NCBI RefSeq assembly: GCF_003418935.1
Contig: NZ_QVMT01000006.1
Location: forward strand, 248,001-312,000
Direction of reading: 5' to 3'
Length of the DNA: 64,000 nt
From: Emticicia sp. C21
GTDB lineage: Bacteria; Bacteroidota; Bacteroidia; Cytophagales; Spirosomataceae
In this document: positions 1 to 64,000 of the stretch, piece after piece
Layout of the letters: each line of letters opens with the position of its first letter
Position numbering within the stretch: the first letter of the stretch is position 1
Position numbers and translations under genes: made by a program
The notes under the pieces: generated by a model
Told to the model about the DNA's origin: nothing
Database searches by the model: none
What the model saw: the letters and a program-made list of their open reading frames with translations, nothing else

Positions 1-848
1 TACATTATACAATTTCAGATTATCATTCCCACGGTTAATCCATTGTACCATCAATCCGCTGCCATCCAGCAACCACTCCGGCCAGCCGAAATATTGCTCT
101 TCTTTTTCATTAAAATCAGCCCAAGTAACTTTTCCACCTTCCGGCGATACAAAACCAATTTTTGCTTCCGGATTCGGGTCACCACTTTTTGGATAGCGCG
201 TTTCTTCTATAAAACCATGTTGGCCCTCACTATTATATAATGGAAACATTTGAATTTTGCTCTCATCAAAACGCATAAAAGCCAGTTTTTTGCTATCCGG
301 ACTCCACCAGAACGCTCTGAAACGTGTTGAGCGACCAAAGATTTCCTCCCAATAAACCCATGTCGCATAGCCATTCAAGGTAGTCTTGGTGCCATCGCTC
401 GTATGCTGTATTTCTTTATTGGTTTTCAGGTTGAAAGTATACAGATTATTGTCTTTGGTATAGGCAATAAAATTACTATCCGGCGAAAAAGTCGGGTTTT
501 TCTCTTCGCTTTTATCGTTGGTCAATTGTTTTTCACCACTATCATCCTTTAAGAAAATATCACCGTTTTTTATCGAAACCGACTTCTTAGGCTGAGGTAT
601 TTTAGAAGAAATCTTAGCCGTACCTTCTGTCAGTTTTCCGTTAGTAAGGTCTAAAACGAAATTTTTACTGCCTCCATTTCTTTGTACCACCGATAATTTA
701 TCGCCATCAGCCCATTGTACAAGGGGTAATATCTGTTGGAAATTTTGTGGCGAACGGCCTGCTTTTAAATCTTTTGCATCAAAATCTTTTTTCTGGGCAA
801 AGACACAAGCATGAGAGAGGAGTAAAAGTGCTACGACTTTTTTCATGG
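1..848 (-). CDS. DPP IV-like S9 peptidase, N-terminal part (runs off window)
   Basis: Start codon is the ATG at 848-846; the gene leaves the window at base 1, so about 282 N-terminal residues are visible. It begins with a signal peptide (MKKVVALLLLSHACVFAQ) and continues with beta-propeller blades containing repeated SPDS/SPDSKK turns. The stretch WVYWEEIFGRS followed by FWWSPDSKKLAFMRFDE matches the dipeptidyl-peptidase IV (S9B) propeller with its Glu-rich segment that binds the substrate N-terminus. The alpha/beta hydrolase domain with Ser-Asp-His would lie outside the window. Probable role: periplasmic removal of N-terminal dipeptides from peptides. Family assignment is from sequence; activity is inferred. 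Confidence 0.85.
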
Positions 849-1152
849 TTTATGAAGTGTTTAGTTTAGAATGATTAAGGTCTAATTTATTACGCTTATA
901 TAGAATTAACGCTTAAAAATAGAGAATTTTTAAATCATCTGTATCAGAATAGACCAGGAATCGGCTAATCATAGATAAGTATAGCAAAAAAGTAGATGCT
1001 TTTGAACAGAATCAAGACTGACAGATAACAATCATTTATTACTGTGGAACAATCTGGAAATACCTCTCATTTATAATTTCTTTATTTTTCCTTAATAGTA
1101 AGATAATATGCGAACTCTACTTTTGCGCCCAGATTACGAAAGAAGAACTTTT
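849..1152. other. Intergenic region between divergent genes, no feature recognised
   Basis: About 300 bases of AT-rich DNA separate the leftward peptidase gene from the rightward propeller lipoprotein gene. It must hold promoters for both, but I find no convincing TTG/TAnnTTTG pair, no strong hairpin and no credible open frame. Confidence 0.5.
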
Positions 1153-2670
1153 ATGAAAAAAACAATTTTACTAGCCTGCGCTATTACTATAGCCGTTGTC
1201 GGATGTAACAAAGACGAAGAAGTCCCTGCCTTAGAATTTACTGTTAATGAAGACCTTGCTACTTATAAAGAAATCGCTTCAATCGGTTTAGGGGGTGTAG
1301 GTGCTGCAGAAATCACAACTTACGATGCCCAAACCAAAAGATTATTTGCCGTAAACAACGGTACCACCAACAAAATCGATGTGATTGATTTGGCTGATCC
1401 TTCCAGTATTAAAGTTATTCACTCTATCAGCATGACTCCTTATGGGGGTTATGTGAATAGCGTATCAGCCTATAATGGCAAAGTGGCTGCTGCTATTGAA
1501 TCTACAGACAAACAAGCAGCCGGAAAAATTGTTGTTTTCAATGCTTCTACTTATGCGGAAGAAAAAGTAATTACTGTAGGGGCATTGCCTGATATGGTTA
1601 CGTACAGCCCTGATGGTAAGTATATCTTAAGTGCGAACGAAGGCGAGCCTAACACCAGCTATACCAATGACCCTGAGGGTTCGGTATCAATCATTGATGT
1701 AGCGAATAACTATGCAGTAAAAACAGTTAATTTTTCTGCATTCTCGAACCAATTAGCTGATTTAACTTCAAAAGGATTGAGAGTTTTTGGCCCTGGTAAA
1801 GATTTTGTAAAAGACATAGAACCTGAGTATATTACCGTTTCAGATGATTCAAAAACGGCTTGGGTAACTCTGCAGGAGAACAATGCCATTGCAGAAATTA
1901 ACATTACTGCAGGAACTATCACTAAAATCAGTCCGCTTGGCTTTAAAGATTACAATGCTGCCGGAAACATGATAGATATTAGCGATAAAGATAATGCAGT
2001 AGGCGTTTTTGCTCCTTGGAAAGTATTTGGCACTTATATGCCAGATGCTATCGCTTCTACGAAATACAACGGTGTAACCTATTTATTTACGGCAAATGAG
2101 GGGGATGCCCGTGAATATGATGCTTTTGCAGAGGTAAAACGTATTAAAGATTTGAAATTAGACGAAGCGGCTTTCCCGAATGCTTCGGCACTTAAAGCTG
2201 AACCACAAATGGGACGCCTGAACGTTACCACTACTTTAGGTGATAAAGATGGTGACGGTGATTATGACGCGCTTTATAGCTTTGGAGCAAGATCATTCTC
2301 AGTATGGAATGCACAAACAGGCCAGCAAGTATATGATAGCAAAAACGAACTGGATGTAAAAATCAAAGAAGCGAATCTATATGATGATGCCAGAAGTGAT
2401 GATAAATCGATAGAGCCAGAGGCTATTGCAATTGGCAGAGTAGGAAGCAAACTGGTTGCTTATGTAGGGATGGAAAGAGTAGATGCTGTAGCCGTTTATG
2501 ATATTACAAACCCGACTGCACCTGTTTTTGTAAAAACCATACCTACTGGAGATGCCCCTGAAGGAGTGTTATTTATCCCTGCACCAAAAAGCCCCATACA
2601 ACAAAGCTTGATAGTGGTAAGTAGCGAAAACGATGGCGTTGTAAAAGTATATAAGGCAAATAAATTGTAA
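1153..2670 (+). CDS. Choice-of-anchor I beta-propeller lipoprotein
   Basis: 505 residues. The in-frame ATG at 1108 would add 15 residues and hide the signal peptide, so I start at 1153, where MKKTILLACAITIAVVGC gives a lipoprotein signal with the lipidated Cys at about 18, followed by acidic residues. The body carries features of the choice-of-anchor I family: GGVGAAEI, VIDLADPS, ANEGEPNTSY, FTANEGDAREYD, and a DxDxDGDYD-like calcium loop (DKDGDGDYDAL). Expected fold is a seven-bladed YVTN/LVIVD-type propeller at the outer surface or in the periplasm; the family has no settled enzymatic role. The gene stands alone and ends at a strong bidirectional terminator. Confidence 0.85.
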   Translation: MKKTILLACAITIAVVGCNKDEEVPALEFTVNEDLATYKEIASIGLGGVGAAEITTYDAQTKRLFAVNNGTTNKIDVIDLADPSSIKVIHSISMTPYGGYVNSVSAYNGKVAAAIESTDKQAAGKIVVFNASTYAEEKVITVGALPDMVTYSPDGKYILSANEGEPNTSYTNDPEGSVSIIDVANNYAVKTVNFSAFSNQLADLTSKGLRVFGPGKDFVKDIEPEYITVSDDSKTAWVTLQENNAIAEINITAGTITKISPLGFKDYNAAGNMIDISDKDNAVGVFAPWKVFGTYMPDAIASTKYNGVTYLFTANEGDAREYDAFAEVKRIKDLKLDEAAFPNASALKAEPQMGRLNVTTTLGDKDGDGDYDALYSFGARSFSVWNAQTGQQVYDSKNELDVKIKEANLYDDARSDDKSIEPEAIAIGRVGSKLVAYVGMERVDAVAVYDITNPTAPVFVKTIPTGDAPEGVLFIPAPKSPIQQSLIVVSSENDGVVKVYKANKL

Positions 2671-2694
2671 TATATATCTGTTTGGAAAAATGAG

Positions 2695-2722
2695 AAACAG
2701 GGGCTTGATTAAGCCCCTGTTT
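2695..2722. terminator. Bidirectional intrinsic terminator
   Basis: Perfect 12-bp stem (AAACAGGGGCTT, 2695-2706, with AAGCCCCTGTTT, 2711-2722) and a 4-base loop. T-rich tails occur on both strands, between two convergent genes. Confidence 0.9.
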
Positions 2723-2744
2723 TTATTTTGTATTAAATTATTAA

Positions 2745-3359
2745 CTACATTTTCCACTTTATCCCACAACCAATGGCTTTTGCCGTAGTAATTTCCACAG
2801 GTTTATTAGCCAGAAGTGCATTAATGGCCTGGCTTACATAATGTACACTGGCAGATGAAGCATCGTTTGAATTATTGTCGATAGCACCATGATAAGCCAG
2901 AATATAGTCATTACCTTCGCGTTTTACCACATAAGCCGTTGGGGTGCTTCTGGCACCATAGGTTTTAGCTACTTCCTGGGTTTGGTCTAATAAATACGGG
3001 AACTGATATTTACTGCTTTTGGCTCTATTCTGCATTTCACTAAAGCTATCACCCGGTGAGCGGTTACTGTCATTGGCATTAATCGCTATCACCGGATAGC
3101 CTTTTGGTGCATAAGTCTTGTTCAAATCAATAATACGTTGCTCATAGGCTTGCGCTACCGGACAGGTATTGCAGGTAATAACTACAATATATCCTTTAGC
3201 CGTTGCATCATGCCCCAATGCCACCATTTTGTTGTCAACATTTTTCAGGTTGAAAATCATTACTTTGTCTCCTACCTTATAGCCGTCTGCCGGTAAAAGG
3301 AAGCTGCTAAGCACAATCAAAAGTGCCGCTGCCATGCCGAGAATGCTTGTTTTTTTCAT
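2745..3359 (-). CDS. Exported thioredoxin-fold (AhpC/TSA-redoxin) protein
   Basis: 204 residues. I use the ATG at 3359 (MKKTSILGMAA...), eight codons inside the longest frame, because it opens directly on a signal peptide of about 25 residues. The mature part starts with GYKVGDKV, typical of AhpC/TSA redoxins. It has a CxxC at C63/C66 (TCNTCPVA), then a cis-Pro region (RSTPTAYVV) as in thioredoxin folds. The motif CNTCPVA is usual in a peroxiredoxin-like family of Bacteroidota. Predicted role: periplasmic thiol-disulfide exchange. It lies 39 bp downstream of a TlpA-like gene on the same strand, so the two probably form an operon. Confidence 0.8.
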   Translation of the reverse strand: MKKTSILGMAAALLIVLSSFLLPADGYKVGDKVMIFNLKNVDNKMVALGHDATAKGYIVVITCNTCPVAQAYEQRIIDLNKTYAPKGYPVIAINANDSNRSPGDSFSEMQNRAKSSKYQFPYLLDQTQEVAKTYGARSTPTAYVVKREGNDYILAYHGAIDNNSNDASSASVHYVSQAINALLANKPVEITTAKAIGCGIKWKM

Positions 3360-3398
3360 AAAATTCAAAATTGTGTTAAACAATAAATAATGTCGATA

Positions 3399-3896
3399 TT
3401 AATTGATAAAAGGCTGAATTTCCTTTTCTAGTTGGCTCTCTGTTAAAGGCTCTTCAAATGTTTTGCGTGCGTTTTTGCCCGATGGAACAATAAGTGTAAA
3501 GGGTAAAGAACCTGACCAATCGGCCGATACCTGATCAATCCATGAATTATAATCAGGCTCATCTAATAGATAGATGCTCGATGACCTGATATTATTTTTC
3601 GCCACAAAAGGTTTCACTTTCGTGTTCAAATCCTTCACCATATCAAGATTAATCAATACTACCTTTACATTTTTGCCTGCATACTTTTTGCTGATTTTCT
3701 CAAAGTAAGGGAGTTCTTCCACGCAAGGTTTGCACCAGGTAGCCCAGAAATTGATGATCAATACAGTATCTTTCGACTGCCTGAGCATCTTTTCCAGGGC
3801 AGAGTATTTAATAGCCTGCACATTTTGTGCCATAGCCCAATAGCCTGAGCAAAGAAAGATGCTAAAAAGAAGTATGAGTTTTTTTATGTTCATCAT
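3399..3896 (-). CDS. TlpA-family thiol-disulfide oxidoreductase
   Basis: 165 residues with an N-terminal signal peptide (about residues 1-23, ending AMA-Q). The mature part has the TlpA/ResA active site FWATWCKPC with C55 and C58, and a later LPFTLIV carrying the cis-proline. Members of this family reduce disulfides in the periplasm, for example during c-type cytochrome maturation or protein repair. It is the first gene of a two-gene operon with the redoxin at 2745-3359. The domain is clear; the substrate cannot be told from sequence. Confidence 0.87.
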   Translation of the reverse strand: MMNIKKLILLFSIFLCSGYWAMAQNVQAIKYSALEKMLRQSKDTVLIINFWATWCKPCVEELPYFEKISKKYAGKNVKVVLINLDMVKDLNTKVKPFVAKNNIRSSSIYLLDEPDYNSWIDQVSADWSGSLPFTLIVPSGKNARKTFEEPLTESQLEKEIQPFIN

Positions 3897-4058
3897 AGAA
3901 AAGAATCTTTTCTGCTGAATGTATAATAAAAAACGTTTGTAAAACTGATATATTTTAAAAGAGTAGAATGAATAAGCCTTTTACTGAAACACTTGTTGTA
4001 AACAAATTTAACTCTAAAATTCAGCTAATCAATATTTTTTGAGAAAATCGAAAATATT

Positions 4059-4132
4059 AACCACGGAGTTACGCAGAGTTTTTGCTATTACTCCGTGAAA
4101 CTCTGTGCAAAACTTAGTGCAACTCCGTGGTT
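4059..4132. repeat. Intergenic palindromic element (CACGGAG type)
   Basis: Ends are a perfect 12-bp inverted repeat, AACCACGGAGTT (4059-4070) and AACTCCGTGGTT (4121-4132). Inside are degenerate variants of the same words: GCAGAGTTT, CTCCGTGAAACTCTGTG. The element reads like several short CACGGAG/CAGAGTT units in alternating orientation. It lies upstream of the TlpA operon and downstream of the acyltransferase gene, with no coding potential. Confidence 0.7.
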
Positions 4133-4149
4133 AGAACAACAATCTGATA

Positions 4150-5316
4150 TTACTTCCCTTTCACCCCAAACAACAATCTTACAAAATTGAATGGACGAAT
4201 CAGAAAATGATAGATAAACAAACTAAACCCAAATGTGCCAAGCACCAGAATAAATAGCTTCAACCACACATTTAAATCCCAATCAGCAATATGGAAGCCA
4301 ATAGCAACAGTAATAGTCTGATGCAGAATATAAAAAGGATAAACTGCTTCGGTACTATAAGTTAAAAATTTGTTTTTGAAGTTGAGATAATGTTTGGCAA
4401 ATCCGCATATACCAAGGATGGTTGTCCAAAGACTGGCCATCGTTAGAACTCCATTAATGAAAGGCATAAAAGGTACATCATCAGGAATTTCTCCTATTAT
4501 TGCATCAAAAGAAATCCTGAATGCAACGATGAATGTCCCAACACCTAAAAGCGCAATGCGATATTTCTCCATAATATCCCATATCTTCTGATTAGTGCCT
4601 ATCAGATAACCATAGATAAAAATAGTAAGTGATAAAGTAAAATTATACCAGTCAGCAATCAGGTTGTTACTTACCGGCCATTTTTCTCTGAGAGTCCAGT
4701 AGAGAATCATAGGAATTACACTTAATAACAATACTCCCCAGATATTGCTGAAAAGGTTTCTTGCAGTCTTTATTACCTTTTGAGCATTATCTGACTTTAA
4801 CCATAAAAACAATGGAGTACCTATCAAAGAGAAAACCCATAAGTAAGCCACAAACCATAGATGATGCCATGAGAAATCACCTTTGGGATAGGGAATAAAA
4901 TTGAAAACATTCGGATAGAAATCTACATAAGAACCACTGAATTGCCCGCTTTGCAGACGCTCAAAATAAATCTGTGGTGGCACAATGATAAACATACCAA
5001 AAACCAAAGGAAGCAATAAACGCTTCGTACGCTCACCTATAAATTGCCAACCCGTACGCGACTTCATAGCAAAGCTTACTCCTACACCGGAAATAAAAAA
5101 TAGTAAAGGCAAGCGCCAGAGATGTAGCCATTCCATAGGGTATTCCATTGTATGGTTAATGACATTGTTCTTTACATGCCATCCCCAACTGACGAAGAAC
5201 ATGCCGCTATGAAAGAAAATGAGAATACAGAAAGCTAATACCCGAATCCAGTCGATATAATACTGGCGTTTGGCTGTTCTGGTTTCGGGGAAAGATACTG
5301 TTGTAATAGGTTCCAT
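4150..5316 (-). CDS. Integral membrane acyltransferase (acyltransferase 3 family)
   Basis: 388 residues from the ATG at 5316 (an ATG four codons upstream, at 5328, is also possible). It has many hydrophobic segments and the family hallmark near the N-terminus: YYIDWIRVLAFCILIFFHSGM, where R and H correspond to the conserved Arg and His of OafA/OPgC-type O-acyltransferases. This family transfers acyl groups from CoA thioesters to sugars, lipids or glucans at the inner membrane. A -7 box TACTTTTG lies at complement 5348-5355. The upstream neighbour on the same strand is a membrane AraC regulator, which could control it. Substrate unknown. Confidence 0.82.
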   Translation of the reverse strand: MEPITTVSFPETRTAKRQYYIDWIRVLAFCILIFFHSGMFFVSWGWHVKNNVINHTMEYPMEWLHLWRLPLLFFISGVGVSFAMKSRTGWQFIGERTKRLLLPLVFGMFIIVPPQIYFERLQSGQFSGSYVDFYPNVFNFIPYPKGDFSWHHLWFVAYLWVFSLIGTPLFLWLKSDNAQKVIKTARNLFSNIWGVLLLSVIPMILYWTLREKWPVSNNLIADWYNFTLSLTIFIYGYLIGTNQKIWDIMEKYRIALLGVGTFIVAFRISFDAIIGEIPDDVPFMPFINGVLTMASLWTTILGICGFAKHYLNFKNKFLTYSTEAVYPFYILHQTITVAIGFHIADWDLNVWLKLFILVLGTFGFSLFIYHFLIRPFNFVRLLFGVKGK

Positions 5317-5347
5317 GATTTTGTGCATAATTGTTTAAATGATGCCA

Positions 5348-5355
5348 CAAAAGTA
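5348..5355 (-). promoter_or_regulatory. -7 promoter box for the acyltransferase gene
   Basis: TACTTTTG on the minus strand fits the Bacteroidota TAnnTTTG consensus, 32 bp upstream of the chosen start. No good -33 TTG is visible. Confidence 0.45.
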
Positions 5356-5420
5356 GACTGATGGCTAGGCTGGCGAAGCCTCTCCCGATAAGCGAGACGT
5401 TCGAGCCGATAAAAACGAAC

Positions 5421-6578
5421 CTATTTCTGTATCCTGAATTGCGAAGGTGTCTGGCCGACAATCTTTTTAAATGAAGTATTAAAGGCCGATTTTGAGTTAT
5501 AACCCACCATTTCGGCTATTTCTTCAATTTTAATATGTGTATATTCGGGAGATGCTAATAATTGTTGTGCTTCTTTGATACGATAGGTGGCGGTATAGTC
5601 AAAAAAACTTTGTCCCAGCTTTTCATTCAGAATTTGAGAGAGGTGGTGCGGCGAAACAGCCAGCATTTTTGCCAGTCCGGGCAACGAAAAATTATCATTC
5701 ATAAAAGGTTTTTCGGTATTCATTACCTCTGTCAGTTTATCTAATACATTATCCTGAATATCAGTAGTCAAAGATGACTTCTCATACTTTTTCACAGCTT
5801 TGGCCTGTTCATCATGAAAGAATTTTGAGCGACTGATGACTGAGAAAGAAATGGCATAGATAATAAGCGTAATATGGCCTGCAATAATATGGTCGCCTAA
5901 ATCATGAATGAATGTTATTTTGATAATCAGAAAAATAATGACAATAGACGCTAAGGAAACAGCCTGATTGCGAGACCAACTCAATTTAGGATTCTGATTG
6001 GAATTAAGTGGGAGACCATCTTTTCTAAAGGCTTTAATAACTACATAAAAACTTGCAACGAGGTATACAACCATATGGGCGAACATCAGGTCATTGATAT
6101 GATGTTTAAACCAGTAGTACCATTCCCCTTCAGCATAATCGCACGGCACTCTGGCCATATCGGGATGGAAAGCATAGAGATAGGAGTTATAATGTGGAAT
6201 GTCGGGGAGTGGATAAAATAAAACCGACATGTATACGAGATACGCAAAAAAAGGAATGAAGTGTAATAATTGTGCTTTGGTGAATCGCTCGGTAATATAA
6301 GTTTGTATATATAGAAATGAAAGGGGAGCTACAGTAAAATTGAGTGGCTCAGCCATATCTACCAGATAAAGTGTCTGAAAGGTATAATTGGTATAACCCA
6401 TTAGTACTTCGGTAATAGCAAAAGCCATAGCAAATAAAAACAAGCCTAAATACCTATGCGCTACTTTGTTACCTTGTTTGGTAGTAAGAAAGAAAAATGC
6501 TAAAAAGAAGCCTTGTACTACTCCTAATAGTATAATAATCGCAAATAAATCAATTTTTAGCGGTAACGAGGGTAGCAT
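5421..6578 (-). CDS. Membrane-anchored AraC-family transcription regulator
   Basis: 385 residues. The N-terminal 250 residues hold about seven hydrophobic helices (for example LFAIIILLGVVQGFFLAFFF, SLFYI-type segments and IVIIFLIIKITFI). The C-terminal 100 residues are an AraC/HTH_18 domain: NDNFSLPGLAKMLAVSPHHLSQILNE, then KIEEIAEMVGYNSKSAFNTSFKKIVGQTPSQFR. This 7TM-AraC architecture is common in Bacteroidota and suggests a one-component sensor whose ligand is perceived at the membrane. It sits immediately upstream of the acyltransferase gene on the same strand, about 100 bp apart. The ligand is unknown. Confidence 0.87.
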   Translation of the reverse strand: MLPSLPLKIDLFAIIILLGVVQGFFLAFFFLTTKQGNKVAHRYLGLFLFAMAFAITEVLMGYTNYTFQTLYLVDMAEPLNFTVAPLSFLYIQTYITERFTKAQLLHFIPFFAYLVYMSVLFYPLPDIPHYNSYLYAFHPDMARVPCDYAEGEWYYWFKHHINDLMFAHMVVYLVASFYVVIKAFRKDGLPLNSNQNPKLSWSRNQAVSLASIVIIFLIIKITFIHDLGDHIIAGHITLIIYAISFSVISRSKFFHDEQAKAVKKYEKSSLTTDIQDNVLDKLTEVMNTEKPFMNDNFSLPGLAKMLAVSPHHLSQILNEKLGQSFFDYTATYRIKEAQQLLASPEYTHIKIEEIAEMVGYNSKSAFNTSFKKIVGQTPSQFRIQK

Positions 6579-6613
6579 TCAGACTAATTTTTAGAGCAAA
6601 TTACAAATAAAAA

Positions 6614-6651
6614 AATACCTCGGCAAATCTTGTTAATTTCGCCGAGGTATT
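6614..6651 (-). terminator. Intrinsic terminator of the dehydrogenase-fusion gene
   Basis: On the minus strand ATACCTCGGC pairs with GCCGAGGTAT and is followed by a run of T. It lies 20-60 bases after the stop at 6672. Confidence 0.8.
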
Positions 6652-6671
6652 GATTGTGTGTTACAGACCTA

Positions 6672-9600
6672 TTACTTCTCCAAAGGATGTTCCGCCAACA
6701 ACTTCGAAGCATTATAAATATCCTTCTGATTTTTCAGGGCTGCCCTTACAGTCTTTACTTTTTCAGGTTGAATAGCAGGAGCTTTGTTGCCAAAGGAGTT
6801 GCGCACATAGGTTAATACTGCGGCTACCTCTTTGTCATTCAATAAACCTTCAAATGGGGTCATAGGTACTTGTCCCGGATATTTTTTGCCATTTACCTCT
6901 ATAGGACCTAATAAACCTTTCAATACAATCTTGATGGCGCGTTCTTCATTGCCATTTACCCAGGTAGTACCAGCCAATGGCGGGAAGCCCGAAGCTGTCA
7001 GCCCTTTACCATCTGCCTGATGGCAGGTAGCGCAATAGCCCTCTTTGGCATAAATAGTTTTACCTATATTAAATAACTCCAGTTCTGCCCCTTTCAAAGT
7101 CGATTTTTCTGCTACTTCTTTTTCTTTCTTCACAGGCATATCGTTGAGGTGTGCCACTGCCGTTTCGTAGGCATGAATCATCCAGTCGTCTAGCGGTTTC
7201 TTTTTGGCTTCTGCTAAAATCGGATTGCCCTTTGCTTTCCCAATCCACGAAGAAGCTACAATGGCATCCAAACGTACCCGGCTGTTTTCATCCTTCACTG
7301 CCTGCATCAATAAGGCTGCTTGGTCTGGTACCTGATGACCTGTAAAGCGCAAAACCTCAACTGCCGCTGCCCTTGCATGGTAATCTTTGGCTCTCAACAT
7401 CTGTTTCAACAATTTCTGGTCAACTTTATCCAAGCCCCAGGTAACCCATAATGCTTCTAATACATGATGCTCATAACGTGGGTCGTTTTTGTCTAATGCT
7501 GCTACCCATTTAGTAAGTTTCGGTAATACTTCCGCGGCACTTCTGCCTCTCAACTCGCGGCGAGTACGGTAGCGAGTACGGTATTCAGGTAGTTTCAGAT
7601 TATCCAGTAAAGTTTCAACACTTGCTCCGGCAATGGTAGCAGGTTTTACCAATGGTCTTGACGGATAGGTTATGCGATAGATACGGCCATGCGAGTGGTC
7701 GCGGAGAGGGTCACGGGCATTGTGTTGCATATGCCCAATCAGAATATTATGCCAGTCAATCAGGTAAAGCGAGCCATCAGGGGCAAATTCCATATCCACC
7801 GGACGAAAGTTACGGTCTTCGCTCACTATTAAATCTGCTCTGTGTTTACTCTTATAACCTGTGCCATCATCCACCATACTATGCATTTTCATGCCAAGGA
7901 AACCAATAGTATTATTGATTAGCAAATCTCCTTGCACCTCATCCGGGAAATGGCGACTTGAAACAAATTCCAGCCCCGAAGTCGGGCGAACCATATGTTC
8001 TTTTTCTATTAATTGCACACCCTTATGTGTATATTCTCCATAACGAGGCAAAACAGTACCCGGCATCATCCAGCGCACATCAGGGCTTGAAGTTTCAGCA
8101 AAAAACGGTTGCCCCCAGTCATCAAAAGCAATACCCCAGGGATTTGGTATCGATAACTGCGCCGTACGTTCCAATTTACGTAATTGAGGGCTGAATCTAT
8201 AAAATCCACCATTGGTAGCACGTACAGTTCCATAAGAAGTTTCTATATTGGTATGTAAAAAAACACCCTCGCCTGAATATATAGCACCTGATGGGTCAAC
8301 CGAATAAGCATGGCTGTTATGGTGTGTATCATGGTCGTCATATCCACTAAAGATAATTTCTTCTTTATCTGCTTTATCATCACTATTAGTATCAGTAAGC
8401 AATTTCAGATTTGTACCCTGCGACACAAAAACACCTTCATGTGTAATTTCAAAACCTAAAGGCAGGTGCAAACCATCTGCAAAAACGGTTTCTTTATCAG
8501 CCTTACCGTCATTATTGGTATCTTCAAAAATTAAGATTTTATCATTTGGCTTGGTATCACCCGGTTTATAATGCGGATAACTTGGCATAGCTGCCACCCA
8601 TAGGCGGCCTTTATTATCAAACGACATCTGCATCGGTTTAGCCAAATCAGGGAATTCCTGTTCTGAGGCAAAGAGTTCAATCTTATAGCCTGCAGGTACT
8701 TTCAACTTACTAAGTGCTTCTTGTCCATATAGGTAGGTTAAACTGCCATTTTTCTCAGGGTTAAAGTTGGTTTTAACTTCTGGCAAAGTTCTGGTGTTTT
8801 TATCGGCCATTGTTACATCCATTTTTTCACCTTTAGATGCCGCCAGCCAAACGGCTTTATCACGAATTTCAGTCATTTCACGGATCTTCTCAATTTCAGC
8901 AGGATAGTTATCCGGACCAAAAGGATTATATCGGCGACCATACACATGCACTCCATTCGGAATTTTGTAGTCATTATGCCACATCCAGTTTTTTTCATTA
9001 ACGGCCGCTAAAATTAGATTTCTGTTAGACTCTGCTTTGGCAGGTGCTTTACCAAAAACGGCATCTGTCAACAACTCGGAAAATTTCTTGTATCCGGCTT
9101 CATTCAATTGCGAACCGTCAATGGTTAAAAATTCTTTGGTTGTATCATACCATTTTTTAGAAGGTGTAAAGGCGTCAACAAATAGTACATTATTCTGGTC
9201 GGCAACTTCTTTCATCGCCTTGGTATATAACCAGAGGTTTTCATTTTCTTTCACTCCGTTCGGTAAATCATATTTGCCTGATAGGTCTTCAAAAGCAATC
9301 GGAGAAACAATAACTAATTGCGGTGCGCTTTTACCATTATATTTCTGATTAAGTGTATATTTGATAAATGCATCCAGTTCAGCTTTATAGGTATCCAACT
9401 TCTCCTTGCCCTGAAACGACTCGCTATAACCAAACATACCAATAATTATATCCGTTTTTAGGCGGGTCAGCCATTGATCGGGAGAATCAAAATGTCCTTC
9501 ACTACTTGAGTTTTTGGCATATTCTGTCTGAAATTTCTCAGCTCCCGGAAAAGCCCAGGGTAAATTACGACTCGCGTGCGGTCTGAAACCGGGCGTATCG

Positions 9601-9830
9601 CCACCATCGCACATGTTACGGATATATAAATTATAGTCAGGATAACGAACGTGCATTTCAGTCTCAAAAAGTCCATAATTCATCATTCGAGACCCTAAAT
9701 TGCCACCGATTAAGGATATATGAGAATCTTTCTGAACGGTCAGTGTTGGGGGAGGAGTAGCCTGAAATGAACTGATCGCAAAGACCGTCAGAACAAATAG
9801 GACTATTAATAGTCTGATATTAAGTTTCAT
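6672..9830 (-). CDS. SGNH-like / PVC-type propeller dehydrogenase / HEAT / cytochrome c fusion
   Basis: 1052 residues from the ATG at 9830 (longer frame rejected because this ATG opens a signal peptide, [17 protein letters not shown]). Order of parts: signal peptide 1-25; SGNH-hydrolase-like domain about 30-285; membrane-bound-dehydrogenase-type beta-propeller about 390-720 ([57 protein letters not shown]-like [32 protein letters not shown]); HEAT-like helices about 740-880; C-terminal cytochrome c with heme-binding CATCH at C933 and probable distal Met at M990. Such fusions are thought to oxidise sugars or similar compounds in the periplasm. In the SGNH part the usual catalytic residues look replaced: block I reads IGGNLGS rather than GDS, block III GYSES, block V DGSQLN rather than DGxHxN. 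It follows a ThuA gene in an operon. Confidence 0.88.
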   Translation of the reverse strand: [1052 protein letters not shown]

Positions 9831-9897
9831 GAATAGAATAATTAGGGTTGTGGATGAGGTTGTTATATACGCCTGTATATTTATCAATACGCCAGAA

Positions 9898-10764
9898 TCA
9901 CTTCTTCATACCTCTATAAGGTACATTAATATCAATTTTACCTTTCCATTTTTTAGGAACAGGTTTGCCCAATTCCCAATGGATAGCATTAATCACCAGT
10001 CGTTGGAATGATTCTATCTGAAAATCTTCCGGGTGACCTAAAGTTGTGGTAAATACCTTAGCACCAAAAGAATTAGTGCCTGTCCACGCCACGGGGTTTT
10101 CAATCGCTGCTTTATCAGGGTTCACTGATTTACCCATCAATAACCATTCTGAACCTTTGGTTGGGTAATCCGGCAAAACTCTATATAACCATGAACGGGC
10201 ATGGAAACTGGGCGCTACTCCTGTAAGTATTGGATGCTTAGCCGCGGCAGGAATAATGGTTACATCTGTGCTACTCTCATGACCATAGTGGGTATGGGCT
10301 GCTTTACCACCCCAACCCGGAGGAGCATTCAGCGCAAATTCACCAAAAGCATTCCATTTCTCTAATTCGCTTCCTTTTGGGTAATTGAAGGCATGAGTTG
10401 TCGTACGGAAACCCATCACAGGCTTGCCGGTTTTTAAATAGGCTTCAATGAGATCGAGTTGTTCCTTGGGTAATTGACGCCAACGGAGAGAAAATACGAC
10501 TAAATCAGCATCTTTCAGGGCTTCTAAACCCGGAATGTTTTTTTCTGCATTCTGGTCAGGGTCAGACTTAAGTACTTTGGTTCGGAAACCGTAGTTTTTT
10601 TCTAATTCTGCAGCAATGACTGGAAAGGTGTGTTCGCTACTATACTCATGTTCGCCTGTGACAAAAACTATCAGGGGAGCGTTTTTGGATTGAGCGAATA
10701 ACTTATTTACCGTTGTATGGATAAATAAAACCAATAGAAAGGTGGATACTATGGACTTTGCCAT
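9898..10764 (-). CDS. ThuA-domain protein (trehalose-utilisation-type, exported)
   Basis: 288 residues with a signal peptide (about 1-25, ending LFAQ). The rest matches the ThuA-like glutamine-amidotransferase fold: IVFVTGEHEYSSEHTFPVIAAELEKNYG at the start, ADLVVFSLRWRQLP, GFRTTTHAF, then HPILTGV and KVFTTTLGHPEDF. ThuA domains accompany sugar oxidoreductases and PVC-type dehydrogenases. Here the protein is first in an operon with the SGNH/propeller/cytochrome c gene, 67 bp downstream, so the pair probably acts on the same periplasmic substrate. Reaction not established. Confidence 0.87.
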   Translation of the reverse strand: MAKSIVSTFLLVLFIHTTVNKLFAQSKNAPLIVFVTGEHEYSSEHTFPVIAAELEKNYGFRTKVLKSDPDQNAEKNIPGLEALKDADLVVFSLRWRQLPKEQLDLIEAYLKTGKPVMGFRTTTHAFNYPKGSELEKWNAFGEFALNAPPGWGGKAAHTHYGHESSTDVTIIPAAAKHPILTGVAPSFHARSWLYRVLPDYPTKGSEWLLMGKSVNPDKAAIENPVAWTGTNSFGAKVFTTTLGHPEDFQIESFQRLVINAIHWELGKPVPKKWKGKIDINVPYRGMKK

Positions 10765-10991
10765 AAATAGAAGGTTTATAGGTTTATGTAGGAGTTTGTT
10801 TAAATACTCCGAGGTTTGAATATTTGGTATGCAATTTACATATTTTTAAATAATATCATTGATTAGACATGATATTAAAATGATTGGACTAATAACTTCA
10901 AAAAGAGCATTTTTTTGATAAATAATTGATAATAAGGCCAATTTTGCCCAAAAATATTTGGAAACTGTTTTCTATTCTCAAAAAAAGGTCG

Positions 10992-10999
10992 TACCTTTG
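10992..10999 (+). promoter_or_regulatory. -7 box of the rpsL-rpsG promoter
   Basis: TACCTTTG, a perfect Bacteroidota -7 element, 53 bp upstream of rpsL. The same octamer precedes rpsA and the peroxiredoxin gene. No clear -33 TTG at the expected distance. Confidence 0.65.
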
Positions 11000-11051
11000 C
11001 AGCCCTATTTAGGAATTTAGTAACTAAACGAAAAATAATTTTCAAAACAAA

Positions 11052-11465
11052 ATGCCTACTATACAACAGTTAGTAAGAAACGGTAGAGAGCAAATGACTT
11101 GGAAATCGAAGTCTCCAGCGTTGGACTCATGCCCACAACGTCGTGGCGTGTGTACTCGCGTGTATACTACGACTCCAAAGAAACCAAACTCTGCGCTTCG
11201 TAAAGTAGCTCGTGTTCGCTTAAGTAACACAAAAGAGGTGAATGCCTACATTCCGGGTGAAGGCCACAACTTACAAGAACACTCAATCGTATTGATTCGT
11301 GGTGGTCGTGTAAAAGACCTTCCAGGTGTACGTTACCACATTGTTCGCGGTGCCCTTGATACTTCAGGTGTGAACAACCGTAAACAAAGTCGTTCAAAAT
11401 ATGGTGCGAAACGTCCTAAACCAGGTCAGGTTGCAGCTCCACAAAAAGGCGGCAAGAAAAAATAA
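11052..11465 (+). CDS. rpsL: 30S ribosomal protein S12
   Basis: 137 residues, full length for the family. The conserved core is complete: [31 protein letters not shown] and [32 protein letters not shown]. The lysines at the streptomycin-contact positions (the PKKPNS Lys and the RVKDLP Lys) are the sensitive-type residues. S12 sits at the decoding centre of the 30S subunit. It is followed 112 bp later by rpsG, the usual str-operon order. The C-terminal tail [15 protein letters not shown] is a basic extension. Confidence 0.98.
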
Positions 11466-11576
11466 TCGCATTCATGTTTAGTACCGTCACTACGGAAAAT
11501 CGTTTAGTTACGGGGTAGTAATCCTGAGGGTTCAGGGTGAATTAGTTTTCAAAAAAACGAAACCTTATTTAAAAAA

Positions 11577-12044
11577 ATGAGAAAGGCAAAACCAAAAAAA
11601 CGTTACGTATTACCTGATCCTAAATTCAGAGATGTAGTCGTAACAAAATTCGTTAATAACCTGATGTACGATGGCAAGAAAAGTCTTGCTTATAGCATTT
11701 TCTACGGAGCATTAGAACTGGTAGAAAAACGTACAAAAGAAAACGGCTTAGAGCTTTGGAAAAAAGCGTTGAGCAACGTATCACCGGCAGTAGAGGTTAA
11801 GAGCCGTCGTGTAGGTGGTGCTACTTTCCAGGTACCAACAGAGGTACGTTCGGAGCGTAAACAATCTTTAGGAATGAAATGGTTGATCAGCTATTCACGT
11901 AGACGTGGAGAGAAAACCATGACAGAGCGTTTGGCAGGTGAAATCGTTGCAGCTTCAAAAGGTGAAGGTGCAGCGGTGAAGAAAAAAGATGATACGCATC
12001 GTATGGCAGAAGCTAACAAAGCGTTCTCACACTTCAGATTCTAA
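11577..12044 (+). CDS. rpsG: 30S ribosomal protein S7
   Basis: 155 residues. It contains the S7 signature region [23 protein letters not shown], the [15 protein letters not shown] segment and the C-terminal [16 protein letters not shown]7 nucleates assembly of the 16S 3' major domain (30S head). Second gene of the rpsL operon. A perfect terminator follows directly, and fusA, which normally comes next in the str operon, is not here; the next gene is an unrelated lipoprotein on the other strand. Confidence 0.98.
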
Positions 12045-12066
12045 TCAATCAGAGGTGTTCAGATAC

Positions 12067-12100
12067 AAAACCGCAAGTTTCGGAAGAGACTTGCGGTTTT
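12067..12100 (+). terminator. Intrinsic terminator after rpsG
   Basis: Perfect 12-bp stem AAAACCGCAAGT / ACTTGCGGTTTT with a 10-base loop and a following T run. It marks the end of the rpsL-rpsG transcript. Confidence 0.92.
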
Positions 12101-12120
12101 TTGTTTGTATCACTCTCAAA

Positions 12121-13158
12121 TTAGTTTAACTCACATATAGTTATTCTGACTTTCAATTCTCCGTCTAACTCTTCATTCTTTACCCTATATTTTACCCAAA
12201 AAGCCTTAGGGTAAAAATCGCTTGTATTGTTATACAGATCAGGATTAAGCTCTTCTTCTTTTAACTCAATAATATCTTTTCTGTCCTCTTCTAAAGATTT
12301 TTTAACTAGTAAATATTTTTGTTCCAAAGTATATTGGTTTTGGGGTTTATAAGGATCATGAGGGTAAGAATATATTTTAGAAAATATAACTTTTAAATCT
12401 GATTCTTTCTGGATTCCTTGATATAATCCATAAGGAGACATCGCACCTCCTGCAAAAATACTCATATAGTAAATCTCTGACCCATCTAAATTCATCTCTC
12501 TTTTTTCGCCTTTATAATAACCGGAAAATGTCATATTGTTTTTGGCATTTTTAATTTCAATAGTTTTATCTACCTCACTTATATTGCCATTTATGGCTTG
12601 AAGTTTTATTACATATTTTCCGTTTAAATCGATATTCACAATAGGTTCTTTTTCAGTAGATTTATAAAAATAATAGCTAAATCCAATTCTCTTAAAAGAA
12701 TATTCTTGAATTAACCATTGGTAATTCTCTGCTTTATTTTCAGATAAGTTTTTAAGCTTAACTTTTCCATTGTCTAACAGTTCGTAATCAAAATCGGCTA
12801 TCGCTATCTTTCTTGCTTCTACAATTTTTTGCTCACGGCTAGTATAGCTTGGGTTTTTTATAGTAAGCGTTACAGTAAAATCTCCATTTCTTTTATATTG
12901 ATGTGATACATAATAATTAATCATTTTTGTGTACTCTTCTGGCAATTTATCGGAGTAAGTACTTCCATCTCCGAAATCAATTGTATACATATCTCCTTTA
13001 TTCAAATTAAAAATAAAAGCAACTGTATTAAACTCATCAATTCTTTCCCTAAATGTAGCATCGGGTACAGTATAAACCACTGGGGGAATTTTATTTTCCT
13101 TATTCTGGCAAGCCAGAAAGGTGAAAAGAATACTTATGATACACAGCGTTTCTTTCAT
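12121..13158 (-). CDS. Lipoprotein with PKD-like domains
   Basis: 345 residues. Lipoprotein signal MKETLCIISILFTFLAC with lipidated Cys at about 17. Residues about 45-115 form a PKD-type beta-sandwich: DMYTIDFGDGSTYS, then YYVSHQYKRNGDFTVTLTIKN. A second, less clear PKD-like unit follows around 120-200 (FDYELLDNGKVKLKNLSENKAENYQWLIQE, KYVIKLQAING). The C-terminal part is not recognised. Probably anchored in the outer membrane as a binding or structural protein. It stands alone between the rpsG terminator and a divergent peptidase gene. Confidence 0.75.
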   Translation of the reverse strand: MKETLCIISILFTFLACQNKENKIPPVVYTVPDATFRERIDEFNTVAFIFNLNKGDMYTIDFGDGSTYSDKLPEEYTKMINYYVSHQYKRNGDFTVTLTIKNPSYTSREQKIVEARKIAIADFDYELLDNGKVKLKNLSENKAENYQWLIQEYSFKRIGFSYYFYKSTEKEPIVNIDLNGKYVIKLQAINGNISEVDKTIEIKNAKNNMTFSGYYKGEKREMNLDGSEIYYMSIFAGGAMSPYGLYQGIQKESDLKVIFSKIYSYPHDPYKPQNQYTLEQKYLLVKKSLEEDRKDIIELKEEELNPDLYNNTSDFYPKAFWVKYRVKNEELDGELKVRITICELN

Positions 13159-13302
13159 TGATTGCTTTTTATATATCCATTTGACTTTTAAGTCTATAAA
13201 AAGGTTGGAATGATGAATGAAAGAGTAGTCTTTTAAAATTCGTCTATTTTTAATTTCTCGCCTTTTCGTATTTTTACCACATAAACCTCAAAACAAACTA
13301 CT

Positions 13303-15459
13303 ATGAGAATACTCTTCACAGCCTTGGCGTTACTCTTCATTTCAAACTTAGTCTTTGCACAAACCAATTCACAGAAAATCTTAGTAACGGATTTAACTAA
13401 AATCAAACAAGTCGTATCTATTGCTACCTCGCCTGATGGCAAAAAAGCTGTTTATGGTCTCAGAACCATTGAAGTAAATGCTGATAATGCTTTAGAGTAT
13501 GATTACCGTACACATCTGTATCTGATAGATTTACAGGCAGGTAGCACACCAAAAGCTTTAACCCGTGGTTTAGAGAGCGCTTCACAAGCCACTTTCTCGC
13601 CCGATGGCAAAACAATAGCATTTGTAAGAGCCACAAAAGGTAAAGGACAGATTTTTATCATGCCTTTAGATGGAGGTGAAGCATGGCAGTTAACCAACTC
13701 TAAATATGGTGCAGGCAATCCATCTTTCTCACCAGATGGCTCAAAAATCCTGTTTACAGGAGGAATCTCTTTTAATGAATTATTAAAAGATTCGACCCTG
13801 AACCCATCGAAATCAGGCCCTGTGTGGTCTTTAGAAAAACCGGGTTTCCCGAAGAACGAGTTTCTGACTAAAGACAAAAAAATCAAGGCTAATCCTGATG
13901 GAAACATTGAGGAGATAAGAGCTTATCTGGATAAGGATGTAGAAGACAAAAAAGCCAGAGTAGTAAACCGCCTGAATTTTCAGGGCGAAGCCACTGTAGA
14001 GCCGGAATTAAGTTTCTCACATATCTTTATTACCGATATAAAAGAAAATGCCAAAGCTACACCGCTAACAACCGGATTCTGGTCGTACGGACAGGCCACC
14101 TGGGCAACTGATGGCAAGCGAATATTGGCTGTTTGCGGCAAAGATGCCGACCAACACCCTGACCGTGAACAAGAAAGTATCGTAATCAGTATAAATCTGG
14201 ATGGCTCTGAAAGAAGAGTCCTGGTTTCAGAAAATGGCAAGAGCTTCTCAGGCATCGAGCCTTCACCGGATGGTAAACTATTGGCTATGACGATGAATAC
14301 ACCAAACCTGCTGTCATTTGGCCAATTAGTGATTGCGAATGCAGATGGTACGAATCGACAAGTAGTAGATTTTGACCGTGTGCCGGGTAATCTGAAATGG
14401 ACATCAGATAATAAATATTTATACCTCTCTGCTTCTTCGAACGGTGGTATTCCAATTTTCAGAATGGATACTAAAACCCGCAAAATTGAGCGTTTAAGTG
14501 ATTATGAATCGGGTAATAGCCCATTTGAGTTGACTAATGATAAAGTAGTTTTTGCCAAAACAGAAGTAGCCAATCCGTCAGAATTATACATGGCTGATTT
14601 AACTATGAAAAATGGTGTGAAACTCAGTGCGCATAATGACGGCTGGTTAAAAGACAGAAAACTAAGCTATCCTGAAAAGCATGTATACACTAACTCAAAA
14701 GGCGAAAAAGTAGATTACTGGATTATGAAACCTACTTTTATGGAAGCAGGTAAAAAATATCCATTACTACTACAATTACATGGCGGCCCAACAGCGATGT
14801 GGGGACCTGGAGAACTATCAATGTGGCATGAGTTTCAGTATTTCTGTTCGCAGGGATATGGTGTAGTCTATCCAAATCAAAGAGGTTCGGGAGGTTATGG
14901 TAAAGACTTTCAATTCTCTAATTACCGTGATTGGGGTAAAGGCCCGCAAGAAGATGCCTTAAGCGCTTGTAGTGCCGCAGCTAAAGAAGCATGGGCAGAT
15001 ACATCAAAACAAGTAATTACAGGAGGCTCATACGCAGGGTATTTAACGGCCTGGATTATTACTCAAGACCATCGTTTTAAAGCCGCCTTTGCGCAACGTG
15101 GCGTATATGACCTGACAACCTTTATGGGAGAAGCTAACGCCTGGAGATTAGTACCAAACTACTTCGGCTTACCATGGGAAGATGAAAAAGTAACCAAAAT
15201 AGATGCAAATTCACCTTATACCTTTGTGAATCAAATCAAAACCCCATTCCTGATAAAGCATGGCGAAAATGATTTGCGTACAGGCGTAATCCAATCAGAA
15301 ATGATGTTCAGAAGTCTGAAATATCTGGGTAAAGATGTGGAATATGTACGTATGCCGGGTGCAACTCATGAGTTATCACGCACAGGTAATGTTCGTCAGA
15401 GAATAGATAGAATTTTGAGGATTTATGAGTTTTTTGAGCGGTTTGTGGGGGTGAAATGA
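13303..15459 (+). CDS. S9-family (acylaminoacyl/DPP5-like) serine peptidase
   Basis: 718 residues with signal peptide MRILFTALALLFISNLVFAQ. N-terminal beta-propeller about 25-440 with repeated FSPDGK motifs, then an alpha/beta hydrolase domain. The catalytic triad is visible: nucleophile S576 in GGSYAGY, D657 in GENDLRTG, H689 in PGATHELSR. HGGPTAMWGPG supplies the oxyanion region. Family S9C enzymes cleave short peptides, here in the periplasm. Monocistronic; a three-hairpin repeat and a bidirectional terminator follow. Confidence 0.92.
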   Translation: MRILFTALALLFISNLVFAQTNSQKILVTDLTKIKQVVSIATSPDGKKAVYGLRTIEVNADNALEYDYRTHLYLIDLQAGSTPKALTRGLESASQATFSPDGKTIAFVRATKGKGQIFIMPLDGGEAWQLTNSKYGAGNPSFSPDGSKILFTGGISFNELLKDSTLNPSKSGPVWSLEKPGFPKNEFLTKDKKIKANPDGNIEEIRAYLDKDVEDKKARVVNRLNFQGEATVEPELSFSHIFITDIKENAKATPLTTGFWSYGQATWATDGKRILAVCGKDADQHPDREQESIVISINLDGSERRVLVSENGKSFSGIEPSPDGKLLAMTMNTPNLLSFGQLVIANADGTNRQVVDFDRVPGNLKWTSDNKYLYLSASSNGGIPIFRMDTKTRKIERLSDYESGNSPFELTNDKVVFAKTEVANPSELYMADLTMKNGVKLSAHNDGWLKDRKLSYPEKHVYTNSKGEKVDYWIMKPTFMEAGKKYPLLLQLHGGPTAMWGPGELSMWHEFQYFCSQGYGVVYPNQRGSGGYGKDFQFSNYRDWGKGPQEDALSACSAAAKEAWADTSKQVITGGSYAGYLTAWIITQDHRFKAAFAQRGVYDLTTFMGEANAWRLVPNYFGLPWEDEKVTKIDANSPYTFVNQIKTPFLIKHGENDLRTGVIQSEMMFRSLKYLGKDVEYVRMPGATHELSRTGNVRQRIDRILRIYEFFERFVGVK

Positions 15460-15486
15460 TGCTTTTGTTCCACTGCTACTAAAGTT

Positions 15487-15602
15487 CACCGACTGAAGTC
15501 GGTGGCTAAAATAACAAAGGAATAATTTACCTGTAAGCCGGACTTAAGTCCGGCGATGTATGCAAAAAGACCGTTGTTTTCTTAGCCGGCGAATTTATTC
15601 GC
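15487..15602 (+). repeat. Three-hairpin intergenic repeat, copy 1
   Basis: Left palindrome CACCGACTGAAGTCGGTG (15487-15504), central perfect palindrome GCCGGACTTAAGTCCGGC (15537-15554), right palindrome GCGAATTTATTCGC (15589-15602). Palindrome centres are 50 bp apart on each side. The linkers (AATAACAAAGG ... CCGTTGTTTTCTTAG) also pair with each other. Copies 2 and 3 lie at 19592-19710 and 45845-45963. Confidence 0.85.
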
Positions 15603-15649
15603 TGACCTTTGGGCTATCATTGAAATGATAAATCATGCAACCCTAATAA

Positions 15650-15688
15650 AACAAAAGAAGGCTTCCCACTAGGAAGCCTTCTTTTGTT
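15650..15688. terminator. Bidirectional intrinsic terminator
   Basis: Perfect 17-bp stem: AACAAAAGAAGGCTTCC (15650-15666) pairs with GGAAGCCTTCTTTTGTT (15672-15688), loop of 5. It serves rpsA on the minus strand and probably the S9 peptidase on the plus strand. Confidence 0.93.
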
Positions 15689-15702
15689 ACTCTTATGTTA
15701 TC

Positions 15703-17517
15703 TTACTCAGATACTGATTCAGATTCTTTCTTTTTGTTAGAAAGTTTCTTTTTCTCACCTTCTACCATTTGCTCTTTTAATGCAGCAAGGGCATCAAGGT
15801 CTCCAAGTGTTGATTTTTCTTCATTCGAAGAAGAAGCAGTTGCTTCTTTTCCACCTTTTTTCTTAGCTTCTTTTTTCTCATCTTCCTTAGGAGCTTCCCA
15901 GGTTTTAGAGTGAGAAAGCATGATTTTCTTCTCTTCTTTGTGGAATTCAAGCACCTGGAATGGCAATTTCTCACCAGCTTCAGCTACTGTACCGTCGGCT
16001 TTAGCTAAATGCTTCAACAATGCGTAACCTTCAATACCGTAAGGTAATTCAAGTGTTGCTTGTTTGTCATTTTTAGAGATAATTGTACACTCGTGCTCAG
16101 AACCTACTGTGAAGATGTGCTCGAAAGTATCCCAAGGATTTTCTTCTAAGTGTTTGTGGCTAAGGGCTAAACGACGGTTTTCAACGTCAAGCTCAAGCAC
16201 AACTACTTCCAAAGAATCACCAACTTTCACGAAATCTGATGGATGTTTGATTTTCTTGGTCCAGGATAAATCTGAAACGTGTACTAAACCATCAATACCT
16301 TCTTCTAATTCAAGGAAGATACCGAAGTTAGTCATATTACGTACAGTACCAGTATGAGTAGTACCTACTCCATATTTGCTCAATAAATCTTGTTTAGTCC
16401 AAGGATCTTCAGTCAATTGTTTAATGCCTAAAGACATTTTACGCTCTTCACGGTCAAGTGTCAATACAACTGCTTCGATTTCGTCACCGATTTTCAAGAA
16501 ATCAGATGGGTTACGTAAGTGTTGTGACCATGACATTTCAGAAACGTGAATAAGACCTTCAACACCCGGTTTCAATTCTAGGAATGCACCGTAATCTGCA
16601 ATGTTTACAATCTTACCTTTTACTTTCGAACCAACTGACAATCCTTCTGCCAATGAATCCCAAGGATGAGACTCAAGCTGTTTCATACCCAACGAAATAC
16701 GTTTTTTGTCTTCGTCGAAGTCCAGAACAACCACTTTGATACGTTGATCAAGTTTAAGCAATTCGTTTGGATGGTTGATACGACCCCATGAAATATCAGT
16801 AATGTGAAGTAGACCATCAACACCACCAAGGTCGATGAACACACCGAAGTTAGTAATGTTTTTAACCACACCTTCCAATACCTGACCTTTCTCCAAGTTA
16901 TTAAGGATAACCTGACGTTGAGTTTCAAGGTCTTTTTCAATAAGGATTTTGTGAGAAACCACTACGTTATCGTTAGTATGGTTGATTTTCACAACCTTAA
17001 CTTCCATTTTCTTACCAACGAAGATATCGAAATCACGGATTGGTTTAACGTCAATTTGTGAACCTGGCAAGAACGCCTCGATTCCGTAGATGTCAACAAT
17101 AAGACCACCTTTTGTACGACGTTTCACGAATGCATCGATGATAGCGTCTTCTGTAAATGATTTTTCGATGTTGTTCCAAGCGGTCAATACTCTTGCTTTT
17201 TTGCGAGAGATAACCAACTGACCCATAGCATCTTCTTGTTTTTCGATGAAAACCTCTACCTGATCACCTACTTTAAGGTTAGGTAAATCGCGGAACTCAG
17301 AGACCGAAACAAGACCATCTGATTTGAAACCAATGTTTAATAAGATCTCACGGTCAGTGATACCCACAACCGTAGCCATTACTACATCTTTCTCAGCAAC
17401 CTCTGTTAGGGTTTCGCTATAAAGTTTTTCAAGATCTGCTTTTTCAGAAGCGGAGTAGCCGCTACCGATACCTCTTTTTGAGACTTTGTCCCAGTCAAAT
17501 TCTGCAACTTGTGCCAT
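15703..17517 (-). CDS. rpsA: 30S ribosomal protein S1
   Basis: 604 residues from the ATG at 17517 (MAQVAEFDWDK); an upstream frame extension to 17547 crosses into the leader. Six S1/OB-fold repeats can be counted: about 45-115, 130-200, 215-285, 300-372, 388-460 and 475-545. Repeats 3-5 are the most canonical (NFGVFIDLGGVDGLLHITDISW, DYGAFLELKPGVEGLIHVSEMSW, NFGIFLELEEGIDGLVHVSDLSW). The C-terminal 60 residues are charged and low complexity (Lys/Glu/Ser rich). S1 unwinds and holds mRNA at the 30S platform. Its RNA-binding role may matter more in this phylum, where Shine-Dalgarno sites are scarce. It has its own promoter and terminator. Confidence 0.97.
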   Translation of the reverse strand: MAQVAEFDWDKVSKRGIGSGYSASEKADLEKLYSETLTEVAEKDVVMATVVGITDREILLNIGFKSDGLVSVSEFRDLPNLKVGDQVEVFIEKQEDAMGQLVISRKKARVLTAWNNIEKSFTEDAIIDAFVKRRTKGGLIVDIYGIEAFLPGSQIDVKPIRDFDIFVGKKMEVKVVKINHTNDNVVVSHKILIEKDLETQRQVILNNLEKGQVLEGVVKNITNFGVFIDLGGVDGLLHITDISWGRINHPNELLKLDQRIKVVVLDFDEDKKRISLGMKQLESHPWDSLAEGLSVGSKVKGKIVNIADYGAFLELKPGVEGLIHVSEMSWSQHLRNPSDFLKIGDEIEAVVLTLDREERKMSLGIKQLTEDPWTKQDLLSKYGVGTTHTGTVRNMTNFGIFLELEEGIDGLVHVSDLSWTKKIKHPSDFVKVGDSLEVVVLELDVENRRLALSHKHLEENPWDTFEHIFTVGSEHECTIISKNDKQATLELPYGIEGYALLKHLAKADGTVAEAGEKLPFQVLEFHKEEKKIMLSHSKTWEAPKEDEKKEAKKKGGKEATASSSNEEKSTLGDLDALAALKEQMVEGEKKKLSNKKKESESVSE

Positions 17518-17606
17518 ATTGATTTTTTGATGCGCCCATTCATACATCGACCCACCGGGCTTTCAGGTCGAAATTAGTTTGAAATAATCCTTTGAAAAAA
17601 GGACTG

Positions 17607-17637
17607 CAAAGGTAGGCCTTTTTCTGACAAAATCCAA
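17607..17637 (-). promoter_or_regulatory. rpsA promoter (-33 TTG, -7 TACCTTTG)
   Basis: On the minus strand TTG (complement 17635-17637), a 20-bp spacer, then TACCTTTG (complement 17607-17614). This fits the Bacteroidota sigma-ABfr consensus. The leader to the ATG is about 85 nt. Confidence 0.75.
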
Positions 17638-17861
17638 TATAAATTATTTATTATTAGTAAGTTAGAATATTTTTTTACTGATTGTGCTTTTAATGGTGAT
17701 TATTCACCTGTTTTATAGGAAAAATACTTGTTATATATACCGAAAAATATTATGCGTGCCGATTATTTTTAAATTTTTCTCATTGCTTCTCAATAAATCG
17801 TCTTATTTTTACATTAAAAAATACAAAACCTGTTCACTGTTAATAAATATTAAAATCTATT
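17638..17861. other. AT-rich intergenic region between rpsA promoter and acyl-CoA ligase
   Basis: About 220 bases of very AT-rich DNA between divergent genes. A short open frame across it has no coding character. I see no confident promoter for the ligase and no strong hairpin. Confidence 0.4.
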
Positions 17862-19568
17862 ATGCCTGTTAAAACACAACCGTATCCCTGGCTAAAATTT
17901 TATCCGGAGGGGATACCTTATGAAATCAACCCAGATGCCTATCCGTCATTATTAGAATTAATGGATGAGGGCTTTAAGAAATATGCTAATAATGCCGCCT
18001 ACTCTTGCATGGGCAAAGAGATCACATTCGGCGAATTAGATAAATACTCGCGCGATTTTGCCGCCTATCTTCAAAGCACGGATTTAAAGAAAGGTGATCG
18101 TCTGGTGATTCAGATGCCTAACTGTCTGCAATATCCGGTGGCTATGTTTGGTGCTTTAAGAGCAGGATTAATTATCGTCAATACCAATCCGCTATATACG
18201 CCTCGTGAAATGGAACATCAGTTTAAGGATTCGGGCGCAAAAGCTATTGTGATTGTAGCCAATTTTGCTTCGAACCTGGAGAAAGTACTTGATAAAACAT
18301 CCATCAAGCATGTATTTGTAACACAACTGGGCGATATGCTGGGCTTCCCAAAAAAGCAGATTGTGAATTTTGTGGTGAAGACCGTGAAGAAGATGGTGCC
18401 TGAATACAACCTGCCACAAGCCATGCCGTTTATGAGTGCCGTTAGCAAAGGCAGCAGCCTGAATTGGACTAAACCTACGCTTAAAAATTCAGAACTGGCC
18501 TTTATCCAATATACCGGTGGTACCACAGGTGTGTCAAAAGGCGCTATGCTGACTCACCGCAATATTATAGCCAACTTAGAGGCGAATCATATATGGCAAA
18601 GCGTAATGACTGGTAAGATTAAAGATGATAAAATAGTAGTGGTAGCCGCCCTGCCTTTGTATCATATTTATGCCCTGACAGTGAATGCCCTAACTTCTTT
18701 GAAAACTGGAACAATGAACCTGCTTATCACAAACCCACGTGATCTGGTGGCATTCATTAAAGATTTGAAGAAAAACCCACCTCATGTTTTCACCGGTTTA
18801 AATACATTGTATAACGGGTTATTAAATCATCCACAGATCAAAGAGGTTGATTTTAGTAAATTGGTGATTACTTCGGCAGGGGGTATGGCTTTGCAAGGTG
18901 TAGTAGCCAATCGTTGGAAAGAAATGACAGGGAATTTGCCTGCTGAGGGTTACGGTTTATCAGAAACCTCACCTGTATTGACATCTAATCCATTAGTAGG
19001 TGAAAACAGAATAGGAACCATCGGAGTACCCTGGCCAAGTACAGAAGTCAGAATATTAAAAGACGATGGCACCTGGGGAGACGTAGGCGAAGTAGGAGAG
19101 ATTTGTGCTAATGGCCCACAAGTAATGGCAGGTTACTATAACAGACCTGATGAAACGGCCAAAGTGATGATGAAAGATGAGGATGGCAAAGACTGGTTCA
19201 AAACCGGAGATATTGGCGTGATGGATGCAGACGGCTACTTCAAGATTGTAGATAGAAAGAAAGATATGATTCTGGTATCAGGCTTTAATGTTTATCCGAA
19301 TGAAATTGAAGAGGTAGTAGCTACTTGTCCCGGTGTTTTAGAAGTGGCTTGTATCGGTGTTCCTGACGAAAAATCTACGGAAGCCGTAAAAGTATTTATC
19401 GTGAAAAAAGACCCTGAGCTGACAGCCGAACAGGTAAAAGCCTATTGTAAGCAAAACCTGACAGGTTATAAATGCCCGAAACATATAGAGTTTCGTACTG
19501 AATTGCCTAAAACCAATGTTGGTAAAATTTTGCGCAGGGCTTTGAAGGAGGAGACGGCCAAAAATTAA
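17862..19568 (+). CDS. fadD: Long-chain fatty-acid-CoA ligase (AMP-binding)
   Basis: 568 residues, normal for FadD-type enzymes. The AMP-binding motif YTGGTTGVSKGAMLTHRN, the Y(G)LSETSP motif (GYGLSETSPVL), the TGDIGVMDADGYFKIVDRKKDMI hinge region and the C-terminal catalytic Lys region (PKTNVGKILRRALKEE) are all present. It activates fatty acids to acyl-CoA with ATP for beta-oxidation or lipid synthesis. Monocistronic, followed by repeat copy 2 and a bidirectional terminator. The symbol is given by family; chain-length preference is unknown. Confidence 0.92.
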   Translation: MPVKTQPYPWLKFYPEGIPYEINPDAYPSLLELMDEGFKKYANNAAYSCMGKEITFGELDKYSRDFAAYLQSTDLKKGDRLVIQMPNCLQYPVAMFGALRAGLIIVNTNPLYTPREMEHQFKDSGAKAIVIVANFASNLEKVLDKTSIKHVFVTQLGDMLGFPKKQIVNFVVKTVKKMVPEYNLPQAMPFMSAVSKGSSLNWTKPTLKNSELAFIQYTGGTTGVSKGAMLTHRNIIANLEANHIWQSVMTGKIKDDKIVVVAALPLYHIYALTVNALTSLKTGTMNLLITNPRDLVAFIKDLKKNPPHVFTGLNTLYNGLLNHPQIKEVDFSKLVITSAGGMALQGVVANRWKEMTGNLPAEGYGLSETSPVLTSNPLVGENRIGTIGVPWPSTEVRILKDDGTWGDVGEVGEICANGPQVMAGYYNRPDETAKVMMKDEDGKDWFKTGDIGVMDADGYFKIVDRKKDMILVSGFNVYPNEIEEVVATCPGVLEVACIGVPDEKSTEAVKVFIVKKDPELTAEQVKAYCKQNLTGYKCPKHIEFRTELPKTNVGKILRRALKEETAKN

Positions 19569-19591
19569 CCGTGTTCGACAGTCAAAGGGTT

Positions 19592-19710
19592 CACCGAATG
19601 AATTCGGTGTCTAAGTCAACAAAGGTATTTTTGAATACAGTACCAGACTTAAGTCCGGTACATAAATTTAGAATTATTCCTTTGTTAATTTAGTCGGCGA
19701 CTTCAGTCGC
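19592..19710 (+). repeat. Three-hairpin intergenic repeat, copy 2
   Basis: Left palindrome CACCGAATGAATTCGGTG (19592-19609), central TACCAGACTTAAGTCCGGTA (19641-19660, one mismatch), right GCGACTTCAGTCGC (19697-19710). Linkers CTAAGTCAACAAAGG (19611-19625) and CCTTTGTTAATTTAG (19679-19693) pair. Compared with copy 1 the left arm changes GACT/AGTC to GAAT/ATTC on both sides, a compensatory change. The octamer TCGACAGT flanks the element at 19575-19582 and 19715-19722. Confidence 0.83.
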
Positions 19711-19742
19711 TGAATCGACAGTAAAAGCTAAATAAACCCATA

Positions 19743-19779
19743 AAAAATGCCCTAAAATCGTAAGATTTAGGGCATTTTT
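19743..19779. terminator. Bidirectional intrinsic terminator
   Basis: Perfect 14-bp stem AAAAATGCCCTAAA / TTTAGGGCATTTTT (19743-19756 with 19766-19779). Shared by the acyl-CoA ligase (+) and the peroxiredoxin operon (-). Confidence 0.9.
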
Positions 19780-19799
19780 GTTGATGAAGCGAGTGCGAA

Positions 19800-20057
19800 T
19801 TAAGCGGGTACTCTATCAATTGAACCCATCACTTTTTTCATAAAGGTGTTAGCGGCATCTTTTTCAGGCATGCCATCAGCTATCATTTGGTGTACTTCCA
19901 ATGCTCCACAGAAATTAGAGATGAGTTCTCCAATCACGTCTACTTCTTCGTCTTTCAAAGACGGTGTTTCAGAAATATTTTCTAATACTTTAATAGCTGC
20001 CTCGATTTCAGCTACCGAAGAGGTGCGCTGAATTTGTCTAATTAAGGGTAATTTCAT
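19800..20057 (-). CDS. Small conserved protein, DUF6952-type
   Basis: 85 residues, no signal peptide or membrane segment. The sequence (SLKDEEVDVIGELISNFCGALEVHQMI, FMKKVMGSID) resembles a small Bacteroidota family that I recall as DUF6952, found beside thioredoxin and peroxiredoxin genes. Its start overlaps the end of the thioredoxin gene by 20 bp, implying translational coupling. It is the third gene of the peroxiredoxin-thioredoxin operon. Function unknown; a cytoplasmic helper of the redox pair is plausible but not shown. The single Cys (C50) is in a helix-like context. Confidence 0.75.
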   Translation of the reverse strand: MKLPLIRQIQRTSSVAEIEAAIKVLENISETPSLKDEEVDVIGELISNFCGALEVHQMIADGMPEKDAANTFMKKVMGSIDRVPA

Positions 20058-20352
20058 CTATCAAAGATTTTAATTGTTCTTCTTTATTGGTCTGTACCTG
20101 ATTTACCAATTGTCCGCCTTTAAAACTGGCAAATGTTGGCAAATTGTTCACCGAAGCCAGTTTTCTAGACGACGGGAATTTCTCGGCATCCACAATCACA
20201 AAAGCAGTGCTTTCATTGTCGTTTGACAGTCTTTTGAATTTTGGTTTCATCAGTCTGCAATTCCCACACCACGAAGCCGAAAATTGTACCATTACTTTGT
20301 CGTTTTGAGCTACAATCTCAGCTAAATTATCTTCTGCTAATTCAATCAACAT
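20038..20352 (-). CDS. Thioredoxin-family protein
   Basis: 104 residues, cytoplasmic. The active site is ASWCGNCR (C29, C32), a CGNC variant of the usual CGPC. Cis-proline segment NNLPTFASFKGG follows. It lies 18 bp after the peroxiredoxin gene and overlaps the next gene, so it is the likely dedicated reductant of that peroxiredoxin. The Pro-to-Asn change at the central dipeptide would be expected to alter redox potential (inference). Confidence 0.88.
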   Translation of the reverse strand: MLIELAEDNLAEIVAQNDKVMVQFSASWCGNCRLMKPKFKRLSNDNESTAFVIVDAEKFPSSRKLASVNNLPTFASFKGGQLVNQVQTNKEEQLKSLIDEITLN

Positions 20353-20370
20353 ACTCGTAAGATTTTAAAA

Positions 20371-21003
20371 TTAGTTTTGTGAGAAATAATTGGCCACACC
20401 TGCATTAGTAGCCTCCATGGCTGCTTCACCTTCTTCCCAGTTAGCAGGACAAACCTCACCGAATTTCTCTACGTGCAATTGTGCATCTAATAAGCGAAGA
20501 TAATCATCAATATTACGGCCTAACGGTAAGTCATTGATTGACTCATGACGCACGATACCTTCTTTGTCAATTAAAAACGTACCACGGAATGCTACCGGAT
20601 TTCCCACAAAAGACCATGTTCTGGTTTCGTTGTTGAACACATACTCACCACCCAAAACGCCACAATTCAAAGAAACAACTTTAGAAGTATCAGCAATAAT
20701 CGGATAAGTAATGCCCTGGATACCACCTTGTTCTTTAGGCGTATTCAACCAGGCCAGGTGTGTTTCTTCTGTGTCTGTTGAACAACCTACTACCACTGCA
20801 CCTCTTTTTTCGAATTCACCTAATTTTTCCTGAAAAGCATGCAATTCTGTCGGACATACGAAAGTGAAATCTTTCGGGTAGAAGAACAAAATCACATACT
20901 TTTTACCTAAATATTGGTCTAAACTGAAGTTTTCAACGATTTCTTCACCGTCGATTACAGCACCTGTATTAATGTGCGGATATTTTTTACCTACTAATGA
21001 CAT
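20371..21003 (-). CDS. Typical 2-Cys peroxiredoxin (AhpC/Prx1 type)
   Basis: 210 residues. Peroxidatic Cys C50 in FYPKDFTFVCPTE and resolving Cys C185 in VCPANW define a typical 2-Cys peroxiredoxin. It reduces H2O2 and organic peroxides in the cytoplasm. The C-terminal tail (ATNAGVANYFSQN) extends past the usual YF region. First gene of an operon with a thioredoxin and a DUF6952 protein. A TACCTTTG box lies about 128 bp upstream, which implies a long leader. Confidence 0.95.
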   Translation of the reverse strand: MSLVGKKYPHINTGAVIDGEEIVENFSLDQYLGKKYVILFFYPKDFTFVCPTELHAFQEKLGEFEKRGAVVVGCSTDTEETHLAWLNTPKEQGGIQGITYPIIADTSKVVSLNCGVLGGEYVFNNETRTWSFVGNPVAFRGTFLIDKEGIVRHESINDLPLGRNIDDYLRLLDAQLHVEKFGEVCPANWEEGEAAMEATNAGVANYFSQN

Positions 21004-21130
21004 TGTATTATTATACTATTTATTGGGTTTGTAAATAAGAAAACCAACACAAAAAAATACAAAAATTTGGTATCGGTCTCTCTATTATTCGAATGTTCTA
21101 TTAAGTTCTTTTAATAGTCCAAATGTGTTG

Positions 21131-21138
21131 CAAAGGTA
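21131..21138 (-). promoter_or_regulatory. -7 box of the peroxiredoxin operon
   Basis: TACCTTTG on the minus strand, 128 bp upstream of the peroxiredoxin ATG; the rest of the leader is AT-rich. No TTG at the expected -33 distance. Confidence 0.55.
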
Positions 21139-21311
21139 TAATCTATGGAGGGAATAGAATATGATGATTGTCAGGAATAGGTTAATAGTGCAATTTTAGT
21201 GAGAATTGGGAATTGGATTTTTATTAGATTGGGATTTTGTAAGAATTTCTTTGCTAAGAAAAAAAGGTTGTATATAAGGACGTTTTAAAAGTATATTTTA
21301 AACTTATGAAA

Positions 21312-21328
21312 TACACTTTTAAAGTGTA
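21312..21328. promoter_or_regulatory. Operator-like palindrome upstream of the Uma2 gene
   Basis: TACACTTT T AAAGTGTA is a perfect 8-bp-arm palindrome with a single central base. It ends 7 bp before a TATATTTG -7 box (21336-21343), so it occupies the promoter spacer. A repressor site is likely; the regulator is unknown. Confidence 0.5.
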
Positions 21329-21335
21329 AATTGGT

Positions 21336-21343
21336 TATATTTG
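21336..21343 (+). promoter_or_regulatory. -7 box of the Uma2 gene
   Basis: TATATTTG matches TAnnTTTG, 20 bp upstream of the ATG at 21363. The other bases of the 360-bp gap 21004-21362 show no gene. Confidence 0.55.
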
Positions 21344-21362
21344 TAAATAAACTTCAGGAAAG

Positions 21363-21980
21363 ATGGCAACGGGAACAAGTGATTTTTTACCAAGACTTAT
21401 CCGACATAAACCTGCTCGTAAATATACACTCGAAGAATATTTACGAAAGGAGGGTAATTCGACGTATAAACATGAATTTATAAATGGCGAGATACTTAAA
21501 ATGCCTAACGCAAGATATAATCATAATCTGATAGCCATGAATGTGGCTGTTGAAATGACTAATACCATTGAAGAATCAGATAAAAACTATCTTGTTTTAG
21601 GTTCTGACCAGAAAATATATCTACCTGTTCTTGATGAAAGCGTTTATGCAGATACCCTGGCTGTTTGTGAAAAGCCGTTATTCTGGGACGATGACGATTT
21701 ATTATTAATAAATCCGATTTTGGTGGTAGAAGTTTTATCAAAATCAACTCAACGCTATGACCGGACAAGTAAGTTTGATAAATATAAAACACTAGAATCA
21801 TTTAAAGAGTATGTAATGATTCGTCAGAATGAATGTTATGCAGAGGTTTGGTATAGAGAACGCCCCGGACTTTGGCATGAAACAAATGTAACTGATATTG
21901 ACAGCAAACTACCTCTTCAGTCTCTTGGTGTAGAAATTTCAATGAAGCGGATTTATAAAAATGTAAGTTTTGCTGTCTAA
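21363..21980 (+). CDS. Uma2-family (DUF820) putative nuclease-fold protein
   Basis: 205 residues. It matches the Uma2/DUF820 pattern: RKYTLEEYLRKEG, KHEFINGEILKM, the YADTLAVCEK segment with the conserved Asp, NPILVVEVLSKSTQRYDRTSKFDKYK with the E-x-L core, and YVMIRQNECYAEVW. The family has a PD-(D/E)XK-like restriction-endonuclease fold but no known biological role. It stands alone with its own promoter and palindrome. A decayed relative lies at 31248-31835. Confidence 0.85.
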   Translation: MATGTSDFLPRLIRHKPARKYTLEEYLRKEGNSTYKHEFINGEILKMPNARYNHNLIAMNVAVEMTNTIEESDKNYLVLGSDQKIYLPVLDESVYADTLAVCEKPLFWDDDDLLLINPILVVEVLSKSTQRYDRTSKFDKYKTLESFKEYVMIRQNECYAEVWYRERPGLWHETNVTDIDSKLPLQSLGVEISMKRIYKNVSFAV

Positions 21981-22050
21981 AAGTATATCTTCTTGCGCAA
22001 AGTTTTGCAGTGATTTTTACTTGACTCTACTCAAAAATCATTTAAACCTG

Positions 22051-22058
22051 TAACTTTG
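22051..22058 (+). promoter_or_regulatory. -7 box of metG
   Basis: TAACTTTG, 91 bp upstream of the metG start; a TTG lies 27 bp further upstream, longer than the normal spacer. Confidence 0.4.
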
Positions 22059-22149
22059 CGAACTTATTTTTATAATGCGTGATTTAGTATAATCAAAAAG
22101 AGGCGTTTGCTCGTTTATTAATTACTAAAATCACACAATACCATTTCCT

Positions 22150-24198
22150 ATGCAAAAATACACTGTTACAGCAGCCCTGATTTATGCCAATGGCCCTATT
22201 CATATCGGGCATTTGGCGGGTTGTTATATTCCTGCGGATATTTATGTGCGTTATCTTCGTTCTACCGGTGCTGATGTAGCTTTTATCAGCGGTACTGACG
22301 AACACGGCGTGCCAATTACTGTTAAAGCGAGGTTAGAAGGTAAAACTCCTCAGCAAGTAGTAGATTTTTATTACGAACAAATCAAAAAAGCTTTTGCTGA
22401 TTTGGGTATCTCTTTCGACATTTACTCGCGTACATCTAACCCTGCACATCATCAGCTTTCGCAGGAGATTTTCTCTACCATGTACGACAAAGGTTTCTTT
22501 GATGAGGAAACGAATGAGCAATATTATGACGAAGTAGCGCAACAGTTTCTGGCAGATAGATACATTGTAGGTGAATGTCCTAGCTGCGGAAACCCGAATG
22601 CGTATGGTGACCAGTGTGAGCGTTGTGGTTCTACACTTTCGCCTACTGAATTGAAGAACCCACATTCTACACTTTCAGGCTCAAAACCTGTGATGAAGCC
22701 TACCAAAAACTGGTATCTACCACTTGACCGTATGCAGCCTGATATAGAAAAATATGTCAACAGCCATAAGGAGTGGAAAACCAATGTTCTTGGTCAATGC
22801 CAATCATGGTTGAAAGATGGCTTGAGACCCCGTGCCATGACCCGTGACCTTGACTGGGGTGTGAAAGTACCTTTGCCTGATACAGATGGTAAAGTGCTAT
22901 ATGTATGGTTTGACGCGCCTATCGGCTATATTACTTTTACGAAAGAATGGGCAGACCAGAATGGCAAAAACTGGGAAGATTACTGGAAAAATAAAGATAC
23001 TAAACTCGTGCATTTCATCGGAAAAGATAATATCGTTTTCCATTGCATTATTTTCCCTGCGATGCTAATGGCTGAGGGAAGCTATATTTTAGCTGATAAT
23101 GTCCCTGCCAATGAGTTTATGAACTTAGAGGGTAATAAAATCTCAACTTCAAAAAACTGGGCAGTTTGGTTACATGAATATTTAGAAGAATTCCCTGATA
23201 AACAAGATGAATTGCGCTATGTATTATCAGCCAATGCTCCTGAGACCAAAGACAGCGAGTTTACCTGGAAAGATTACCAAACCCGCGTGAATAGCGAATT
23301 GGTAGGGGTTTTCGGAAACTTCGTGAATAGGGTATTAGTGTTAACACACAAAAATTTCAATGGGGTTGTACCAGCAAAAGATACATTAAGAGAAATTGAT
23401 ACAAAAGTTCTGGAAGAATTGAGTGGATTTCCTAAAGTAATTGGTGGGGCTATCAGCAATTATAAATTCCGTGAGGCATTAAATTTAGTGATGGATTTAG
23501 CTCGCTTAGGAAATAAATATTTGGCAGATACAGAACCTTGGAAAGAAAGCGATCCTATAAGAGTAGGCACTATCATGAATGTGGCTATACAGATAAGCGC
23601 AAGTCTGGCCATTGTCAGTGAGCCTTTCTTACCTTTTACAGCTGCTAAAATCTTTGAAATGTTAAATCTTGACCCACAAACATGGGAGTCGGCAGGTAGG
23701 GTAGATATGATAGTGGCAGGCCATAAATTAAACCCAGCACAATTGTTGTTCACAAAAATCGAGGATAGTGTAGTTGAAAAACAAGTGCAAAGATTGTTAG
23801 AAATTAAGAAGATGAATGAATTAGAAGCTAAAAAGAGAGAAGACGAAATAAAGGAAGTTCCTGAACTGAAAGCTAGTATTCAATATGATGATTTTGCGAA
23901 ACTGGATATTCGTGTTGGGACTATTCTGGAAGCAGAAAAAGTAGCCAAAAGTGACAAACTATTGAAATTTCTGATTGATGATGGTATTGAGAAAAGAACA
24001 ATTCTGAGTGGTATTGCCAAATACTTTAAACCGGAAGAAATGATTGGCAAACAGGTAACTTTCTTAGCCAACTTAGCTCCACGTAAAATGATGGGCGTAG
24101 AATCAAACGGTATGATTCTGATGGCAGAAGACCGCGATGGAAGTCTGGCGCTTTTGCAACCACACAAAGCCGTTTGGAACGGTGGGCCTGTGAGTTAA
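22150..24198 (+). CDS. metG: Methionyl-tRNA synthetase
   Basis: 682 residues, the long form. Class I signature HIGHLAG near residue 19, zinc-knuckle CPSCG...CERCG about 140-155, [12 protein letters not shown] region and the KMSKS-equivalent written KISTSKNW. The C-terminal 110 residues form an EMAP-II/Trbp111-type tRNA-binding domain ([26 protein letters not shown]) that dimerises the enzyme. It charges tRNA-Met. Single gene with its own terminator. Confidence 0.97.
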
Positions 24199-24219
24199 GG
24201 AGCTAAGCATACAAAATTT

Positions 24220-24255
24220 AAAAATGGGATTGCAAGTTATTGTAATCCCATTTTT
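24220..24255 (+). terminator. Intrinsic terminator after metG
   Basis: Perfect 12-bp stem AAAAATGGGATT / AATCCCATTTTT with a 12-base loop and a T tail. Confidence 0.87.
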
Positions 24256-24277
24256 ATGATTTCTATCCCTAAAAAGT

Positions 24278-24285
24278 TATATTTG
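24278..24285 (+). promoter_or_regulatory. -7 box of the DUF433/DUF5615 pair
   Basis: TATATTTG, 26 bp before the ATG at 24312 and just after the metG terminator, so the pair has its own promoter. Confidence 0.5.
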
Positions 24286-24311
24286 TATAAGGAAACAAAA
24301 AGGATTATTAT

Positions 24312-24539
24312 ATGGACCTCAATCGTATCACTTTCAATCAAAATATTATGGGGGGCAAACCCTGTATTCGTGGAATGCGAGTTACAGTAGGAACAATTGT
24401 AGGTTTAATAGCTGCGGGGCGTTCTAATAATGAAATCCTGGAGGCTTATCCGTATTTAGAAATAGAAGATTTACGTCAGGCTCTTTCCTATGCTGCTTGG
24501 CGAGCCGAAGAAATTGATATTCCTGCTGTATTTTCATGA
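24312..24539 (+). CDS. DUF433 antitoxin-like protein
   Basis: 75 residues. It shows the DUF433 pattern: ITFNQNIMGGKPCIRGMRVTVGTIVGLIAAG, EILEAYPYLEIEDLRQALSYAA. DUF433 proteins are small winged-helix-like DNA-binding antitoxins usually paired with a PIN-like DUF5615 partner. Here the stop overlaps the start of exactly such a gene (ATGA overlap at 24536-24539). Predicted role: neutralises the partner and represses the operon. Assigned by family and arrangement; no activity is shown. Confidence 0.87.
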   Translation: MDLNRITFNQNIMGGKPCIRGMRVTVGTIVGLIAAGRSNNEILEAYPYLEIEDLRQALSYAAWRAEEIDIPAVFS

Positions 24540-24901
24540 AAATATTAATTGACATGAATTTGTCTCCCAGTTGGGTTCAATTTCTCCAAGAAAATGGTTT
24601 TGAAGCCATTCATTGGATAAATGTTGGTAAACCAAACGACCCTGACAAAGTTATATTCGACTATGCTTCGAAAAACAACTACATTGTATTTACAAATGAT
24701 TTAGACTTTGGTGCTATATTAGCTGCAACAAATGCTGATTCTCCAAGCGTGTTTCAACTAAAAAGTCAAGAATTACTTCCAACTGCTATTGGAGAAACAG
24801 TTATCAACTGCTTTAATCAATATGAGAATTATTTGAAAGAGGGAAGCTTAATAACTTTTGACACATCTAAAATCAGAGTTAGAATTCTCCCTCTAAAATA
24901 G
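24536..24901 (+). CDS. DUF5615 PIN-like toxin candidate
   Basis: 121 residues. The N-terminal MKILIDMNLSPSWVQFL with D6 and the later VFTNDLDFGAILAA are the acidic motifs of the DUF5615 (Mut7-C/PIN-like) RNase family. It is translationally coupled to the DUF433 antitoxin gene through a 4-bp overlap. It ends 4 bp before the end of the convergent gcvT gene, with no room for a terminator. Probable ribonuclease toxin of a type II pair; whether it is toxic is not known. Confidence 0.85.
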   Translation: MKILIDMNLSPSWVQFLQENGFEAIHWINVGKPNDPDKVIFDYASKNNYIVFTNDLDFGAILAATNADSPSVFQLKSQELLPTAIGETVINCFNQYENYLKEGSLITFDTSKIRVRILPLK

Positions 24902-24905
24902 TATC

Positions 24906-26009
24906 TTACACCCCAGGCTTCACAAAAGGCATCTTAGTAACCACTGCCTTCAACAATTTATCTCTTACTTTGATAAATACCTCTGTCCCCACTTTTGAGT
25001 ATTCAGTCGGTACATATCCCATCGCAATACCTTTCTGCAAAGTTGGCGACATAGTACCTGAGGTAATTTCTCCTAATCTATCGCCCTCAGCATCACAGAT
25101 TTCATAATGTGAGCGAGGAATCCCTCTGTCAACCATTTCCAAACCTACTAATTTACGTTTCAAACCAGCTGCTTTCTGTGCTTGCAAATTAGCTGAATTA
25201 ACAAAGTTTTTATTGAATTTGGTAACCCAACCCAAGCCTGCTTCCAGTGGAGAAGTAGTGTCGGTAATATCGTTGCCATATAAACAATAACCCATTTCTA
25301 AGCGTAGAGTATCTCTAGCACCTAAACCGATGGGTTTAATATCAAACTCAGCACCTGCTTCAAATATCGCATTCCACAATTCTTCGGCTCTATCATTGCT
25401 TACATACACTTCAAAGCCACCTGCTCCGGTATATCCGGTAGCTGATACAATCACAGGCTCAATTCCGGCTACTTTGCCCGATTGGAAAGTATAATAATCC
25501 ATCGAAGCCAAATCCATATCTGTCAGCTTTTGAAGCGTTGGCAATGCTTTTGGGCCTTGCACCGCAAATAAACAGGTAGTATCAGATACATTAGTCATTT
25601 TCACGCCATCCGTATTATGGCTTTGAATCCACTCCCAATCCTTTTCGATGTTTGACGCATTTACTACCAGATAATACCAGTTTTCGTTCATACGATAAAC
25701 CAATAAATCATCTACCGCACCGCCTTGTTTATTAGGCAAATAACTATATTGTATTTTGCCGTCAAACAATACAGAAGCATCGTTTGCTGATACGCGTTGA
25801 ATCAGGTCAAGGGCTTTTTCTCCGGTCAACATAAATTCGCCCATGTGTGATACATCAAAAACACCCACGCCATTACGCACACAATTATGCTCTTCGATAT
25901 CAGATGAATAGCGAACAGGCATCAGAAAGCCTGCAAATGGCACCATTTTTCCACCGATTTTTTCGTGTAAATCACTCAGAGGGATTTTCTTTATTTCTGT
26001 TGAGTCCAT
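24906..26009 (-). CDS. gcvT: Aminomethyltransferase (glycine cleavage T protein)
   Basis: 367 residues from the ATG at 26009 ([17 protein letters not shown]). A frame extension to 26093 would run through the promoter and has no family match. T-protein motifs are clear: [16 protein letters not shown]-like [31 protein letters not shown] and [20 protein letters not shown]. It transfers the methylene group from the H-protein aminomethyl-lipoate to tetrahydrofolate. No gcvH or gcvP is adjacent. A -7 box TATTTTTG is at complement 26038-26045. Confidence 0.95.
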
Positions 26010-26037
26010 GTATTTTTTGAAGGATATGTTCTGGCGA

Positions 26038-26045
26038 CAAAAATA
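26038..26045 (-). promoter_or_regulatory. -7 box of gcvT
   Basis: TATTTTTG on the minus strand, 28 bp upstream of the gcvT ATG and downstream of the preceding operon's terminator. Confidence 0.5.
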
Positions 26046-26079
26046 AATAAAATATCGGGTTGTAAACCCCTCAAACAAA

Positions 26080-26113
26080 AAAAGTAGAAACACGTTGCCA
26101 TATTTCTACTTTT
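26080..26113 (-). terminator. Intrinsic terminator of the coiled-coil membrane operon
   Basis: On the minus strand AAAAGTAGAAA pairs with TTTCTACTTTT and a long T run follows (11-bp stem, 12-base loop). It separates the operon at 26136-28621 from gcvT. Confidence 0.85.
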
Positions 26114-26135
26114 AAATATTCTAAAACCAATCTCC

Positions 26136-27527
26136 TTAGTTAGGATTCTGATTATTAAACTGCTCAGTAATCACCTTACGAAGTTGCTGATGCGGGCGAA
26201 GCCCGTTATTGCGATACACTTTTGGTGTTTTATCTGAGTTAGAATCCTGAGCATTACGCATCTGACGAACCGAAGCAGTTCTGAATTCTTCGTATTCATC
26301 GTCAGTCATTTCTCCACGATTCGCTCCACCTTTAGCAACACCATCGTTGAATGAATTGATGCGACGATCCTGGTCTGCTAATCTGGTATGTTCGAGCATA
26401 CTCAAAATCTCGTTTGAAAGTACTTTCTTTTCCTCTTTCAATTCAGCAATGCCTGGTAGATTAGCCAAATCATTTTCTACAATATTCTTTTGCGCTGTTT
26501 GTTCTGCTAGTACTTTTTCCGCAGCTTTCAAATTTTCTGTCAATTTTACATTTTTCTTACGCAAGCGTCTGATAGCAGGTCCAGATTGGAGCCATCTATA
26601 CCAATAAGACTGCATTACAGGCAGAGCAATACCCAAGCAGATTGCACCGGCAATGGCAAATAGAATACCACTCAAAACAAACGACATCAACGCCCATGGA
26701 CTATTCACTAAATCAATATTTAGTTTGTCATAAGCTTTTAATTGCTCGTCCATTTTCTGAATCAACGCTTGGTTGTCAGATGGTTGTGCCGAACTAGGGT
26801 CTAAAGGCGTACTGTTTACCTGCATAGCCTTTATCTGTTTGTTGATACCCTCTTTCAGTTTATCTGTTTTATAGGCTTCATAACGGAACCACCCTAAAAC
26901 AAGCATCGTACCGATAGAAAACACCAATAAAAAGCCTTGGAAAATCCCATAAACCTTTTTGGTTTTGGCATTATAATCGGTCAGGTAAGGTTGCTCTACC
27001 AAACGCTCGTAAGCAGGTTTCAACAGGATAGACAACATCGCTAAACCAATGGCAAAAGCCCAGGCCTCAAAGCTATTACGGATATTGAGGGCATAAGCCA
27101 CAATTTCGTGCGAGATAATCAAATCACCCGATACGAAAGCTACCCCTGCCAATAGGTATAAAATACCTGCAAATAACGAGTATGGCGATTCTGATTTTTT
27201 GCGCTTTTCATCCAGGAAAGTGATCCTTTCGGTATTGGCATCAATTTCTTTCTGAATGTAACCTATGTGTTGGGTTTGTGTGTTTACCGCAAGCGAATGC
27301 TCCTGAAATTTATCGTAAGCAACTTTCTGCGTTTCTTTACTATGTTTAATAGTCTCGTCAATCTCAGCTATTTCTGCACGCTTTTCGGCAATGCGGTCTT
27401 GTAACCACTCATAGCTGACGTGACTGGAAAGGAAACTTTCATAAGTCCCCTTATCGACATTCTCGACACCAGTAATATACCCGTGCTGAAAATCTCCGTT
27501 ATAATAATTTTCGTTTTCTTTTTCCAT
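26136..27527 (-). CDS. Unknown coiled-coil / four-TM / coiled-coil membrane protein (B)
   Basis: 463 residues, no family recognised. N-terminal coiled coil about 38-112 (many Glu/Lys heptads), TM segments about 117-137, 152-170, 192-214 and 278-305, a hydrophilic loop of about 60 residues between TM3 and TM4, then a second coiled coil about 318-378. The tail is polar (DRRINSFNDGV, NNGLRPHQQLRKVITEQFNNQ). With four TMs both coiled coils would face the cytoplasm. It is 26 bp downstream of a gene of similar architecture and ends at a strong terminator. The two may form a hetero-oligomeric membrane complex (inference). Confidence 0.8.
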   Translation of the reverse strand: MEKENENYYNGDFQHGYITGVENVDKGTYESFLSSHVSYEWLQDRIAEKRAEIAEIDETIKHSKETQKVAYDKFQEHSLAVNTQTQHIGYIQKEIDANTERITFLDEKRKKSESPYSLFAGILYLLAGVAFVSGDLIISHEIVAYALNIRNSFEAWAFAIGLAMLSILLKPAYERLVEQPYLTDYNAKTKKVYGIFQGFLLVFSIGTMLVLGWFRYEAYKTDKLKEGINKQIKAMQVNSTPLDPSSAQPSDNQALIQKMDEQLKAYDKLNIDLVNSPWALMSFVLSGILFAIAGAICLGIALPVMQSYWYRWLQSGPAIRRLRKKNVKLTENLKAAEKVLAEQTAQKNIVENDLANLPGIAELKEEKKVLSNEILSMLEHTRLADQDRRINSFNDGVAKGGANRGEMTDDEYEEFRTASVRQMRNAQDSNSDKTPKVYRNNGLRPHQQLRKVITEQFNNQNPN

Positions 27528-27553
27528 GCTTAATTAGCTTTCATGTTGAAAAA

Positions 27554-28621
27554 TTATTCTAAAATCTTTTTGATTTGTTTGCTGGTAAGTTTCTCACGAT
27601 AGCTTCTCGCCAGATTAAACTCACTCTCAAACAATTTTATCATCATATCACGTTTTTCATTCAAACGTTTCAATTCGGCTTCTGGTGCTTTTAGCTCATC
27701 AACGATTTTCCATTTCTGAACTCTCAACTCATCAATTTCATTGGTTAGTCTATTCAATTCAACATCCCATTCACTTGCTTTGCTTATTTTATCACTTTTC
27801 AATCTTCTGTTTCCCAACCATAAACTCATATCATTCTTAGTTACTGTTAGGTTACTTAATAAGAGTTTCCCTGCAAATAGGAACAGGAAGAAACTAAAGA
27901 GTAACAAGGCTAATGCTCTTACAATAGACTGATGTTCGAGTGCTTGCACAAATACAAAAACCGAAGCAGCCAAAGGCATACCTATTTCTTCCAGGGCATT
28001 TCTCCACGAAACAGGTGCATCTTTTTCATGAAACAATGACTTTGGATTAAATAAATTAAACATACCAGCCAACAAAACACCTAAAGCAATAAAAAAGTGA
28101 TTCTGTGGGAAATTTGGCTGGATGGATTCATCTATCAGGTAATAATTACCTACACACATAGCTAAAGACAATAATAGACCAACGATTGTACGTGGTAAAT
28201 AATGATTAGCTGCTTCACGGTTTTCAAGCGTGTGCGCTTTATCCTTCAGTTCATTGATGCGGGTTTCTTTTTGCTCGATGAAAAGGTTTAATTCACCAAT
28301 TTTCTCCGAGAGGTATTCAGCTGTTTTCTCTAAATCGGCTGTTTTATGTGAAAAATAATTCCTTATTGCACCGATTTTCTCTTCTGCTTTAGAGTCTGAC
28401 AAACCAAAGATTACTCCCTCATCTCTCAGGGCATCTTCATTTTCTAACCAGAAAGGAGTTAAAGGAGCCTCTGTGCTTAAGACAGGTATTTCTGTAGTAG
28501 GCGTAACCAGATTGTTTGCTTCATTTTGAGGTTCAATTGCTACAGCAGGTACCTCGGTATTCAGTGTTTCTGATGGTATTTCAGAGCGGAACCAATTTTT
28601 TAGACGATCGAGGAAAGACAT
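27554..28621 (-). CDS. Unknown coiled-coil / four-TM / coiled-coil membrane protein (A)
   Basis: 355 residues, no family recognised. Residues 15-60 are Pro/Glu/Thr-rich and probably disordered. A coiled coil covers about 75-135, TM segments about 143-164, 174-192, 212-228 and 234-256, and a second coiled coil about 284-335 before a basic end (LTSKQIKKILE). No signal peptide; both soluble parts are predicted cytoplasmic. First gene of a two-gene operon with 26136-27527. The shared order of parts suggests distant paralogues, but I cannot align them convincingly by eye. Confidence 0.8.
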   Translation of the reverse strand: MSFLDRLKNWFRSEIPSETLNTEVPAVAIEPQNEANNLVTPTTEIPVLSTEAPLTPFWLENEDALRDEGVIFGLSDSKAEEKIGAIRNYFSHKTADLEKTAEYLSEKIGELNLFIEQKETRINELKDKAHTLENREAANHYLPRTIVGLLLSLAMCVGNYYLIDESIQPNFPQNHFFIALGVLLAGMFNLFNPKSLFHEKDAPVSWRNALEEIGMPLAASVFVFVQALEHQSIVRALALLLFSFFLFLFAGKLLLSNLTVTKNDMSLWLGNRRLKSDKISKASEWDVELNRLTNEIDELRVQKWKIVDELKAPEAELKRLNEKRDMMIKLFESEFNLARSYREKLTSKQIKKILE

Positions 28622-29016
28622 GGGTTAACTGGTGTTTTAATCATTTCCCCAATTTTATATGGGTTACTCGCCTTTGTGGGAAATGAATCGTATTTACTTG
28701 TTAAAAATACAATATGGCTTATGGATAACAAATATTAACCGACATAATTGCCATTATAACTCGAAATTCCGAAAAATATTTTGATTTTCTTTAAATAATT
28801 GTGAAGAGAGGTGCCTACAAGGGGTATATGGTCGTTTTTTCTTGCTTTTGTCCTATTTACGTATATTAGTTTCATCGTATATATCAATAGTTTGGGATAA
28901 AGAAAAAATTGAGAATAAATTAAGATTACAGGCTAACTAAGTTTAAAAACATACTTTTTCAAAGCTTTTTTGTAGGTTTGTTCTGTAAATATCATTATTG
29001 ATAATTAACCACTCGT
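28622..29016. other. 395-bp AT-rich divergent intergenic region
   Basis: Lies between the coiled-coil operon and waaA. The only recognisable signal is TAGGTTTG (28973-28980), a -7 box 36 bp before the waaA ATG. I see no promoter for the leftward operon, no hairpin of note and no open frame of substance. Confidence 0.5.
28973..28980 (+). promoter_or_regulatory. -7 box of waaA
   Basis: TAGGTTTG fits TAnnTTTG; 36 bp upstream of the ATG at 29017. Confidence 0.5.
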
Positions 29017-30288
29017 ATGTTACTAGACTTCCTATATAATCTCTCAATTTATATTTATGTTGGGCTATTGAAGCTTATTGCACCTTTCAATAAGAAAGCA
29101 AAACTTTGGGTAGAGGGCAGAAATAACCTATTCAATAAACTGAAATCAGATGCTGAACGCCGACAATTGAGGTCAAGGAGTGCAAAAGTAGCCTGGTTTC
29201 ATTGTGCTTCTTTAGGAGAGTTTGAACAGGGGCGTCCGGTGATAGAAGCCTTTCGCAAGCAATATCCTGAGTATAAAATCGTGCTCACTTTCTTTTCCCC
29301 GTCTGGTTACGAGATACGGAAAAATTATTCAGGTGCAGACTACATTTATTATCTGCCTACTGATACACCCGAAAATGCCAAAGATTTTGTGAAAATAGTA
29401 GATCCTGATATTGCTTTTTTTGTGAAATATGAGTTCTGGAAAAACTATCTGACACAATTAAACAAGTGCAAGATTCCTGTTATTTCTTTCTCGGCTATTT
29501 TCAGACCTAATCAGATATTTTTTAAGTTTTATGGTGGTTTTTATCGTGACTTGCTCCATCAATTCAACCATATTCTGGTTCAGAATGAAAGCTCTTTAGA
29601 ATTATTGAAAAGTATTGATATAGACAATGCTACCCTGGCAGGTGATACCCGTTTTGACCGTGTGAAACAAATTGTAGATAATAAAAAAGATATTCCGGTT
29701 GTAGCGCAATTCAAGGACGGGCATCAGATATTTATTATAGGCTCGGCATGGCAGACTGATATGGATGTGTTGATTCCGCTAATTAATGAATTAAAGGACG
29801 GTACCAAATTTATTGTAGCTCCGCACGAAATTCATGATGCTGAGATTGAAATCTGGCGGAACCAATTAACAGTCAAGTCGGTACTTTTTTCTGATACAGA
29901 TGAGGTGAAGGATCTGGAATCTTATGATGTGCTGTTTATTGATAACATTGGTATGCTCTCTTCTTTATACCAATATGCTGAATACGCTTTTATTGGCGGT
30001 TCTTTTGGTAAGGGATTACATAATATTCTGGAAGCCGCTACTTTTGGTATGCCTATTTTCTTTGGTAATCAATCGTATCAGAAATTTCAGGAGGCAAATG
30101 ATTTAGTTCAATTAGGAGGAGCCTTTCCGGTAGAGAATATGGAAGAGCTAAAAACTTTGTATCAAGGGCTAAAAGCCAACGAAAAGAAACGAACAAAAGC
30201 TGCTGAAATATGCAGCAATTATGTATTGGACAATGTCGGTGCTACGCAGAAAATCATGGAAGTGGTAGAAAGCGTAGTAAAAAAGTAG
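29017..30288 (+). CDS. waaA: 3-deoxy-D-manno-octulosonic acid (Kdo) transferase
   Basis: 423 residues. An N-terminal membrane-proximal helix (LLDFLYNLSIYIYVGLLKLIAPF) is followed by the GT30 N-domain: AWFHCASLGEFEQGRPVIEAFR with the conserved Glu, LTFFSPSGYEIRKNY, and the C-domain EYAFIGGSFGKGLHNILEAATFGMPIFFG that binds CMP-Kdo. It adds Kdo to lipid A precursor at the inner membrane and shows that this organism makes lipopolysaccharide. Monocistronic. A weak hairpin (ATTGAAAGTT / AACTTTCAAT, 30312-30340) without a T tract lies after it. Confidence 0.95.
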   Translation: MLLDFLYNLSIYIYVGLLKLIAPFNKKAKLWVEGRNNLFNKLKSDAERRQLRSRSAKVAWFHCASLGEFEQGRPVIEAFRKQYPEYKIVLTFFSPSGYEIRKNYSGADYIYYLPTDTPENAKDFVKIVDPDIAFFVKYEFWKNYLTQLNKCKIPVISFSAIFRPNQIFFKFYGGFYRDLLHQFNHILVQNESSLELLKSIDIDNATLAGDTRFDRVKQIVDNKKDIPVVAQFKDGHQIFIIGSAWQTDMDVLIPLINELKDGTKFIVAPHEIHDAEIEIWRNQLTVKSVLFSDTDEVKDLESYDVLFIDNIGMLSSLYQYAEYAFIGGSFGKGLHNILEAATFGMPIFFGNQSYQKFQEANDLVQLGGAFPVENMEELKTLYQGLKANEKKRTKAAEICSNYVLDNVGATQKIMEVVESVVKK

Positions 30289-30343
30289 TTAATTTTTACT
30301 GCTTCTGAGCTATTGAAAGTTTTATTATTCAACTTTCAATCAT

Positions 30344-30757
30344 CTATATAGAAATTATGGCAATAGCATCAATTTCTATCAATAATCCGTCTAAAGCTAA
30401 AGATTGTACGCCAAGCCAGGTACTTGCAGGAAGTTTTTTTTGAGTAAAAACTTTTCGAAATGCCTCACTAATGCATTCGGCATCACTGAAACGATAATCT
30501 TTTACATAAATGTTTATTTTAACAACATCTTCCGGTACTGCTCCCGCCGAAGCTAACGCAGTCTTAACATTCTGAAAGGCCTGATTTGCTTGAGTTGCCA
30601 AATCATTTGCCCCAATGAGTTGATTATCTTTATCCATTGAAACCTGTCCTGAAAGATAAATCGTTCGGGAATCTCCATTATCAACCATTACTACCTGCGA
30701 AAAAGATTGCTCCCATTTAGGTAAATCATTCGGATTGATAAAATCTTTTTCAATCAT
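30344..30757 (-). CDS. RidA/YjgF-family protein (cytoplasmic)
   Basis: 137 residues, no signal peptide. RidA-family pattern: RTIYLSGQVSMDKD, NDLATQANQAFQNVKTALASAGAVPEDVVKINIYVKDY, LPASTWLGVQSLALDGLLIEIDAIAI. The Arg that binds the carboxylate of 2-aminoacrylate in active RidA (in PxRxT/PARS-type motifs) appears as PASTW, so deaminase activity is doubtful. This may be one of the Rid subgroups of unknown activity. Last gene of a leftward run that begins with argB. Confidence 0.85.
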   Translation of the reverse strand: MIEKDFINPNDLPKWEQSFSQVVMVDNGDSRTIYLSGQVSMDKDNQLIGANDLATQANQAFQNVKTALASAGAVPEDVVKINIYVKDYRFSDAECISEAFRKVFTQKKLPASTWLGVQSLALDGLLIEIDAIAIISI

Positions 30758-30804
30758 TATCTTAATGTAATAAAGTTTCTGGAATCAGGATAAACAGTTA
30801 TCAA

Positions 30805-31248
30805 TTAATTCTTCACAATCATATAAACGCCAACAACAGTAACTATCCCACCAAGAATGCGCATCAGGCTGACAGGATGTACTTTGAATCCTAGTAAGCC
30901 AAAATGGTCGAGCGTCATAGCTGTAATTAACTGACCAGCAACAATTAAGGCAAGCATATTGGCTGAACCGATTTTCTGAATGCTTAGAATAACTGTTGTT
31001 ACAAAAAAAGCACCCAAAAGACCTCCTGTCCATTTCCACCAGGCTACTGATTTAAGTGAGGCCAGAGAGGGGATAGGTTCTTTAAAAAAAGGAGTAATCA
31101 GAATAAGGGTTATCAGGCCGATACAAAAAGAAATAATGGCCGAATAGATCGGATTCTGAATAGACTTACGGAGCTCGGCATTCACACCTGACTGAATGCT
31201 ATTGGCAACTCCGCAAAGAATAGCGAAAAAGTAAAAAATGATATTCAT
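30805..31248 (-). CDS. DMT-superfamily transporter, YdcZ (DUF606) type
   Basis: 147 residues with five hydrophobic segments, the half-size form of DMT transporters. Starts MNIIFYFFAILCGVANSIQSGVNAELRK and contains WWKWTGGLLGAFFVTTVILSI and MLALIVAGQLITAMTLDHFG, typical of the DUF606 family. Proteins of this size work as dimers; substrate unknown. Its ATG overlaps the stop of the Uma2 pseudogene (TAATG), so it was translationally coupled to it. It precedes the RidA gene by 47 bp. Confidence 0.87.
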   Translation of the reverse strand: MNIIFYFFAILCGVANSIQSGVNAELRKSIQNPIYSAIISFCIGLITLILITPFFKEPIPSLASLKSVAWWKWTGGLLGAFFVTTVILSIQKIGSANMLALIVAGQLITAMTLDHFGLLGFKVHPVSLMRILGGIVTVVGVYMIVKN

Positions 31249-31835
31249 TAATGTTTATTGGCTTCTTCGGTAGAATCAAAAATGATAGTCTTATAAATTT
31301 CTTCTAAAGACAGCATAATATCGAGTTTCCCTAAATTAATTATCTGGCTGGGTTCAATAAAATCTTCATATTGCCACTGAAAATCATTCAGGCGACTATA
31401 TAATTCAATGCGTACTTCATTCTGTGAAACTAACATATAGTATTTAACAGAGCTTTATATTGTCGTAACTTAAACTCATGATCATATCGGGTAGTTAACT
31501 CAGATAATACCTCAATAATTAAGCTTGGACGACGAATGAAAAAATCTTGTTTTATATCATCCGCATCACAAGTAAGCATTATATCTGGATATAGATAACA
31601 ATTTTCTTGAATTGCTTCCAATTTTACACTTTCAGTAAAAATATCCCACCCTTTCTTTACTTATAAATGCTATTAAGCTATTTGCAATATTTCCAATAAT
31701 CCGATTGTGATTCAATGTTGAACCCTCTAATTCAAAAAGTTCACCCTTAAAATATTCATGTCTTAAGTCGCTGATTTCTTCTAACTTAAAATATTCTTCT
31801 ACTGAATAATATTTTTTTAAATCAGCCTGTCCCAT
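31248..31835 (-). pseudogene. Uma2-family gene broken by two frameshifts
   Basis: Three consecutive frames on the minus strand together spell one Uma2/DUF820 protein. Frame 1 (31835-31632): YSVEEYFKLEEISDLRHEYFKGELFELEG...LNHNRIIGNIANSLIAF, stopping after RVGYFY. Frame 2 (about 31640-31430): DIFTESVKLEAIQENCYLYPDIMLTCD, then RPSLIIEVLSELTTRYDHEFKLRQYKALL, then stop. Frame 3 (about 31450-31248): KYYMLVSQNEVRIELYSRLNDF to the end. The first break lies near GGG/TTTTT runs around 31640-31655; the second at about 31440-31450 seems to have lost a few bases. Sequencing error at two sites is possible but less likely. It lies between argE and the DMT gene. Confidence 0.82.
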
Positions 31836-31849
31836 GATATAAGATATGT

Positions 31850-32929
31850 TTAAAGAATCACCTTTTCCAACATCTTGATATATAATTGAACTCCCTCTAC
31901 TATTTCATCTATATGTACATACTCATCGGCCGTATGTGAACGAGCTGAATCACCGGGACCCATCTTCAGAGACGGGCAATCCAATAAAGCCTGGTCAGAA
32001 GTAGTTGGTGAACCGTAAGTATTGCGTCCCATAGAAATACCCGCCTGTACAATCGGGTGTTCCATCGGGATACTTGATGGTCGTAAACGAATCGAACGTG
32101 GTATTACCTCACTACCAATATTTTTCTTTACCGTTTCAATGATTTCTTCTAAAGTATATTGCTCTGTTACCCGAATATCAACCGTGAACTTACAGGTATC
32201 CGGCACTACATTATGCTGTGTTCCTGCATTAATAATCGTCACCGTCATTTTAATGGGACCAAGATTCTCAGATACTTTCGGGAATTGATGCGTCTGGAAC
32301 CAGTTTATATCCTGAATCGCCTTATAAATCGCGTTTTCGCCCTCATTTCTTGCTGCATGTCCTGATTTGCCATGTGCAATACAATCCAATACCAAAAGCC
32401 CTTTTTCAGCCACAGCCAGATGCATTTGCGTAGGCTCACCCACAATAGCAAAAGAGATCTCCGGCAATTCAGGTGCTACCATTTCAAGCCCCTCTCGTCC
32501 TGAAATTTCTTCTTCGGCAGTGGCGGCTATAATCACATTATAAGTTAAATCGTCACGGTAGTAAAAATAGCAAAAAGTGGCAATTAGCGATACTAAACAC
32601 CCACCTGCATCATTACTGCCTAATCCATATAATTTCCCATCTTTCAATAAGGGGTTAAACGGATTAAGAGTCCATGAGGGATTCGGTTTTACCGTATCGT
32701 GGTGAGAGTTCAATAAAACAGTGGGCTTATTAGCATCGAAATATTTATTTCTTGCCCATATATTGTTTTTCTTTCTGCGATAAGGAATATTTCTCTCACG
32801 GAAAAATTCTTCTATAATAGCTGCTGTTTCATCTTCCTGTTTACTAAAAGATTCGGTTTGGATTAAATCTTTCAGTAATTCAATCGCATCATTTGTTAGC
32901 GTCTCAACCAGATTGGAATTTTGAATCAT
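31850..32929 (-). CDS. argE: M20 metallo-deacylase of arginine biosynthesis (ArgE-like)
   Basis: 359 residues. M20 signatures are visible: LLNSHHDTVKPNPSW with the first metal His and Asp, YGLGSNDAGGC with the bridging Asp, ATAEEEISGREG with the catalytic EE pair, and VGEPTQMHLAVAEKG. It removes the N-acyl group in the arginine pathway. In Bacteroidota the substrate may be N-acetyl- or N-succinyl-citrulline rather than ornithine (known for some members; not decidable here). It follows argB on the same strand, separated by a 160-bp palindrome. Confidence 0.88.
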   Translation of the reverse strand: MIQNSNLVETLTNDAIELLKDLIQTESFSKQEDETAAIIEEFFRERNIPYRRKKNNIWARNKYFDANKPTVLLNSHHDTVKPNPSWTLNPFNPLLKDGKLYGLGSNDAGGCLVSLIATFCYFYYRDDLTYNVIIAATAEEEISGREGLEMVAPELPEISFAIVGEPTQMHLAVAEKGLLVLDCIAHGKSGHAARNEGENAIYKAIQDINWFQTHQFPKVSENLGPIKMTVTIINAGTQHNVVPDTCKFTVDIRVTEQYTLEEIIETVKKNIGSEVIPRSIRLRPSSIPMEHPIVQAGISMGRNTYGSPTTSDQALLDCPSLKMGPGDSARSHTADEYVHIDEIVEGVQLYIKMLEKVIL

Positions 32930-32962
32930 ATATATTCTGTATGTTGTTGATGCAAAGTTAAG

Positions 32963-33122
32963 GAAACTGTTTGAGTTAAATTTTATGAATCAAAATGAAT
33001 TATTTTTTTCAAAGACAAGGAATGACAACCGGAGTTTAGCAGAGCTAAATGAGGATTGTTATGACGCAGTATTTGGAAAAAAGAATCATTTTGAACATAA
33101 CAAGATTAACTCAAACAGTTTC
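32963..33122 (-). repeat. 160-bp imperfect palindrome between argB and argE
   Basis: Outer arms are a perfect 17-bp inverted repeat, GAAACTGTTTGAGTTAA (32963-32979) with TTAACTCAAACAGTTTC (33106-33122). Pairing continues inward imperfectly: TCAAAATGAATTA with GAATCATTTTGA, CAAAGAC with a TATTTGG-type partner, and a central TTTAGC AGA GCTAAA (33035-33049). The symmetry axis is at 33042. It begins 4 bp after the argB stop and ends 33 bp before the argE start. In RNA it would form one long hairpin inside the operon. It looks like a miniature mobile or repetitive element; no transposase is present. Confidence 0.8.
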
Positions 33123-33125
33123 ATT

Positions 33126-33914
33126 TCATAAAATAATTTGTGTTCCGCTTTGTCCTTGGGTTACTGCTTGTTGTAATTCATCGGCATGACAGATAATTAC
33201 TTTCGAAACACCCTTTTGTAAAGCCGCAAAAGCATTATCCAGTTTCGGAATCATACCTGCATTAATTGTTCCGTTAGCCTTGTATTCCGCATAGCTGGCA
33301 GGTGTCAGTTTCGGAATCACCGAATCATTATCTTCAGGGTCTGAAAGTACACCTTTTTTCTCAAAGCAATAAATCAGATTTACTTCAAAATGACTAGCCA
33401 TAGCTACTGCTACCGACGATGCCTGTGTATCAGCATTCGTATTCAGGATATTTCCATCTTTATCAAAAGTCAAAGGAGCAAAAACCGGAGTCAGTTGGTT
33501 ATCAATAAAATTCTTGATAATGGCATCATTCACTTTCTCCACATCTCCTACATAGCCATAGTCAATTTCACGTACAGGACGCTTTTTTGCTAATATTACA
33601 CCTGCATCGGCGCCTGTCAGTCCGATAGCATTACAATCTAAAGCCTGTAGTTGGGCAACGATTTGCTTGTTTACCAATCCTCCGTATACCATCGTTACTA
33701 CCTCTAACATAGGTAGGTCAGTAATACGTCGACCCTCTACCATTTTGGTTTCAACATCCAGTTTTACGGCTATTTTTGTGGCGATTTTGCCACCGCCGTG
33801 AATTAATACCCTGGCATCGGATAGCGCTGAAAAGTCTTTTAGAAATTGAGCTAGAGCCCGTGGATTGTCTATGACATTCCCGCCGATTTTTATAATGTTA
33901 AGTTTTTGCTTCAT
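33126..33914 (-). CDS. argB: Acetylglutamate kinase (or N-succinylglutamate kinase)
   Basis: 262 residues, usual ArgB length. Amino-acid kinase fold motifs: NIIKIGGNVID at the N-terminus, VLIHGGGKIATKIA for the phosphate-binding loop, EGRRITD with the substrate-binding Arg, NADTQASSVAVAMA and GMIPKLDNAFAALQKGV. It phosphorylates the acylated glutamate in step two of arginine biosynthesis. Some Bacteroidota use succinyl instead of acetyl groups; sequence alone does not tell. Followed by the palindrome and argE; divergent from the trans-sulfuration gene. Confidence 0.94.
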   Translation of the reverse strand: MKQKLNIIKIGGNVIDNPRALAQFLKDFSALSDARVLIHGGGKIATKIAVKLDVETKMVEGRRITDLPMLEVVTMVYGGLVNKQIVAQLQALDCNAIGLTGADAGVILAKKRPVREIDYGYVGDVEKVNDAIIKNFIDNQLTPVFAPLTFDKDGNILNTNADTQASSVAVAMASHFEVNLIYCFEKKGVLSDPEDNDSVIPKLTPASYAEYKANGTINAGMIPKLDNAFAALQKGVSKVIICHADELQQAVTQGQSGTQIIL

Positions 33915-33934
33915 TTATGGTTATATTTGCTGCT

Positions 33935-33978
33935 ACCGTGCCACGCCTATACTCGTCTGAAAAAGGGCGTGGCACGGT
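33935..33978. repeat. CGTGnCACG intergenic palindrome, copy A
   Basis: Perfect 13-bp inverted repeat ACCGTGCCACGCC (33935-33947) with GGCGTGGCACGGT (33966-33978). The spacer contains TATACTCGT and AAAAAGG, both shared with copy B at 51087. It sits in the gap between the divergent argB and trans-sulfuration genes. Confidence 0.78.
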
Positions 33979-34010
33979 TAAACTTCAAGAATTATTTTCC
34001 AAAATTACAC

Positions 34011-35147
34011 ATGAAATTAGAAACTCTAAGCATTCATACAGGAAATCATGGCGAACCTACAACCGGAGCAGTTGTACCACCCATTGTTCTATCTACTACT
34101 TTTGAGCGTGCCGAAGATGGAGCCTTTGTAGAAGGAAGAGATATCTATGCCCGGGCATCTAATCCTAACAGAAGAATGCTAGAAGAGAAACTCGCAGCTT
34201 TGGAGGGTGGAACGGATGCTATCGCTTTTTCATCGGGTCAGGCAGCAACCATGAGTGTTTTTCATGCCTTAGGTACAAATAGCCATGTAATTTTGCCAGA
34301 TGATATTTATTATGGTACCAGATACATGATAGAAAGTCTATATGCACATTGGGGTATGACCTGTACGCCTGTAGATATGACCGATATTAATCAGATAAAA
34401 AAGGCCATTAAGAAGAATACTAAGCTCATCTGGATAGAGACTCCTTCAAATCCAAACCTTAAAATAACCGATATTCAGGCAGTAGTAAAACTGGCTAAAT
34501 CTAAAAATATCCTGACAGGTTGTGATAATACCTGGGCTACGCCTTACTTCACTAAACCTTTTGATTTTGGGGTGGATATTATCATGCACTCAACTACCAA
34601 GTATTTTGGTGGACATTCTGATATACTAAGTGGTTGTATTATTGTGAATGATAGTCTTCCACAGGATTTAAAGGCCAGAATCAGAAACTTTCAGACTACA
34701 GGAGGCGTAATCTCTTCACCTTTTGATTGTTGGTTGTTGTTTCGTAGCCTTGCTACGTTTGCCGTTCGGATGCCTGTTCATGGACAGAATGCTATGAAAC
34801 TAGCTACTTTCCTGGAAAGTTATCCGCAGATAGAAAAAGTAAACTATCCGGGTCTAAAGTCTAACGAATACCATAAAGTAGCTAAAAAACAAATGAAGAA
34901 TGGTTTTGGTGGGATGATGTCCATTCTGATAAAAGGTGGACAGGAAGCTGCTTTAAAACTGACTTCAAATTTAAAATTAGTTAAACATGCAACAAGTTTG
35001 GGCGGAGTAGAGACTTTAATAGAACATCGTAAATCGGCAGAGGGAGCACATTCGGTGAGTCCTGATAACTTGCTTCGGATTTCGGTAGGGATCGAAAACA
35101 TTGATGATTTAATTGAAGATTTCAGACAAGCCCTAGAGAATCTATAA
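34011..35147 (+). CDS. PLP-dependent trans-sulfuration enzyme (cystathionine gamma-synthase/lyase type)
   Basis: 378 residues from the ATG at 34011; the longer frame from 33906 crosses the palindrome and has no family match. Cys/Met-metabolism PLP enzyme pattern: SIHTGNHGEPTTGAVVPPIVLSTTF, YARASNPNRRMLEEKLAALEGG, AFSSGQAAT, D172 in CDNTWATPY, and PLP-binding K197 in HSTTKYFGGHSD. Members act as cystathionine gamma-synthase, gamma-lyase or beta-lyase in methionine/cysteine metabolism. The exact reaction cannot be fixed from sequence. Monocistronic. Confidence 0.9.
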   Translation: MKLETLSIHTGNHGEPTTGAVVPPIVLSTTFERAEDGAFVEGRDIYARASNPNRRMLEEKLAALEGGTDAIAFSSGQAATMSVFHALGTNSHVILPDDIYYGTRYMIESLYAHWGMTCTPVDMTDINQIKKAIKKNTKLIWIETPSNPNLKITDIQAVVKLAKSKNILTGCDNTWATPYFTKPFDFGVDIIMHSTTKYFGGHSDILSGCIIVNDSLPQDLKARIRNFQTTGGVISSPFDCWLLFRSLATFAVRMPVHGQNAMKLATFLESYPQIEKVNYPGLKSNEYHKVAKKQMKNGFGGMMSILIKGGQEAALKLTSNLKLVKHATSLGGVETLIEHRKSAEGAHSVSPDNLLRISVGIENIDDLIEDFRQALENL

Positions 35148-35173
35148 GCTTTGCGCACCTCCATTCAATAAAA

Positions 35174-35190
35174 TAACCCATTATGGGTTA
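35174..35190. promoter_or_regulatory. Short palindrome after the trans-sulfuration gene
   Basis: TAACCCAT T ATGGGTTA, perfect 8-bp arms around one base. No T tract follows, so it is either a weak terminator or an operator for the downstream peptidase gene. Confidence 0.35.
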
Positions 35191-35322
35191 AATAAAACCC
35201 GAACCAATTCGTTTATTTCGCAGTTTACATAGTTTGTATTATCTTAATCATAAGTGACTAATATTGTCCATCGGGATAAATACTTTAACCAGAATAGATT
35301 TGTATTTCAAAAAAAACTAAAC

Positions 35323-36918
35323 ATGAAAAAAATACTTTTTGCTTTTTTCTTATCTCCTTTTTTTCTTCTTCAATCCAACGCACAAGAGTTAAAAACTAAA
35401 CCTAACTGGCAGAATCTTGACTTTGAAAAAGACGGTGTTCGTGGGATGAGTGTTGAACGTGCCTATCAGGAATTACTGAAAGGCAGAACTTCTAAAACGG
35501 TGGTGGTAGCCGTAATAGATGGCGGTACGGATGTGAATCATGAAGACCTGAAAGATAAACTTTGGGTAAATAGCAAGGAAATTGCAGGCAATGGCAAGGA
35601 TGACGACAAAAACGGGTTTGTTGATGACATTAACGGCTGGGATTTCTTAGGTGGTAAAGACGGGCAGGACGTGAACCATGAACAGGTGGAAATAACCCGT
35701 ATGCTGAAAAGATTCAAAGATAAATTCGGTACTGAACCTTCTAAAAAACTGATTCGTAAAAATCAGGCTGAATATGATTTGATGGGTAAACTACAGAAAG
35801 AATATGAAGAAAAGAAAGCGGAAGCAGAACAATATGCACCTTTTTATGCCCAATTATATAAAAACTATACGGAGTCTGAAACCATTTTGAAGAACTTCCT
35901 GAAAGTAGAAACACTGACTAAAGAAAATATCTCGGGTATTGACGAAAACAACGCAGACCGTAGTGTAAGAGCCGCTAAACGTACACTTGAGAAATTTATA
36001 GAATTAGGTGCTAGTGGTAATGATATTAAAGAAGCAGTAGAGCACTATGAAAGCGAGTTGAAATATAATTATAATCTTGATTTCAATGCGCGTACTGTAG
36101 TAGGTGATAATCCTGATAAACTACAATATGGTGAGTACGGTAATAATGAAGTAACCGGCCCGGATGGGATGCACGGCTCGCACGTAGCAGGTATTATCGG
36201 TGCTAACCGTAATAATACATCAGGAATCTTAGGTGTAGCTGACGATGTAAAACTGATGATTGTTCGTGCAGTGCCAGATGGTGATGAAAGAGATAAAGAC
36301 GTAGCCAATGCTATTCGTTATGCAGCTGATAACGGTGCCCAAATCATCAATATGAGTTTCGGTAAACCATATTCGCCTGAGAAAAAATGGGTAGATGATG
36401 CCGTGAAATATGCGCAATCGAAAGGCGTACTGTTAGTGGCCGCTGCGGGTAACGACAATCTGGATATTGATGTTGACGTGCATTACCCGACCGCCACTTA
36501 CGAAAACGGACAAAAAGCAGAAAATTGGATCTCGGTAGGTGCGTTGTCGTGGAAAAGTGCCCCTGATGCAGTAGCCGAATTCAGTAACTACGGTAAAAAA
36601 GGTGTTGATGTGTTTGCACCGGGTGTTGATATTTATTCAACAGTGCCAGGCTCTAAATATGAGGAGAAAAGTGGTACAAGTATGGCAGCCCCTGCAACTA
36701 CAGGTGTAGCGGCTTTATTGAAATCATATTTTCCTGAGTTAACAGCCGCTCAAATCAAAAAGATTATTCTGGAATCATCTGTAAAAGTGCCTGATTTCAG
36801 AGTATATAAACCTGGCGGGAAAGAAATTGTGAAATTTGAAGATTTGTCAGTAACGGGTGGTATTGTGAATGCTTACAATGCTGTGAAGATGGCAAAAGAA
36901 ATGATGAAAGTAGAATAA
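35323..36918 (+). CDS. Exported subtilisin-like (S8) serine protease
   Basis: 531 residues from the ATG at 35323, which opens a signal peptide (MKKILFAFFLSPFFLLQSNAQ). Catalytic residues: D66 in VVAVIDGGTDVNHEDL, H284 in GMHGSHVAG, S453 in SGTSMAAPATTG, oxyanion Asn N377 in AAAGNDN. The distance from Asp to His is about 218 residues against about 30 in subtilisin. The insert (about 90-260) is rich in Lys/Glu and looks helical, so it may be a lid or binding domain. No C-terminal secretion domain is visible. A strong terminator follows. Confidence 0.93.
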   Translation: MKKILFAFFLSPFFLLQSNAQELKTKPNWQNLDFEKDGVRGMSVERAYQELLKGRTSKTVVVAVIDGGTDVNHEDLKDKLWVNSKEIAGNGKDDDKNGFVDDINGWDFLGGKDGQDVNHEQVEITRMLKRFKDKFGTEPSKKLIRKNQAEYDLMGKLQKEYEEKKAEAEQYAPFYAQLYKNYTESETILKNFLKVETLTKENISGIDENNADRSVRAAKRTLEKFIELGASGNDIKEAVEHYESELKYNYNLDFNARTVVGDNPDKLQYGEYGNNEVTGPDGMHGSHVAGIIGANRNNTSGILGVADDVKLMIVRAVPDGDERDKDVANAIRYAADNGAQIINMSFGKPYSPEKKWVDDAVKYAQSKGVLLVAAAGNDNLDIDVDVHYPTATYENGQKAENWISVGALSWKSAPDAVAEFSNYGKKGVDVFAPGVDIYSTVPGSKYEEKSGTSMAAPATTGVAALLKSYFPELTAAQIKKIILESSVKVPDFRVYKPGGKEIVKFEDLSVTGGIVNAYNAVKMAKEMMKVE

Positions 36919-36940
36919 CAAATGTTTAAACGCATATTCG

Positions 36941-36967
36941 AATCCGCAGTAGTCTTTACTGCGGATT
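36941..36967 (+). terminator. Intrinsic terminator after the S8 protease
   Basis: Perfect 11-bp stem AATCCGCAGTA / TACTGCGGATT, 5-base loop and T run. Confidence 0.92.
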
Positions 36968-37123
36968 TTTTATTTTATCAACATGAGACGATTGCAGATT
37001 ATATTGTAATTCTTTTTACTTTGTAAATAGCGCAAAAGACTATTGATGAATTGTAGAGATGTGCAAGTAAGAATTTAAAGTAAAGAAATAGACCAGTACT
37101 AACCTGATTTTATACAAAAAAAG

Positions 37124-37147
37124 AAGCCGAAGCATTCGCTTCGGCTT
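37124..37147 (-). terminator. Intrinsic terminator after the M1 peptidase
   Basis: On the minus strand AAGCCGAAGC / GCTTCGGCTT with a 4-base loop and a long T run, 28 bp past the stop at 37176. Confidence 0.92.
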
Positions 37148-37175
37148 TCTTGATTTATGGAAAACAGAGAGAAAA

Positions 37176-39560
37176 TTAATTCTTTCCGCTGGTTTGTACG
37201 CCTGTAGGCTGATTTTGTTTTGCCTGTTGCATCGGGTTAGGACCTTGTTGGAAAGCTCTTTGTTTGAAAGCCTGGAATTTGCTTGGTTGCTCAGGCTCAC
37301 GAGGGAATGCATTATTGGCTGTATCAATATCAGCGGTTTCATAGAATGGATCAAGAGTGAACTTCGCTACTTTCTTAGTAGTAGGCAATGTTTTCTTGAT
37401 TTCTTTGTCATTTGTACGCCAGATTTCAGCCGGAATTCTCACGATTTCACTTGTACCGTCTTCAAAATCCAGTTTCACAATCACAGGCATGGGTAAACCA
37501 CCTTTATTTTTGATTTTCAATACATAAAAGTTTTTACCTTCTTCCAACATCTTACGTTCGTCGTCTGATAAACTTGCTCTGTATTGCTCTGATTTTTGTT
37601 TATCAGCCGCTGTTACAGCGTACTTGTCATACGAGTTATAGAAGTCTCTCATGGTTGAGTCAGCCTCAACTACCGTTTGTTTAATATCTGTTTTGTTACG
37701 GATATTGCTCAATGTCTCACGCTTAGCGTCAGCCTCTGCTTTGTCAGCGGCTTTTTTAGCAACCGGGTCTTGTGTATCTATTGAATACCATTCTACTTCA
37801 GCTAAATCCTGGTCAACAGGCTCTACGCCATAGAACCATCCTTTCCAGAACCAATCCAGATCAACACCAGAAGCATCTTCCATTGTACGGAAGAAATCGG
37901 CAGGTTGTGGAGATTTGAAAGCCCAACGACGCGCATATTCTTTGAAAGCATAGTCAAACAACTCACGGCCCATAATGGTTTCACGCAGCATATTCAAGCC
38001 TGTAGCAGGTTTGGCATAAGCGTTTGGCCCTAATGAAATTACGTTATCAGAGCTGGTCATGATAGGTGATAGTTGCGACTTATCAGTTTTCATATAAGGC
38101 ACAATGTATTGTGGTTCACCTCTGCGCGATGGGAAGTTACGATCCCACTCCTGTTCAGCTAAATACTGGCAGAAAGTATTCAAACCTTCGTCCATCCAAG
38201 TCCATTGACGTTCGTCAGTATTTACAATCATCGGGAAGAAGTTATGGCCTACTTCGTGGATAATTACACCAATCATACCTGCTTTGGTTTGCTCCGAATA
38301 AGTGCCATCAGCCTCCGGGCGACCACCATTGAATGAAATCATCGGGTACTCCATACCACCACCAGCAGTTGCATGGCAAGAAATAGCCACCGGATAAGGA
38401 TACTGGATAGTACGGTTACCGTAGCTTCTCAAAGTATGCTCAACCACTCGGGTTGAGTATTGTCCCCAAAGTGGATTGCCTTCTTTTGAATAGAAAGACA
38501 TCGACCAGATTTTGCGGCCATTGTTATATACATCGGTTTGCATGGCATCCCAGATGAATTTACGAGAAGAAGTAAAGGCGAAGTCACGTACGTTAGCAGC
38601 TTTGTAGATCCAGGTTTTTTTGCCGGTTGGCTTGCCTTTCTCTGCCGCTTCTGCCTCTGCCTGGGTCACCATTAAAACAGGCGTTTTTGAGTTTTTGGCT
38701 TGCTCCCAACGTTTCAATTGCGTTGCTGATAGTACTTTGTCATAATTCTGGCACTCACCTGTAGCACCTACTACGTGGTCGTTAGGCACAGTAATTTCTA
38801 CCTTATAATCACCAAAAGGTAAGGTAAACTCACCCTGACCTAAGAATTGTTTGTGTTGCCAGCCATTCACATCATCATACACAGCCATACGAGGAAACCA
38901 ATGTGCAATAAAGTAATTGTAGTTACCATCTTTCGGGAAGTACTCCAGACCCGAGCGACCGTAGTATTCAGTGATATTATAATTCCAATCAATACGGAAA
39001 GAATATGTTTGTCCTGTTTTTAAAGGAGTTGGCACCTCAATACGCATCATGGTATTATTGATGGTATAAGTCAGATCAGCACCTGTTTTGGCATCTTTTA
39101 CTACAGTAATTTTGTAACCGTATTCTTTATTACTAGTGATTGTAGTGTTTACAGAACTCGGCGAGTTGATACCTTGGATAGCGCCAAAAGACATTTGATT
39201 ATTATTTATGCCACCCGTCTTTGTCATGGCGTTAATAGAGGTCTTCTCAAACAAATTCTGGTCTAATTGTAACCAGATATAACGCAATTCATCCGGTGAT
39301 TTGTTGGTATAGGTAACTACCTCTGTACCAATAATGCGCTGATTGATGTCGTCTAACTCTACTTTTATATCGTAGTCAGCTTTTTGTTGCCAGTAATCTT
39401 TACCCGGAGCTCCTGAGGCTGTACGATAGGTGTTAGGAGTTGGTAACTCCGTACCCATCTGCTCGAAGCGGGTGTTGGCATTATATTGCGTTGTGGCAGG
39501 TTGTTGCGCAAACGCTGCAAGGCCTGTCAAAAGACAGAGCAGAAGAATGGTGTTTCTCAT
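37176..39560 (-). CDS. M1-family metallopeptidase
   Basis: 794 residues with signal peptide MRNTILLLCLLTGLAAFAQ. Gluzincin active site is complete: H435-E-V-G-H439 and the third zinc ligand E458 in WMDEGLN. The exopeptidase motif is GGGMEYPM, a variant of GAMEN, so the N-terminus-binding Glu is present. N-terminal beta domain about 40-270. The C-terminal 200 residues are charged, with a Gln-rich tail (PNPMQQAKQNQPTG). A periplasmic aminopeptidase is likely. -7 box TATTTTTG at complement 39590-39597. Confidence 0.93.
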   Translation of the reverse strand: MRNTILLLCLLTGLAAFAQQPATTQYNANTRFEQMGTELPTPNTYRTASGAPGKDYWQQKADYDIKVELDDINQRIIGTEVVTYTNKSPDELRYIWLQLDQNLFEKTSINAMTKTGGINNNQMSFGAIQGINSPSSVNTTITSNKEYGYKITVVKDAKTGADLTYTINNTMMRIEVPTPLKTGQTYSFRIDWNYNITEYYGRSGLEYFPKDGNYNYFIAHWFPRMAVYDDVNGWQHKQFLGQGEFTLPFGDYKVEITVPNDHVVGATGECQNYDKVLSATQLKRWEQAKNSKTPVLMVTQAEAEAAEKGKPTGKKTWIYKAANVRDFAFTSSRKFIWDAMQTDVYNNGRKIWSMSFYSKEGNPLWGQYSTRVVEHTLRSYGNRTIQYPYPVAISCHATAGGGMEYPMISFNGGRPEADGTYSEQTKAGMIGVIIHEVGHNFFPMIVNTDERQWTWMDEGLNTFCQYLAEQEWDRNFPSRRGEPQYIVPYMKTDKSQLSPIMTSSDNVISLGPNAYAKPATGLNMLRETIMGRELFDYAFKEYARRWAFKSPQPADFFRTMEDASGVDLDWFWKGWFYGVEPVDQDLAEVEWYSIDTQDPVAKKAADKAEADAKRETLSNIRNKTDIKQTVVEADSTMRDFYNSYDKYAVTAADKQKSEQYRASLSDDERKMLEEGKNFYVLKIKNKGGLPMPVIVKLDFEDGTSEIVRIPAEIWRTNDKEIKKTLPTTKKVAKFTLDPFYETADIDTANNAFPREPEQPSKFQAFKQRAFQQGPNPMQQAKQNQPTGVQTSGKN

Positions 39561-39589
39561 ATATTTATGATGAAGGGCTTAATAAATAA

Positions 39590-39597
39590 CAAAAATA
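39590..39597 (-). promoter_or_regulatory. -7 box of the M1 peptidase gene
   Basis: TATTTTTG on the minus strand, 29 bp upstream of the start codon; no clear -33 TTG. Confidence 0.45.
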
Positions 39598-39662
39598 TAA
39601 AAAAAGCTTAAAGATTGACATTAAAAATGCCTCTTTTACCTATTCTGGAGACATTTCTTAAC

Positions 39663-40118
39663 TTATTTCCGACGAATCTTTGGTAAAACGACTATTACTG
39701 CAATTTCTATATTAGCTCCTCCAGGTAAATTTGCCACACCAACGGTCGTGCGGGCAGGGAATTTACCTTCGAAATACTGGCCGTACAGCTCGTTTACTCT
39801 GGCAAAATTAGCGATGTCTTTCAGGTAGATAGTAGTATTCACAATGTCCTCCATTTTGGCTCCTGCGGCTTCTACAACAGCTTTGATATTTTCCATGACC
39901 TGTATGGTTTCAGGGTCTATACCTCCCTCCACCAATTTACGGGTTTGAGGATTCAGCCCGATTTGTCCGGCTACATAGAGCATACCATTCGCTTTTACTC
40001 CCTGGCTATAGGGAGCAGTAGGTATGGGAGCCTTCTTAGTCTCGACAATTTCTTTGTTTTGTCCAAAGGCAAGGGATATAGAGAGGGCTAAAAAGCCAAT
40101 GAGTAGAAGTTTGTTCAT
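39663..40118 (-). CDS. Exported RidA-family protein
   Basis: 151 residues. Signal peptide MNKLLLIGFLALSISLAFGQ precedes a RidA domain: APIPTAPYSQGVKANGMLYVAGQIGLNPQT, GGIDPETIQVMENIKAVVEAAGAKMEDIVNTTIYLKDI, FPARTTVGVANLPGGANIEIAVIVVLP. It keeps the residues of active RidA (PYSQ, the Arg in PARTTVG, Glu in the last strand). The domain normally works in the cytoplasm on enamine/imine intermediates; here it is predicted to be exported. The mature N-terminus is QNKEIVETKKA. Confidence 0.88.
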   Translation of the reverse strand: MNKLLLIGFLALSISLAFGQNKEIVETKKAPIPTAPYSQGVKANGMLYVAGQIGLNPQTRKLVEGGIDPETIQVMENIKAVVEAAGAKMEDIVNTTIYLKDIANFARVNELYGQYFEGKFPARTTVGVANLPGGANIEIAVIVVLPKIRRK

Positions 40119-40172
40119 GTGTTTTTGATTTGTGCTTACAATTTTCTAAATTTTGTTTTAAAATCAAAATAG

Positions 40173-40598
40173 ATGAATTTTGAAACTGTTTTTTCTGTAG
40201 TGAATGCCTTGGTGATGCCCCAATGGCTATTGATGATTTTTGCTCCATATTGGAGGTGGACGCTTAAACTGACAGATTCGTACCTTATTCCGGTATTATT
40301 GGCTGTTACTTATGCTTTCTATGTGATTATGAGCTTGGATGATTTAGACTTTATGTCATTCAGCACATTGGCAGGGATTAAACAAATGTTTTCAGCAGAA
40401 CAGAGTGTTCTGGTTGGTTGGATTCATTATTTGTGTTTTGATTTAATAGCAGGCACATGGATTTACAAAGATTCATTAACCAAAGGCAAAAATCGGATAG
40501 TAGTCGGTATATGCCTGTTCCTTTGCCTGATGCTCGGGCCGATTGGTTTCCTGCTGTATTGGATAATCCGAAAATTGGCAAGAAACCAAGCAACTTAG
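40173..40598 (+). CDS. ABA4-like/DUF4281 membrane protein
   Basis: 141 residues with four hydrophobic helices. The segments VNALVMPQWLLMIFAPYWRWT, GWIHYLCFDLIAGTWIYKDS and LMLGPIGFLLYWIIRK match the DUF4281 (ABA4-like) family, related to the plant plastid protein needed for neoxanthin formation. The bacterial members have no demonstrated function; a link to carotenoid or lipid metabolism is only a guess. Convergent with the LytTR gene, 17 bp apart; divergent from the exported RidA gene. Confidence 0.85.
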   Translation: MNFETVFSVVNALVMPQWLLMIFAPYWRWTLKLTDSYLIPVLLAVTYAFYVIMSLDDLDFMSFSTLAGIKQMFSAEQSVLVGWIHYLCFDLIAGTWIYKDSLTKGKNRIVVGICLFLCLMLGPIGFLLYWIIRKLARNQAT

Positions 40599-40615
40599 TA
40601 TCACGACATGGAACA

Positions 40616-41407
40616 TTATATCTCCATCAATCTCTTCAGATTATCGCCATAGGTAGAACCTGTCTCAATCTTGGTAATTTTACTGTCACGCATCACAACC
40701 AGATATTTGCCATTGAAATACTTCTGTAATTCTTTAATCAGATGAGAATTAACAATGGACGCGCGGCTTACCCGTACGAAATTTTCTGGCAGTTTTTCTT
40801 CCAAGCTGGTAATGGTATAGTTAGTCAGATACTGCTTGCCATCAGTAGTATTCAGAAATACATATTTATCCTCTGCTTCAAAATAACTGATGTCGGTTAG
40901 AGGAATAAACAATATCCTTTCCCCTGATTTCACCGAAATAGAATGAGCTGTTGTCTGTTTTTGGGCAGGCGAACGTTGTGTTTCCTCTTTGGATTTAAAC
41001 TGTTCGAGCAACTGAATCAGGTTAGCATTCAATGAATTATCCTCTTTCTTCTCTTCTAATTTCTTTAGTTTCTCTATCGTTTTCTCTAATCTTTCCGGCT
41101 CAATCGGTTTCAATAAATAATCAATCGAGTTCTCTTCAAAAGCCCGGATAGCATATTGGTCGTAGGCCGTAGAGAATATTACCTTTGGCATATACGATAG
41201 GTTTGATAACATTTCAAAACCTGTCATCAATGGCATTTCAATATCTAAAAAAATCAGGTCGGGTTTTTGTGTTTCAATTTTTTCTAAACCCTCTTGCCCG
41301 TTATGTGCTTCATCGATGATGCTGATAACAGAATTGTAGTGCGACAACAATCTTTTCAAACGGCTGATAGCCAGCGGTTCATCATCAATCAATATAGTCT
41401 TAAACAT
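40616..41407 (-). CDS. LytTR-family response regulator
   Basis: 263 residues from the ATG at 41407 (MFKTILIDDEPLAISRLK); a TTG at 41416 would add three residues. Receiver domain about 1-115 with the acidic pair at D8/D9, phospho-acceptor D55 in LIFLDIEMP and K100 in DYLLKPIEP. A Lys/Glu-rich linker follows, then a LytTR DNA-binding domain about 155-263 (LFIPLTDISYFEAEDKYVFL, FVRVSRASIVNSHLI). It lies 18 bp after the DUF4097-kinase gene, so it is that kinase's cognate partner. Last gene of a four-gene operon. Confidence 0.95.
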   Translation of the reverse strand: MFKTILIDDEPLAISRLKRLLSHYNSVISIIDEAHNGQEGLEKIETQKPDLIFLDIEMPLMTGFEMLSNLSYMPKVIFSTAYDQYAIRAFEENSIDYLLKPIEPERLEKTIEKLKKLEEKKEDNSLNANLIQLLEQFKSKEETQRSPAQKQTTAHSISVKSGERILFIPLTDISYFEAEDKYVFLNTTDGKQYLTNYTITSLEEKLPENFVRVSRASIVNSHLIKELQKYFNGKYLVVMRDSKITKIETGSTYGDNLKRLMEI

Positions 41408-41425
41408 GGTCTTCAATTTTAATGG

Positions 41426-43711
41426 TTATATACTCATTTTATCCAGAGTCTCTACAGGTACTTTGATAATAATGGATTTGTAATCGTTATTTTCAATTTG
41501 CAGATTCGCGTCATTACCATAAATCAGCTGCAATTTATCACTAATACTTCTTAGCCCATATCCTCCGCTCAAATCTTCTTTAAAAGCCGGGCCATTGTCA
41601 TGTATCTGAAAGGCTATCAGATCTTTTTCTTTTGAAATCTTCACATCAATAATTCCATGCTCGGTAATCTTAGAAATGCCGTGTTTGATGGCATTTTCAA
41701 CAATCGGTTGTAGTAGAAAACGAGGGATCTTAATGTTTTCAAGCCCCGGCTCTAATTGAACTGAGTATTTCAATCGATCACCGAAACGCATTTGTTCGAT
41801 TGACAGGTAAGATTTGACAATATCTAATTCTTCGGCAATGCTATGGAAACTCTGGTCAGAGCGCCCTGTGGTAGCCCTGAATAATTTGGAAAGTTGGATG
41901 GTCATTTCTTCGGCTTTGTCCGGATTATCGTGAATCAAACCGGTGATACTATTTAATGAATTGTACAGAAAATGTGGATTAATGCGGGCTTCTAAGGCGT
42001 TGAGTTGAGCTTTGGTTTTTAGTTTTTCAAGGTTCAACAGTTGGTATTCCTGCTCCGAAATCTTCCTGTCGAGGTCTTTAGAGCGTTGCCAGTTATAGAA
42101 AATCACACAAACCGCAACCATCGGAATTAATAGATAAAGTGTACTATGATTAGCTATGCCCGTTTCAGTATATTTTATTGACATGATTCTCCAGTAGTGT
42201 GCCCAGTATTTTCCTCCATCATTCTCTACTAAATACAAAGCTTTTTGAAAAAGGCGCGCCAACATTAAAGTAAAGTAAGTAAATACTATCAGAATAGTGT
42301 ATTTCGACCAGTTCTTTGTAAGAAAACGCTCGATAAAAAGGATAAAAATAATCAGACTGATAAAACAGGCAAAGCCCGTAGTAAGATTGGCTAAAAAAAC
42401 GGCTTTATTCTGCTCGGCTTCTAAAGAGGTAGGATTTAATAGTTCTAAAGAAAAATATAAGATACTGTTTAGTCCATAGATAAGGAACAGCGCAAACAAA
42501 AAGGTATAAAAGACAAATTGTGGGTTAAGCCGATTAATAGCATTTTTAAAGCTTGTTCTGAAACTATTATTCCGTTCTCTGTAATGAGGTCTTGGGAGTT
42601 CTGAAACGGGTGTCGGTATATCATAGCCAGAAGTCTTTGAAGTAACATCAGGAGCTTTCTCCAGATTAATCCTATCTACCCAGGTATATTGTTTTTTTTT
42701 AAGCTCGTCTTCTACATCCGGGAAAAGCTCTGCTTTGGGGGCATAGATTCTGACATTGCCCCCAAAAGATTTTAGTTTCACACTTGCCCCACCACCGTTG
42801 ATACTACCCAATATGAATCCCGACCGCTTATTACCCTGGAAATTGGGTAGGTGAGGAGCTCTTACAATCGACCCGTCGGCTTCTATTTGCAAACCCTGAC
42901 TCAAAGGCAGCTGCGCTTTAATATTACCCCCACTTGTTTCAAGCCATAAGTATTCGTTAATAGCACTTGCCTGAATATTAATGTTACCGCCTTTGGTAGA
43001 AGCACCAATATTGCCTTTCATGTTTTCGAGACGGATGTTCCCACCAAACGTAAAAGTTTTAAATTCACCTGAAATATTGGCGGCTCTGATATTGCCTCCA
43101 CTAGTCTTGGTATAGAGTTTTCCGCTGAAATTCTCTAGTTTAAAATTACCCCCGCTGGTGTTACTATTAATCTCACCTTTTGAATTTTGAATCAGTACAT
43201 TACCTCCTGAGGTAGAAAGATCAGCTTTTATATCGCAATTACCTACTTTTATACTTCCTGCTGATGCTTTTCCTTGTATCTCTCCAACCGAATTGGCAAT
43301 TTTTATATCTCCTATGGCCGTACGAAGTGTTTGTTTGCCAATAAGGTTATTCAAAGCAATATCTCCTACAGTGGTTGTGACTAAGGCATTGATATTCTTA
43401 GGAATAAAAACCCGAAAAGATACCTGAAAAAAACTCAACCAATCCCATTTCCAGAAGCCATTATTACGGGCAGCAATTCTTAGATGGTCGCCCTGTTGCG
43501 TTATATTCACCAATTCATATCCTGCGTCGGCAGAGGTGACACTCTCTTTTCTAAAGAAATTGATAAACAGGCGTTTAGAGGCATATATCTCAATTCTGAT
43601 TTCATTTTCTTCGTTACCCAGAAGTTCAATATTTCCGGTAATAGTTTCTATTTGCAGGTTTCTGACACCTTCAGCAGAGACGGTCTTTATTTCTGATGGT
43701 AAATAATTCAT
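41426..43711 (-). CDS. DUF4097 beta-repeat / 4-TM / LytS-type histidine kinase fusion
   Basis: 761 residues, much longer than ordinary LytS/YehU kinases in this phylum (about 350). Residues about 10-335 form a DUF4097-type ('putative adhesin') beta-repeat region with seven GGN turns about 20 residues apart (SGGNVLI, SGGNFKL, SGGNIRA, FGGNIRL, KGGNINI, SGGNIKA, FGGNVRI). A linker is followed by four TM helices about 398-420, 437-461, 470-490 and 524-541. Then comes a coiled coil and a His_kinase domain with H580 in NPHFLYNSLNS, N-box VENAIKHG and G-box DNGPAF/GYGLRSI. There is no signal peptide, so the beta-repeat domain should be cytoplasmic. Its ATG overlaps the stop of the upstream membrane-protein gene (TAATG). 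Confidence 0.9.
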   Translation of the reverse strand: MNYLPSEIKTVSAEGVRNLQIETITGNIELLGNEENEIRIEIYASKRLFINFFRKESVTSADAGYELVNITQQGDHLRIAARNNGFWKWDWLSFFQVSFRVFIPKNINALVTTTVGDIALNNLIGKQTLRTAIGDIKIANSVGEIQGKASAGSIKVGNCDIKADLSTSGGNVLIQNSKGEINSNTSGGNFKLENFSGKLYTKTSGGNIRAANISGEFKTFTFGGNIRLENMKGNIGASTKGGNINIQASAINEYLWLETSGGNIKAQLPLSQGLQIEADGSIVRAPHLPNFQGNKRSGFILGSINGGGASVKLKSFGGNVRIYAPKAELFPDVEDELKKKQYTWVDRINLEKAPDVTSKTSGYDIPTPVSELPRPHYRERNNSFRTSFKNAINRLNPQFVFYTFLFALFLIYGLNSILYFSLELLNPTSLEAEQNKAVFLANLTTGFACFISLIIFILFIERFLTKNWSKYTILIVFTYFTLMLARLFQKALYLVENDGGKYWAHYWRIMSIKYTETGIANHSTLYLLIPMVAVCVIFYNWQRSKDLDRKISEQEYQLLNLEKLKTKAQLNALEARINPHFLYNSLNSITGLIHDNPDKAEEMTIQLSKLFRATTGRSDQSFHSIAEELDIVKSYLSIEQMRFGDRLKYSVQLEPGLENIKIPRFLLQPIVENAIKHGISKITEHGIIDVKISKEKDLIAFQIHDNGPAFKEDLSGGYGLRSISDKLQLIYGNDANLQIENNDYKSIIIKVPVETLDKMSI

Positions 43712-44289
43712 TACTTCATTAATTTATTTCTTTCTACAATCCACATCACAAACAATGTCTCAAAAATCAAAGTAAATGGAATAATAGAAATATTTTTGAA
43801 AAATAAGAGTACCGGCCATTTTGAGGCTGTAGGACTGAGTAACTCTGTCGATTTTAACCAATCTAAAAATGTGGTGTAATCAAATAAGGCAAATAAAGCT
43901 ATATTAAAAATAACTGCTACCACTATTAAGATGATAAAATTGGTCAGAATGGCTATAGAATTATTCGAGAAATTACTCTTAACTGTAGCCCAAACATGAG
44001 ACCATTCATCTCTTGTCAGGCGGAACAGGTTGGTTAGATTGTTGAAACCTATCTGCACATACCCCTGACCAATGATAAGGAAGATAATTAAAAGGCGTGC
44101 TCCATTGATTACAACTTCCAGTATTCCGTGCATGGATGGAGTTATCTCGCCATAGCCGCCCTCCTGAAAAAACCTGCCTAAACCCGCCACTGCCCCCAAA
44201 CTCAATATCAGAATAAAGTTTCTTTTGAAATAAGTGTCGGTCTTTTGAATAAGGTCCGCAAAACCTAACAAAGCATAAGTATTTTTCAT
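43711..44289 (-). CDS. Four-TM membrane protein of the kinase operon, unknown function
   Basis: 192 residues with hydrophobic segments about 24-42, 56-78, 110-136 and 160-184. I recognise no family. It lies 18 bp after a TPR-like exported protein gene and overlaps the kinase gene by one base, so it is co-translated with the sensor. A role as a membrane partner or accessory sensor of the kinase is plausible from this coupling. The polar loop FRLTRDEWSHVWATVKSNFSNN between TM2 and TM3 is the main soluble part. Confidence 0.8.
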   Translation of the reverse strand: MKNTYALLGFADLIQKTDTYFKRNFILILSLGAVAGLGRFFQEGGYGEITPSMHGILEVVINGARLLIIFLIIGQGYVQIGFNNLTNLFRLTRDEWSHVWATVKSNFSNNSIAILTNFIILIVVAVIFNIALFALFDYTTFLDWLKSTELLSPTASKWPVLLFFKNISIIPFTLIFETLFVMWIVERNKLMK

Positions 44290-44307
44290 GATTATAGTAG
44301 GGTTAAA

Positions 44308-44949
44308 TTAATTAGCTTGCGATAATAAATAATTAGCAGCTCTTTCTCCCCAGTTTGGTGCAATGGTTGATGCGGGTTTGAATTTGGCAAATTTACTCAA
44401 TGCATCTTCAAACAAAGGAGCTGATTTCTTTTTGCCTCCACCGTAAGCTTCCGGTGTAAAGAAAATACCTTGTGCTTCTAGTAATTTGGCTCTTGGGTTT
44501 TCTGGGTTCAGTTTATAAGCATTTTGTATGCCTGTGCTTACAGCTCCACCATATTTTTGCCAGCGATCTTGTGGCGCTACGGCCATTCTTGCACCCGCCA
44601 CATACGCTTTCATCACTTCTATTTCATCATTATTCGGTTGTAGCTTTTCGGCTGCGACCAGAAATTTATCGGCTTTATCTAACAACAGGTCTTTTTTATC
44701 AGCATCAGTTTCGGCAAAAGAAAGATTGGTTAAACCATACGTTGCCCAATAGTTTGGTAGCCATTCTTTAGGTTCTGCGGCTGCAATGCGTTCTAGCTGG
44801 CTTACTCCTTGCTTGGTATTTTCGGTATTTTCAAACTCGCTCAATAAGGTAATGGCATTTTCCATAGCTGCCACGTACTCGGCTTTCTGAGCAAAAGTCT
44901 TGACGAAAATTAAAGATAAAAAGCTGATAGTTAAAATAATTCTTTTCAT
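44308..44949 (-). CDS. Exported TPR-like protein of the kinase operon
   Basis: 213 residues. Signal peptide MKRIILTISFLSLIFVKTFAQ, then an all-helical protein with TPR-like spacing: WLPNYWATYGLTNLSFAE, LLLDKADKFLVAAEKLQPNNDEIEV, GIQNAYKLNPENPRAKLLEAQGIFF. It resembles TPR-like proteins widespread in Bacteroidota without known function. First gene of the operon; -7 box TAATTTTG at complement 45000-45007, 50 bp upstream. Possibly a periplasmic partner of the membrane components; this is inference from gene order. Confidence 0.8.
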   Translation of the reverse strand: MKRIILTISFLSLIFVKTFAQKAEYVAAMENAITLLSEFENTENTKQGVSQLERIAAAEPKEWLPNYWATYGLTNLSFAETDADKKDLLLDKADKFLVAAEKLQPNNDEIEVMKAYVAGARMAVAPQDRWQKYGGAVSTGIQNAYKLNPENPRAKLLEAQGIFFTPEAYGGGKKKSAPLFEDALSKFAKFKPASTIAPNWGERAANYLLSQAN

Positions 44950-44999
44950 TTCTGTAGGTGTTTAAATGATTAATGAGGTCTTGTGCCTGATTGACGATT

Positions 45000-45007
45000 C
45001 AAAATTA
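45000..45007 (-). promoter_or_regulatory. -7 box of the DUF4097-kinase operon
   Basis: TAATTTTG on the minus strand, 50 bp upstream of the first gene's ATG. The -33 region has no clear TTG. Confidence 0.5.
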
Positions 45008-45084
45008 TATGGTAGAGAAAGGGCAGGACAGGAGTTTCTGACAAAGGCCTGATTTGCAGGAGTAAAATAGGCTTTTAAAGGAGT

Positions 45085-45103
45085 AAATACTTTAGTATTT
45101 TTG
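45085..45103 (+). promoter_or_regulatory. Palindromic operator overlapping the -7 box of the WYL regulator
   Basis: AAATACT TT AGTATTT (45085-45100) is a perfect 7-bp-arm palindrome; its right arm overlaps TATTTTTG (45096-45103), a -7 box 27 bp before the ATG at 45131. This arrangement fits autorepression by the regulator encoded just downstream. Confidence 0.55.
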
Positions 45104-45130
45104 GCTATTAATCCTCTACCTATCTTACTC

Positions 45131-45814
45131 ATGAATCGTATCGACCGCCTGATGGCCATTGTAACTACACTACAATCCAGAAAATTTGTGAGTGCCGAGA
45201 GCATTTCAGAGAGATTTGAAATCAGTGTCCGTACGGTTTATCGGGATATTAAAGCATTAGGCGAATTGGGTATTCCGGTGAGTTTCGAGAATCAGAAAGG
45301 GTATTTTATTGTGCCTGGCTATTTCCTGCCTCCGGTGGCATTCAGCATTGAAGAAGCCAATGCGCTTCTGCTCATGGAAAGTGTAACCATGGGATTTGCC
45401 GATAAATCTATCAGAAAACATTATTCGTCTGCGCTCAATAAGGTAAAATCAGTACTACGAACCGGCCAGAAAGAAAAAGTAGAGTTACTGACCGATAATA
45501 TTAAACTACAGGTGCCTCAACGCCTGAATAATGATTTTGAATACCTGAGTACCATTCAGAATGCCATTGTCTCCAAACATATTCTTGATATTCAGTACAG
45601 CAATATGAAAGAGGAAGTCAGTCGGCGGCAGGTGGAGGCGATAGGTTTGGTTTTCTATGCCTTTAGCTGGCATATGATAGCCTGGTGCCACCTGCGCGAA
45701 GAATATCGAGACTTCAAGGTTTCCCGCATACAAAGTATTAATGATATGGAGATTCCTTTCAGGAAGCAGAACCATATTAAGTTAAATGATTATGAGCTGC
45801 CTGTGGAGTATTAA
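45131..45814 (+). CDS. YafY-type HTH/WYL-domain transcription regulator
   Basis: 227 residues from the ATG at 45131 (MNRIDRLMAIVTTLQSRK); the frame from 45101 would start inside the promoter. N-terminal HTH_11 about 1-60 (FVSAESISERFEISVRTVYRDIKALGELGIPV), then a WYL-type ligand domain (ILDIQYSN, RRQVEAIGLVFYAFSWHMIAWCHLREEYRDFKVSRI). WYL regulators respond to small molecules or nucleic acids. It is divergent from the kinase operon. Repeat copy 3 lies between it and DinB. Confidence 0.9.
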   Translation: MNRIDRLMAIVTTLQSRKFVSAESISERFEISVRTVYRDIKALGELGIPVSFENQKGYFIVPGYFLPPVAFSIEEANALLLMESVTMGFADKSIRKHYSSALNKVKSVLRTGQKEKVELLTDNIKLQVPQRLNNDFEYLSTIQNAIVSKHILDIQYSNMKEEVSRRQVEAIGLVFYAFSWHMIAWCHLREEYRDFKVSRIQSINDMEIPFRKQNHIKLNDYELPVEY

Positions 45815-45844
45815 TCCATTTGTTCTCTATTACGGAAATGACAA

Positions 45845-45963
45845 CGACTTTAGTCGCTGCCTAAGATAACAATGGTATTTTTTTTATATACATCGCCGGA
45901 CTTAAGTCCGGCTTGCATACAAATTTGTTCCGTTGTTATTTTAGCCACCGACTTCAGTCGGTG
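45845..45963 (-). repeat. Three-hairpin intergenic repeat, copy 3 (inverted)
   Basis: CGACTTTAGTCG (45845-45856), central perfect palindrome GCCGGACTTAAGTCCGGC (45895-45912), and CACCGACTTCAGTCGGTG (45946-45963). Relative to copies 1 and 2 it is in the opposite orientation. Centre spacings are 53 and 51 bp. The rest of the gap 45815-46111 shows nothing else except AT-rich DNA before dinB. Confidence 0.85.
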
Positions 45964-46111
45964 AAAACGATGAACAATGAGGGCAAATCTGTAAATAAAA
46001 TTTCACCCAAAAATTCCCAAAAAATTTTTAAAAAATTCCAAAAACCGACTGCCATAGGGTTGTCAGTGGCGTGTATTTACTTTGTAAGGTAAACTAAAAC
46101 ACGACACAATT

Positions 46112-46606
46112 ATGACTATTATTCAGCAATTCTCAAGACAATTGGAGCAAGAGGCTCAAACCACACGCAAAATGTTAGCGATTGTTCCAACTGATAAGTA
46201 TGACTGGAAGCCACACGAAAAAAGCATGACTATGAAACGCTTAGCCACACACATTGCCGAGTTACCATCCTGGATAAAAATGGCATTGACAACTGATGAG
46301 TTAGACTTCGCCAACAACCCTTATCAACAGGAGAATGTGAGTAATACCGGAGATTTATTAGATTATTTTGAAAAAACCTTAGAAGAGGGTAAGTCGTATC
46401 TGAAAGAAGAATATGCCGACAAACTCTCCGAAAACTGGACACTTCGTAGCGGCGATACTATTTATAGTGTTGAGCCAAAAATTGATGTATTGCGTATGTC
46501 GTTCAGCCAGATTATCCATCACAGAGCACAATTAGGGGTCTATCTGCGCTTATTAGATATTCCGATTCCGGGTAGCTATGGCCCTAGTGCTGATGAAAGT
46601 TTTTAA
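46112..46606 (+). CDS. DinB-family metal-binding helical-bundle protein
   Basis: 164 residues. Four-helix DinB/YfiT-like pattern with KYDWKPHEKSMTMKRLATHIAELPSW in the first half and MSFSQIIHHRAQLGVYLRLLDIPIPGSYGPSADE near the end. The three histidines expected to bind a divalent metal are visible (HIAE, and HH in IIHHRAQ). Members often act as thiol-dependent transferases or stress proteins. It starts a run of three same-strand genes with GyrI-like and SRPBCC proteins. Confidence 0.9.
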   Translation: MTIIQQFSRQLEQEAQTTRKMLAIVPTDKYDWKPHEKSMTMKRLATHIAELPSWIKMALTTDELDFANNPYQQENVSNTGDLLDYFEKTLEEGKSYLKEEYADKLSENWTLRSGDTIYSVEPKIDVLRMSFSQIIHHRAQLGVYLRLLDIPIPGSYGPSADESF

Positions 46607-46617
46607 TTACAATTCAT

Positions 46618-46640
46618 AAAGGAGGCATTTTGCCTCCTTT
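46618..46640 (+). terminator. Hairpin terminator between dinB and the GyrI-like gene
   Basis: Perfect 9-bp stem AAAGGAGGC / GCCTCCTTT with a 5-base loop and a short T run. It lies only 10 bp before the next ATG, so it may attenuate rather than end the transcript. Confidence 0.65.
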
Positions 46641-46650
46641 TACTAGGATT

Positions 46651-47274
46651 ATGGAAAAGCTAGATTTAGGTAAGCAATACAAGGCTTATTATATCGCCAC
46701 CACTACGCCAGCTTTAGTAGAGATAGAAGCGGCAAAATACTTATCTATTGTAGGCAAGGGTGACCCATCTGGGGAAGAATATGCAGCTACTTTACAAGCG
46801 CTATATGCCACAGCTTATGGGGTGAAATTCTGGTATAAAGCACAAAAACAGGATTTTGTCGTAGCAAAATTAGAGGGATTGTGGTGGTTTGATGAGGCTA
46901 AATATAAAGACATACCAATGGCTGACTCACCAACACAAATTCCCCGCAGCGAGTGGCATTTTAGAATGTTAATTCGCATGCCGGAATATGTGACCATAAA
47001 AGCAGTTCAGCAAATAGCTGAAGAAGTGACTGCAAAAAAACAGATTGCTTTGGCCAGACAAGTAGAATTGTATGAAATGCAGGAGGGGAAATGTGTACAA
47101 ATGCTACACATTGGGCCTTTTGATAAAGAGCCAGAAAGCCTGCAACAGATTATGCAATTTTCAGAAGCCCACCAACTCCAGAGAAATGGCTTGCATCACG
47201 AAATCTATCTTTCAGATTTTCGTAAAACAGTACCCGAAAAGTTAAAAACTATATTAAGAGAACCTGTTAAGTAA
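46651..47274 (+). CDS. GyrI-like small-molecule-binding protein
   Basis: 207 residues from the ATG at 46651 (MEKLDLGKQYKAYY). The pattern AKYLSIVGKGDPSGEEYAATLQALYATAYGVKF, VVAKLEGLWWF, EWHFRMLIRMPEYV, MLHIGPFDKEPESLQQI and HHEIYLSDFRKTVPEKLKTILREPV is that of the COG4832-type GyrI-like/SHOCT-free family. The fold is that of BmrR/GyrI effector domains; it binds hydrophobic compounds in relatives. There is no DNA-binding domain. Part of a small cluster with DinB and SRPBCC proteins. Confidence 0.87.
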   Translation: MEKLDLGKQYKAYYIATTTPALVEIEAAKYLSIVGKGDPSGEEYAATLQALYATAYGVKFWYKAQKQDFVVAKLEGLWWFDEAKYKDIPMADSPTQIPRSEWHFRMLIRMPEYVTIKAVQQIAEEVTAKKQIALARQVELYEMQEGKCVQMLHIGPFDKEPESLQQIMQFSEAHQLQRNGLHHEIYLSDFRKTVPEKLKTILREPVK

Positions 47275-47295
47275 AATGAACTAAATCTAAATGAT

Positions 47296-47721
47296 ATGAC
47301 AAAGGAATTGAAAAAAACGATTGCAATCAAAGCATCAAAAGCTGACGTTTGGGATGCATTGGTTAATCCTGAAAAAATTAAAAAATACCTCTTTGGTACA
47401 GAAACCAGAACCGATTGGCAAGTGGGTAGCCCTATAATCTTCTCAGGTATCTGGGACGATAAACCGTATGAAGACAAAGGAACAATACTGGCCTTTGAGC
47501 CGGAAAAATCATTAACCTACAACTACTGGAGCAATTTAAGTGGTACAGTAGATATTCCTGAAAATTATGCCAATATTAGCTATACGGTAGAAGAGAATGG
47601 TGATGAAACGCTTTTAACAGTCATACAAGATGGTTTTAAAGATGATGCCGCTTTAGAGCGTTCGGAGGGAGATTGGGGCTATGTATTATATGAATTGAAA
47701 AAAATAGCGGAGGGAGAGTGA
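47296..47721 (+). CDS. SRPBCC (AHSA1/START-like) domain protein
   Basis: 141 residues. Activator-of-Hsp90-like SRPBCC pattern: KKTIAIKASKADVWDALVNPEKIKKYLFGTETRTDWQVGSPIIFSGIWDD, YEDKGTILAFEPEKSLTYNYWSNLSG, ISYTVEENGDETLLTVIQDGF, GWGYVLYELKKIAE-like end. These proteins have a deep hydrophobic ligand pocket. It follows the GyrI-like gene by 21 bp, so the two are likely co-transcribed. No defined role. Confidence 0.9.
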   Translation: MTKELKKTIAIKASKADVWDALVNPEKIKKYLFGTETRTDWQVGSPIIFSGIWDDKPYEDKGTILAFEPEKSLTYNYWSNLSGTVDIPENYANISYTVEENGDETLLTVIQDGFKDDAALERSEGDWGYVLYELKKIAEGE

Positions 47722-47723
47722 AA

Positions 47724-47752
47724 ATAAGAGGGGAAATCATTTCTCCTCTTAT
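47724..47752. terminator. Hairpin between convergent SRPBCC and 4-TM genes
   Basis: ATAAGAGGGGAAAT (47724-47737) pairs with ATTTCTCCTCTTAT (47739-47752) with one G-U. T tracts are poor, so efficiency is uncertain. Confidence 0.5.
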
Positions 47753-47772
47753 CCTATTTAAATCCACGAAAA

Positions 47773-48162
47773 TTACTCTGTTTTCAGAACAAGTCTTTCT
47801 TTCAATCCCCTTATCTGCAAAAAAGCCATCAGGGCCACCCACAAAGCTACTGCCGAGGTAAGGGCATAACCAATCAGGGTAAAATCAAATAATTGTCCGC
47901 CAACTACAATCAGACTGTCGACTACCCACATAATATCTAAGGCGATAATCCAACGAACCAATGTTTTATTCACTGATTTCTGGCGCGAAGCATAGTATAC
48001 CAGTAAAGAAAAAGCTACCAGGAAAATACCTGTCGCCATAAAAGGCATACTTTGCGATACGCCAAAGAGTTGAGCTGTGAAAGACGGAAACTCTATTAAT
48101 AAAAGACCTGTAGCGCCTGAGCTAAGGGCATTAATCAACAATACATTTTTTAAAGTTGTCAT
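47773..48162 (-). CDS. Small four-TM membrane protein, unknown function
   Basis: 129 residues, four hydrophobic helices (about 5-25, 40-60, 68-90, 96-117) with short loops and a basic C-terminus (RGLKERLVLKTE). I recognise no family with certainty. It has a good -7 box (TACCTTTG, complement 48188-48195) 25 bp upstream. It is divergent from an AraC-type regulator whose gene may control it. Confidence 0.75.
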   Translation of the reverse strand: MTTLKNVLLINALSSGATGLLLIEFPSFTAQLFGVSQSMPFMATGIFLVAFSLLVYYASRQKSVNKTLVRWIIALDIMWVVDSLIVVGGQLFDFTLIGYALTSAVALWVALMAFLQIRGLKERLVLKTE

Positions 48163-48187
48163 ATTTTATCAATGTTTAATGATGAAA

Positions 48188-48195
48188 CAAAGGTA
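48188..48195 (-). promoter_or_regulatory. -7 box of the small 4-TM gene
   Basis: TACCTTTG on the minus strand. Its position inside the extreme 5' end of the longest AraC reading frame is the reason for choosing the later AraC start at 48235. Confidence 0.6.
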
Positions 48196-48234
48196 GATTT
48201 ACCTCATCATTCAGGATTGATAATTCACGACAAA

Positions 48235-49206
48235 ATGAAAATACTGGCACTGCATCTGCATCATGTGATAGAATATGGCTATATGAGAGGCATCTCTCGT
48301 CGGGAGTTGATAAGTTTAATGGAAAAACCTCCTGTTAATTTCCTGGATGAAACAGAAACAATCAATGAACGGGATTTTTATATGGTTATTGATGCCATTA
48401 CCAGGCAATTGAAAGAAGGGCGTTTAGGGATTAGGTTAGGCAGTTTCCTGAATTTAAGTGCTTTAGGGCTCATCTATCGCATATCCTTACAGGCTACTAC
48501 CATAGAAGAAGCGCTGTATTATTTGCAAATGTATATGACCGCTACGTTTCCTATTGTGAATATTGAAACGAAAGTCAAGGCTGATTCGGTGAGTATTATA
48601 TTAAGTATTGACAATAATAGGGCAGAAGCTAATCGTATCATTTTAGAAAATATCCTAACGGTTATTGCAAGAGAAGTCAATCTGATGACTACCAGAGAGG
48701 TAAATATTACCAAAACTTCACCATTCTTCTCCAAAGATTACCCTGATGATTGGCAGATAGCCGATAACTATTCGGTAAATTTTACACCTACCATTTTGAA
48801 GGCGACTTTACAGGATAGAAGTAGACAGCAGTTAGACGTGTTGATACCGGAGTATCTGAAATTGATTGAGGGTCTGAAATCGGAAGCAAGTTTTACGAAT
48901 AAAGTAAAAATAGCATCGCTACACTTAGCAAAACCCGAGTTACCAGACCTCGCCAGTGTAGCAGATGCATTCCACCTTACACCTCGCACTTTTCAACGAC
49001 GCTTACTTACTGAAAACGTTACCTTCCGACAAATTACCGATGATTTACGGAAACAAATCTCCAATCTACTAATCCGGCATAACCGGTTCACAATTACCGA
49101 TATTTCTTATGTATTAGGCTATTCCGAGCCGGCAGCCTTTATACATTCATTTAAAAAGTGGTTTGGTGATGCGCCCGACCGCATGCGTCAAAAAGCTTTT
49201 TCATAA
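48235..49206 (+). CDS. AraC-family regulator with arabinose_bd/OruR-type N-domain
   Basis: 323 residues from the ATG at 48235 (MKILALHLHHVIEYGY), where the family's N-terminal domain usually begins. An upstream ATG at 48172 adds 21 residues but overlaps the divergent gene's promoter. Residues 1-200 match the PF12625-like domain (LGIRLGSFLNLSALGLIYRISLQATTIEEALYYLQMY). The HTH_18 part is about 225-323 (LPDLASVADAFHLTPRTFQRRLLTENVTFRQI, then ISYVLGYSEPAAFIHSFKKWFGDAPDRMR). It probably regulates the divergent small 4-TM gene. Ligand unknown. Confidence 0.87.
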   Translation: MKILALHLHHVIEYGYMRGISRRELISLMEKPPVNFLDETETINERDFYMVIDAITRQLKEGRLGIRLGSFLNLSALGLIYRISLQATTIEEALYYLQMYMTATFPIVNIETKVKADSVSIILSIDNNRAEANRIILENILTVIAREVNLMTTREVNITKTSPFFSKDYPDDWQIADNYSVNFTPTILKATLQDRSRQQLDVLIPEYLKLIEGLKSEASFTNKVKIASLHLAKPELPDLASVADAFHLTPRTFQRRLLTENVTFRQITDDLRKQISNLLIRHNRFTITDISYVLGYSEPAAFIHSFKKWFGDAPDRMRQKAFS

Positions 49207-49223
49207 GCCTGCAGGGGGCTGAT

Positions 49224-49682
49224 TTACTCTACAGCATAATATTTATTTGCATTGAAGGCAATTGGTAGCCCAATCATCAGCATCAGAACTACCATACCTA
49301 CAATAGCTTGAGTTATATTAAATGGTCCGGTTGTAACATGCGATAGCGGCACTACTATTTTATTCATAATCACCCACACAAATGCGCCGTACAAAATACC
49401 AGATACTATTCTGTTGATATGTAGGAAACCTACTTTAGGGTAAATCCAGAAATAGAAAAAAGTAAAGGTATAGGCTATGAAATAATGGAATAATAAGCCC
49501 CAGAGAATCATGATATTGCCACCACTGAATGCTTCTTTGCCAAATACGCCACTGGAGATATAATGAAATATCTTACTCGGGAATTTCCCGTTCAGGATAG
49601 TTGAAGAGATGATGGCTCCTGTTAGGTCTAATGAGCCAGCTATAAATCCAGTTAGCAAAATAACTTTATAATACGTCTTCAT
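49224..49682 (-). CDS. Four-TM membrane protein, unknown function
   Basis: 152 residues with four hydrophobic helices (about 5-28, 55-80, 88-108, 122-144). Glycine-rich first loop (SSGVFGKEAFSGGN). It resembles small membrane proteins annotated as hypothetical in Bacteroidota; I do not recognise a family. It is convergent with the AraC gene (17 bp) and divergent from the HTH-TM-sensor gene, so neighbours give no clear clue. Confidence 0.75.
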   Translation of the reverse strand: MKTYYKVILLTGFIAGSLDLTGAIISSTILNGKFPSKIFHYISSGVFGKEAFSGGNIMILWGLLFHYFIAYTFTFFYFWIYPKVGFLHINRIVSGILYGAFVWVIMNKIVVPLSHVTTGPFNITQAIVGMVVLMLMIGLPIAFNANKYYAVE

Positions 49683-49793
49683 AGTAAGTAATAAATGGTT
49701 GGGTTGTTGATAGGTTGACCATACAAAAAACTAAATTTTTCATTATATTTTTACAATCAAAAGCCGTTCAATCCGGGTCAAAACACATTCAAA

Positions 49794-51080
49794 ATGAATA
49801 CGATAGAAGATAAAGAACTGGTACAACGCTGTTTGTTTGAACTAAAAAAACAGATGGGCTATGCCGTAGATAACAGGCTATCGCAGCGTGATATTGAATA
49901 TTTAAGTGAGGCTATTGAAGCGAAAACCAAAATTCTTATCAGCCTTTCTACACTTAAACGTATTCTGAACGGACAATTCGACCGATTGCCACAAACCTCT
50001 ACGCTTAATGCTCTTACTATCTTTATCGGCTATACTGGTTGGCATGATTTCAAAACCCGGAAGCTTTTAGAAAACCCTATTTCGGTTAATGATTCTGAAA
50101 CCTTTGTCTCTCCTATTAAAGCAACAAAACCTCGCTCAAGTATATGGATAGGTATAGCCTTAGTTGCATTGATTATCATAATCGCTTTTTTATTAAAAAC
50201 ACCTTTATTGGGTTCTCAAAACGCAGCAAATAATATTCAGTTTTCTGCGCGACAAACAAGCTCAGAGAATATCCCGAATAGCGTAGTCTTCAACTATAAT
50301 ATTGATAAAGTAGAAGCAGATAGCTTTCATTTTCAGCAATCGTGGAATGAGCGGACTAAAATAGGGATTCTAAAAAATAGTCATACGCTGACAGATATTT
50401 ATTACGAGCCGGGTTATCATAAAGCCAAGCTTATAGCTAATGGCAAAGTGCTTAAAGAAATAGGCGTAAATATTACTGCCAAAGACTGGTTTTGCTATAG
50501 CAAAACCAACTTCACAGAAGTTAAACCCAAATACTTTGCCAAAGGTAATCCCATACACGATGGGGTACTAGGCATAACTGATGAAGCCATTGAAGAAAAC
50601 AATGTAGATTTTCAGAAAGACCAGATTTATTTCTACACTTTCTGTCCGAAACTGATGGATGTGGCAGGAGATAACTTCAAATATAAAGCACGTTTTCGAC
50701 TACGGAAAATTAAAAACACCCTTTGTCCCTGGATTATGACGGAAGTATTCTGTGAGAACTCTTTCATGTATTTTACTAATACAACTCCGGGATGCATCAG
50801 TGAGATAAATGCCAAAATAAGTGACAAAGACCTAAGTGGCAAAACTACAGACCTATCACCCTTTGGTTGCGATTTAACCCAATGGCAGGATTTAGAAATC
50901 CGGGTGGTTAATAAGCAGGTAACGGTATATCTGGCCAACAAAAAGATATTCGAAAAAACCTACGAACAATCCCTCGGCCTGATAGCAGGGATTGGTTTTA
51001 CTTCGAATGGCATTTGTGAAGTGGATAAAGTGAGTCTGGAGGATTTGAAGGGGAAGGTGGTTTATGGGAGTGGGTTTTGA
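49794..51080 (+). CDS. One-component membrane regulator: HTH-like / TM / extracytoplasmic sensor
   Basis: 428 residues. Residues about 29-88 look like a DNA-binding domain (LSQRDIEYLSEAIEAKTKILISLSTLKRILNGQF, LPQTSTLNALTIFIGYTGWHDF), a pattern I have seen in Bacteroidota proteins of unknown role. A single TM follows at about 116-135 (WIGIALVALIIIIAFLL). The outside part has a PKD-like sandwich about 155-235 and a jelly-roll/LamG-like region about 245-428 (LQDLEIRVVNKQVTVYLANKKIFEKTY-type strands, GIGFTSNGICEVDKVSLEDL). No kinase or sigma-factor partner is adjacent. The TonB receptor is the convergent neighbour. Confidence 0.8.
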   Translation: MNTIEDKELVQRCLFELKKQMGYAVDNRLSQRDIEYLSEAIEAKTKILISLSTLKRILNGQFDRLPQTSTLNALTIFIGYTGWHDFKTRKLLENPISVNDSETFVSPIKATKPRSSIWIGIALVALIIIIAFLLKTPLLGSQNAANNIQFSARQTSSENIPNSVVFNYNIDKVEADSFHFQQSWNERTKIGILKNSHTLTDIYYEPGYHKAKLIANGKVLKEIGVNITAKDWFCYSKTNFTEVKPKYFAKGNPIHDGVLGITDEAIEENNVDFQKDQIYFYTFCPKLMDVAGDNFKYKARFRLRKIKNTLCPWIMTEVFCENSFMYFTNTTPGCISEINAKISDKDLSGKTTDLSPFGCDLTQWQDLEIRVVNKQVTVYLANKKIFEKTYEQSLGLIAGIGFTSNGICEVDKVSLEDLKGKVVYGSGF

Positions 51081-51086
51081 GAGGCC

Positions 51087-51130
51087 TGCGTGTCACGCGT
51101 ATACTCGTACTCAAAAAGGGCGTGTCACGT
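51087..51130. repeat. CGTGnCACG intergenic palindrome, copy B
   Basis: CGTGTCACG at the left (51089-51097) and again at 51121-51129, each self-complementary around the centre base. Between them TATACTCGT and AAAAAGGG as in copy A. 22 bases (51087-51108) recur exactly, inverted, in copy C (51242-51263). Confidence 0.78.
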
Positions 51131-51220
51131 TTACCTGAGCTTCAAATTATCTATACTAGCATTGTAAAAATTTGTTATAAAGGATTGATTAAGTAGATAA
51201 TTTAAATTTGACCCAAAATA

Positions 51221-51263
51221 TGCGTGCCACGCACTCTTACGGACGAGTATACGCGTGACACGC
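51221..51263. repeat. CGTGnCACG intergenic palindrome, copy C (inverted)
   Basis: Arms TGCGTGCCACGCA (51221-51233) and GCGTGACACGCA (51252-51263); the spacer holds ACGAGTATAC, the reverse complement of copy B's core. Copies B and C form a 177-bp composite inverted repeat between the convergent HTH-TM-sensor and TonB-receptor genes. Confidence 0.78.
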
Positions 51264-51288
51264 AGTCTCCTTCTTCTTTCTCCAATCC

Positions 51289-53466
51289 CTACAAATTATC
51301 CAAATCCGCCTCCTTCGGCTTCGACATCTGCTTCGATAAATTCATCGATAACCCAATAAAGAAGGTACGATACATCGGAGGAATCACCTCGAAGCGTTGT
51401 TTGCCATCAGCCGAATAACGGTAGCCGAATACGTTTTTACGGGCAAAAAGATTATCTAAGGTCGCATAAAAGACAATAAAGTTGCCTTTAATAGTGCGGA
51501 TATGACTGGCGGATAAGCTTACATTCTGATACGGCTTAGTGTACTCCGGAATAAATGAAGTAGTTGCAAAATCATAATTCGGACGCCCACTGGTATGGGT
51601 GAAAGTAACACCTACATTGGTGCCAATTTTCTCAAAGAATTGTTTATACACTATACTTACATTGTGTTTAGAGGCAAAAGTAGGGGTAGTTTCTTTCAGA
51701 TAATTTCTGAACATGCGTTCAGTATCCAGAAAGGAATAAGTTAACCAGAATTCACCGCTTTTGATACTCTTCTTATCTCTAAAAAACACATCAAAGCCTT
51801 GTGCATAACCTTTGCCACTATTATCTGTTAGTCCGGTCGGGAAACGATAGGGGTTCGGGTCATAATAATTCGTGTGTTCAACTACCAGATTCTTATAATA
51901 TTTCTTAAAGCCCTCTACTCTGAAAGTACGGTCATTTTTGATAATCTGGTAATTTAGAATCAGGTGGTTGGCTAATTCATATCCTAATTTCTGATTCAGG
52001 TATAGATAGTTTTTTTCAGGTGTTTGGTAGAATTGTCCTGCGGCCAATGATACCTGGCTATATTGTCCGGTTTTATAAGCTAATGAGACACGTGGGGCAA
52101 TATTTGCTTTGCTGATTACACTGGTGTATTCTGTTCGCATACCAAATCTTCCGGCCAGTTTGGGTGTCAGATACACCTCTGTTTCTACAAATGCCGCACT
52201 ATAATTATCCCTTAAACTTAGATTATATTGATTATAAATATTGCCTACTTTAATAGCATGAAACTCTGCTCCGAATAAAACCGAACTGGTATTGTTTTTA
52301 CCAAATAGCCTGGTCATAACTGCGCGTACTTGTGTGCGCTCATCTAATCTATCTCCATCGTCATTCCCTATTTTTATTTTGTCGCTGTTATGGCTATAAG
52401 ATAAACCTGTTAATAATACCCATCGTCCCTCGTCAAAGTTTACCTGATAAGTACCATTCGTAAATACATTCTTATTCTTTAAATCGAAACGATACTTGGA
52501 CCCAACCTCATCATAAGATGGAAACGACATCGCCGATTGATTATCTGAATAAGTGCCATACAACTTCAAAGTACTGTTTTTAGTAAGGTTTTCATTGACT
52601 GCTAAAGATGTATTTATGCCCTGCGGCACTTTATCAAACTGCACATTAGATTTCATCAGATTAAAGAAAGGAGAGAGGTTGGTATAATACAACGAACCTG
52701 AGATAATTCCTTTATGCGTATAAGTAGCACCCAGACCTGCCAGATTAGCATTGATATTCCACCCACTAATATCATCGGTTTTATCTTTGGTATTCAGTAA
52801 TAATACCGACGAAAGCGCCTGGCCATATTGTGCCGAATATCCTCCGGTGCTAAAAGCAGTTCCTTTAAACATAAATGGTGTAAAACGTCCACGCTGAGGT
52901 ACATCAGGCGTGCTGCTGAAAAATGGATTCTGTACAATCATGCCATCGATCACGGTTTTGGTTTCGTTGGCAGAGCCGCCTCTTACAAATAATCCTTCCT
53001 GTTCGCCTACCCGTTGAGCACCCGGCAATAACTGCATCACAGCCACAATATCAGCACCACCACCTGCAGTTGTTACAATATCAAGTGGCTTAAGCATCAC
53101 CATCTTTTTACTATCCGATGCCTCAAATGTACCCGCTGTAATGGTAACCATATTCAGCGCATTCATCGCCTCCTGCAATTTAAGACTTACTTCGACGGAT
53201 GAGTTATTTAAGGTGATTTTTTGCTCAAAGTTTTCATAACCTACAAAGCTGGCAGCCAGGGTAGCCGTATCTTTTCTACTGGTTCTGAAACTAAAGTTGC
53301 CTTCTGTATCGCTCGAAGCACCATCATAGCTACCTTTGATGAATATATTTGCACCAGGGAGCGCTTCTCCCTTTTTATCGGTTATGCGTCCTTTAATAGT
53401 AGTCTGGGCAAACAATTGAGGTATCAGAAAAAATAGAAATAGGAGATAAGGTAGTAGCTTGCTCAT
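51289..53466 (-). CDS. TonB-dependent receptor with carboxypeptidase-regulatory-like domain
   Basis: 725 residues. Signal peptide 1-20 (ending LFAQ), then the CarboxypepD_reg-like sandwich about 22-105 (TTIKGRITDKKGEALPGANIFIKGSYDGASSDTEGNF). The plug follows (LPGAQRVGEQEGLFVRGGSANETKTVIDGMIVQNPFF), then a 22-strand beta-barrel to the end. It is too short for a SusC, and there is no SusD next door. The cargo cannot be deduced. A -7 box TAGGTTTG lies at complement 53492-53499. Confidence 0.94.
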   Translation of the reverse strand: MSKLLPYLLFLFFLIPQLFAQTTIKGRITDKKGEALPGANIFIKGSYDGASSDTEGNFSFRTSRKDTATLAASFVGYENFEQKITLNNSSVEVSLKLQEAMNALNMVTITAGTFEASDSKKMVMLKPLDIVTTAGGGADIVAVMQLLPGAQRVGEQEGLFVRGGSANETKTVIDGMIVQNPFFSSTPDVPQRGRFTPFMFKGTAFSTGGYSAQYGQALSSVLLLNTKDKTDDISGWNINANLAGLGATYTHKGIISGSLYYTNLSPFFNLMKSNVQFDKVPQGINTSLAVNENLTKNSTLKLYGTYSDNQSAMSFPSYDEVGSKYRFDLKNKNVFTNGTYQVNFDEGRWVLLTGLSYSHNSDKIKIGNDDGDRLDERTQVRAVMTRLFGKNNTSSVLFGAEFHAIKVGNIYNQYNLSLRDNYSAAFVETEVYLTPKLAGRFGMRTEYTSVISKANIAPRVSLAYKTGQYSQVSLAAGQFYQTPEKNYLYLNQKLGYELANHLILNYQIIKNDRTFRVEGFKKYYKNLVVEHTNYYDPNPYRFPTGLTDNSGKGYAQGFDVFFRDKKSIKSGEFWLTYSFLDTERMFRNYLKETTPTFASKHNVSIVYKQFFEKIGTNVGVTFTHTSGRPNYDFATTSFIPEYTKPYQNVSLSASHIRTIKGNFIVFYATLDNLFARKNVFGYRYSADGKQRFEVIPPMYRTFFIGLSMNLSKQMSKPKEADLDNL

Positions 53467-53491
53467 GTGCTGATTCGTTTAGATGATGAAA

Positions 53492-53499
53492 CAAACCTA
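53492..53499 (-). promoter_or_regulatory. -7 box of the TonB-dependent receptor
   Basis: TAGGTTTG on the minus strand, 25 bp upstream of the start codon. Confidence 0.5.
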
Positions 53500-53868
53500 T
53501 CGAAATGATGAGCAGAGCAGTAGTGATTTCCGACAAACACAGATTTTTAGGGAGTAAATTAGGCGTATGAAAAGATGGACACGCATAGTAAACAGGCAAA
53601 CTAAGAGGTTTATACAGTATACACCTAACCGCGAAGTGGTAATATTTCAACTGCCTGCACAAGTAGGATGCTTGCTGATTGGTTTAGAAAAAAATCTTAA
53701 TATTTAGCAACTTTTTTGCATAGTATCCATCATATACAAGTAAATAAGGTTCGCTCGATAAATAATTTCATCAACCTTAAAAATAACCACTCATCCAACC
53801 TTATTACCATTTATATAAATTTCAATAATAACAAGGTACTATGTATAACAATGTATCTTTTATTGCCC

Positions 53869-53876
53869 TATATTTG
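53869..53876 (+). promoter_or_regulatory. -7 box of the lipoprotein-AraC operon
   Basis: TATATTTG, 43 bp before the ATG at 53920. It is a third instance of this exact octamer in the window. Confidence 0.5.
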
Positions 53877-53919
53877 CAATACAAATTATGAATTATAAAG
53901 CGTTAAACTTTCAATAATT

Positions 53920-54297
53920 ATGAAAAAGCTATTTAACTTAGTTCTCATTACTGTCTTATCAGTGGCCTTTTTCTCTTCTTGTAGACATAGAGGTGATATT
54001 TCTATTTCACATAATGAGTCAAATGATTTGTATAAATTTGTAGCTCATTTTCCTGAAGACCGAACCAAAGAAGTACAGCGCTATCTGGATGACAAATTAG
54101 AGAATGGTGGTGACTTTTCTTTTGTAAATTCAAAAATAGACGGTACAATTGCATTAGATAACAAAATGAATTTCTATATTAAAATGTATCCGGGTAATTT
54201 GAAGATAGAAATGAATAAATCGAAAAATTCCTATGAAAACTATGCTCGTATGAGAAAAATAGGGGAGGATATGGGAAAAATACTGAAAAATGACTAA
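53920..54297 (+). CDS. Small lipoprotein, unknown function
   Basis: 125 residues. Lipoprotein signal MKKLFNLVLITVLSVAFFSSC with lipidated Cys at about 21, followed by RHRGD. The mature part is a short alpha/beta protein (YKFVAHFPEDRTKEVQRYLDDKLENGGDFSF, then MNFYIKMYPGNLKIEMNKSKNS). I recognise no family. It is 8 bp upstream of an AraC regulator, so the two form an operon. Confidence 0.78.
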   Translation: MKKLFNLVLITVLSVAFFSSCRHRGDISISHNESNDLYKFVAHFPEDRTKEVQRYLDDKLENGGDFSFVNSKIDGTIALDNKMNFYIKMYPGNLKIEMNKSKNSYENYARMRKIGEDMGKILKND

Positions 54298-54305
54298 TAT
54301 CGCTT

Positions 54306-55115
54306 ATGGTTGAGATTTTTGATAATATTCATAAAATATATCAATACCAGGCTCCTTGTGGAGAATTGGGCGACTATATCGAATTTTTCTCAGAATCTTC
54401 TCCACAGGCTACACGTGAATATATTGCCAACGAACACTTCAATGTCAGGCTTTTTCCGAGTTGGACACCAACCATGTGGTTTAACTTAGGCTCGCCTTAT
54501 CAATTGTTGATTAGTGATAAACGCTATTCCGTTCAATCTGGAGATGATGTACTATTGTTAAGAAATTCGATTGTTGAGCGGTATAACCTGCCAACTGACC
54601 ATATTTTTACGGTCAAGTTTTCACCCGGAGGTTTTGAATCTATCTTTGGTATTAAGCAAAGCAGTTTAGGAGATTCGCTTATTAATCTCTCTATGCTTCT
54701 ACCTACCCAACTGATTTATAAGATAAAAAAGATGGATAATTTTGAAGAACGGGTGAATCTATTACAAAGCTTCTTTCTTAATAAATTCAGGAAAAAGACT
54801 AATCAGGAATATTACTTCAGAACTGTGCAAAAAGCTATTGAAACCTACCAGATAAGCAATATGGAGTTTAATAGTACCGAAGTAGCCAGAGAAGTATTTG
54901 CTACCAATAAAACCATCTACCGCTATTTTAATCAGGTAATTGGTACTACGCCTAAAAACTATTTCTCCATTCTCAGAGTCAGAACGGCACTTCAAAATTA
55001 TGTAGCTGCTCAATCAGATTTTAGCCCCTATGATTTTGGTTATTATGATATGAGCCATTTTTATAAAGATGTAGTGAAGTTTACTGGTCGAAAATTAATT
55101 GATAATCTCGCCTAA
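54306..55115 (+). CDS. AraC-family transcription regulator
   Basis: 269 residues. N-terminal 150 residues form a DUF6597-like cupin-type domain (YQAPCGELGDYIEFF, MWFNLGSPYQLL, HIFTVKFSPGGFESIFGI). The C-terminal HTH_18 is about 165-265 (NSTEVAREVFATNKTIYRYFNQVIGTTPKNYFSILRVRTAL, then DFGYYDMSHFYKDVVKFTG). It is coupled to the upstream lipoprotein gene and lies 68 bp before a hydrolase gene on the same strand, which may be its target. Confidence 0.88.
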   Translation: MVEIFDNIHKIYQYQAPCGELGDYIEFFSESSPQATREYIANEHFNVRLFPSWTPTMWFNLGSPYQLLISDKRYSVQSGDDVLLLRNSIVERYNLPTDHIFTVKFSPGGFESIFGIKQSSLGDSLINLSMLLPTQLIYKIKKMDNFEERVNLLQSFFLNKFRKKTNQEYYFRTVQKAIETYQISNMEFNSTEVAREVFATNKTIYRYFNQVIGTTPKNYFSILRVRTALQNYVAAQSDFSPYDFGYYDMSHFYKDVVKFTGRKLIDNLA

Positions 55116-55183
55116 ATTGTCCATTTTTTACTAAGTTTTACTGATGAAAGCCCATAGCTTTGCTGAAAATAAGTCTAATATTC

Positions 55184-56632
55184 ATGAAAAAGCTTTCAAT
55201 CATCACTTTAGTAAGTCTTTCAGTTAATGTAGCATTTGCACAAAAAAAAGCTACCTACACCCCCAAAATCGAACCTTGCCCTTGTGCCTTTAAGGCCGAT
55301 AGCAGCCTGAAAACTATATGTGGCTATCTGATTGTCCCTGAAAACAGAAACAAGCCTAATGGCAAGACAATCAAATTACCTTATATAATCGCTGAAAGTA
55401 ATAATCCGAACAAAAAGAAAGACCCTGTACTTTTTACAGGAGGCGGCCCAGGTGCCAGTTCTCTAGGTTTTATCCGTTCAGTTCATAATCGCTCCCTGAT
55501 TAGAGACCGCGATTTTATTACATTCGAGCAACGGGGTACTCACTTTGCTGTACCTAATTTAAATTGTAATGATATTGGAGAAGCCCTAAAAAAAGCCTTT
55601 ATATATAATCTGCCTAAAGACAGTATGATATTGGTTGGGGTAAAACAGTGCAGAGCCAAGTTAGTTGCTCAAGGCATCGATTTAGCAGGCTATAATACTG
55701 TTGAAAGTGCCGCAGATATAGAAGATTTACGTAAAGTTTTAAAAATTGATTCTTTAAATCTGTTTGGTGCCTCCTATAGCGGAGGGCTCATGCCTACAGT
55801 TCTTAAAAACCACCCTGATGGTATCAGGTCTTTGATTTTAGATTCACCATTACCCGAATTTGTTAATATTGATGAAGAAGAATTAGTCAATTTCAACGAG
55901 GCGCTAAATACAGTATTGACCAAATATGAAGCTGATACAATAGCTAAGTTGCCTTACGGAAAGTTAAAAGATAAGTTTAAACAATATTTTACAGGTATTA
56001 CAGGTAAAGACTTTACCATTAAATATCTACCTAAGGATGCGAAAGATAGTCTGACTATCCATTATTCTCAAGGTGAGTTGATTGGGTATCTGTTAGATGT
56101 TCTCTATGATTTCTCACGAATCAAAGATATTCCTTTTATTGTCTCAGAAATGATACAAGGCCGTCATCAGTTGTATATTAAATCGTTTCTTGATGGTATT
56201 TTTCGCAATGGCGGGCCATCAGGTATGCGTTTGTCGGTATATTGTTCTGATAAAATGGCCTTTGCACGGGATGTGGTTATTAAACAACAATATCAGCTTT
56301 ATCCTTATATGGCAGGCGCAGGATATTATGTGAATGATGTGTATCGAAGTATGTGCGATTGCTGGAAAGTGCCACCTATTGTTGATGAAACCAAGATGCC
56401 TTTTTATTCGAAAGTTCCGGTGCTTTTAGGTGGAGGAGATACCGACCCTGCTACCCGACCGATTTATAATGATATGATGCATCATTTTATGCCTAATAGC
56501 CAGCGTGTATTGTTTAAAGGTCGTTCGCATTGCCCAACTATGAGAGGAGATGGGGATAGCTTTATTTCTCAGTTTCTCAATAATCCTTATAAGAAAGTAG
56601 TTTCTACTAATAAAGATATTATTGTGTATTGA
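55184..56632 (+). CDS. Exported alpha/beta hydrolase (S33 prolyl/tripeptidyl aminopeptidase type)
   Basis: 482 residues from the ATG at 55184, which opens a signal peptide (MKKLSIITLVSLSVNVAFAQ); the longer frame from 55160 is rejected. Oxyanion motif FTGGGPGASSLG, nucleophile elbow FGASYSGG, Asp in GGGDTDPATRP and His in KGRSHCPTM. Cysteines near the mature N-terminus (EPCPCAF) may form a disulfide. Family S33 members release N-terminal prolyl or tripeptide units. Third gene after the lipoprotein and AraC regulator. Confidence 0.88.
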   Translation: MKKLSIITLVSLSVNVAFAQKKATYTPKIEPCPCAFKADSSLKTICGYLIVPENRNKPNGKTIKLPYIIAESNNPNKKKDPVLFTGGGPGASSLGFIRSVHNRSLIRDRDFITFEQRGTHFAVPNLNCNDIGEALKKAFIYNLPKDSMILVGVKQCRAKLVAQGIDLAGYNTVESAADIEDLRKVLKIDSLNLFGASYSGGLMPTVLKNHPDGIRSLILDSPLPEFVNIDEEELVNFNEALNTVLTKYEADTIAKLPYGKLKDKFKQYFTGITGKDFTIKYLPKDAKDSLTIHYSQGELIGYLLDVLYDFSRIKDIPFIVSEMIQGRHQLYIKSFLDGIFRNGGPSGMRLSVYCSDKMAFARDVVIKQQYQLYPYMAGAGYYVNDVYRSMCDCWKVPPIVDETKMPFYSKVPVLLGGGDTDPATRPIYNDMMHHFMPNSQRVLFKGRSHCPTMRGDGDSFISQFLNNPYKKVVSTNKDIIVY

Positions 56633-56638
56633 TCATAG

Positions 56639-56665
56639 GGCATTTGCATAACCAAAGCAAATGCC
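56639..56665. terminator. Hairpin between convergent hydrolase and CBM9-like genes
   Basis: GGCATTTGC (56639-56647) pairs with GCAAATGCC (56657-56665). T tracts are weak on both strands, so it is a modest terminator. Confidence 0.6.
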
Positions 56666-56673
56666 TTATCTCG

Positions 56674-57354
56674 TTATTTCAAATGCATTTTCCCAAAATG
56701 CTCCGGGCGGTGAAAGGCAGGGTTTTTGCCGCTCATAGTCGGGCTCCAGCACAGGAAATTACATTCTTTGGGGTTACATTTCCAGTCTTTGTTGGTATGT
56801 GATTGTAGCGAAACAATGCGGTAAAAATTAACGCGATAATCTTTGGTTCTTTTAGGGCCAATCAATGTTAAAGGTATTTGTAAGGTACCGCTCCAGGTTT
56901 GACCACTGGTATGTACCATGTGTTTAATACCTGCATTTTCGTAACTAATCATATCAGCAGAATTCCCACCTCCATGCCCTTTGGTTGGGTTATGTATTTT
57001 TCCTATCCATATCACATTGTTAGGATTGATTTCCAATTCCAGATAACGGTCAGGTACTACTGTTCCTTCAGCTATAAATACCTCAAACACTTCCTGATTA
57101 TACATCTCTGTATTATGAACAGTATAAGTGTTCTCGTTCCAGTAGGGATTTTGTCTGCACTCAAAATCTACATATAAGTATTCATCATCATATTTCAGCT
57201 TGACCAAAGTTTCCTGTGGAGCTTGTAACCCATCAGTTGAGTGTCTGAAATACTTCTGGTCGATTGATTTCCATTCGTTTTTCGATAGCGAAATTGTATA
57301 ATCAGAGAGTGGCATAAGAAAGAACAGGATATAAGGATAAAGGAAATTGAGCAT
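56674..57354 (-). CDS. CBM9-like (carbohydrate-binding) domain protein
   Basis: 226 residues with an N-terminal hydrophobic stretch (MLNFLYPYILFFLMPLS), probably a signal or anchor. The body fits a CBM9-like domain: LVKLKYDDEYLYVDFECRQNPYW, VFEVFIAEG, YLELEINPNNVIWIGKIHNP, WSGTLQIPLTLIGPKRTKDYRVNFYRI, and CWSPTMSGKNPAFHRPEHFGKMHL. Such stand-alone domains in Bacteroidota are annotated as carbohydrate-binding family 9-like. Periplasmic location likely. No sugar-degradation gene is next to it. Confidence 0.85.
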   Translation of the reverse strand: MLNFLYPYILFFLMPLSDYTISLSKNEWKSIDQKYFRHSTDGLQAPQETLVKLKYDDEYLYVDFECRQNPYWNENTYTVHNTEMYNQEVFEVFIAEGTVVPDRYLELEINPNNVIWIGKIHNPTKGHGGGNSADMISYENAGIKHMVHTSGQTWSGTLQIPLTLIGPKRTKDYRVNFYRIVSLQSHTNKDWKCNPKECNFLCWSPTMSGKNPAFHRPEHFGKMHLK

Positions 57355-57382
57355 AGTCAGGTTTTTGGGTGAATAAACAAAA

Positions 57383-57411
57383 ACGTCAGAATCTTTTCAG
57401 GATTCTGACGT
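57383..57411 (-). terminator. Intrinsic terminator after yebC
   Basis: On the minus strand ACGTCAGAATC / GATTCTGACGT (perfect 11 bp) with a 7-base loop and T run, 16 bp past the stop. Confidence 0.9.
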
Positions 57412-57426
57412 ATATCAAGTCTAAAA

Positions 57427-58149
57427 TCAGGCGATTATCATATTATGATAGACGTTCTGCACGTCGTCGTCCTCTTCCAGTTTTTCTATCAGTTTTTCAA
57501 CATCTGCAGCTTCCGCTTCCGAGATAGTTTTCATATCAGTCGGAATCCTCTCGAAATCGGCCTGCAATAACTCAAAACCTTTTTCTTCCAGAAATTTCTG
57601 AATAGCTCCGAAAGCAGTAAACTCTCCATAGATGTTGATTTGATTGGTTTCTTCGTCTAAGAAAACTTCTTCTGCTCCAAAATCAATCAATTCAAATTCC
57701 AGTTCTTCTACATCAATTTTATCGCTCTTGGCAATCTTGAAAACAGATTTTCTGTCGAAGATAAAATCCAGCATCCCAGATGTGCCTAGGCTACCACCAC
57801 ATTTTGAGAAATAACTGCGGATATTGGCTACCGAGCGATTGGTGTTATCGGTAGTACACTCAACCAGTATGGCAATACCATGTTGTGCGTATCCTTCATA
57901 TACCATCTCTTTATAGTCTTCCTGATCTTTTGAAGATGCTCGCTTGATCGCGTTTTCTACGTTTGCTTTAGGCATATTGGCTGCCTTCGCATTCTGGATA
58001 ATCGCTCTTAGGCGAGAGTTACTGTTCGGGTCAGGGCCGGCAGACTTCACAGCAATCGCTATATCTTTACCAATACGGGTAAATGTTTTAGCCATTTGCC
58101 CCCAACGCTTCATTTTACGAGCTTTTCTAAATTCAAACGCTCTTCCCAT
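57427..58149 (-). CDS. yebC: YebC/PmpR-family translation/transcription factor
   Basis: 240 residues. YebC pattern: RAFEFRKARKMKRWGQMAKTFTRIGKDIAIAVKSAGPDPNSN, MPKANVENAIKRA, YEGYAQHGIAILVECTTDNTNRSVANIRSYFSKCGGSLGTSGML. The family was long called a transcriptional regulator; recent work links YebC to relief of ribosome stalling. Three-domain length is normal. Own terminator; 103 bp downstream of a lipoprotein gene on the same strand. Confidence 0.95.
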   Translation of the reverse strand: MGRAFEFRKARKMKRWGQMAKTFTRIGKDIAIAVKSAGPDPNSNSRLRAIIQNAKAANMPKANVENAIKRASSKDQEDYKEMVYEGYAQHGIAILVECTTDNTNRSVANIRSYFSKCGGSLGTSGMLDFIFDRKSVFKIAKSDKIDVEELEFELIDFGAEEVFLDEETNQINIYGEFTAFGAIQKFLEEKGFELLQADFERIPTDMKTISEAEAADVEKLIEKLEEDDDVQNVYHNMIIA

Positions 58150-58252
58150 ATATAATATAATTTCTATTATTAATAATTATCCGCCTTATTTTAACCAAAA
58201 CAAGGCGGAATTTGAGAGTGCGAAATTAGAAAAATTTCGATTAAAAATCCAC

Positions 58253-58903
58253 TTATTTCTCTCTATAAGGCAAATGTTTAGCTACTTGTGCTATTAACTG
58301 ACTCGACATATGATGTGGAGTATCCAGACGGCTATTCGGGCGTTGCGATAAATTAGTTTTCCACAATAGTTCTCCACTAGCCGCATCATATAGATTCACA
58401 TTGGTTGATACCCCATCATTGCCCATATAAGTCGGCATCATAGAATAACGGTTCTGGCGTGTGATAGTAATACCCAGTTGTCCCCAGATAACTGCGTCAA
58501 CACCTAGTAAGCGAGCTAAACTCCCTTTATCCTGTTGTCCGATGTCTTCTAATCTGATACCGCTTTCGGCAAGAATCTTATTGGTTTTAGAAAAATCCTG
58601 AAAAGCTAATTCGTATTTGCCTTTTTCTACCTGTTTAGCAGCATAAGCAAATAATTCTTTCTGGGTATCCAGACTCGCTTCACGTTCTTGCTGGCTGAAA
58701 AACTTCTGGGCACGGGTATCTGGTTTACGGTTAGCAGGGTTCTCAAACTGCACATCAAAAGGCAAAATAGCCACTTTTTGGTGGGTATTTTTTACTTTAG
58801 CAAAATTGTCTGACAAGAAATCTCTTGAAGCAGAACAGGCAGATAGCACCGCTGCTAAAAGGATTATCGCAATGAAATTTTTATTTGGTTGTTTGGTTAT
58901 CAT
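58253..58903 (-). CDS. Lipoprotein with CsgG/GNA1162-like fold
   Basis: 216 residues. Lipoprotein signal NFIAIILLAAVLSAC with lipidated Cys at about 23. The mature part has the VAILPFDVQFENP start, a helical middle and LGVDAVIWGQLGITIT followed by VNLYDAASGELLWKTNLSQRP, the pattern of CsgG/TolB-N/GNA1162-type domains. Related lipoproteins sense or assist outer-membrane assembly. Exact family is uncertain. It is divergent from the NtrY-like kinase. Confidence 0.72.
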   Translation of the reverse strand: MITKQPNKNFIAIILLAAVLSACSASRDFLSDNFAKVKNTHQKVAILPFDVQFENPANRKPDTRAQKFFSQQEREASLDTQKELFAYAAKQVEKGKYELAFQDFSKTNKILAESGIRLEDIGQQDKGSLARLLGVDAVIWGQLGITITRQNRYSMMPTYMGNDGVSTNVNLYDAASGELLWKTNLSQRPNSRLDTPHHMSSQLIAQVAKHLPYREK

Positions 58904-59062
58904 TTTGTTGTTGTTTTACCAAGTATTTAACGAAATTTGAGAAAATTTCTTTTGTAATCTTGTACGATTTTTCAAATTGGGCTTTATTTTAGATAGTTTT
59001 ATTTTTAAAAAGATTAAAAGTAGATATTCTTTTAATTTTAGCTAAACAAGCAATTAAAATTC

Positions 59063-60388
59063 ATGAGGCATTTTGCAATTGGTATCATCTGGCGTGTGGG
59101 TATTTTGAGTGTAATACTAATGGGGCTGGTTTATTTTTTCCTACAAGGCCAGTGGTCAGCCGTAGGCTTGTTTAGTATTTTAGTGGCCCTCATTTTCTTC
59201 TGGATATTTACTTATACTACCTCTATCAATCGCAAGCTAGCCCGCTTTTTTGAGTCGGTTCGCTATTCAGATTTTACGGTAAAATTCCGGTCAGATAATA
59301 AACTAGGTAAAAGCTTCGAAGAGGTGAATCAACAATTCAATGGGGTATTAGAAGCCTTCCGTCAGGCCCGTGCCGAGAAAGAGGCGAACCTGCATTATAT
59401 CAATACGATTGTACAGCACGTAAACGTGGGTCTTTTATCCTACGATTCATCAGGAAATATCGAATTAATTAATAATGCTGCCTTTCGAATTCTGAACATC
59501 TATCGTTTGCGGAATATCAACGAATTAGCCAAAACCAGCCATTCAGGCTTATTTGATATTTTAAATGATATTTCATCAGGTAGTAAAGCACTCTATCAGA
59601 CGTCTAACGAAAAGCAAATATCTATTAATGCCGCTACTGTAAGTTTGAGAGGCAGAGTAATTAAACTGATTTCTTTACAAAATATCCAGTCGGAGTTACA
59701 GCAGAAAGAGTTGGAAGCCTGGCAAAACCTGACTAAGGTATTACGGCACGAAATCATGAATTCCGTAACGCCAATCGTTTCGTTAGCAAGTACTATGCGC
59801 GAAATCATTGAATTAGACCTTTCAGCAAAAGATGATATTCAGGAAACAGTAGCTGACTTGAAAGAAGCCCTTTTTACGATTGAAAATCGAAGTAAGGGTA
59901 TCATGAACTTTGTGAATGCTTACCGCGAGTTTACGAGTATTCCTAAACCTAAGTTTGAAGAAACTAATTCAAAAGACCTGATAGCGCAGGTATTGAATCT
60001 GGTTCAACCACAGTTAAAAGAAAAACAGGTTACTTTGAAAACTGATTTCAAAGAAGATTTTGAATTATTAGCAGATACTGAGCAGATAGAAATGGTATTG
60101 ATTAATATCATCAAAAATGGGGTAGAGGCAGTTGAAAACCGATTGAACCCGCAGATACGAATCAGAACGTATGAAATAGATGAGCAGAGAATCATTGAAA
60201 TTGCCGATAATGGTAGCGGTATTGAGCCGGAAGCTCTGGAGAAAATATTCATTCCGTTTTACACCACAAAAAAAACAGGCTCAGGTATCGGCCTCAGCCT
60301 TTCAAGACAGATTATGCAAATGCATGGCGGGAATCTGAAGGTATCGTCTAAGGTTGGGGAGGGTAGTAAGTTTTTGATTATATTTTAG
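59063..60388 (+). CDS. NtrY-like PAS histidine kinase (no response regulator adjacent)
   Basis: 441 residues. Two TM helices about 5-27 and 34-53, a short HAMP-like link, a PAS domain about 105-205, then HisKA-type region with H229 in LRHEIMNSVTPI and a HATPase_c domain (NIIKNGVEAVENR, ADNGSGIEPE, FYTTKKTGSGIGLSLSRQIMQMHGG). This is the NtrY-like arrangement in which a sigma-54-type regulator (NtrX/AtoC) is usual. No regulator gene is adjacent in this window, so the kinase is an orphan here. A very long terminator hairpin follows. Confidence 0.92.
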   Translation: MRHFAIGIIWRVGILSVILMGLVYFFLQGQWSAVGLFSILVALIFFWIFTYTTSINRKLARFFESVRYSDFTVKFRSDNKLGKSFEEVNQQFNGVLEAFRQARAEKEANLHYINTIVQHVNVGLLSYDSSGNIELINNAAFRILNIYRLRNINELAKTSHSGLFDILNDISSGSKALYQTSNEKQISINAATVSLRGRVIKLISLQNIQSELQQKELEAWQNLTKVLRHEIMNSVTPIVSLASTMREIIELDLSAKDDIQETVADLKEALFTIENRSKGIMNFVNAYREFTSIPKPKFEETNSKDLIAQVLNLVQPQLKEKQVTLKTDFKEDFELLADTEQIEMVLINIIKNGVEAVENRLNPQIRIRTYEIDEQRIIEIADNGSGIEPEALEKIFIPFYTTKKTGSGIGLSLSRQIMQMHGGNLKVSSKVGEGSKFLIIF

Positions 60389-60401
60389 TTCTAATTTGTG
60401 G

Positions 60402-60422
60402 CGCGAACCTCCAGTTCGCCCC
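60402..60422. repeat. Small intergenic palindrome
   Basis: GGCGCGAAC CTCCA GTTCGCC, arms 7-8 bp with one unpaired base. It abuts the terminator stem. Single copy in the window, so classification as a repeat is tentative. Confidence 0.35.
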
Positions 60423-60470
60423 AAAATAAAAACAGCCCGCTGTCATCGACAACGGGCTGTTTTTATTTTG
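60422..60470. terminator. Very strong bidirectional terminator
   Basis: Perfect 18-bp stem CAAAATAAAAACAGCCCG (60422-60439) with CGGGCTGTTTTTATTTTG (60453-60470); the loop itself pairs further (TGTC ATC GACA). It ends rpsB on the minus strand and the NtrY-like kinase on the plus strand. Confidence 0.95.
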
Positions 60471-60483
60471 CATTAAAAGCAAA

Positions 60484-61344
60484 TTATGCTTCTGTTTCTT
60501 CGCTTGCTTCTGTTTCAGCTACTGGAGCCGAAGTTTCTTCTTCGATTGGTAAAACAGGTGTTTCATCTGCAACCGCTTTAGCTTTAGGAGCTGCTTCGTC
60601 TACTGCACGTTTAGCATCTTCTTCTTCTTGAAGGGCAGCGTTATCTTTATCCATTTTACGCTCCATGATACCTTCTTCGATTGCTTTTCCTAGTGCCAGG
60701 GTAATTAAAGCAACTGATTTGTAAGCATCATCATTCGCCGGGATCGGATACTCAACTGCTTCAGGATTTGAGTTAGTATCGCACATAGCGATTACCGGGA
60801 TACCTAATCTGTGAGCTTCAGCTACGGCAAGGTGTTCACGTTTTACGTCAACAACAAACAAAGCAGCTGGAAGTCTTGATAAATCAGCTACACCACCTAG
60901 TAATCTTTCTAATTTGATACGCTCACGATCAAGCATTAAACGCTCACGTTTCGCGATATTGCTAGCTGTAGCTTCGTCTTTCAACATACGCTCAACATTC
61001 TGCAATTTTTTCAAAGATTTCTTGATAGTTGCAAAGTTTGTCAACATACCACCTAACCAACGCTCAGTTACGTAAGGCATTTTCAAGCGTTTTGCTTCTT
61101 CTGCCACGATTTCCTGTGCTTGTTTTTTGGTAGCAACAAACATGATTTTACGACCAGAACGAACAATTCCTTTTACTACCTGTTGAGCTTCCTCAATACA
61201 AGCTAAAGTTTTGTTAAGGTCGATAATGTGGATACCGTTTTTCTCCATGAAGATATATGGAGCCATTTTCGGATCCCATTTACGGGTAAGGTGACCAAAG
61301 TGTACACCTGCATCTAAAAGGTCTTTGTACTGTAATTGTGCCAT
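60484..61344 (-). CDS. rpsB: 30S ribosomal protein S2
   Basis: 286 residues. S2 pattern: YKDLLDAGVHFGHLTRKWDPKMAPYIFMEKNGIHIIDLNKTL, FVATKKQAQEIV, TERWLGGMLTNF, PAALFVVDVKREHLAVAEAHRLGIPVIAMCDTNSNPEAVEYPIPANDDAYKSV. The C-terminal 55 residues are an Ala/Glu-rich acidic extension (EETSAPVAETEASEETE). Third gene of rplM-rpsI-rpsB. The next gene downstream would normally be tsf; instead a perfect terminator follows. Confidence 0.97.
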   Translation of the reverse strand: MAQLQYKDLLDAGVHFGHLTRKWDPKMAPYIFMEKNGIHIIDLNKTLACIEEAQQVVKGIVRSGRKIMFVATKKQAQEIVAEEAKRLKMPYVTERWLGGMLTNFATIKKSLKKLQNVERMLKDEATASNIAKRERLMLDRERIKLERLLGGVADLSRLPAALFVVDVKREHLAVAEAHRLGIPVIAMCDTNSNPEAVEYPIPANDDAYKSVALITLALGKAIEEGIMERKMDKDNAALQEEEDAKRAVDEAAPKAKAVADETPVLPIEEETSAPVAETEASEETEA

Positions 61345-61498
61345 TTTTGGTAAAATGAAAAATGATTGAAAAAAGTTAAACTACGCAGCACAGCACGTCG
61401 GCATCACTGTAAGTGCTGTCTGGACAAAAAAGAATTTACGAATTACATATAGCCGGCACCAAATCGATGCAACAACCAGATGTAATTCGTAAAAAATA
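61345..61498 (-). promoter_or_regulatory. rpsI-rpsB spacer with terminator-like hairpin and rpsB leader
   Basis: On the minus strand TTTACGAATTACAT (complement 61480-61493) pairs perfectly with ATGTAATTCGTAAA (complement 61435-61448) and is followed by TTCTTTTTTG, a terminator or attenuator. A second hairpin (CAGCAC ... GTGCTG, complement about 61387-61421) lies in the last 60 nt before rpsB. This 154-nt spacer could hold an S2 autoregulatory leader (inference). Confidence 0.6.
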
Positions 61499-61885
61499 TT
61501 AACGTTTCGAGAATTGGAATCTCTTACGAGCTTTACGGCGACCGTATTTCTTACGCTCAACCATACGAGAGTCACGAGTTAAGAAACCTTCTTTTTTCAA
61601 TGCAGGACGGTTCTCGGTGTTTGCTTCACACAATGCACGAGCAATTGCCATACGCACTGCTTCTGCTTGTCCGGCAATACCACCACCTTGTACATTTACT
61701 TTAAGATCGTACTGACCAGTTGCATTTACAGCCGTAAATGGTTGGTTTAATACGATTTGAAGAATTTCAGAAGGAAAATACTCCTTTAATTCACGACCAT
61801 TCACAGTAACTGCTCCATTTCCCTGTTTCATATAGATACGGGCAACAGCTGTTTTTCTTCTACCTACTGCGTTGATAACTTGCAT
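61499..61885 (-). CDS. rpsI: 30S ribosomal protein S9
   Basis: 128 residues. S9 pattern: [58 protein letters not shown], and the basic C-terminal tail [21 protein letters not shown] that reaches the P-site tRNA. Second gene of the operon, 51 bp after rplM. Confidence 0.98.
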
Positions 61886-61936
61886 TATTATATAGGAATT
61901 TTGAAAATTTTCTAAAAATTAAAATTGTTTGCCCGA

Positions 61937-62386
61937 TTAGTATGACAGTTCAACAGTTTTTGGCGATTGAGCTGCATGTGGGTGATTTGGTCCTTCGTAC
62001 ACATATAGATTTGTGTAAAGACGACGACCTAAACGTCCTTTTGGTAACATACCTTTTACGGCATATTCAACTACACGACGACCATCTTTTGCCAATACCT
62101 CACGAGGCGTAGCAAAACGTTGTCCACCTGGGTGACCAGTGTGGCGGATATAAACTTTGTCAGTCATTTTCTTTCCTGTCAGGCGGATTTTCTCAGCGTT
62201 GATAACAATTACATTATCGCCACAATCTACATGCGGAGTATAGTTTGTTTTGTTTTTACCACGAATGATATTCGCGATCTGGCTGCACAAACGACCTAAA
62301 ACTTTATCGGTAGCGTCTATTACCACCCATTCTTTATTTACGGTTCCGTTATTTGCGGAAATCGTTTTGTAACTTAAATGTTTCAC
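61937..62386 (-). CDS. rplM: 50S ribosomal protein L13
   Basis: 149 residues. L13 pattern: WVVIDATDKVLGRLCSQIANIIRGKNKTNYTPHVDCGDNVIVINAEKIRLTGKKM, RHTGHPGGQRF, KGMLPKGRLGRRLYTNLYVYEGPNHPHAAQSP. First gene of rplM-rpsI-rpsB. Preceded by an unusually long leader of about 210 nt with hairpins, which may be a regulatory site; L13 is known to repress its own operon in E. coli. Confidence 0.98.
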   Translation of the reverse strand: MKHLSYKTISANNGTVNKEWVVIDATDKVLGRLCSQIANIIRGKNKTNYTPHVDCGDNVIVINAEKIRLTGKKMTDKVYIRHTGHPGGQRFATPREVLAKDGRRVVEYAVKGMLPKGRLGRRLYTNLYVYEGPNHPHAAQSPKTVELSY

Positions 62387-62595
62387 AATTATAAATTATT
62401 AAATGTGTTTGAAAAAAGCTTGTGTCATCGTAGTTTTAATCATTGCCCCCAAAAGCTTTGACTAACACAGGATAACTTTTTTTCGCGAATTTTCGAGGTG
62501 TTGAAACAACACATAGCAACTCCGGAAACAGTTACTTCTCAAAATTTACAATCCCCTCGAACAAACGGGCTACGCTACGAGGGTAGTATTTTGGG
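62387..62595 (-). promoter_or_regulatory. Long structured leader of the rplM operon
   Basis: About 210 nt between the promoter and the rplM ATG. Hairpins seen: CCCTCG / CGAGGG (62554-62559 with 62578-62583), GTGTTG AAA CAACAC (62498-62512), and a distal pairing TGTGTCA / TGACTAACACA with a 3-base bulge. No open frame. A candidate ribosomal-protein leader RNA. Confidence 0.55.
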
Positions 62596-62599
62596 GCTG

Positions 62600-62630
62600 C
62601 AAAATTAGACAATTCCTGATAAAAAAGCAA
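62600..62630 (-). promoter_or_regulatory. rplM promoter (-33 TTG, -7 TAATTTTG)
   Basis: On the minus strand TTG (complement 62628-62630), 20-bp spacer, TAATTTTG (complement 62600-62607). Same spacing as the rpsA promoter. Confidence 0.7.
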
Positions 62631-62669
62631 TTCTTTCTCTTTTTTTTCTCCTAACTCCTTGAAAATTAG

Positions 62670-62697
62670 TTGTTCTGCTAATAAGAAGTTAGTTTTG
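62670..62697 (+). promoter_or_regulatory. Promoter of the terminal exported-protein gene
   Basis: TTG (62670-62672), 17-bp spacer, TAGTTTTG (62690-62697), 41 bp before the ATG at 62739. Both boxes fit the phylum consensus. Confidence 0.65.
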
Positions 62698-62738
62698 TTA
62701 GATATTTAGAGTCATGTTATAACTTCCCATAAACAGCA

Positions 62739-64000
62739 ATGAGATTAAAACAACTTTTTAGCCTTGCCATCTTTCTGGTGATTCTTCAACCAGCTATGGC
62801 TCAATGGAAACTGAATGACCAAACGCCTGTACCGGTCTCTACAGCTATTAATTTTCAGTCTGCTCAATTGTATGCGACAGACGATGATGCCAATAGCTAT
62901 TACGTCTGGTCTGATTACAGAACAGGCGTGATTGAACTCTATGCACAAAAGTTCGACAGCAAAGGCGTAGCCCAATGGCAAAAAGATGGTATAAGAATAG
63001 GAAACGTATTAAATGCCTATGATATACTTTATAGTCAACGGGTGATCAGACCTGACGGACAAGGAGGCGCATTTATTGGCTGGCATCTTTTACCTGATGT
63101 GAATAGCAGGGGACACCGCCAGTTTTATATGCAACATGTCTCTAAAGATGGAAAAGCCTTATGGGCAAATGGAGGGGTTAAAGTAACTGACCGTGAGTTA
63201 TGGACAGCCGAACCTTACGATGATGTATTTGATATTGTGGTTAGTAACAATCAGCTACTGCTTATTTTTAATCAATATATAGGTAATACGGGCATCAACG
63301 CAGTGTATACTAAGAAACTGGATTTTGATGGTAAAACTATAGAAGCCGAAAAGAAGCTATTTGAAAATAACAGAATAGAAGATAAGGTTATCTATGATTC
63401 AAAAAACAGCCGATTCCTGGCCCTGATTAAAGATACTCAGTTTGATTATGTGTTTCAGACATTTGATGTTACCAATAAGCCTCTCATCCCAAGTCCAATT
63501 GCCGTTTATCAAAACCCGGTTAGTGGTAATTCTCGCATAGATTTATTTAAGGTAGATAATCAAGGTAATGCAGTAATAGGAAGAACACTATCGATAGACG
63601 ATGGCAGAAAAATGGTATTTGCGCATAAAGTAGATATTGAAGGTAAGCCTATCTGGGGTAATAATGGTCTTAAAATGGGCTCAGATTATACCTTTGATAT
63701 ACAGATTGTACCGACTAGTGATGGTGGTGGCATTGCTACCTGGGTTGAAACTGCTAACCCACAGCAACCTTTTAAAATAGCTAAAATAACGGCGACTGGG
63801 AATGTTCTCTGGCAAAACGATGTATTTGTGCCTAAGTCTGACAAACCTTATCAGCTGCCCAATAAATTAGAGTCAGATGGCAAGGATGGTGTTTATACCT
63901 TATGGCTTGCCCCAAAGACTATTGGATACGATTTGACTGTACAACATTTTGATAATAATGGCTCACCGAGATTTGGTGCTGATGGCATCGCCTTTAAGGA
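62739..64000 (+). CDS. Large exported beta-rich protein, N-terminal part (runs off window)
   Basis: About 420 residues visible from the ATG at 62739. Signal peptide MRLKQLFSLAIFLVILQPAMAQ. The mature part is beta-rich with repeated units of the kind AQWQKDGIRIG, ALWANGGVKVT, PIWGNNGLKMG and VLWQNDV, each about 80-100 residues apart, and DGQGGAFIGWHL / SDGGGIATWVE / SDGKDGVYTLWL segments, which suggests propeller-like blades. Bacteroidota proteins of this kind often end in a type IX secretion (Por) domain, but the C-terminus is outside the window. Function unknown. Confidence 0.8.
   Translation, partial: MRLKQLFSLAIFLVILQPAMAQWKLNDQTPVPVSTAINFQSAQLYATDDDANSYYVWSDYRTGVIELYAQKFDSKGVAQWQKDGIRIGNVLNAYDILYSQRVIRPDGQGGAFIGWHLLPDVNSRGHRQFYMQHVSKDGKALWANGGVKVTDRELWTAEPYDDVFDIVVSNNQLLLIFNQYIGNTGINAVYTKKLDFDGKTIEAEKKLFENNRIEDKVIYDSKNSRFLALIKDTQFDYVFQTFDVTNKPLIPSPIAVYQNPVSGNSRIDLFKVDNQGNAVIGRTLSIDDGRKMVFAHKVDIEGKPIWGNNGLKMGSDYTFDIQIVPTSDGGGIATWVETANPQQPFKIAKITATGNVLWQNDVFVPKSDKPYQLPNKLESDGKDGVYTLWLAPKTIGYDLTVQHFDNNGSPRFGADGIAFK

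Follow-up and report, generated by a model that had tools for sequence, protein, structure and literature searches.

Dispersed three-hairpin repeats of Emticicia sp. C21 resemble REPINs and are probably mobilised by a subclass 1.2 Y1 transposase

Emticicia sp. C21 carries a family of short, REPIN-like three-hairpin repeats, which are probably non-autonomous elements that depend on a Y1 (HUH) single-strand transposase of TnpA-Y1 subclass 1.2 for their movement. The first-pass annotation of a 64-kb stretch of this genome (the window) had recognised three copies and suggested, as one reading, a non-autonomous element that a Y1 transposase moves in trans. This reading proved the best supported, by 29 matching places in the genome, covariation within the hairpins and a Y1 gene with half-units of the repeat on its flanks. 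Because about 30 copies are dispersed and their end pieces flank a single-strand-DNA transposase gene, the repeats look like a new variety of REP/REPIN-like passive mobile DNA.

Each unit of about 120 bp is an inverted pair of half-units with a common central palindrome, and in each half-unit one spacer base separates a 15-nt motif (CCTTTGTTNNNTTAG) from a hairpin. Of 56 half-units, 53 have TTAG as the foot tetranucleotide, one base away from the hairpin; two have ATAG and one has GTAG. The three window copies are indeed members of one family, with the refined boundaries given in Table 1. Their fixed plan, described as having palindrome centres 50-53 bp apart, was borne out by measurement (50/50 in copy 1, 50/53 in copy 2 and 53/51 in copy 3), as was the exchange of GACT/AGTC for GAAT/ATTC in the outer arms with pairing kept. 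All three lie just past a stop codon, as first described, starting 23-27 nt after the stops of ORFs 13303-15459, 17862-19568 and 45101-45814. The central palindrome had been called perfect, but that of copy 2 (CCAGACTTAAGTCCGG) has one mismatch. Little weight attaches to the labelling of copy 3 as inverted, since every unit is an inverted repeat in its own right and the repeat model matches 27 of the 29 genomic places on both strands. With up to one mismatch allowed, GACTTAAGTC occurs nine times in the window, seven of them inside the three copies (1.73 expected; 0 of 100 shuffles reach nine), and the fold z-scores of the copies range from -3.98 to -9.31. A GC-rich tip motif had no match in the window at up to three mismatches. 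The closest other copy to copy 3 is 85% identical to it, which gives no indication that transposition was recent.

Table 1. Repeat units and their parts in the window (positions are those of the window).
Feature	Start	End	Strand	Remark
Copy 1, complete three-hairpin unit (two inverted half-units, common central palindrome)	15486	15606	.	model match at contig 263485-263606, both strands
Copy 1 outer hairpin, minus-strand half-unit	15487	15504	-	TTAG orientation on -
Copy 1 conserved motif CCTTTGTTNNNTTAG, minus-strand half-unit	15506	15520	-	
Copy 1 central palindrome GCCGGACTTAAGTCCGGC	15537	15554	.	
Copy 1 conserved motif, plus-strand half-unit	15571	15585	+	
Copy 1 outer hairpin, GAAT/ATTC form	15587	15604	+	
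Copy 2, complete unit	19592	19713	.	model match
Copy 2 outer hairpin, GAAT/ATTC form	19592	19609	-	
Copy 2 conserved motif, minus-strand half-unit	19611	19625	-	
Copy 2 central palindrome	19640	19661	.	one mismatch
Copy 2 conserved motif, plus-strand half-unit	19679	19693	+	
Copy 2 outer hairpin, GACT/AGTC form	19695	19712	+	
Copy 3, complete unit	45842	45965	.	model match
Copy 3 outer hairpin, minus-strand half-unit	45842	45859	-	
Copy 3 conserved motif, minus-strand half-unit	45861	45875	-	
Copy 3 central palindrome GCCGGACTTAAGTCCGGC	45895	45912	.	
Copy 3 conserved motif, plus-strand half-unit	45930	45944	+	
Copy 3 outer hairpin, plus-strand half-unit	45946	45963	+	

Searching the whole genome returned a dispersed family rather than just three copies: 29 places, mostly between genes, match the repeat model, 11 of which were built into the model and therefore match by construction. 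Our table of 28 own-genome copies omits two of these places (C1:888521 and C23:461778) and adds one found by BLAST only (C29:312150); both half-units were parsed in 18 copies, one in eight and none in two. The sister species G099 gave 94 model matches, both strands counted. The 38 copies tabulated for it come from among the matches listed and are not all of them; 36 have both half-units and two have one. The parser assumes GC-rich tips in one orientation, and C23:160264 and L238 read otherwise.

We analysed covariation in 28 copies (11 from the own genome, 17 from G099) chosen from those tabulated, leaving out any that carry an insert at a tip or lack an end. In the three local hairpins, 93.9% of cells are paired compared with 78.9% in shuffles, and covariation reaches 0.383 compared with 0.126 (0 of 500 shuffles as high). 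Pairing in the local hairpins is thus kept over 28 copies, neither lost nor confined to the first three, and the covariation supports three separate local hairpins. The linkers, which had been proposed to pair with each other, are complementary because one conserved motif occurs twice in inverted orientation, but they show no covariation, and as a helix they are no better paired than shuffles (89.8% vs. 89.8%). Long-range pairing between the two outer arms was also rejected (81.5% paired vs. 82.4% shuffled). On the TTAG strand, 34 of 448 cells are G.T and 2 are A.C; 27 of the 34 G.T cells fall at one inherited pair, leaving 7 G.T vs. 2 A.C, and the asymmetry between strands is for the most part a founder feature.

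The matched changes in the arms had been taken to argue for selection on the folded form. The hairpins do covary, but upkeep of a palindrome need not mean selection for host function, because quasipalindrome correction, in which template switching repairs imperfect arms, could also account for it. It is possible, though we do not expect it, that mutation upholds the palindromes through such correction or gene conversion, making the covariation mutational; this would concern palindrome upkeep only and is compatible with mobilisation by a transposase. Orthologous copies do differ by paired changes: in the central palindromes of 5 of 11 orthologous pairs, at seven base pairs each, pairing survived changes on both sides at 6 base pairs, 4 base pairs are paired in just one of the species, and 25 are unchanged. 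GC-rich tips, too, can be present in one orthologue yet missing from its counterpart, a difference that a replication-slippage hot spot would be expected to produce. However, 27 of 56 half-units still show the imperfection at pair 2 as an uncorrected G.T on one strand, and mutational upkeep leaves the dispersal and the link to the gene unexplained.

Across 27 own-genome copies, the median distance to a stop codon is 45 nt (30 distances) and to a start codon 146 nt (23 distances), and 24 of the 27 overlap no called ORF of at least 90 aa. This mostly intergenic position nearer stops than starts, together with the covarying hairpins and the paired changes between orthologues, would fit repeats kept for a host function, as a 3'-end mRNA stabiliser, terminator or structural RNA, whether or not a transposase spread them. 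We consider this unlikely. After copy 1, and again after copy 2, comes a separate inverted repeat with a T run that resembles a true terminator, some copies have divergent genes on their two sides (3 of 27 in the own genome, 7 of 38 in G099), and each complete unit holds two opposite-strand half-units, which would be odd for a stranded RNA signal. A known structural RNA was rejected, as no Rfam family matched anywhere in the window at gathering thresholds. Sister species, moreover, lack the orthologous copies or have them in degraded form. For window copy 3, G099 and G105 each have a degraded orthologue and G103 has none; copy 1 is missing from both G105 and G103, and copy 2 from G103; copy 1 in G099 and copy 2 in G099 and G105 were left unjudged because the neighbouring sequence differs. 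We observed no movement of the repeats, whether as excision, insertion or target duplication. A general preference for inserting into terminator-like palindromes was not supported (flank match 6.02 vs. 5.84 shuffled over 54 copies, 29 of 200 shuffles at least as high). One copy, C23:621287, sits inside an inverted repeat.

A search for a REP-associated Y1 transposase, as the first-pass annotation had advised, uncovered a Y1 (HUH) gene at G000:C23:461901-462332 (L036) between two inverted half-units, an arrangement seen in this one genome only. A second locus (L081) has the same two-half-unit layout with a short spacer where the gene would stand. The gene is accompanied by the repeats, but its product is not a canonical RAYT by NCBIfam cut-offs and by its subclass 1.2 motif. 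The protein scores above the NCBIfam IS200 cut-off (NF033573) and below that of REP_Tyr_transpos (NF047646; 35.7 bits, cut-off 80); this score and the motif YIFNQEVHH speak against a class 2 TnpA-REP. YIFNQEVHH and FEWQ fit the subclass 1.2 motifs Y---Q--HH and WQ, and the HuH motif DHLH is one residue off the consensus DH[IV]H. Judged by motif and length (143 aa), the predicted enzyme is a TnpA-Y1 of subclass 1.2. Its PDB profile matches include 2xm3, which we take to be ISDra2, and ISHp608 2a6m.

The Y1 gene might instead be a passenger in a pre-existing repeat cluster, with another enzyme spreading the repeats. At the orthologous tnpA locus, G099 and G103 have the repeats without the gene, whereas in G105 the locus is absent, repeats included. 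G099 also has many copies, yet its Y1 genes include none of this type; we infer gene loss at its tnpA locus. Nevertheless, we regard the passenger reading as quite improbable. Among 21 Y1 loci of six genomes (own genome, G099, G105, G103, G106 and G108), scanned up to 1.5 kb on each side with two substitutions allowed in the motif, half-units stand beside this one gene only. The own genome has one copy of this gene type, the other related gene being 37% identical. Its second subclass 1.2 gene has a separate repeat family (62 pattern matches), of which G105 has 12 matches and no gene of the corresponding type among the Y1 genes listed.

Palindromic flanks also prove general among the subclass 1.2 genes examined, which are mostly from Bacteroidota, and this counts further against a passenger gene. 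From 111 loci (the best 30 of one search, the best 80 of at least 567 of another, and L037), 103 had 300-bp flanks and 99 remained after removal of duplicate flanks and those under 200 bp. Palindromes with an arm score of at least 8 within 200 bp of the gene occur on at least one side in 79% of these loci vs. 12% of shuffles, and on both sides in 38% vs. 1%. The null was a dinucleotide shuffle by our own segment-rotation routine, and neighbouring genes were added as a control: at the same named loci they have palindromes in 14% upstream (n = 85) and 14% downstream (n = 84), whereas the Y1 genes themselves (n = 78) reach 54% and 64%. In the palindrome scan the two genes of the own genome do not attain the threshold (L041, 6 and 6; L037, 5 and 4).

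Palindromes track the gene subtype in a Dyadobacter-like genus of 48 genomes, again at odds with a passenger. A palindrome family is present in all 22 genomes that carry the closer subtype and in 2 of the remaining 26, at a cut of E < 3e-28 that was set after the data were seen and among genomes of one genus that are not independent; without a cut, the rank correlation is 0.78. G060, unlisted in the gene search, was entered as no match. The nearest proteins come from G182, G191 and G211, whose flank palindrome has only a few further matches, and the G182 gene flank was rejected as a large repeat family. On balance, we favour the view that subclass 1.2 is a REP-type system across Bacteroidota, with palindromes particular to each subtype (commonly 9-bp arms and a T-NN-A tip) and GTAG-free recognition; the three-hairpin unit would be an elaborate REPIN whose substrate is a clover fold with local hairpins.

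If the units are mobilised by the subclass 1.2 enzyme, this would take place while their DNA is single-stranded, for example on the lagging-strand template. The enzyme may then bind a hairpin whose 5' foot carries TTAG, by analogy with TnpA-REP and GTAG, and cut close to the unit ends, and the unit would insert in trans at another, mostly intergenic, site.

Such a mechanism would provide a substrate for a transposase subclass described as having none, add a further enzyme class to Bacteroidota REP/REPIN biology and offer a Bacteroidota enzyme-repeat pair suited to in vitro tests. Repeats linked to subclass 1.2 were not reported in the titles and abstract openings searched, which covered few subscription papers and no bioRxiv. 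In the portions of Quentin et al. 2018 (PMC6006769) consulted, subclass 1.2 comprises proteins of ~148 aa at low copy number in Bacteroidetes and Cyanobacteria, described as lacking IS properties and tabulated without REPs, and Bacteroidota REPs are reported for subclasses 2.4 and 2.6; the automatic REP search there required GTAG or GTGG feet in TnpA-REP-encoding genomes. Our enzyme has the Y---Q--HH motif in common with that subclass, whereas repeats flank its gene. Compared with IS200/IS605 elements (IS608, ISDra2), the transposase family is the same (NF033573 above cut-off, PDB profiles) and the ends form hairpins, but here the gene is single-copy, unlike that of a multi-copy autonomous IS, the ends are inverted repeats and nearly all copies lack the gene. 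The REPIN/BIME and RAYT (TnpA-REP) systems of groups 2.2 and 2.5 in E. coli and Pseudomonas, as far as drawn from PMC8266576 and PMC3116915, are alike in their dispersed short intergenic inverted hairpin pairs, a conserved 5'-foot tetranucleotide and one Y1 gene with flanking repeats. They differ in the foot (GTAG/GTGG, here TTAG with one spacer base), in the enzyme (class 2, here a class 1, subclass 1.2 motif) and in copy number (hundreds, here tens), and the common central palindrome is extra here. With regard to the REPIN fold, covariation here separates the two proposed forms, favouring local hairpins, comparable to the 'clover' form of PMC3116915, over the long hairpin.

The three window copies, described in the first-pass annotation as a repeat with a fixed plan, align with one another end to end, with 50-53 bp between palindrome centres, and their RNA folds lie well below those of shuffled sequences (z -3.98 to -9.31). 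With at most one mismatch, GACTTAAGTC occurs 9 times in the window against 1.73 expected. The central palindrome, previously called perfect, has one mismatch in copy 2, and the label "inverted" for copy 3 says little because the unit is nearly symmetric. Terminator-like hairpins of their own come after copies 1 and 2.

Locations of repeat copies, Y1 genes and neighbouring features (G000, Emticicia sp. C21; G099 and G105, relatives; C, contig; L, fetched locus)
Feature	Location	Description
Copy 1	window 15486-15606	three-hairpin repeat unit
Copy 2	window 19592-19713	three-hairpin repeat unit
Copy 3	window 45842-45965	three-hairpin repeat unit
Inverted repeat	window 32960-33125	57-nt arms, 72% complementary, spacing 52 nt
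Inverted repeat	window 51086-51265	perfect, 23 nt, arms separated by 134 nt
Enclosed copy (L008)	G000:C23:621287-621408	inside inverted repeat CGCAACGTCTTGTG / CACAAGACGTTGCG, as if in a terminator loop
First Y1 gene	G000:C23:461901-462332 (L036 1402-1833)	143 aa
Second Y1 gene (L037)	G000:C4:74597-75013	motif YIENQEEHH
Further subclass 1.2-like subtype	L188 (G099:C11:100734-101024); L185 (G105)	CTTTAG-tipped palindromes nearby; L188 gene has an internal stop
GC-rich tip/linker inserts	L005, L007, L013, L014, L016; G099 loci L209, L212, L213, L220, L224	

Searched at the DNA level with a limit of E ≤ 10, the Emticicia sp. C21 genome (6.64 Mb, 33 contigs) yielded 67 matches, of which the weakest are probably chance. 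A covariance model built from 14 sequences (11 copies, three entered in both orientations) gave 56 matches at 29 places at E ≤ 1, with a best E ≤ 0.01 at 27 of the 29, so the family is dispersed and not confined to the three copies. By a simple ORF heuristic, 27 copies in this genome were set between tandem genes in 17 cases, convergent in 6, divergent in 3 and unknown in 1; three overlapped a called ORF. Among ten other genomes of the genus, searched at E ≤ 0.1, G099 had 94 matches, seven had 4 to 22 each and two had none.

We analyzed covariation in 28 copies, all without tip inserts. Within the three local hairpins, 93.9% of cells were paired against 78.9% after shuffling, and covariation was 0.383 against 0.126, a value reached by 0 of 500 shuffles; in the right outer hairpin, 99.6% of cells were paired. 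The arms thus vary with pairing kept, as had been proposed. The companion claim that the linkers pair with each other failed: the linker helix was 89.8% paired both before and after shuffling, and nine of its 15 pairs are invariant, which therefore reflects conserved sequence, not structure. Pairing of the outer arms with each other was likewise rejected (81.5% vs. 82.4% shuffled). Since only the local hairpins covary, the conserved form is three separate hairpins, comparable to the REPIN form named "clover" in a supplementary legend of Bertels and Rainey (PMC3116915). Of the base pairs in five orthologous central palindromes, 25 were the same in both species, 6 carried compensatory changes and 4 could form in just one of the two. 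Pairing in the palindromes may be maintained through recognition by the transposase, through a host function or through template-switch correction.

Read outward, each half-unit consists of CCTTTGTTNNNTTAG, one base and a hairpin, whose foot is TTAG in 53 of 56 half-units. On the TTAG strand, the outer hairpins contain 34 G.T and 2 A.C among 448 cells. This strand asymmetry fits recognition of one strand, a reading weakened by a founder effect: pair 2 holds 27 of the 34 G.T cells, which are probably inherited, leaving 7 G.T vs. 2 A.C. We parsed 118 of 131 motif matches (93 short, 25 with a GC-rich tip); the other 13 include chance matches and some unusual tips. Hairpin tips vary between orthologues. 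GC-rich inserts of ~14-17 nt, mostly in one orientation and polymorphic between orthologues, lie in hairpin tips and some linkers; these inserts may be a tiny mobile repeat nested within the larger one.

PF01797 matched five times in the genome. One matching gene, on C23, is bracketed by two inversely oriented half-units, both of which have the outer hairpin, the motif and the inner palindrome; an additional half-unit lies upstream. The copy at L081 is arranged in the same way, except that a short spacer takes the place of the gene. The suggested REP-associated Y1 enzyme was thus borne out as to a Y1 gene flanked by half-units, but its protein falls below the REP NCBIfam cut-off (35.7 vs. 80 bits); it passes that of the IS200 NCBIfam (69.2 bits, cut-off 55). 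Its motif, YIFNQEVHH, corresponds to the Y---Q--HH of subclass 1.2 in Quentin et al. 2018 (PMC6006769), where a table gives REP as "no" for this subclass. A PDB profile search matched transposases, including ISHp608.

Comparison of orthologous sites revealed presence and absence between species. Copy 1, judged in G105 and G103, is missing from both; copy 2, judged in G103, is missing there; copy 3, judged in all three genomes, is absent from G103 and degraded in G099 and G105. At the copy 1 site, G105 and G103 (L250, L252) hold a different hairpin, of AGACGCATGTAAAGCGTCTC type. Among the G099 copies fetched, 10 of 28 tabulated C21 copies had a counterpart with both flanks matching, and a separate search added copy 3 as the 11th. 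At the C23 gene locus, half-units without the gene are present in G099 and G103; G105 lacks both the gene and the repeats. G099 carries many repeat copies, yet no gene of this type is among its Y1 genes. The half-units at its locus suggest a possible loss of the gene in G099, which would account for many copies without a gene; alternatively, the gene may have been gained in C21.

A second subclass 1.2-like gene, on C4, has TCCCGTAGGGA palindrome arrays upstream. The pattern TCCCGTAGGGAYRATATATY matched 62 times in C21, 57 in G099, 14 in G103 and 12 in G105, and not at all in seven other genus members. This gene type is present in C21, G099 and G103; G105, with no such gene among its Y1 genes, is therefore an exception.

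Related proteins (E ≤ 1e-15) occur in 149 of 222 genomes of the taxonomic family. A scan of named genomes kept the best 80 of 567 matches, mostly from Bacteroidota. Averaged over 103 loci, the top-scoring inverted repeat between the upstream and downstream flanks reached 14.2, compared with 8.8 for mismatched loci; 37 loci exceeded the null 95% point and 16 the 99% point. Within 200 bp of the gene at 99 loci (97 with the subclass 1.2 motif), a palindrome lay on one or both sides in 79% vs. 12% of shuffles, and on both in 38% vs. 1%; a frequent form has two central bases, 9-bp arms and a T-NN-A tip. The short perfect arms at both C21 genes kept their scores below threshold (6 and 6; 5 and 4). 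The excess is probably not due to ordinary terminators: at the named loci, Y1 genes had a palindrome upstream in 54% and downstream in 64% (n = 78), whereas control genes at least 500 bp away had one in 14% (n = 85) and 14% (n = 84). One subtype's pattern gave 318 forward matches in 52 of the 222 genomes, against 25 in 21 for the reversed pattern. In a genus that matches Dyadobacter (the flanks of L047 and L064 recur at the named Dyadobacter loci L093 and L141), the palindrome pattern occurred in 22/22 genomes with a closer gene, by a threshold chosen post hoc, and in 2/26 others (Spearman 0.78, pattern vs. gene).

Overall, dispersal, anatomy, presence/absence and the linked Y1 gene fit a REPIN-like non-autonomous element, in line with the mobile-element reading first offered. 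The TTAG foot differs from the REP tetranucleotide (GTAG/GTGG), and the subclass 1.2 motif marks a different enzyme class from RAYT; we therefore do not assign the repeats to the REP/RAYT family, which, by analogy, they appear to resemble in how they work.
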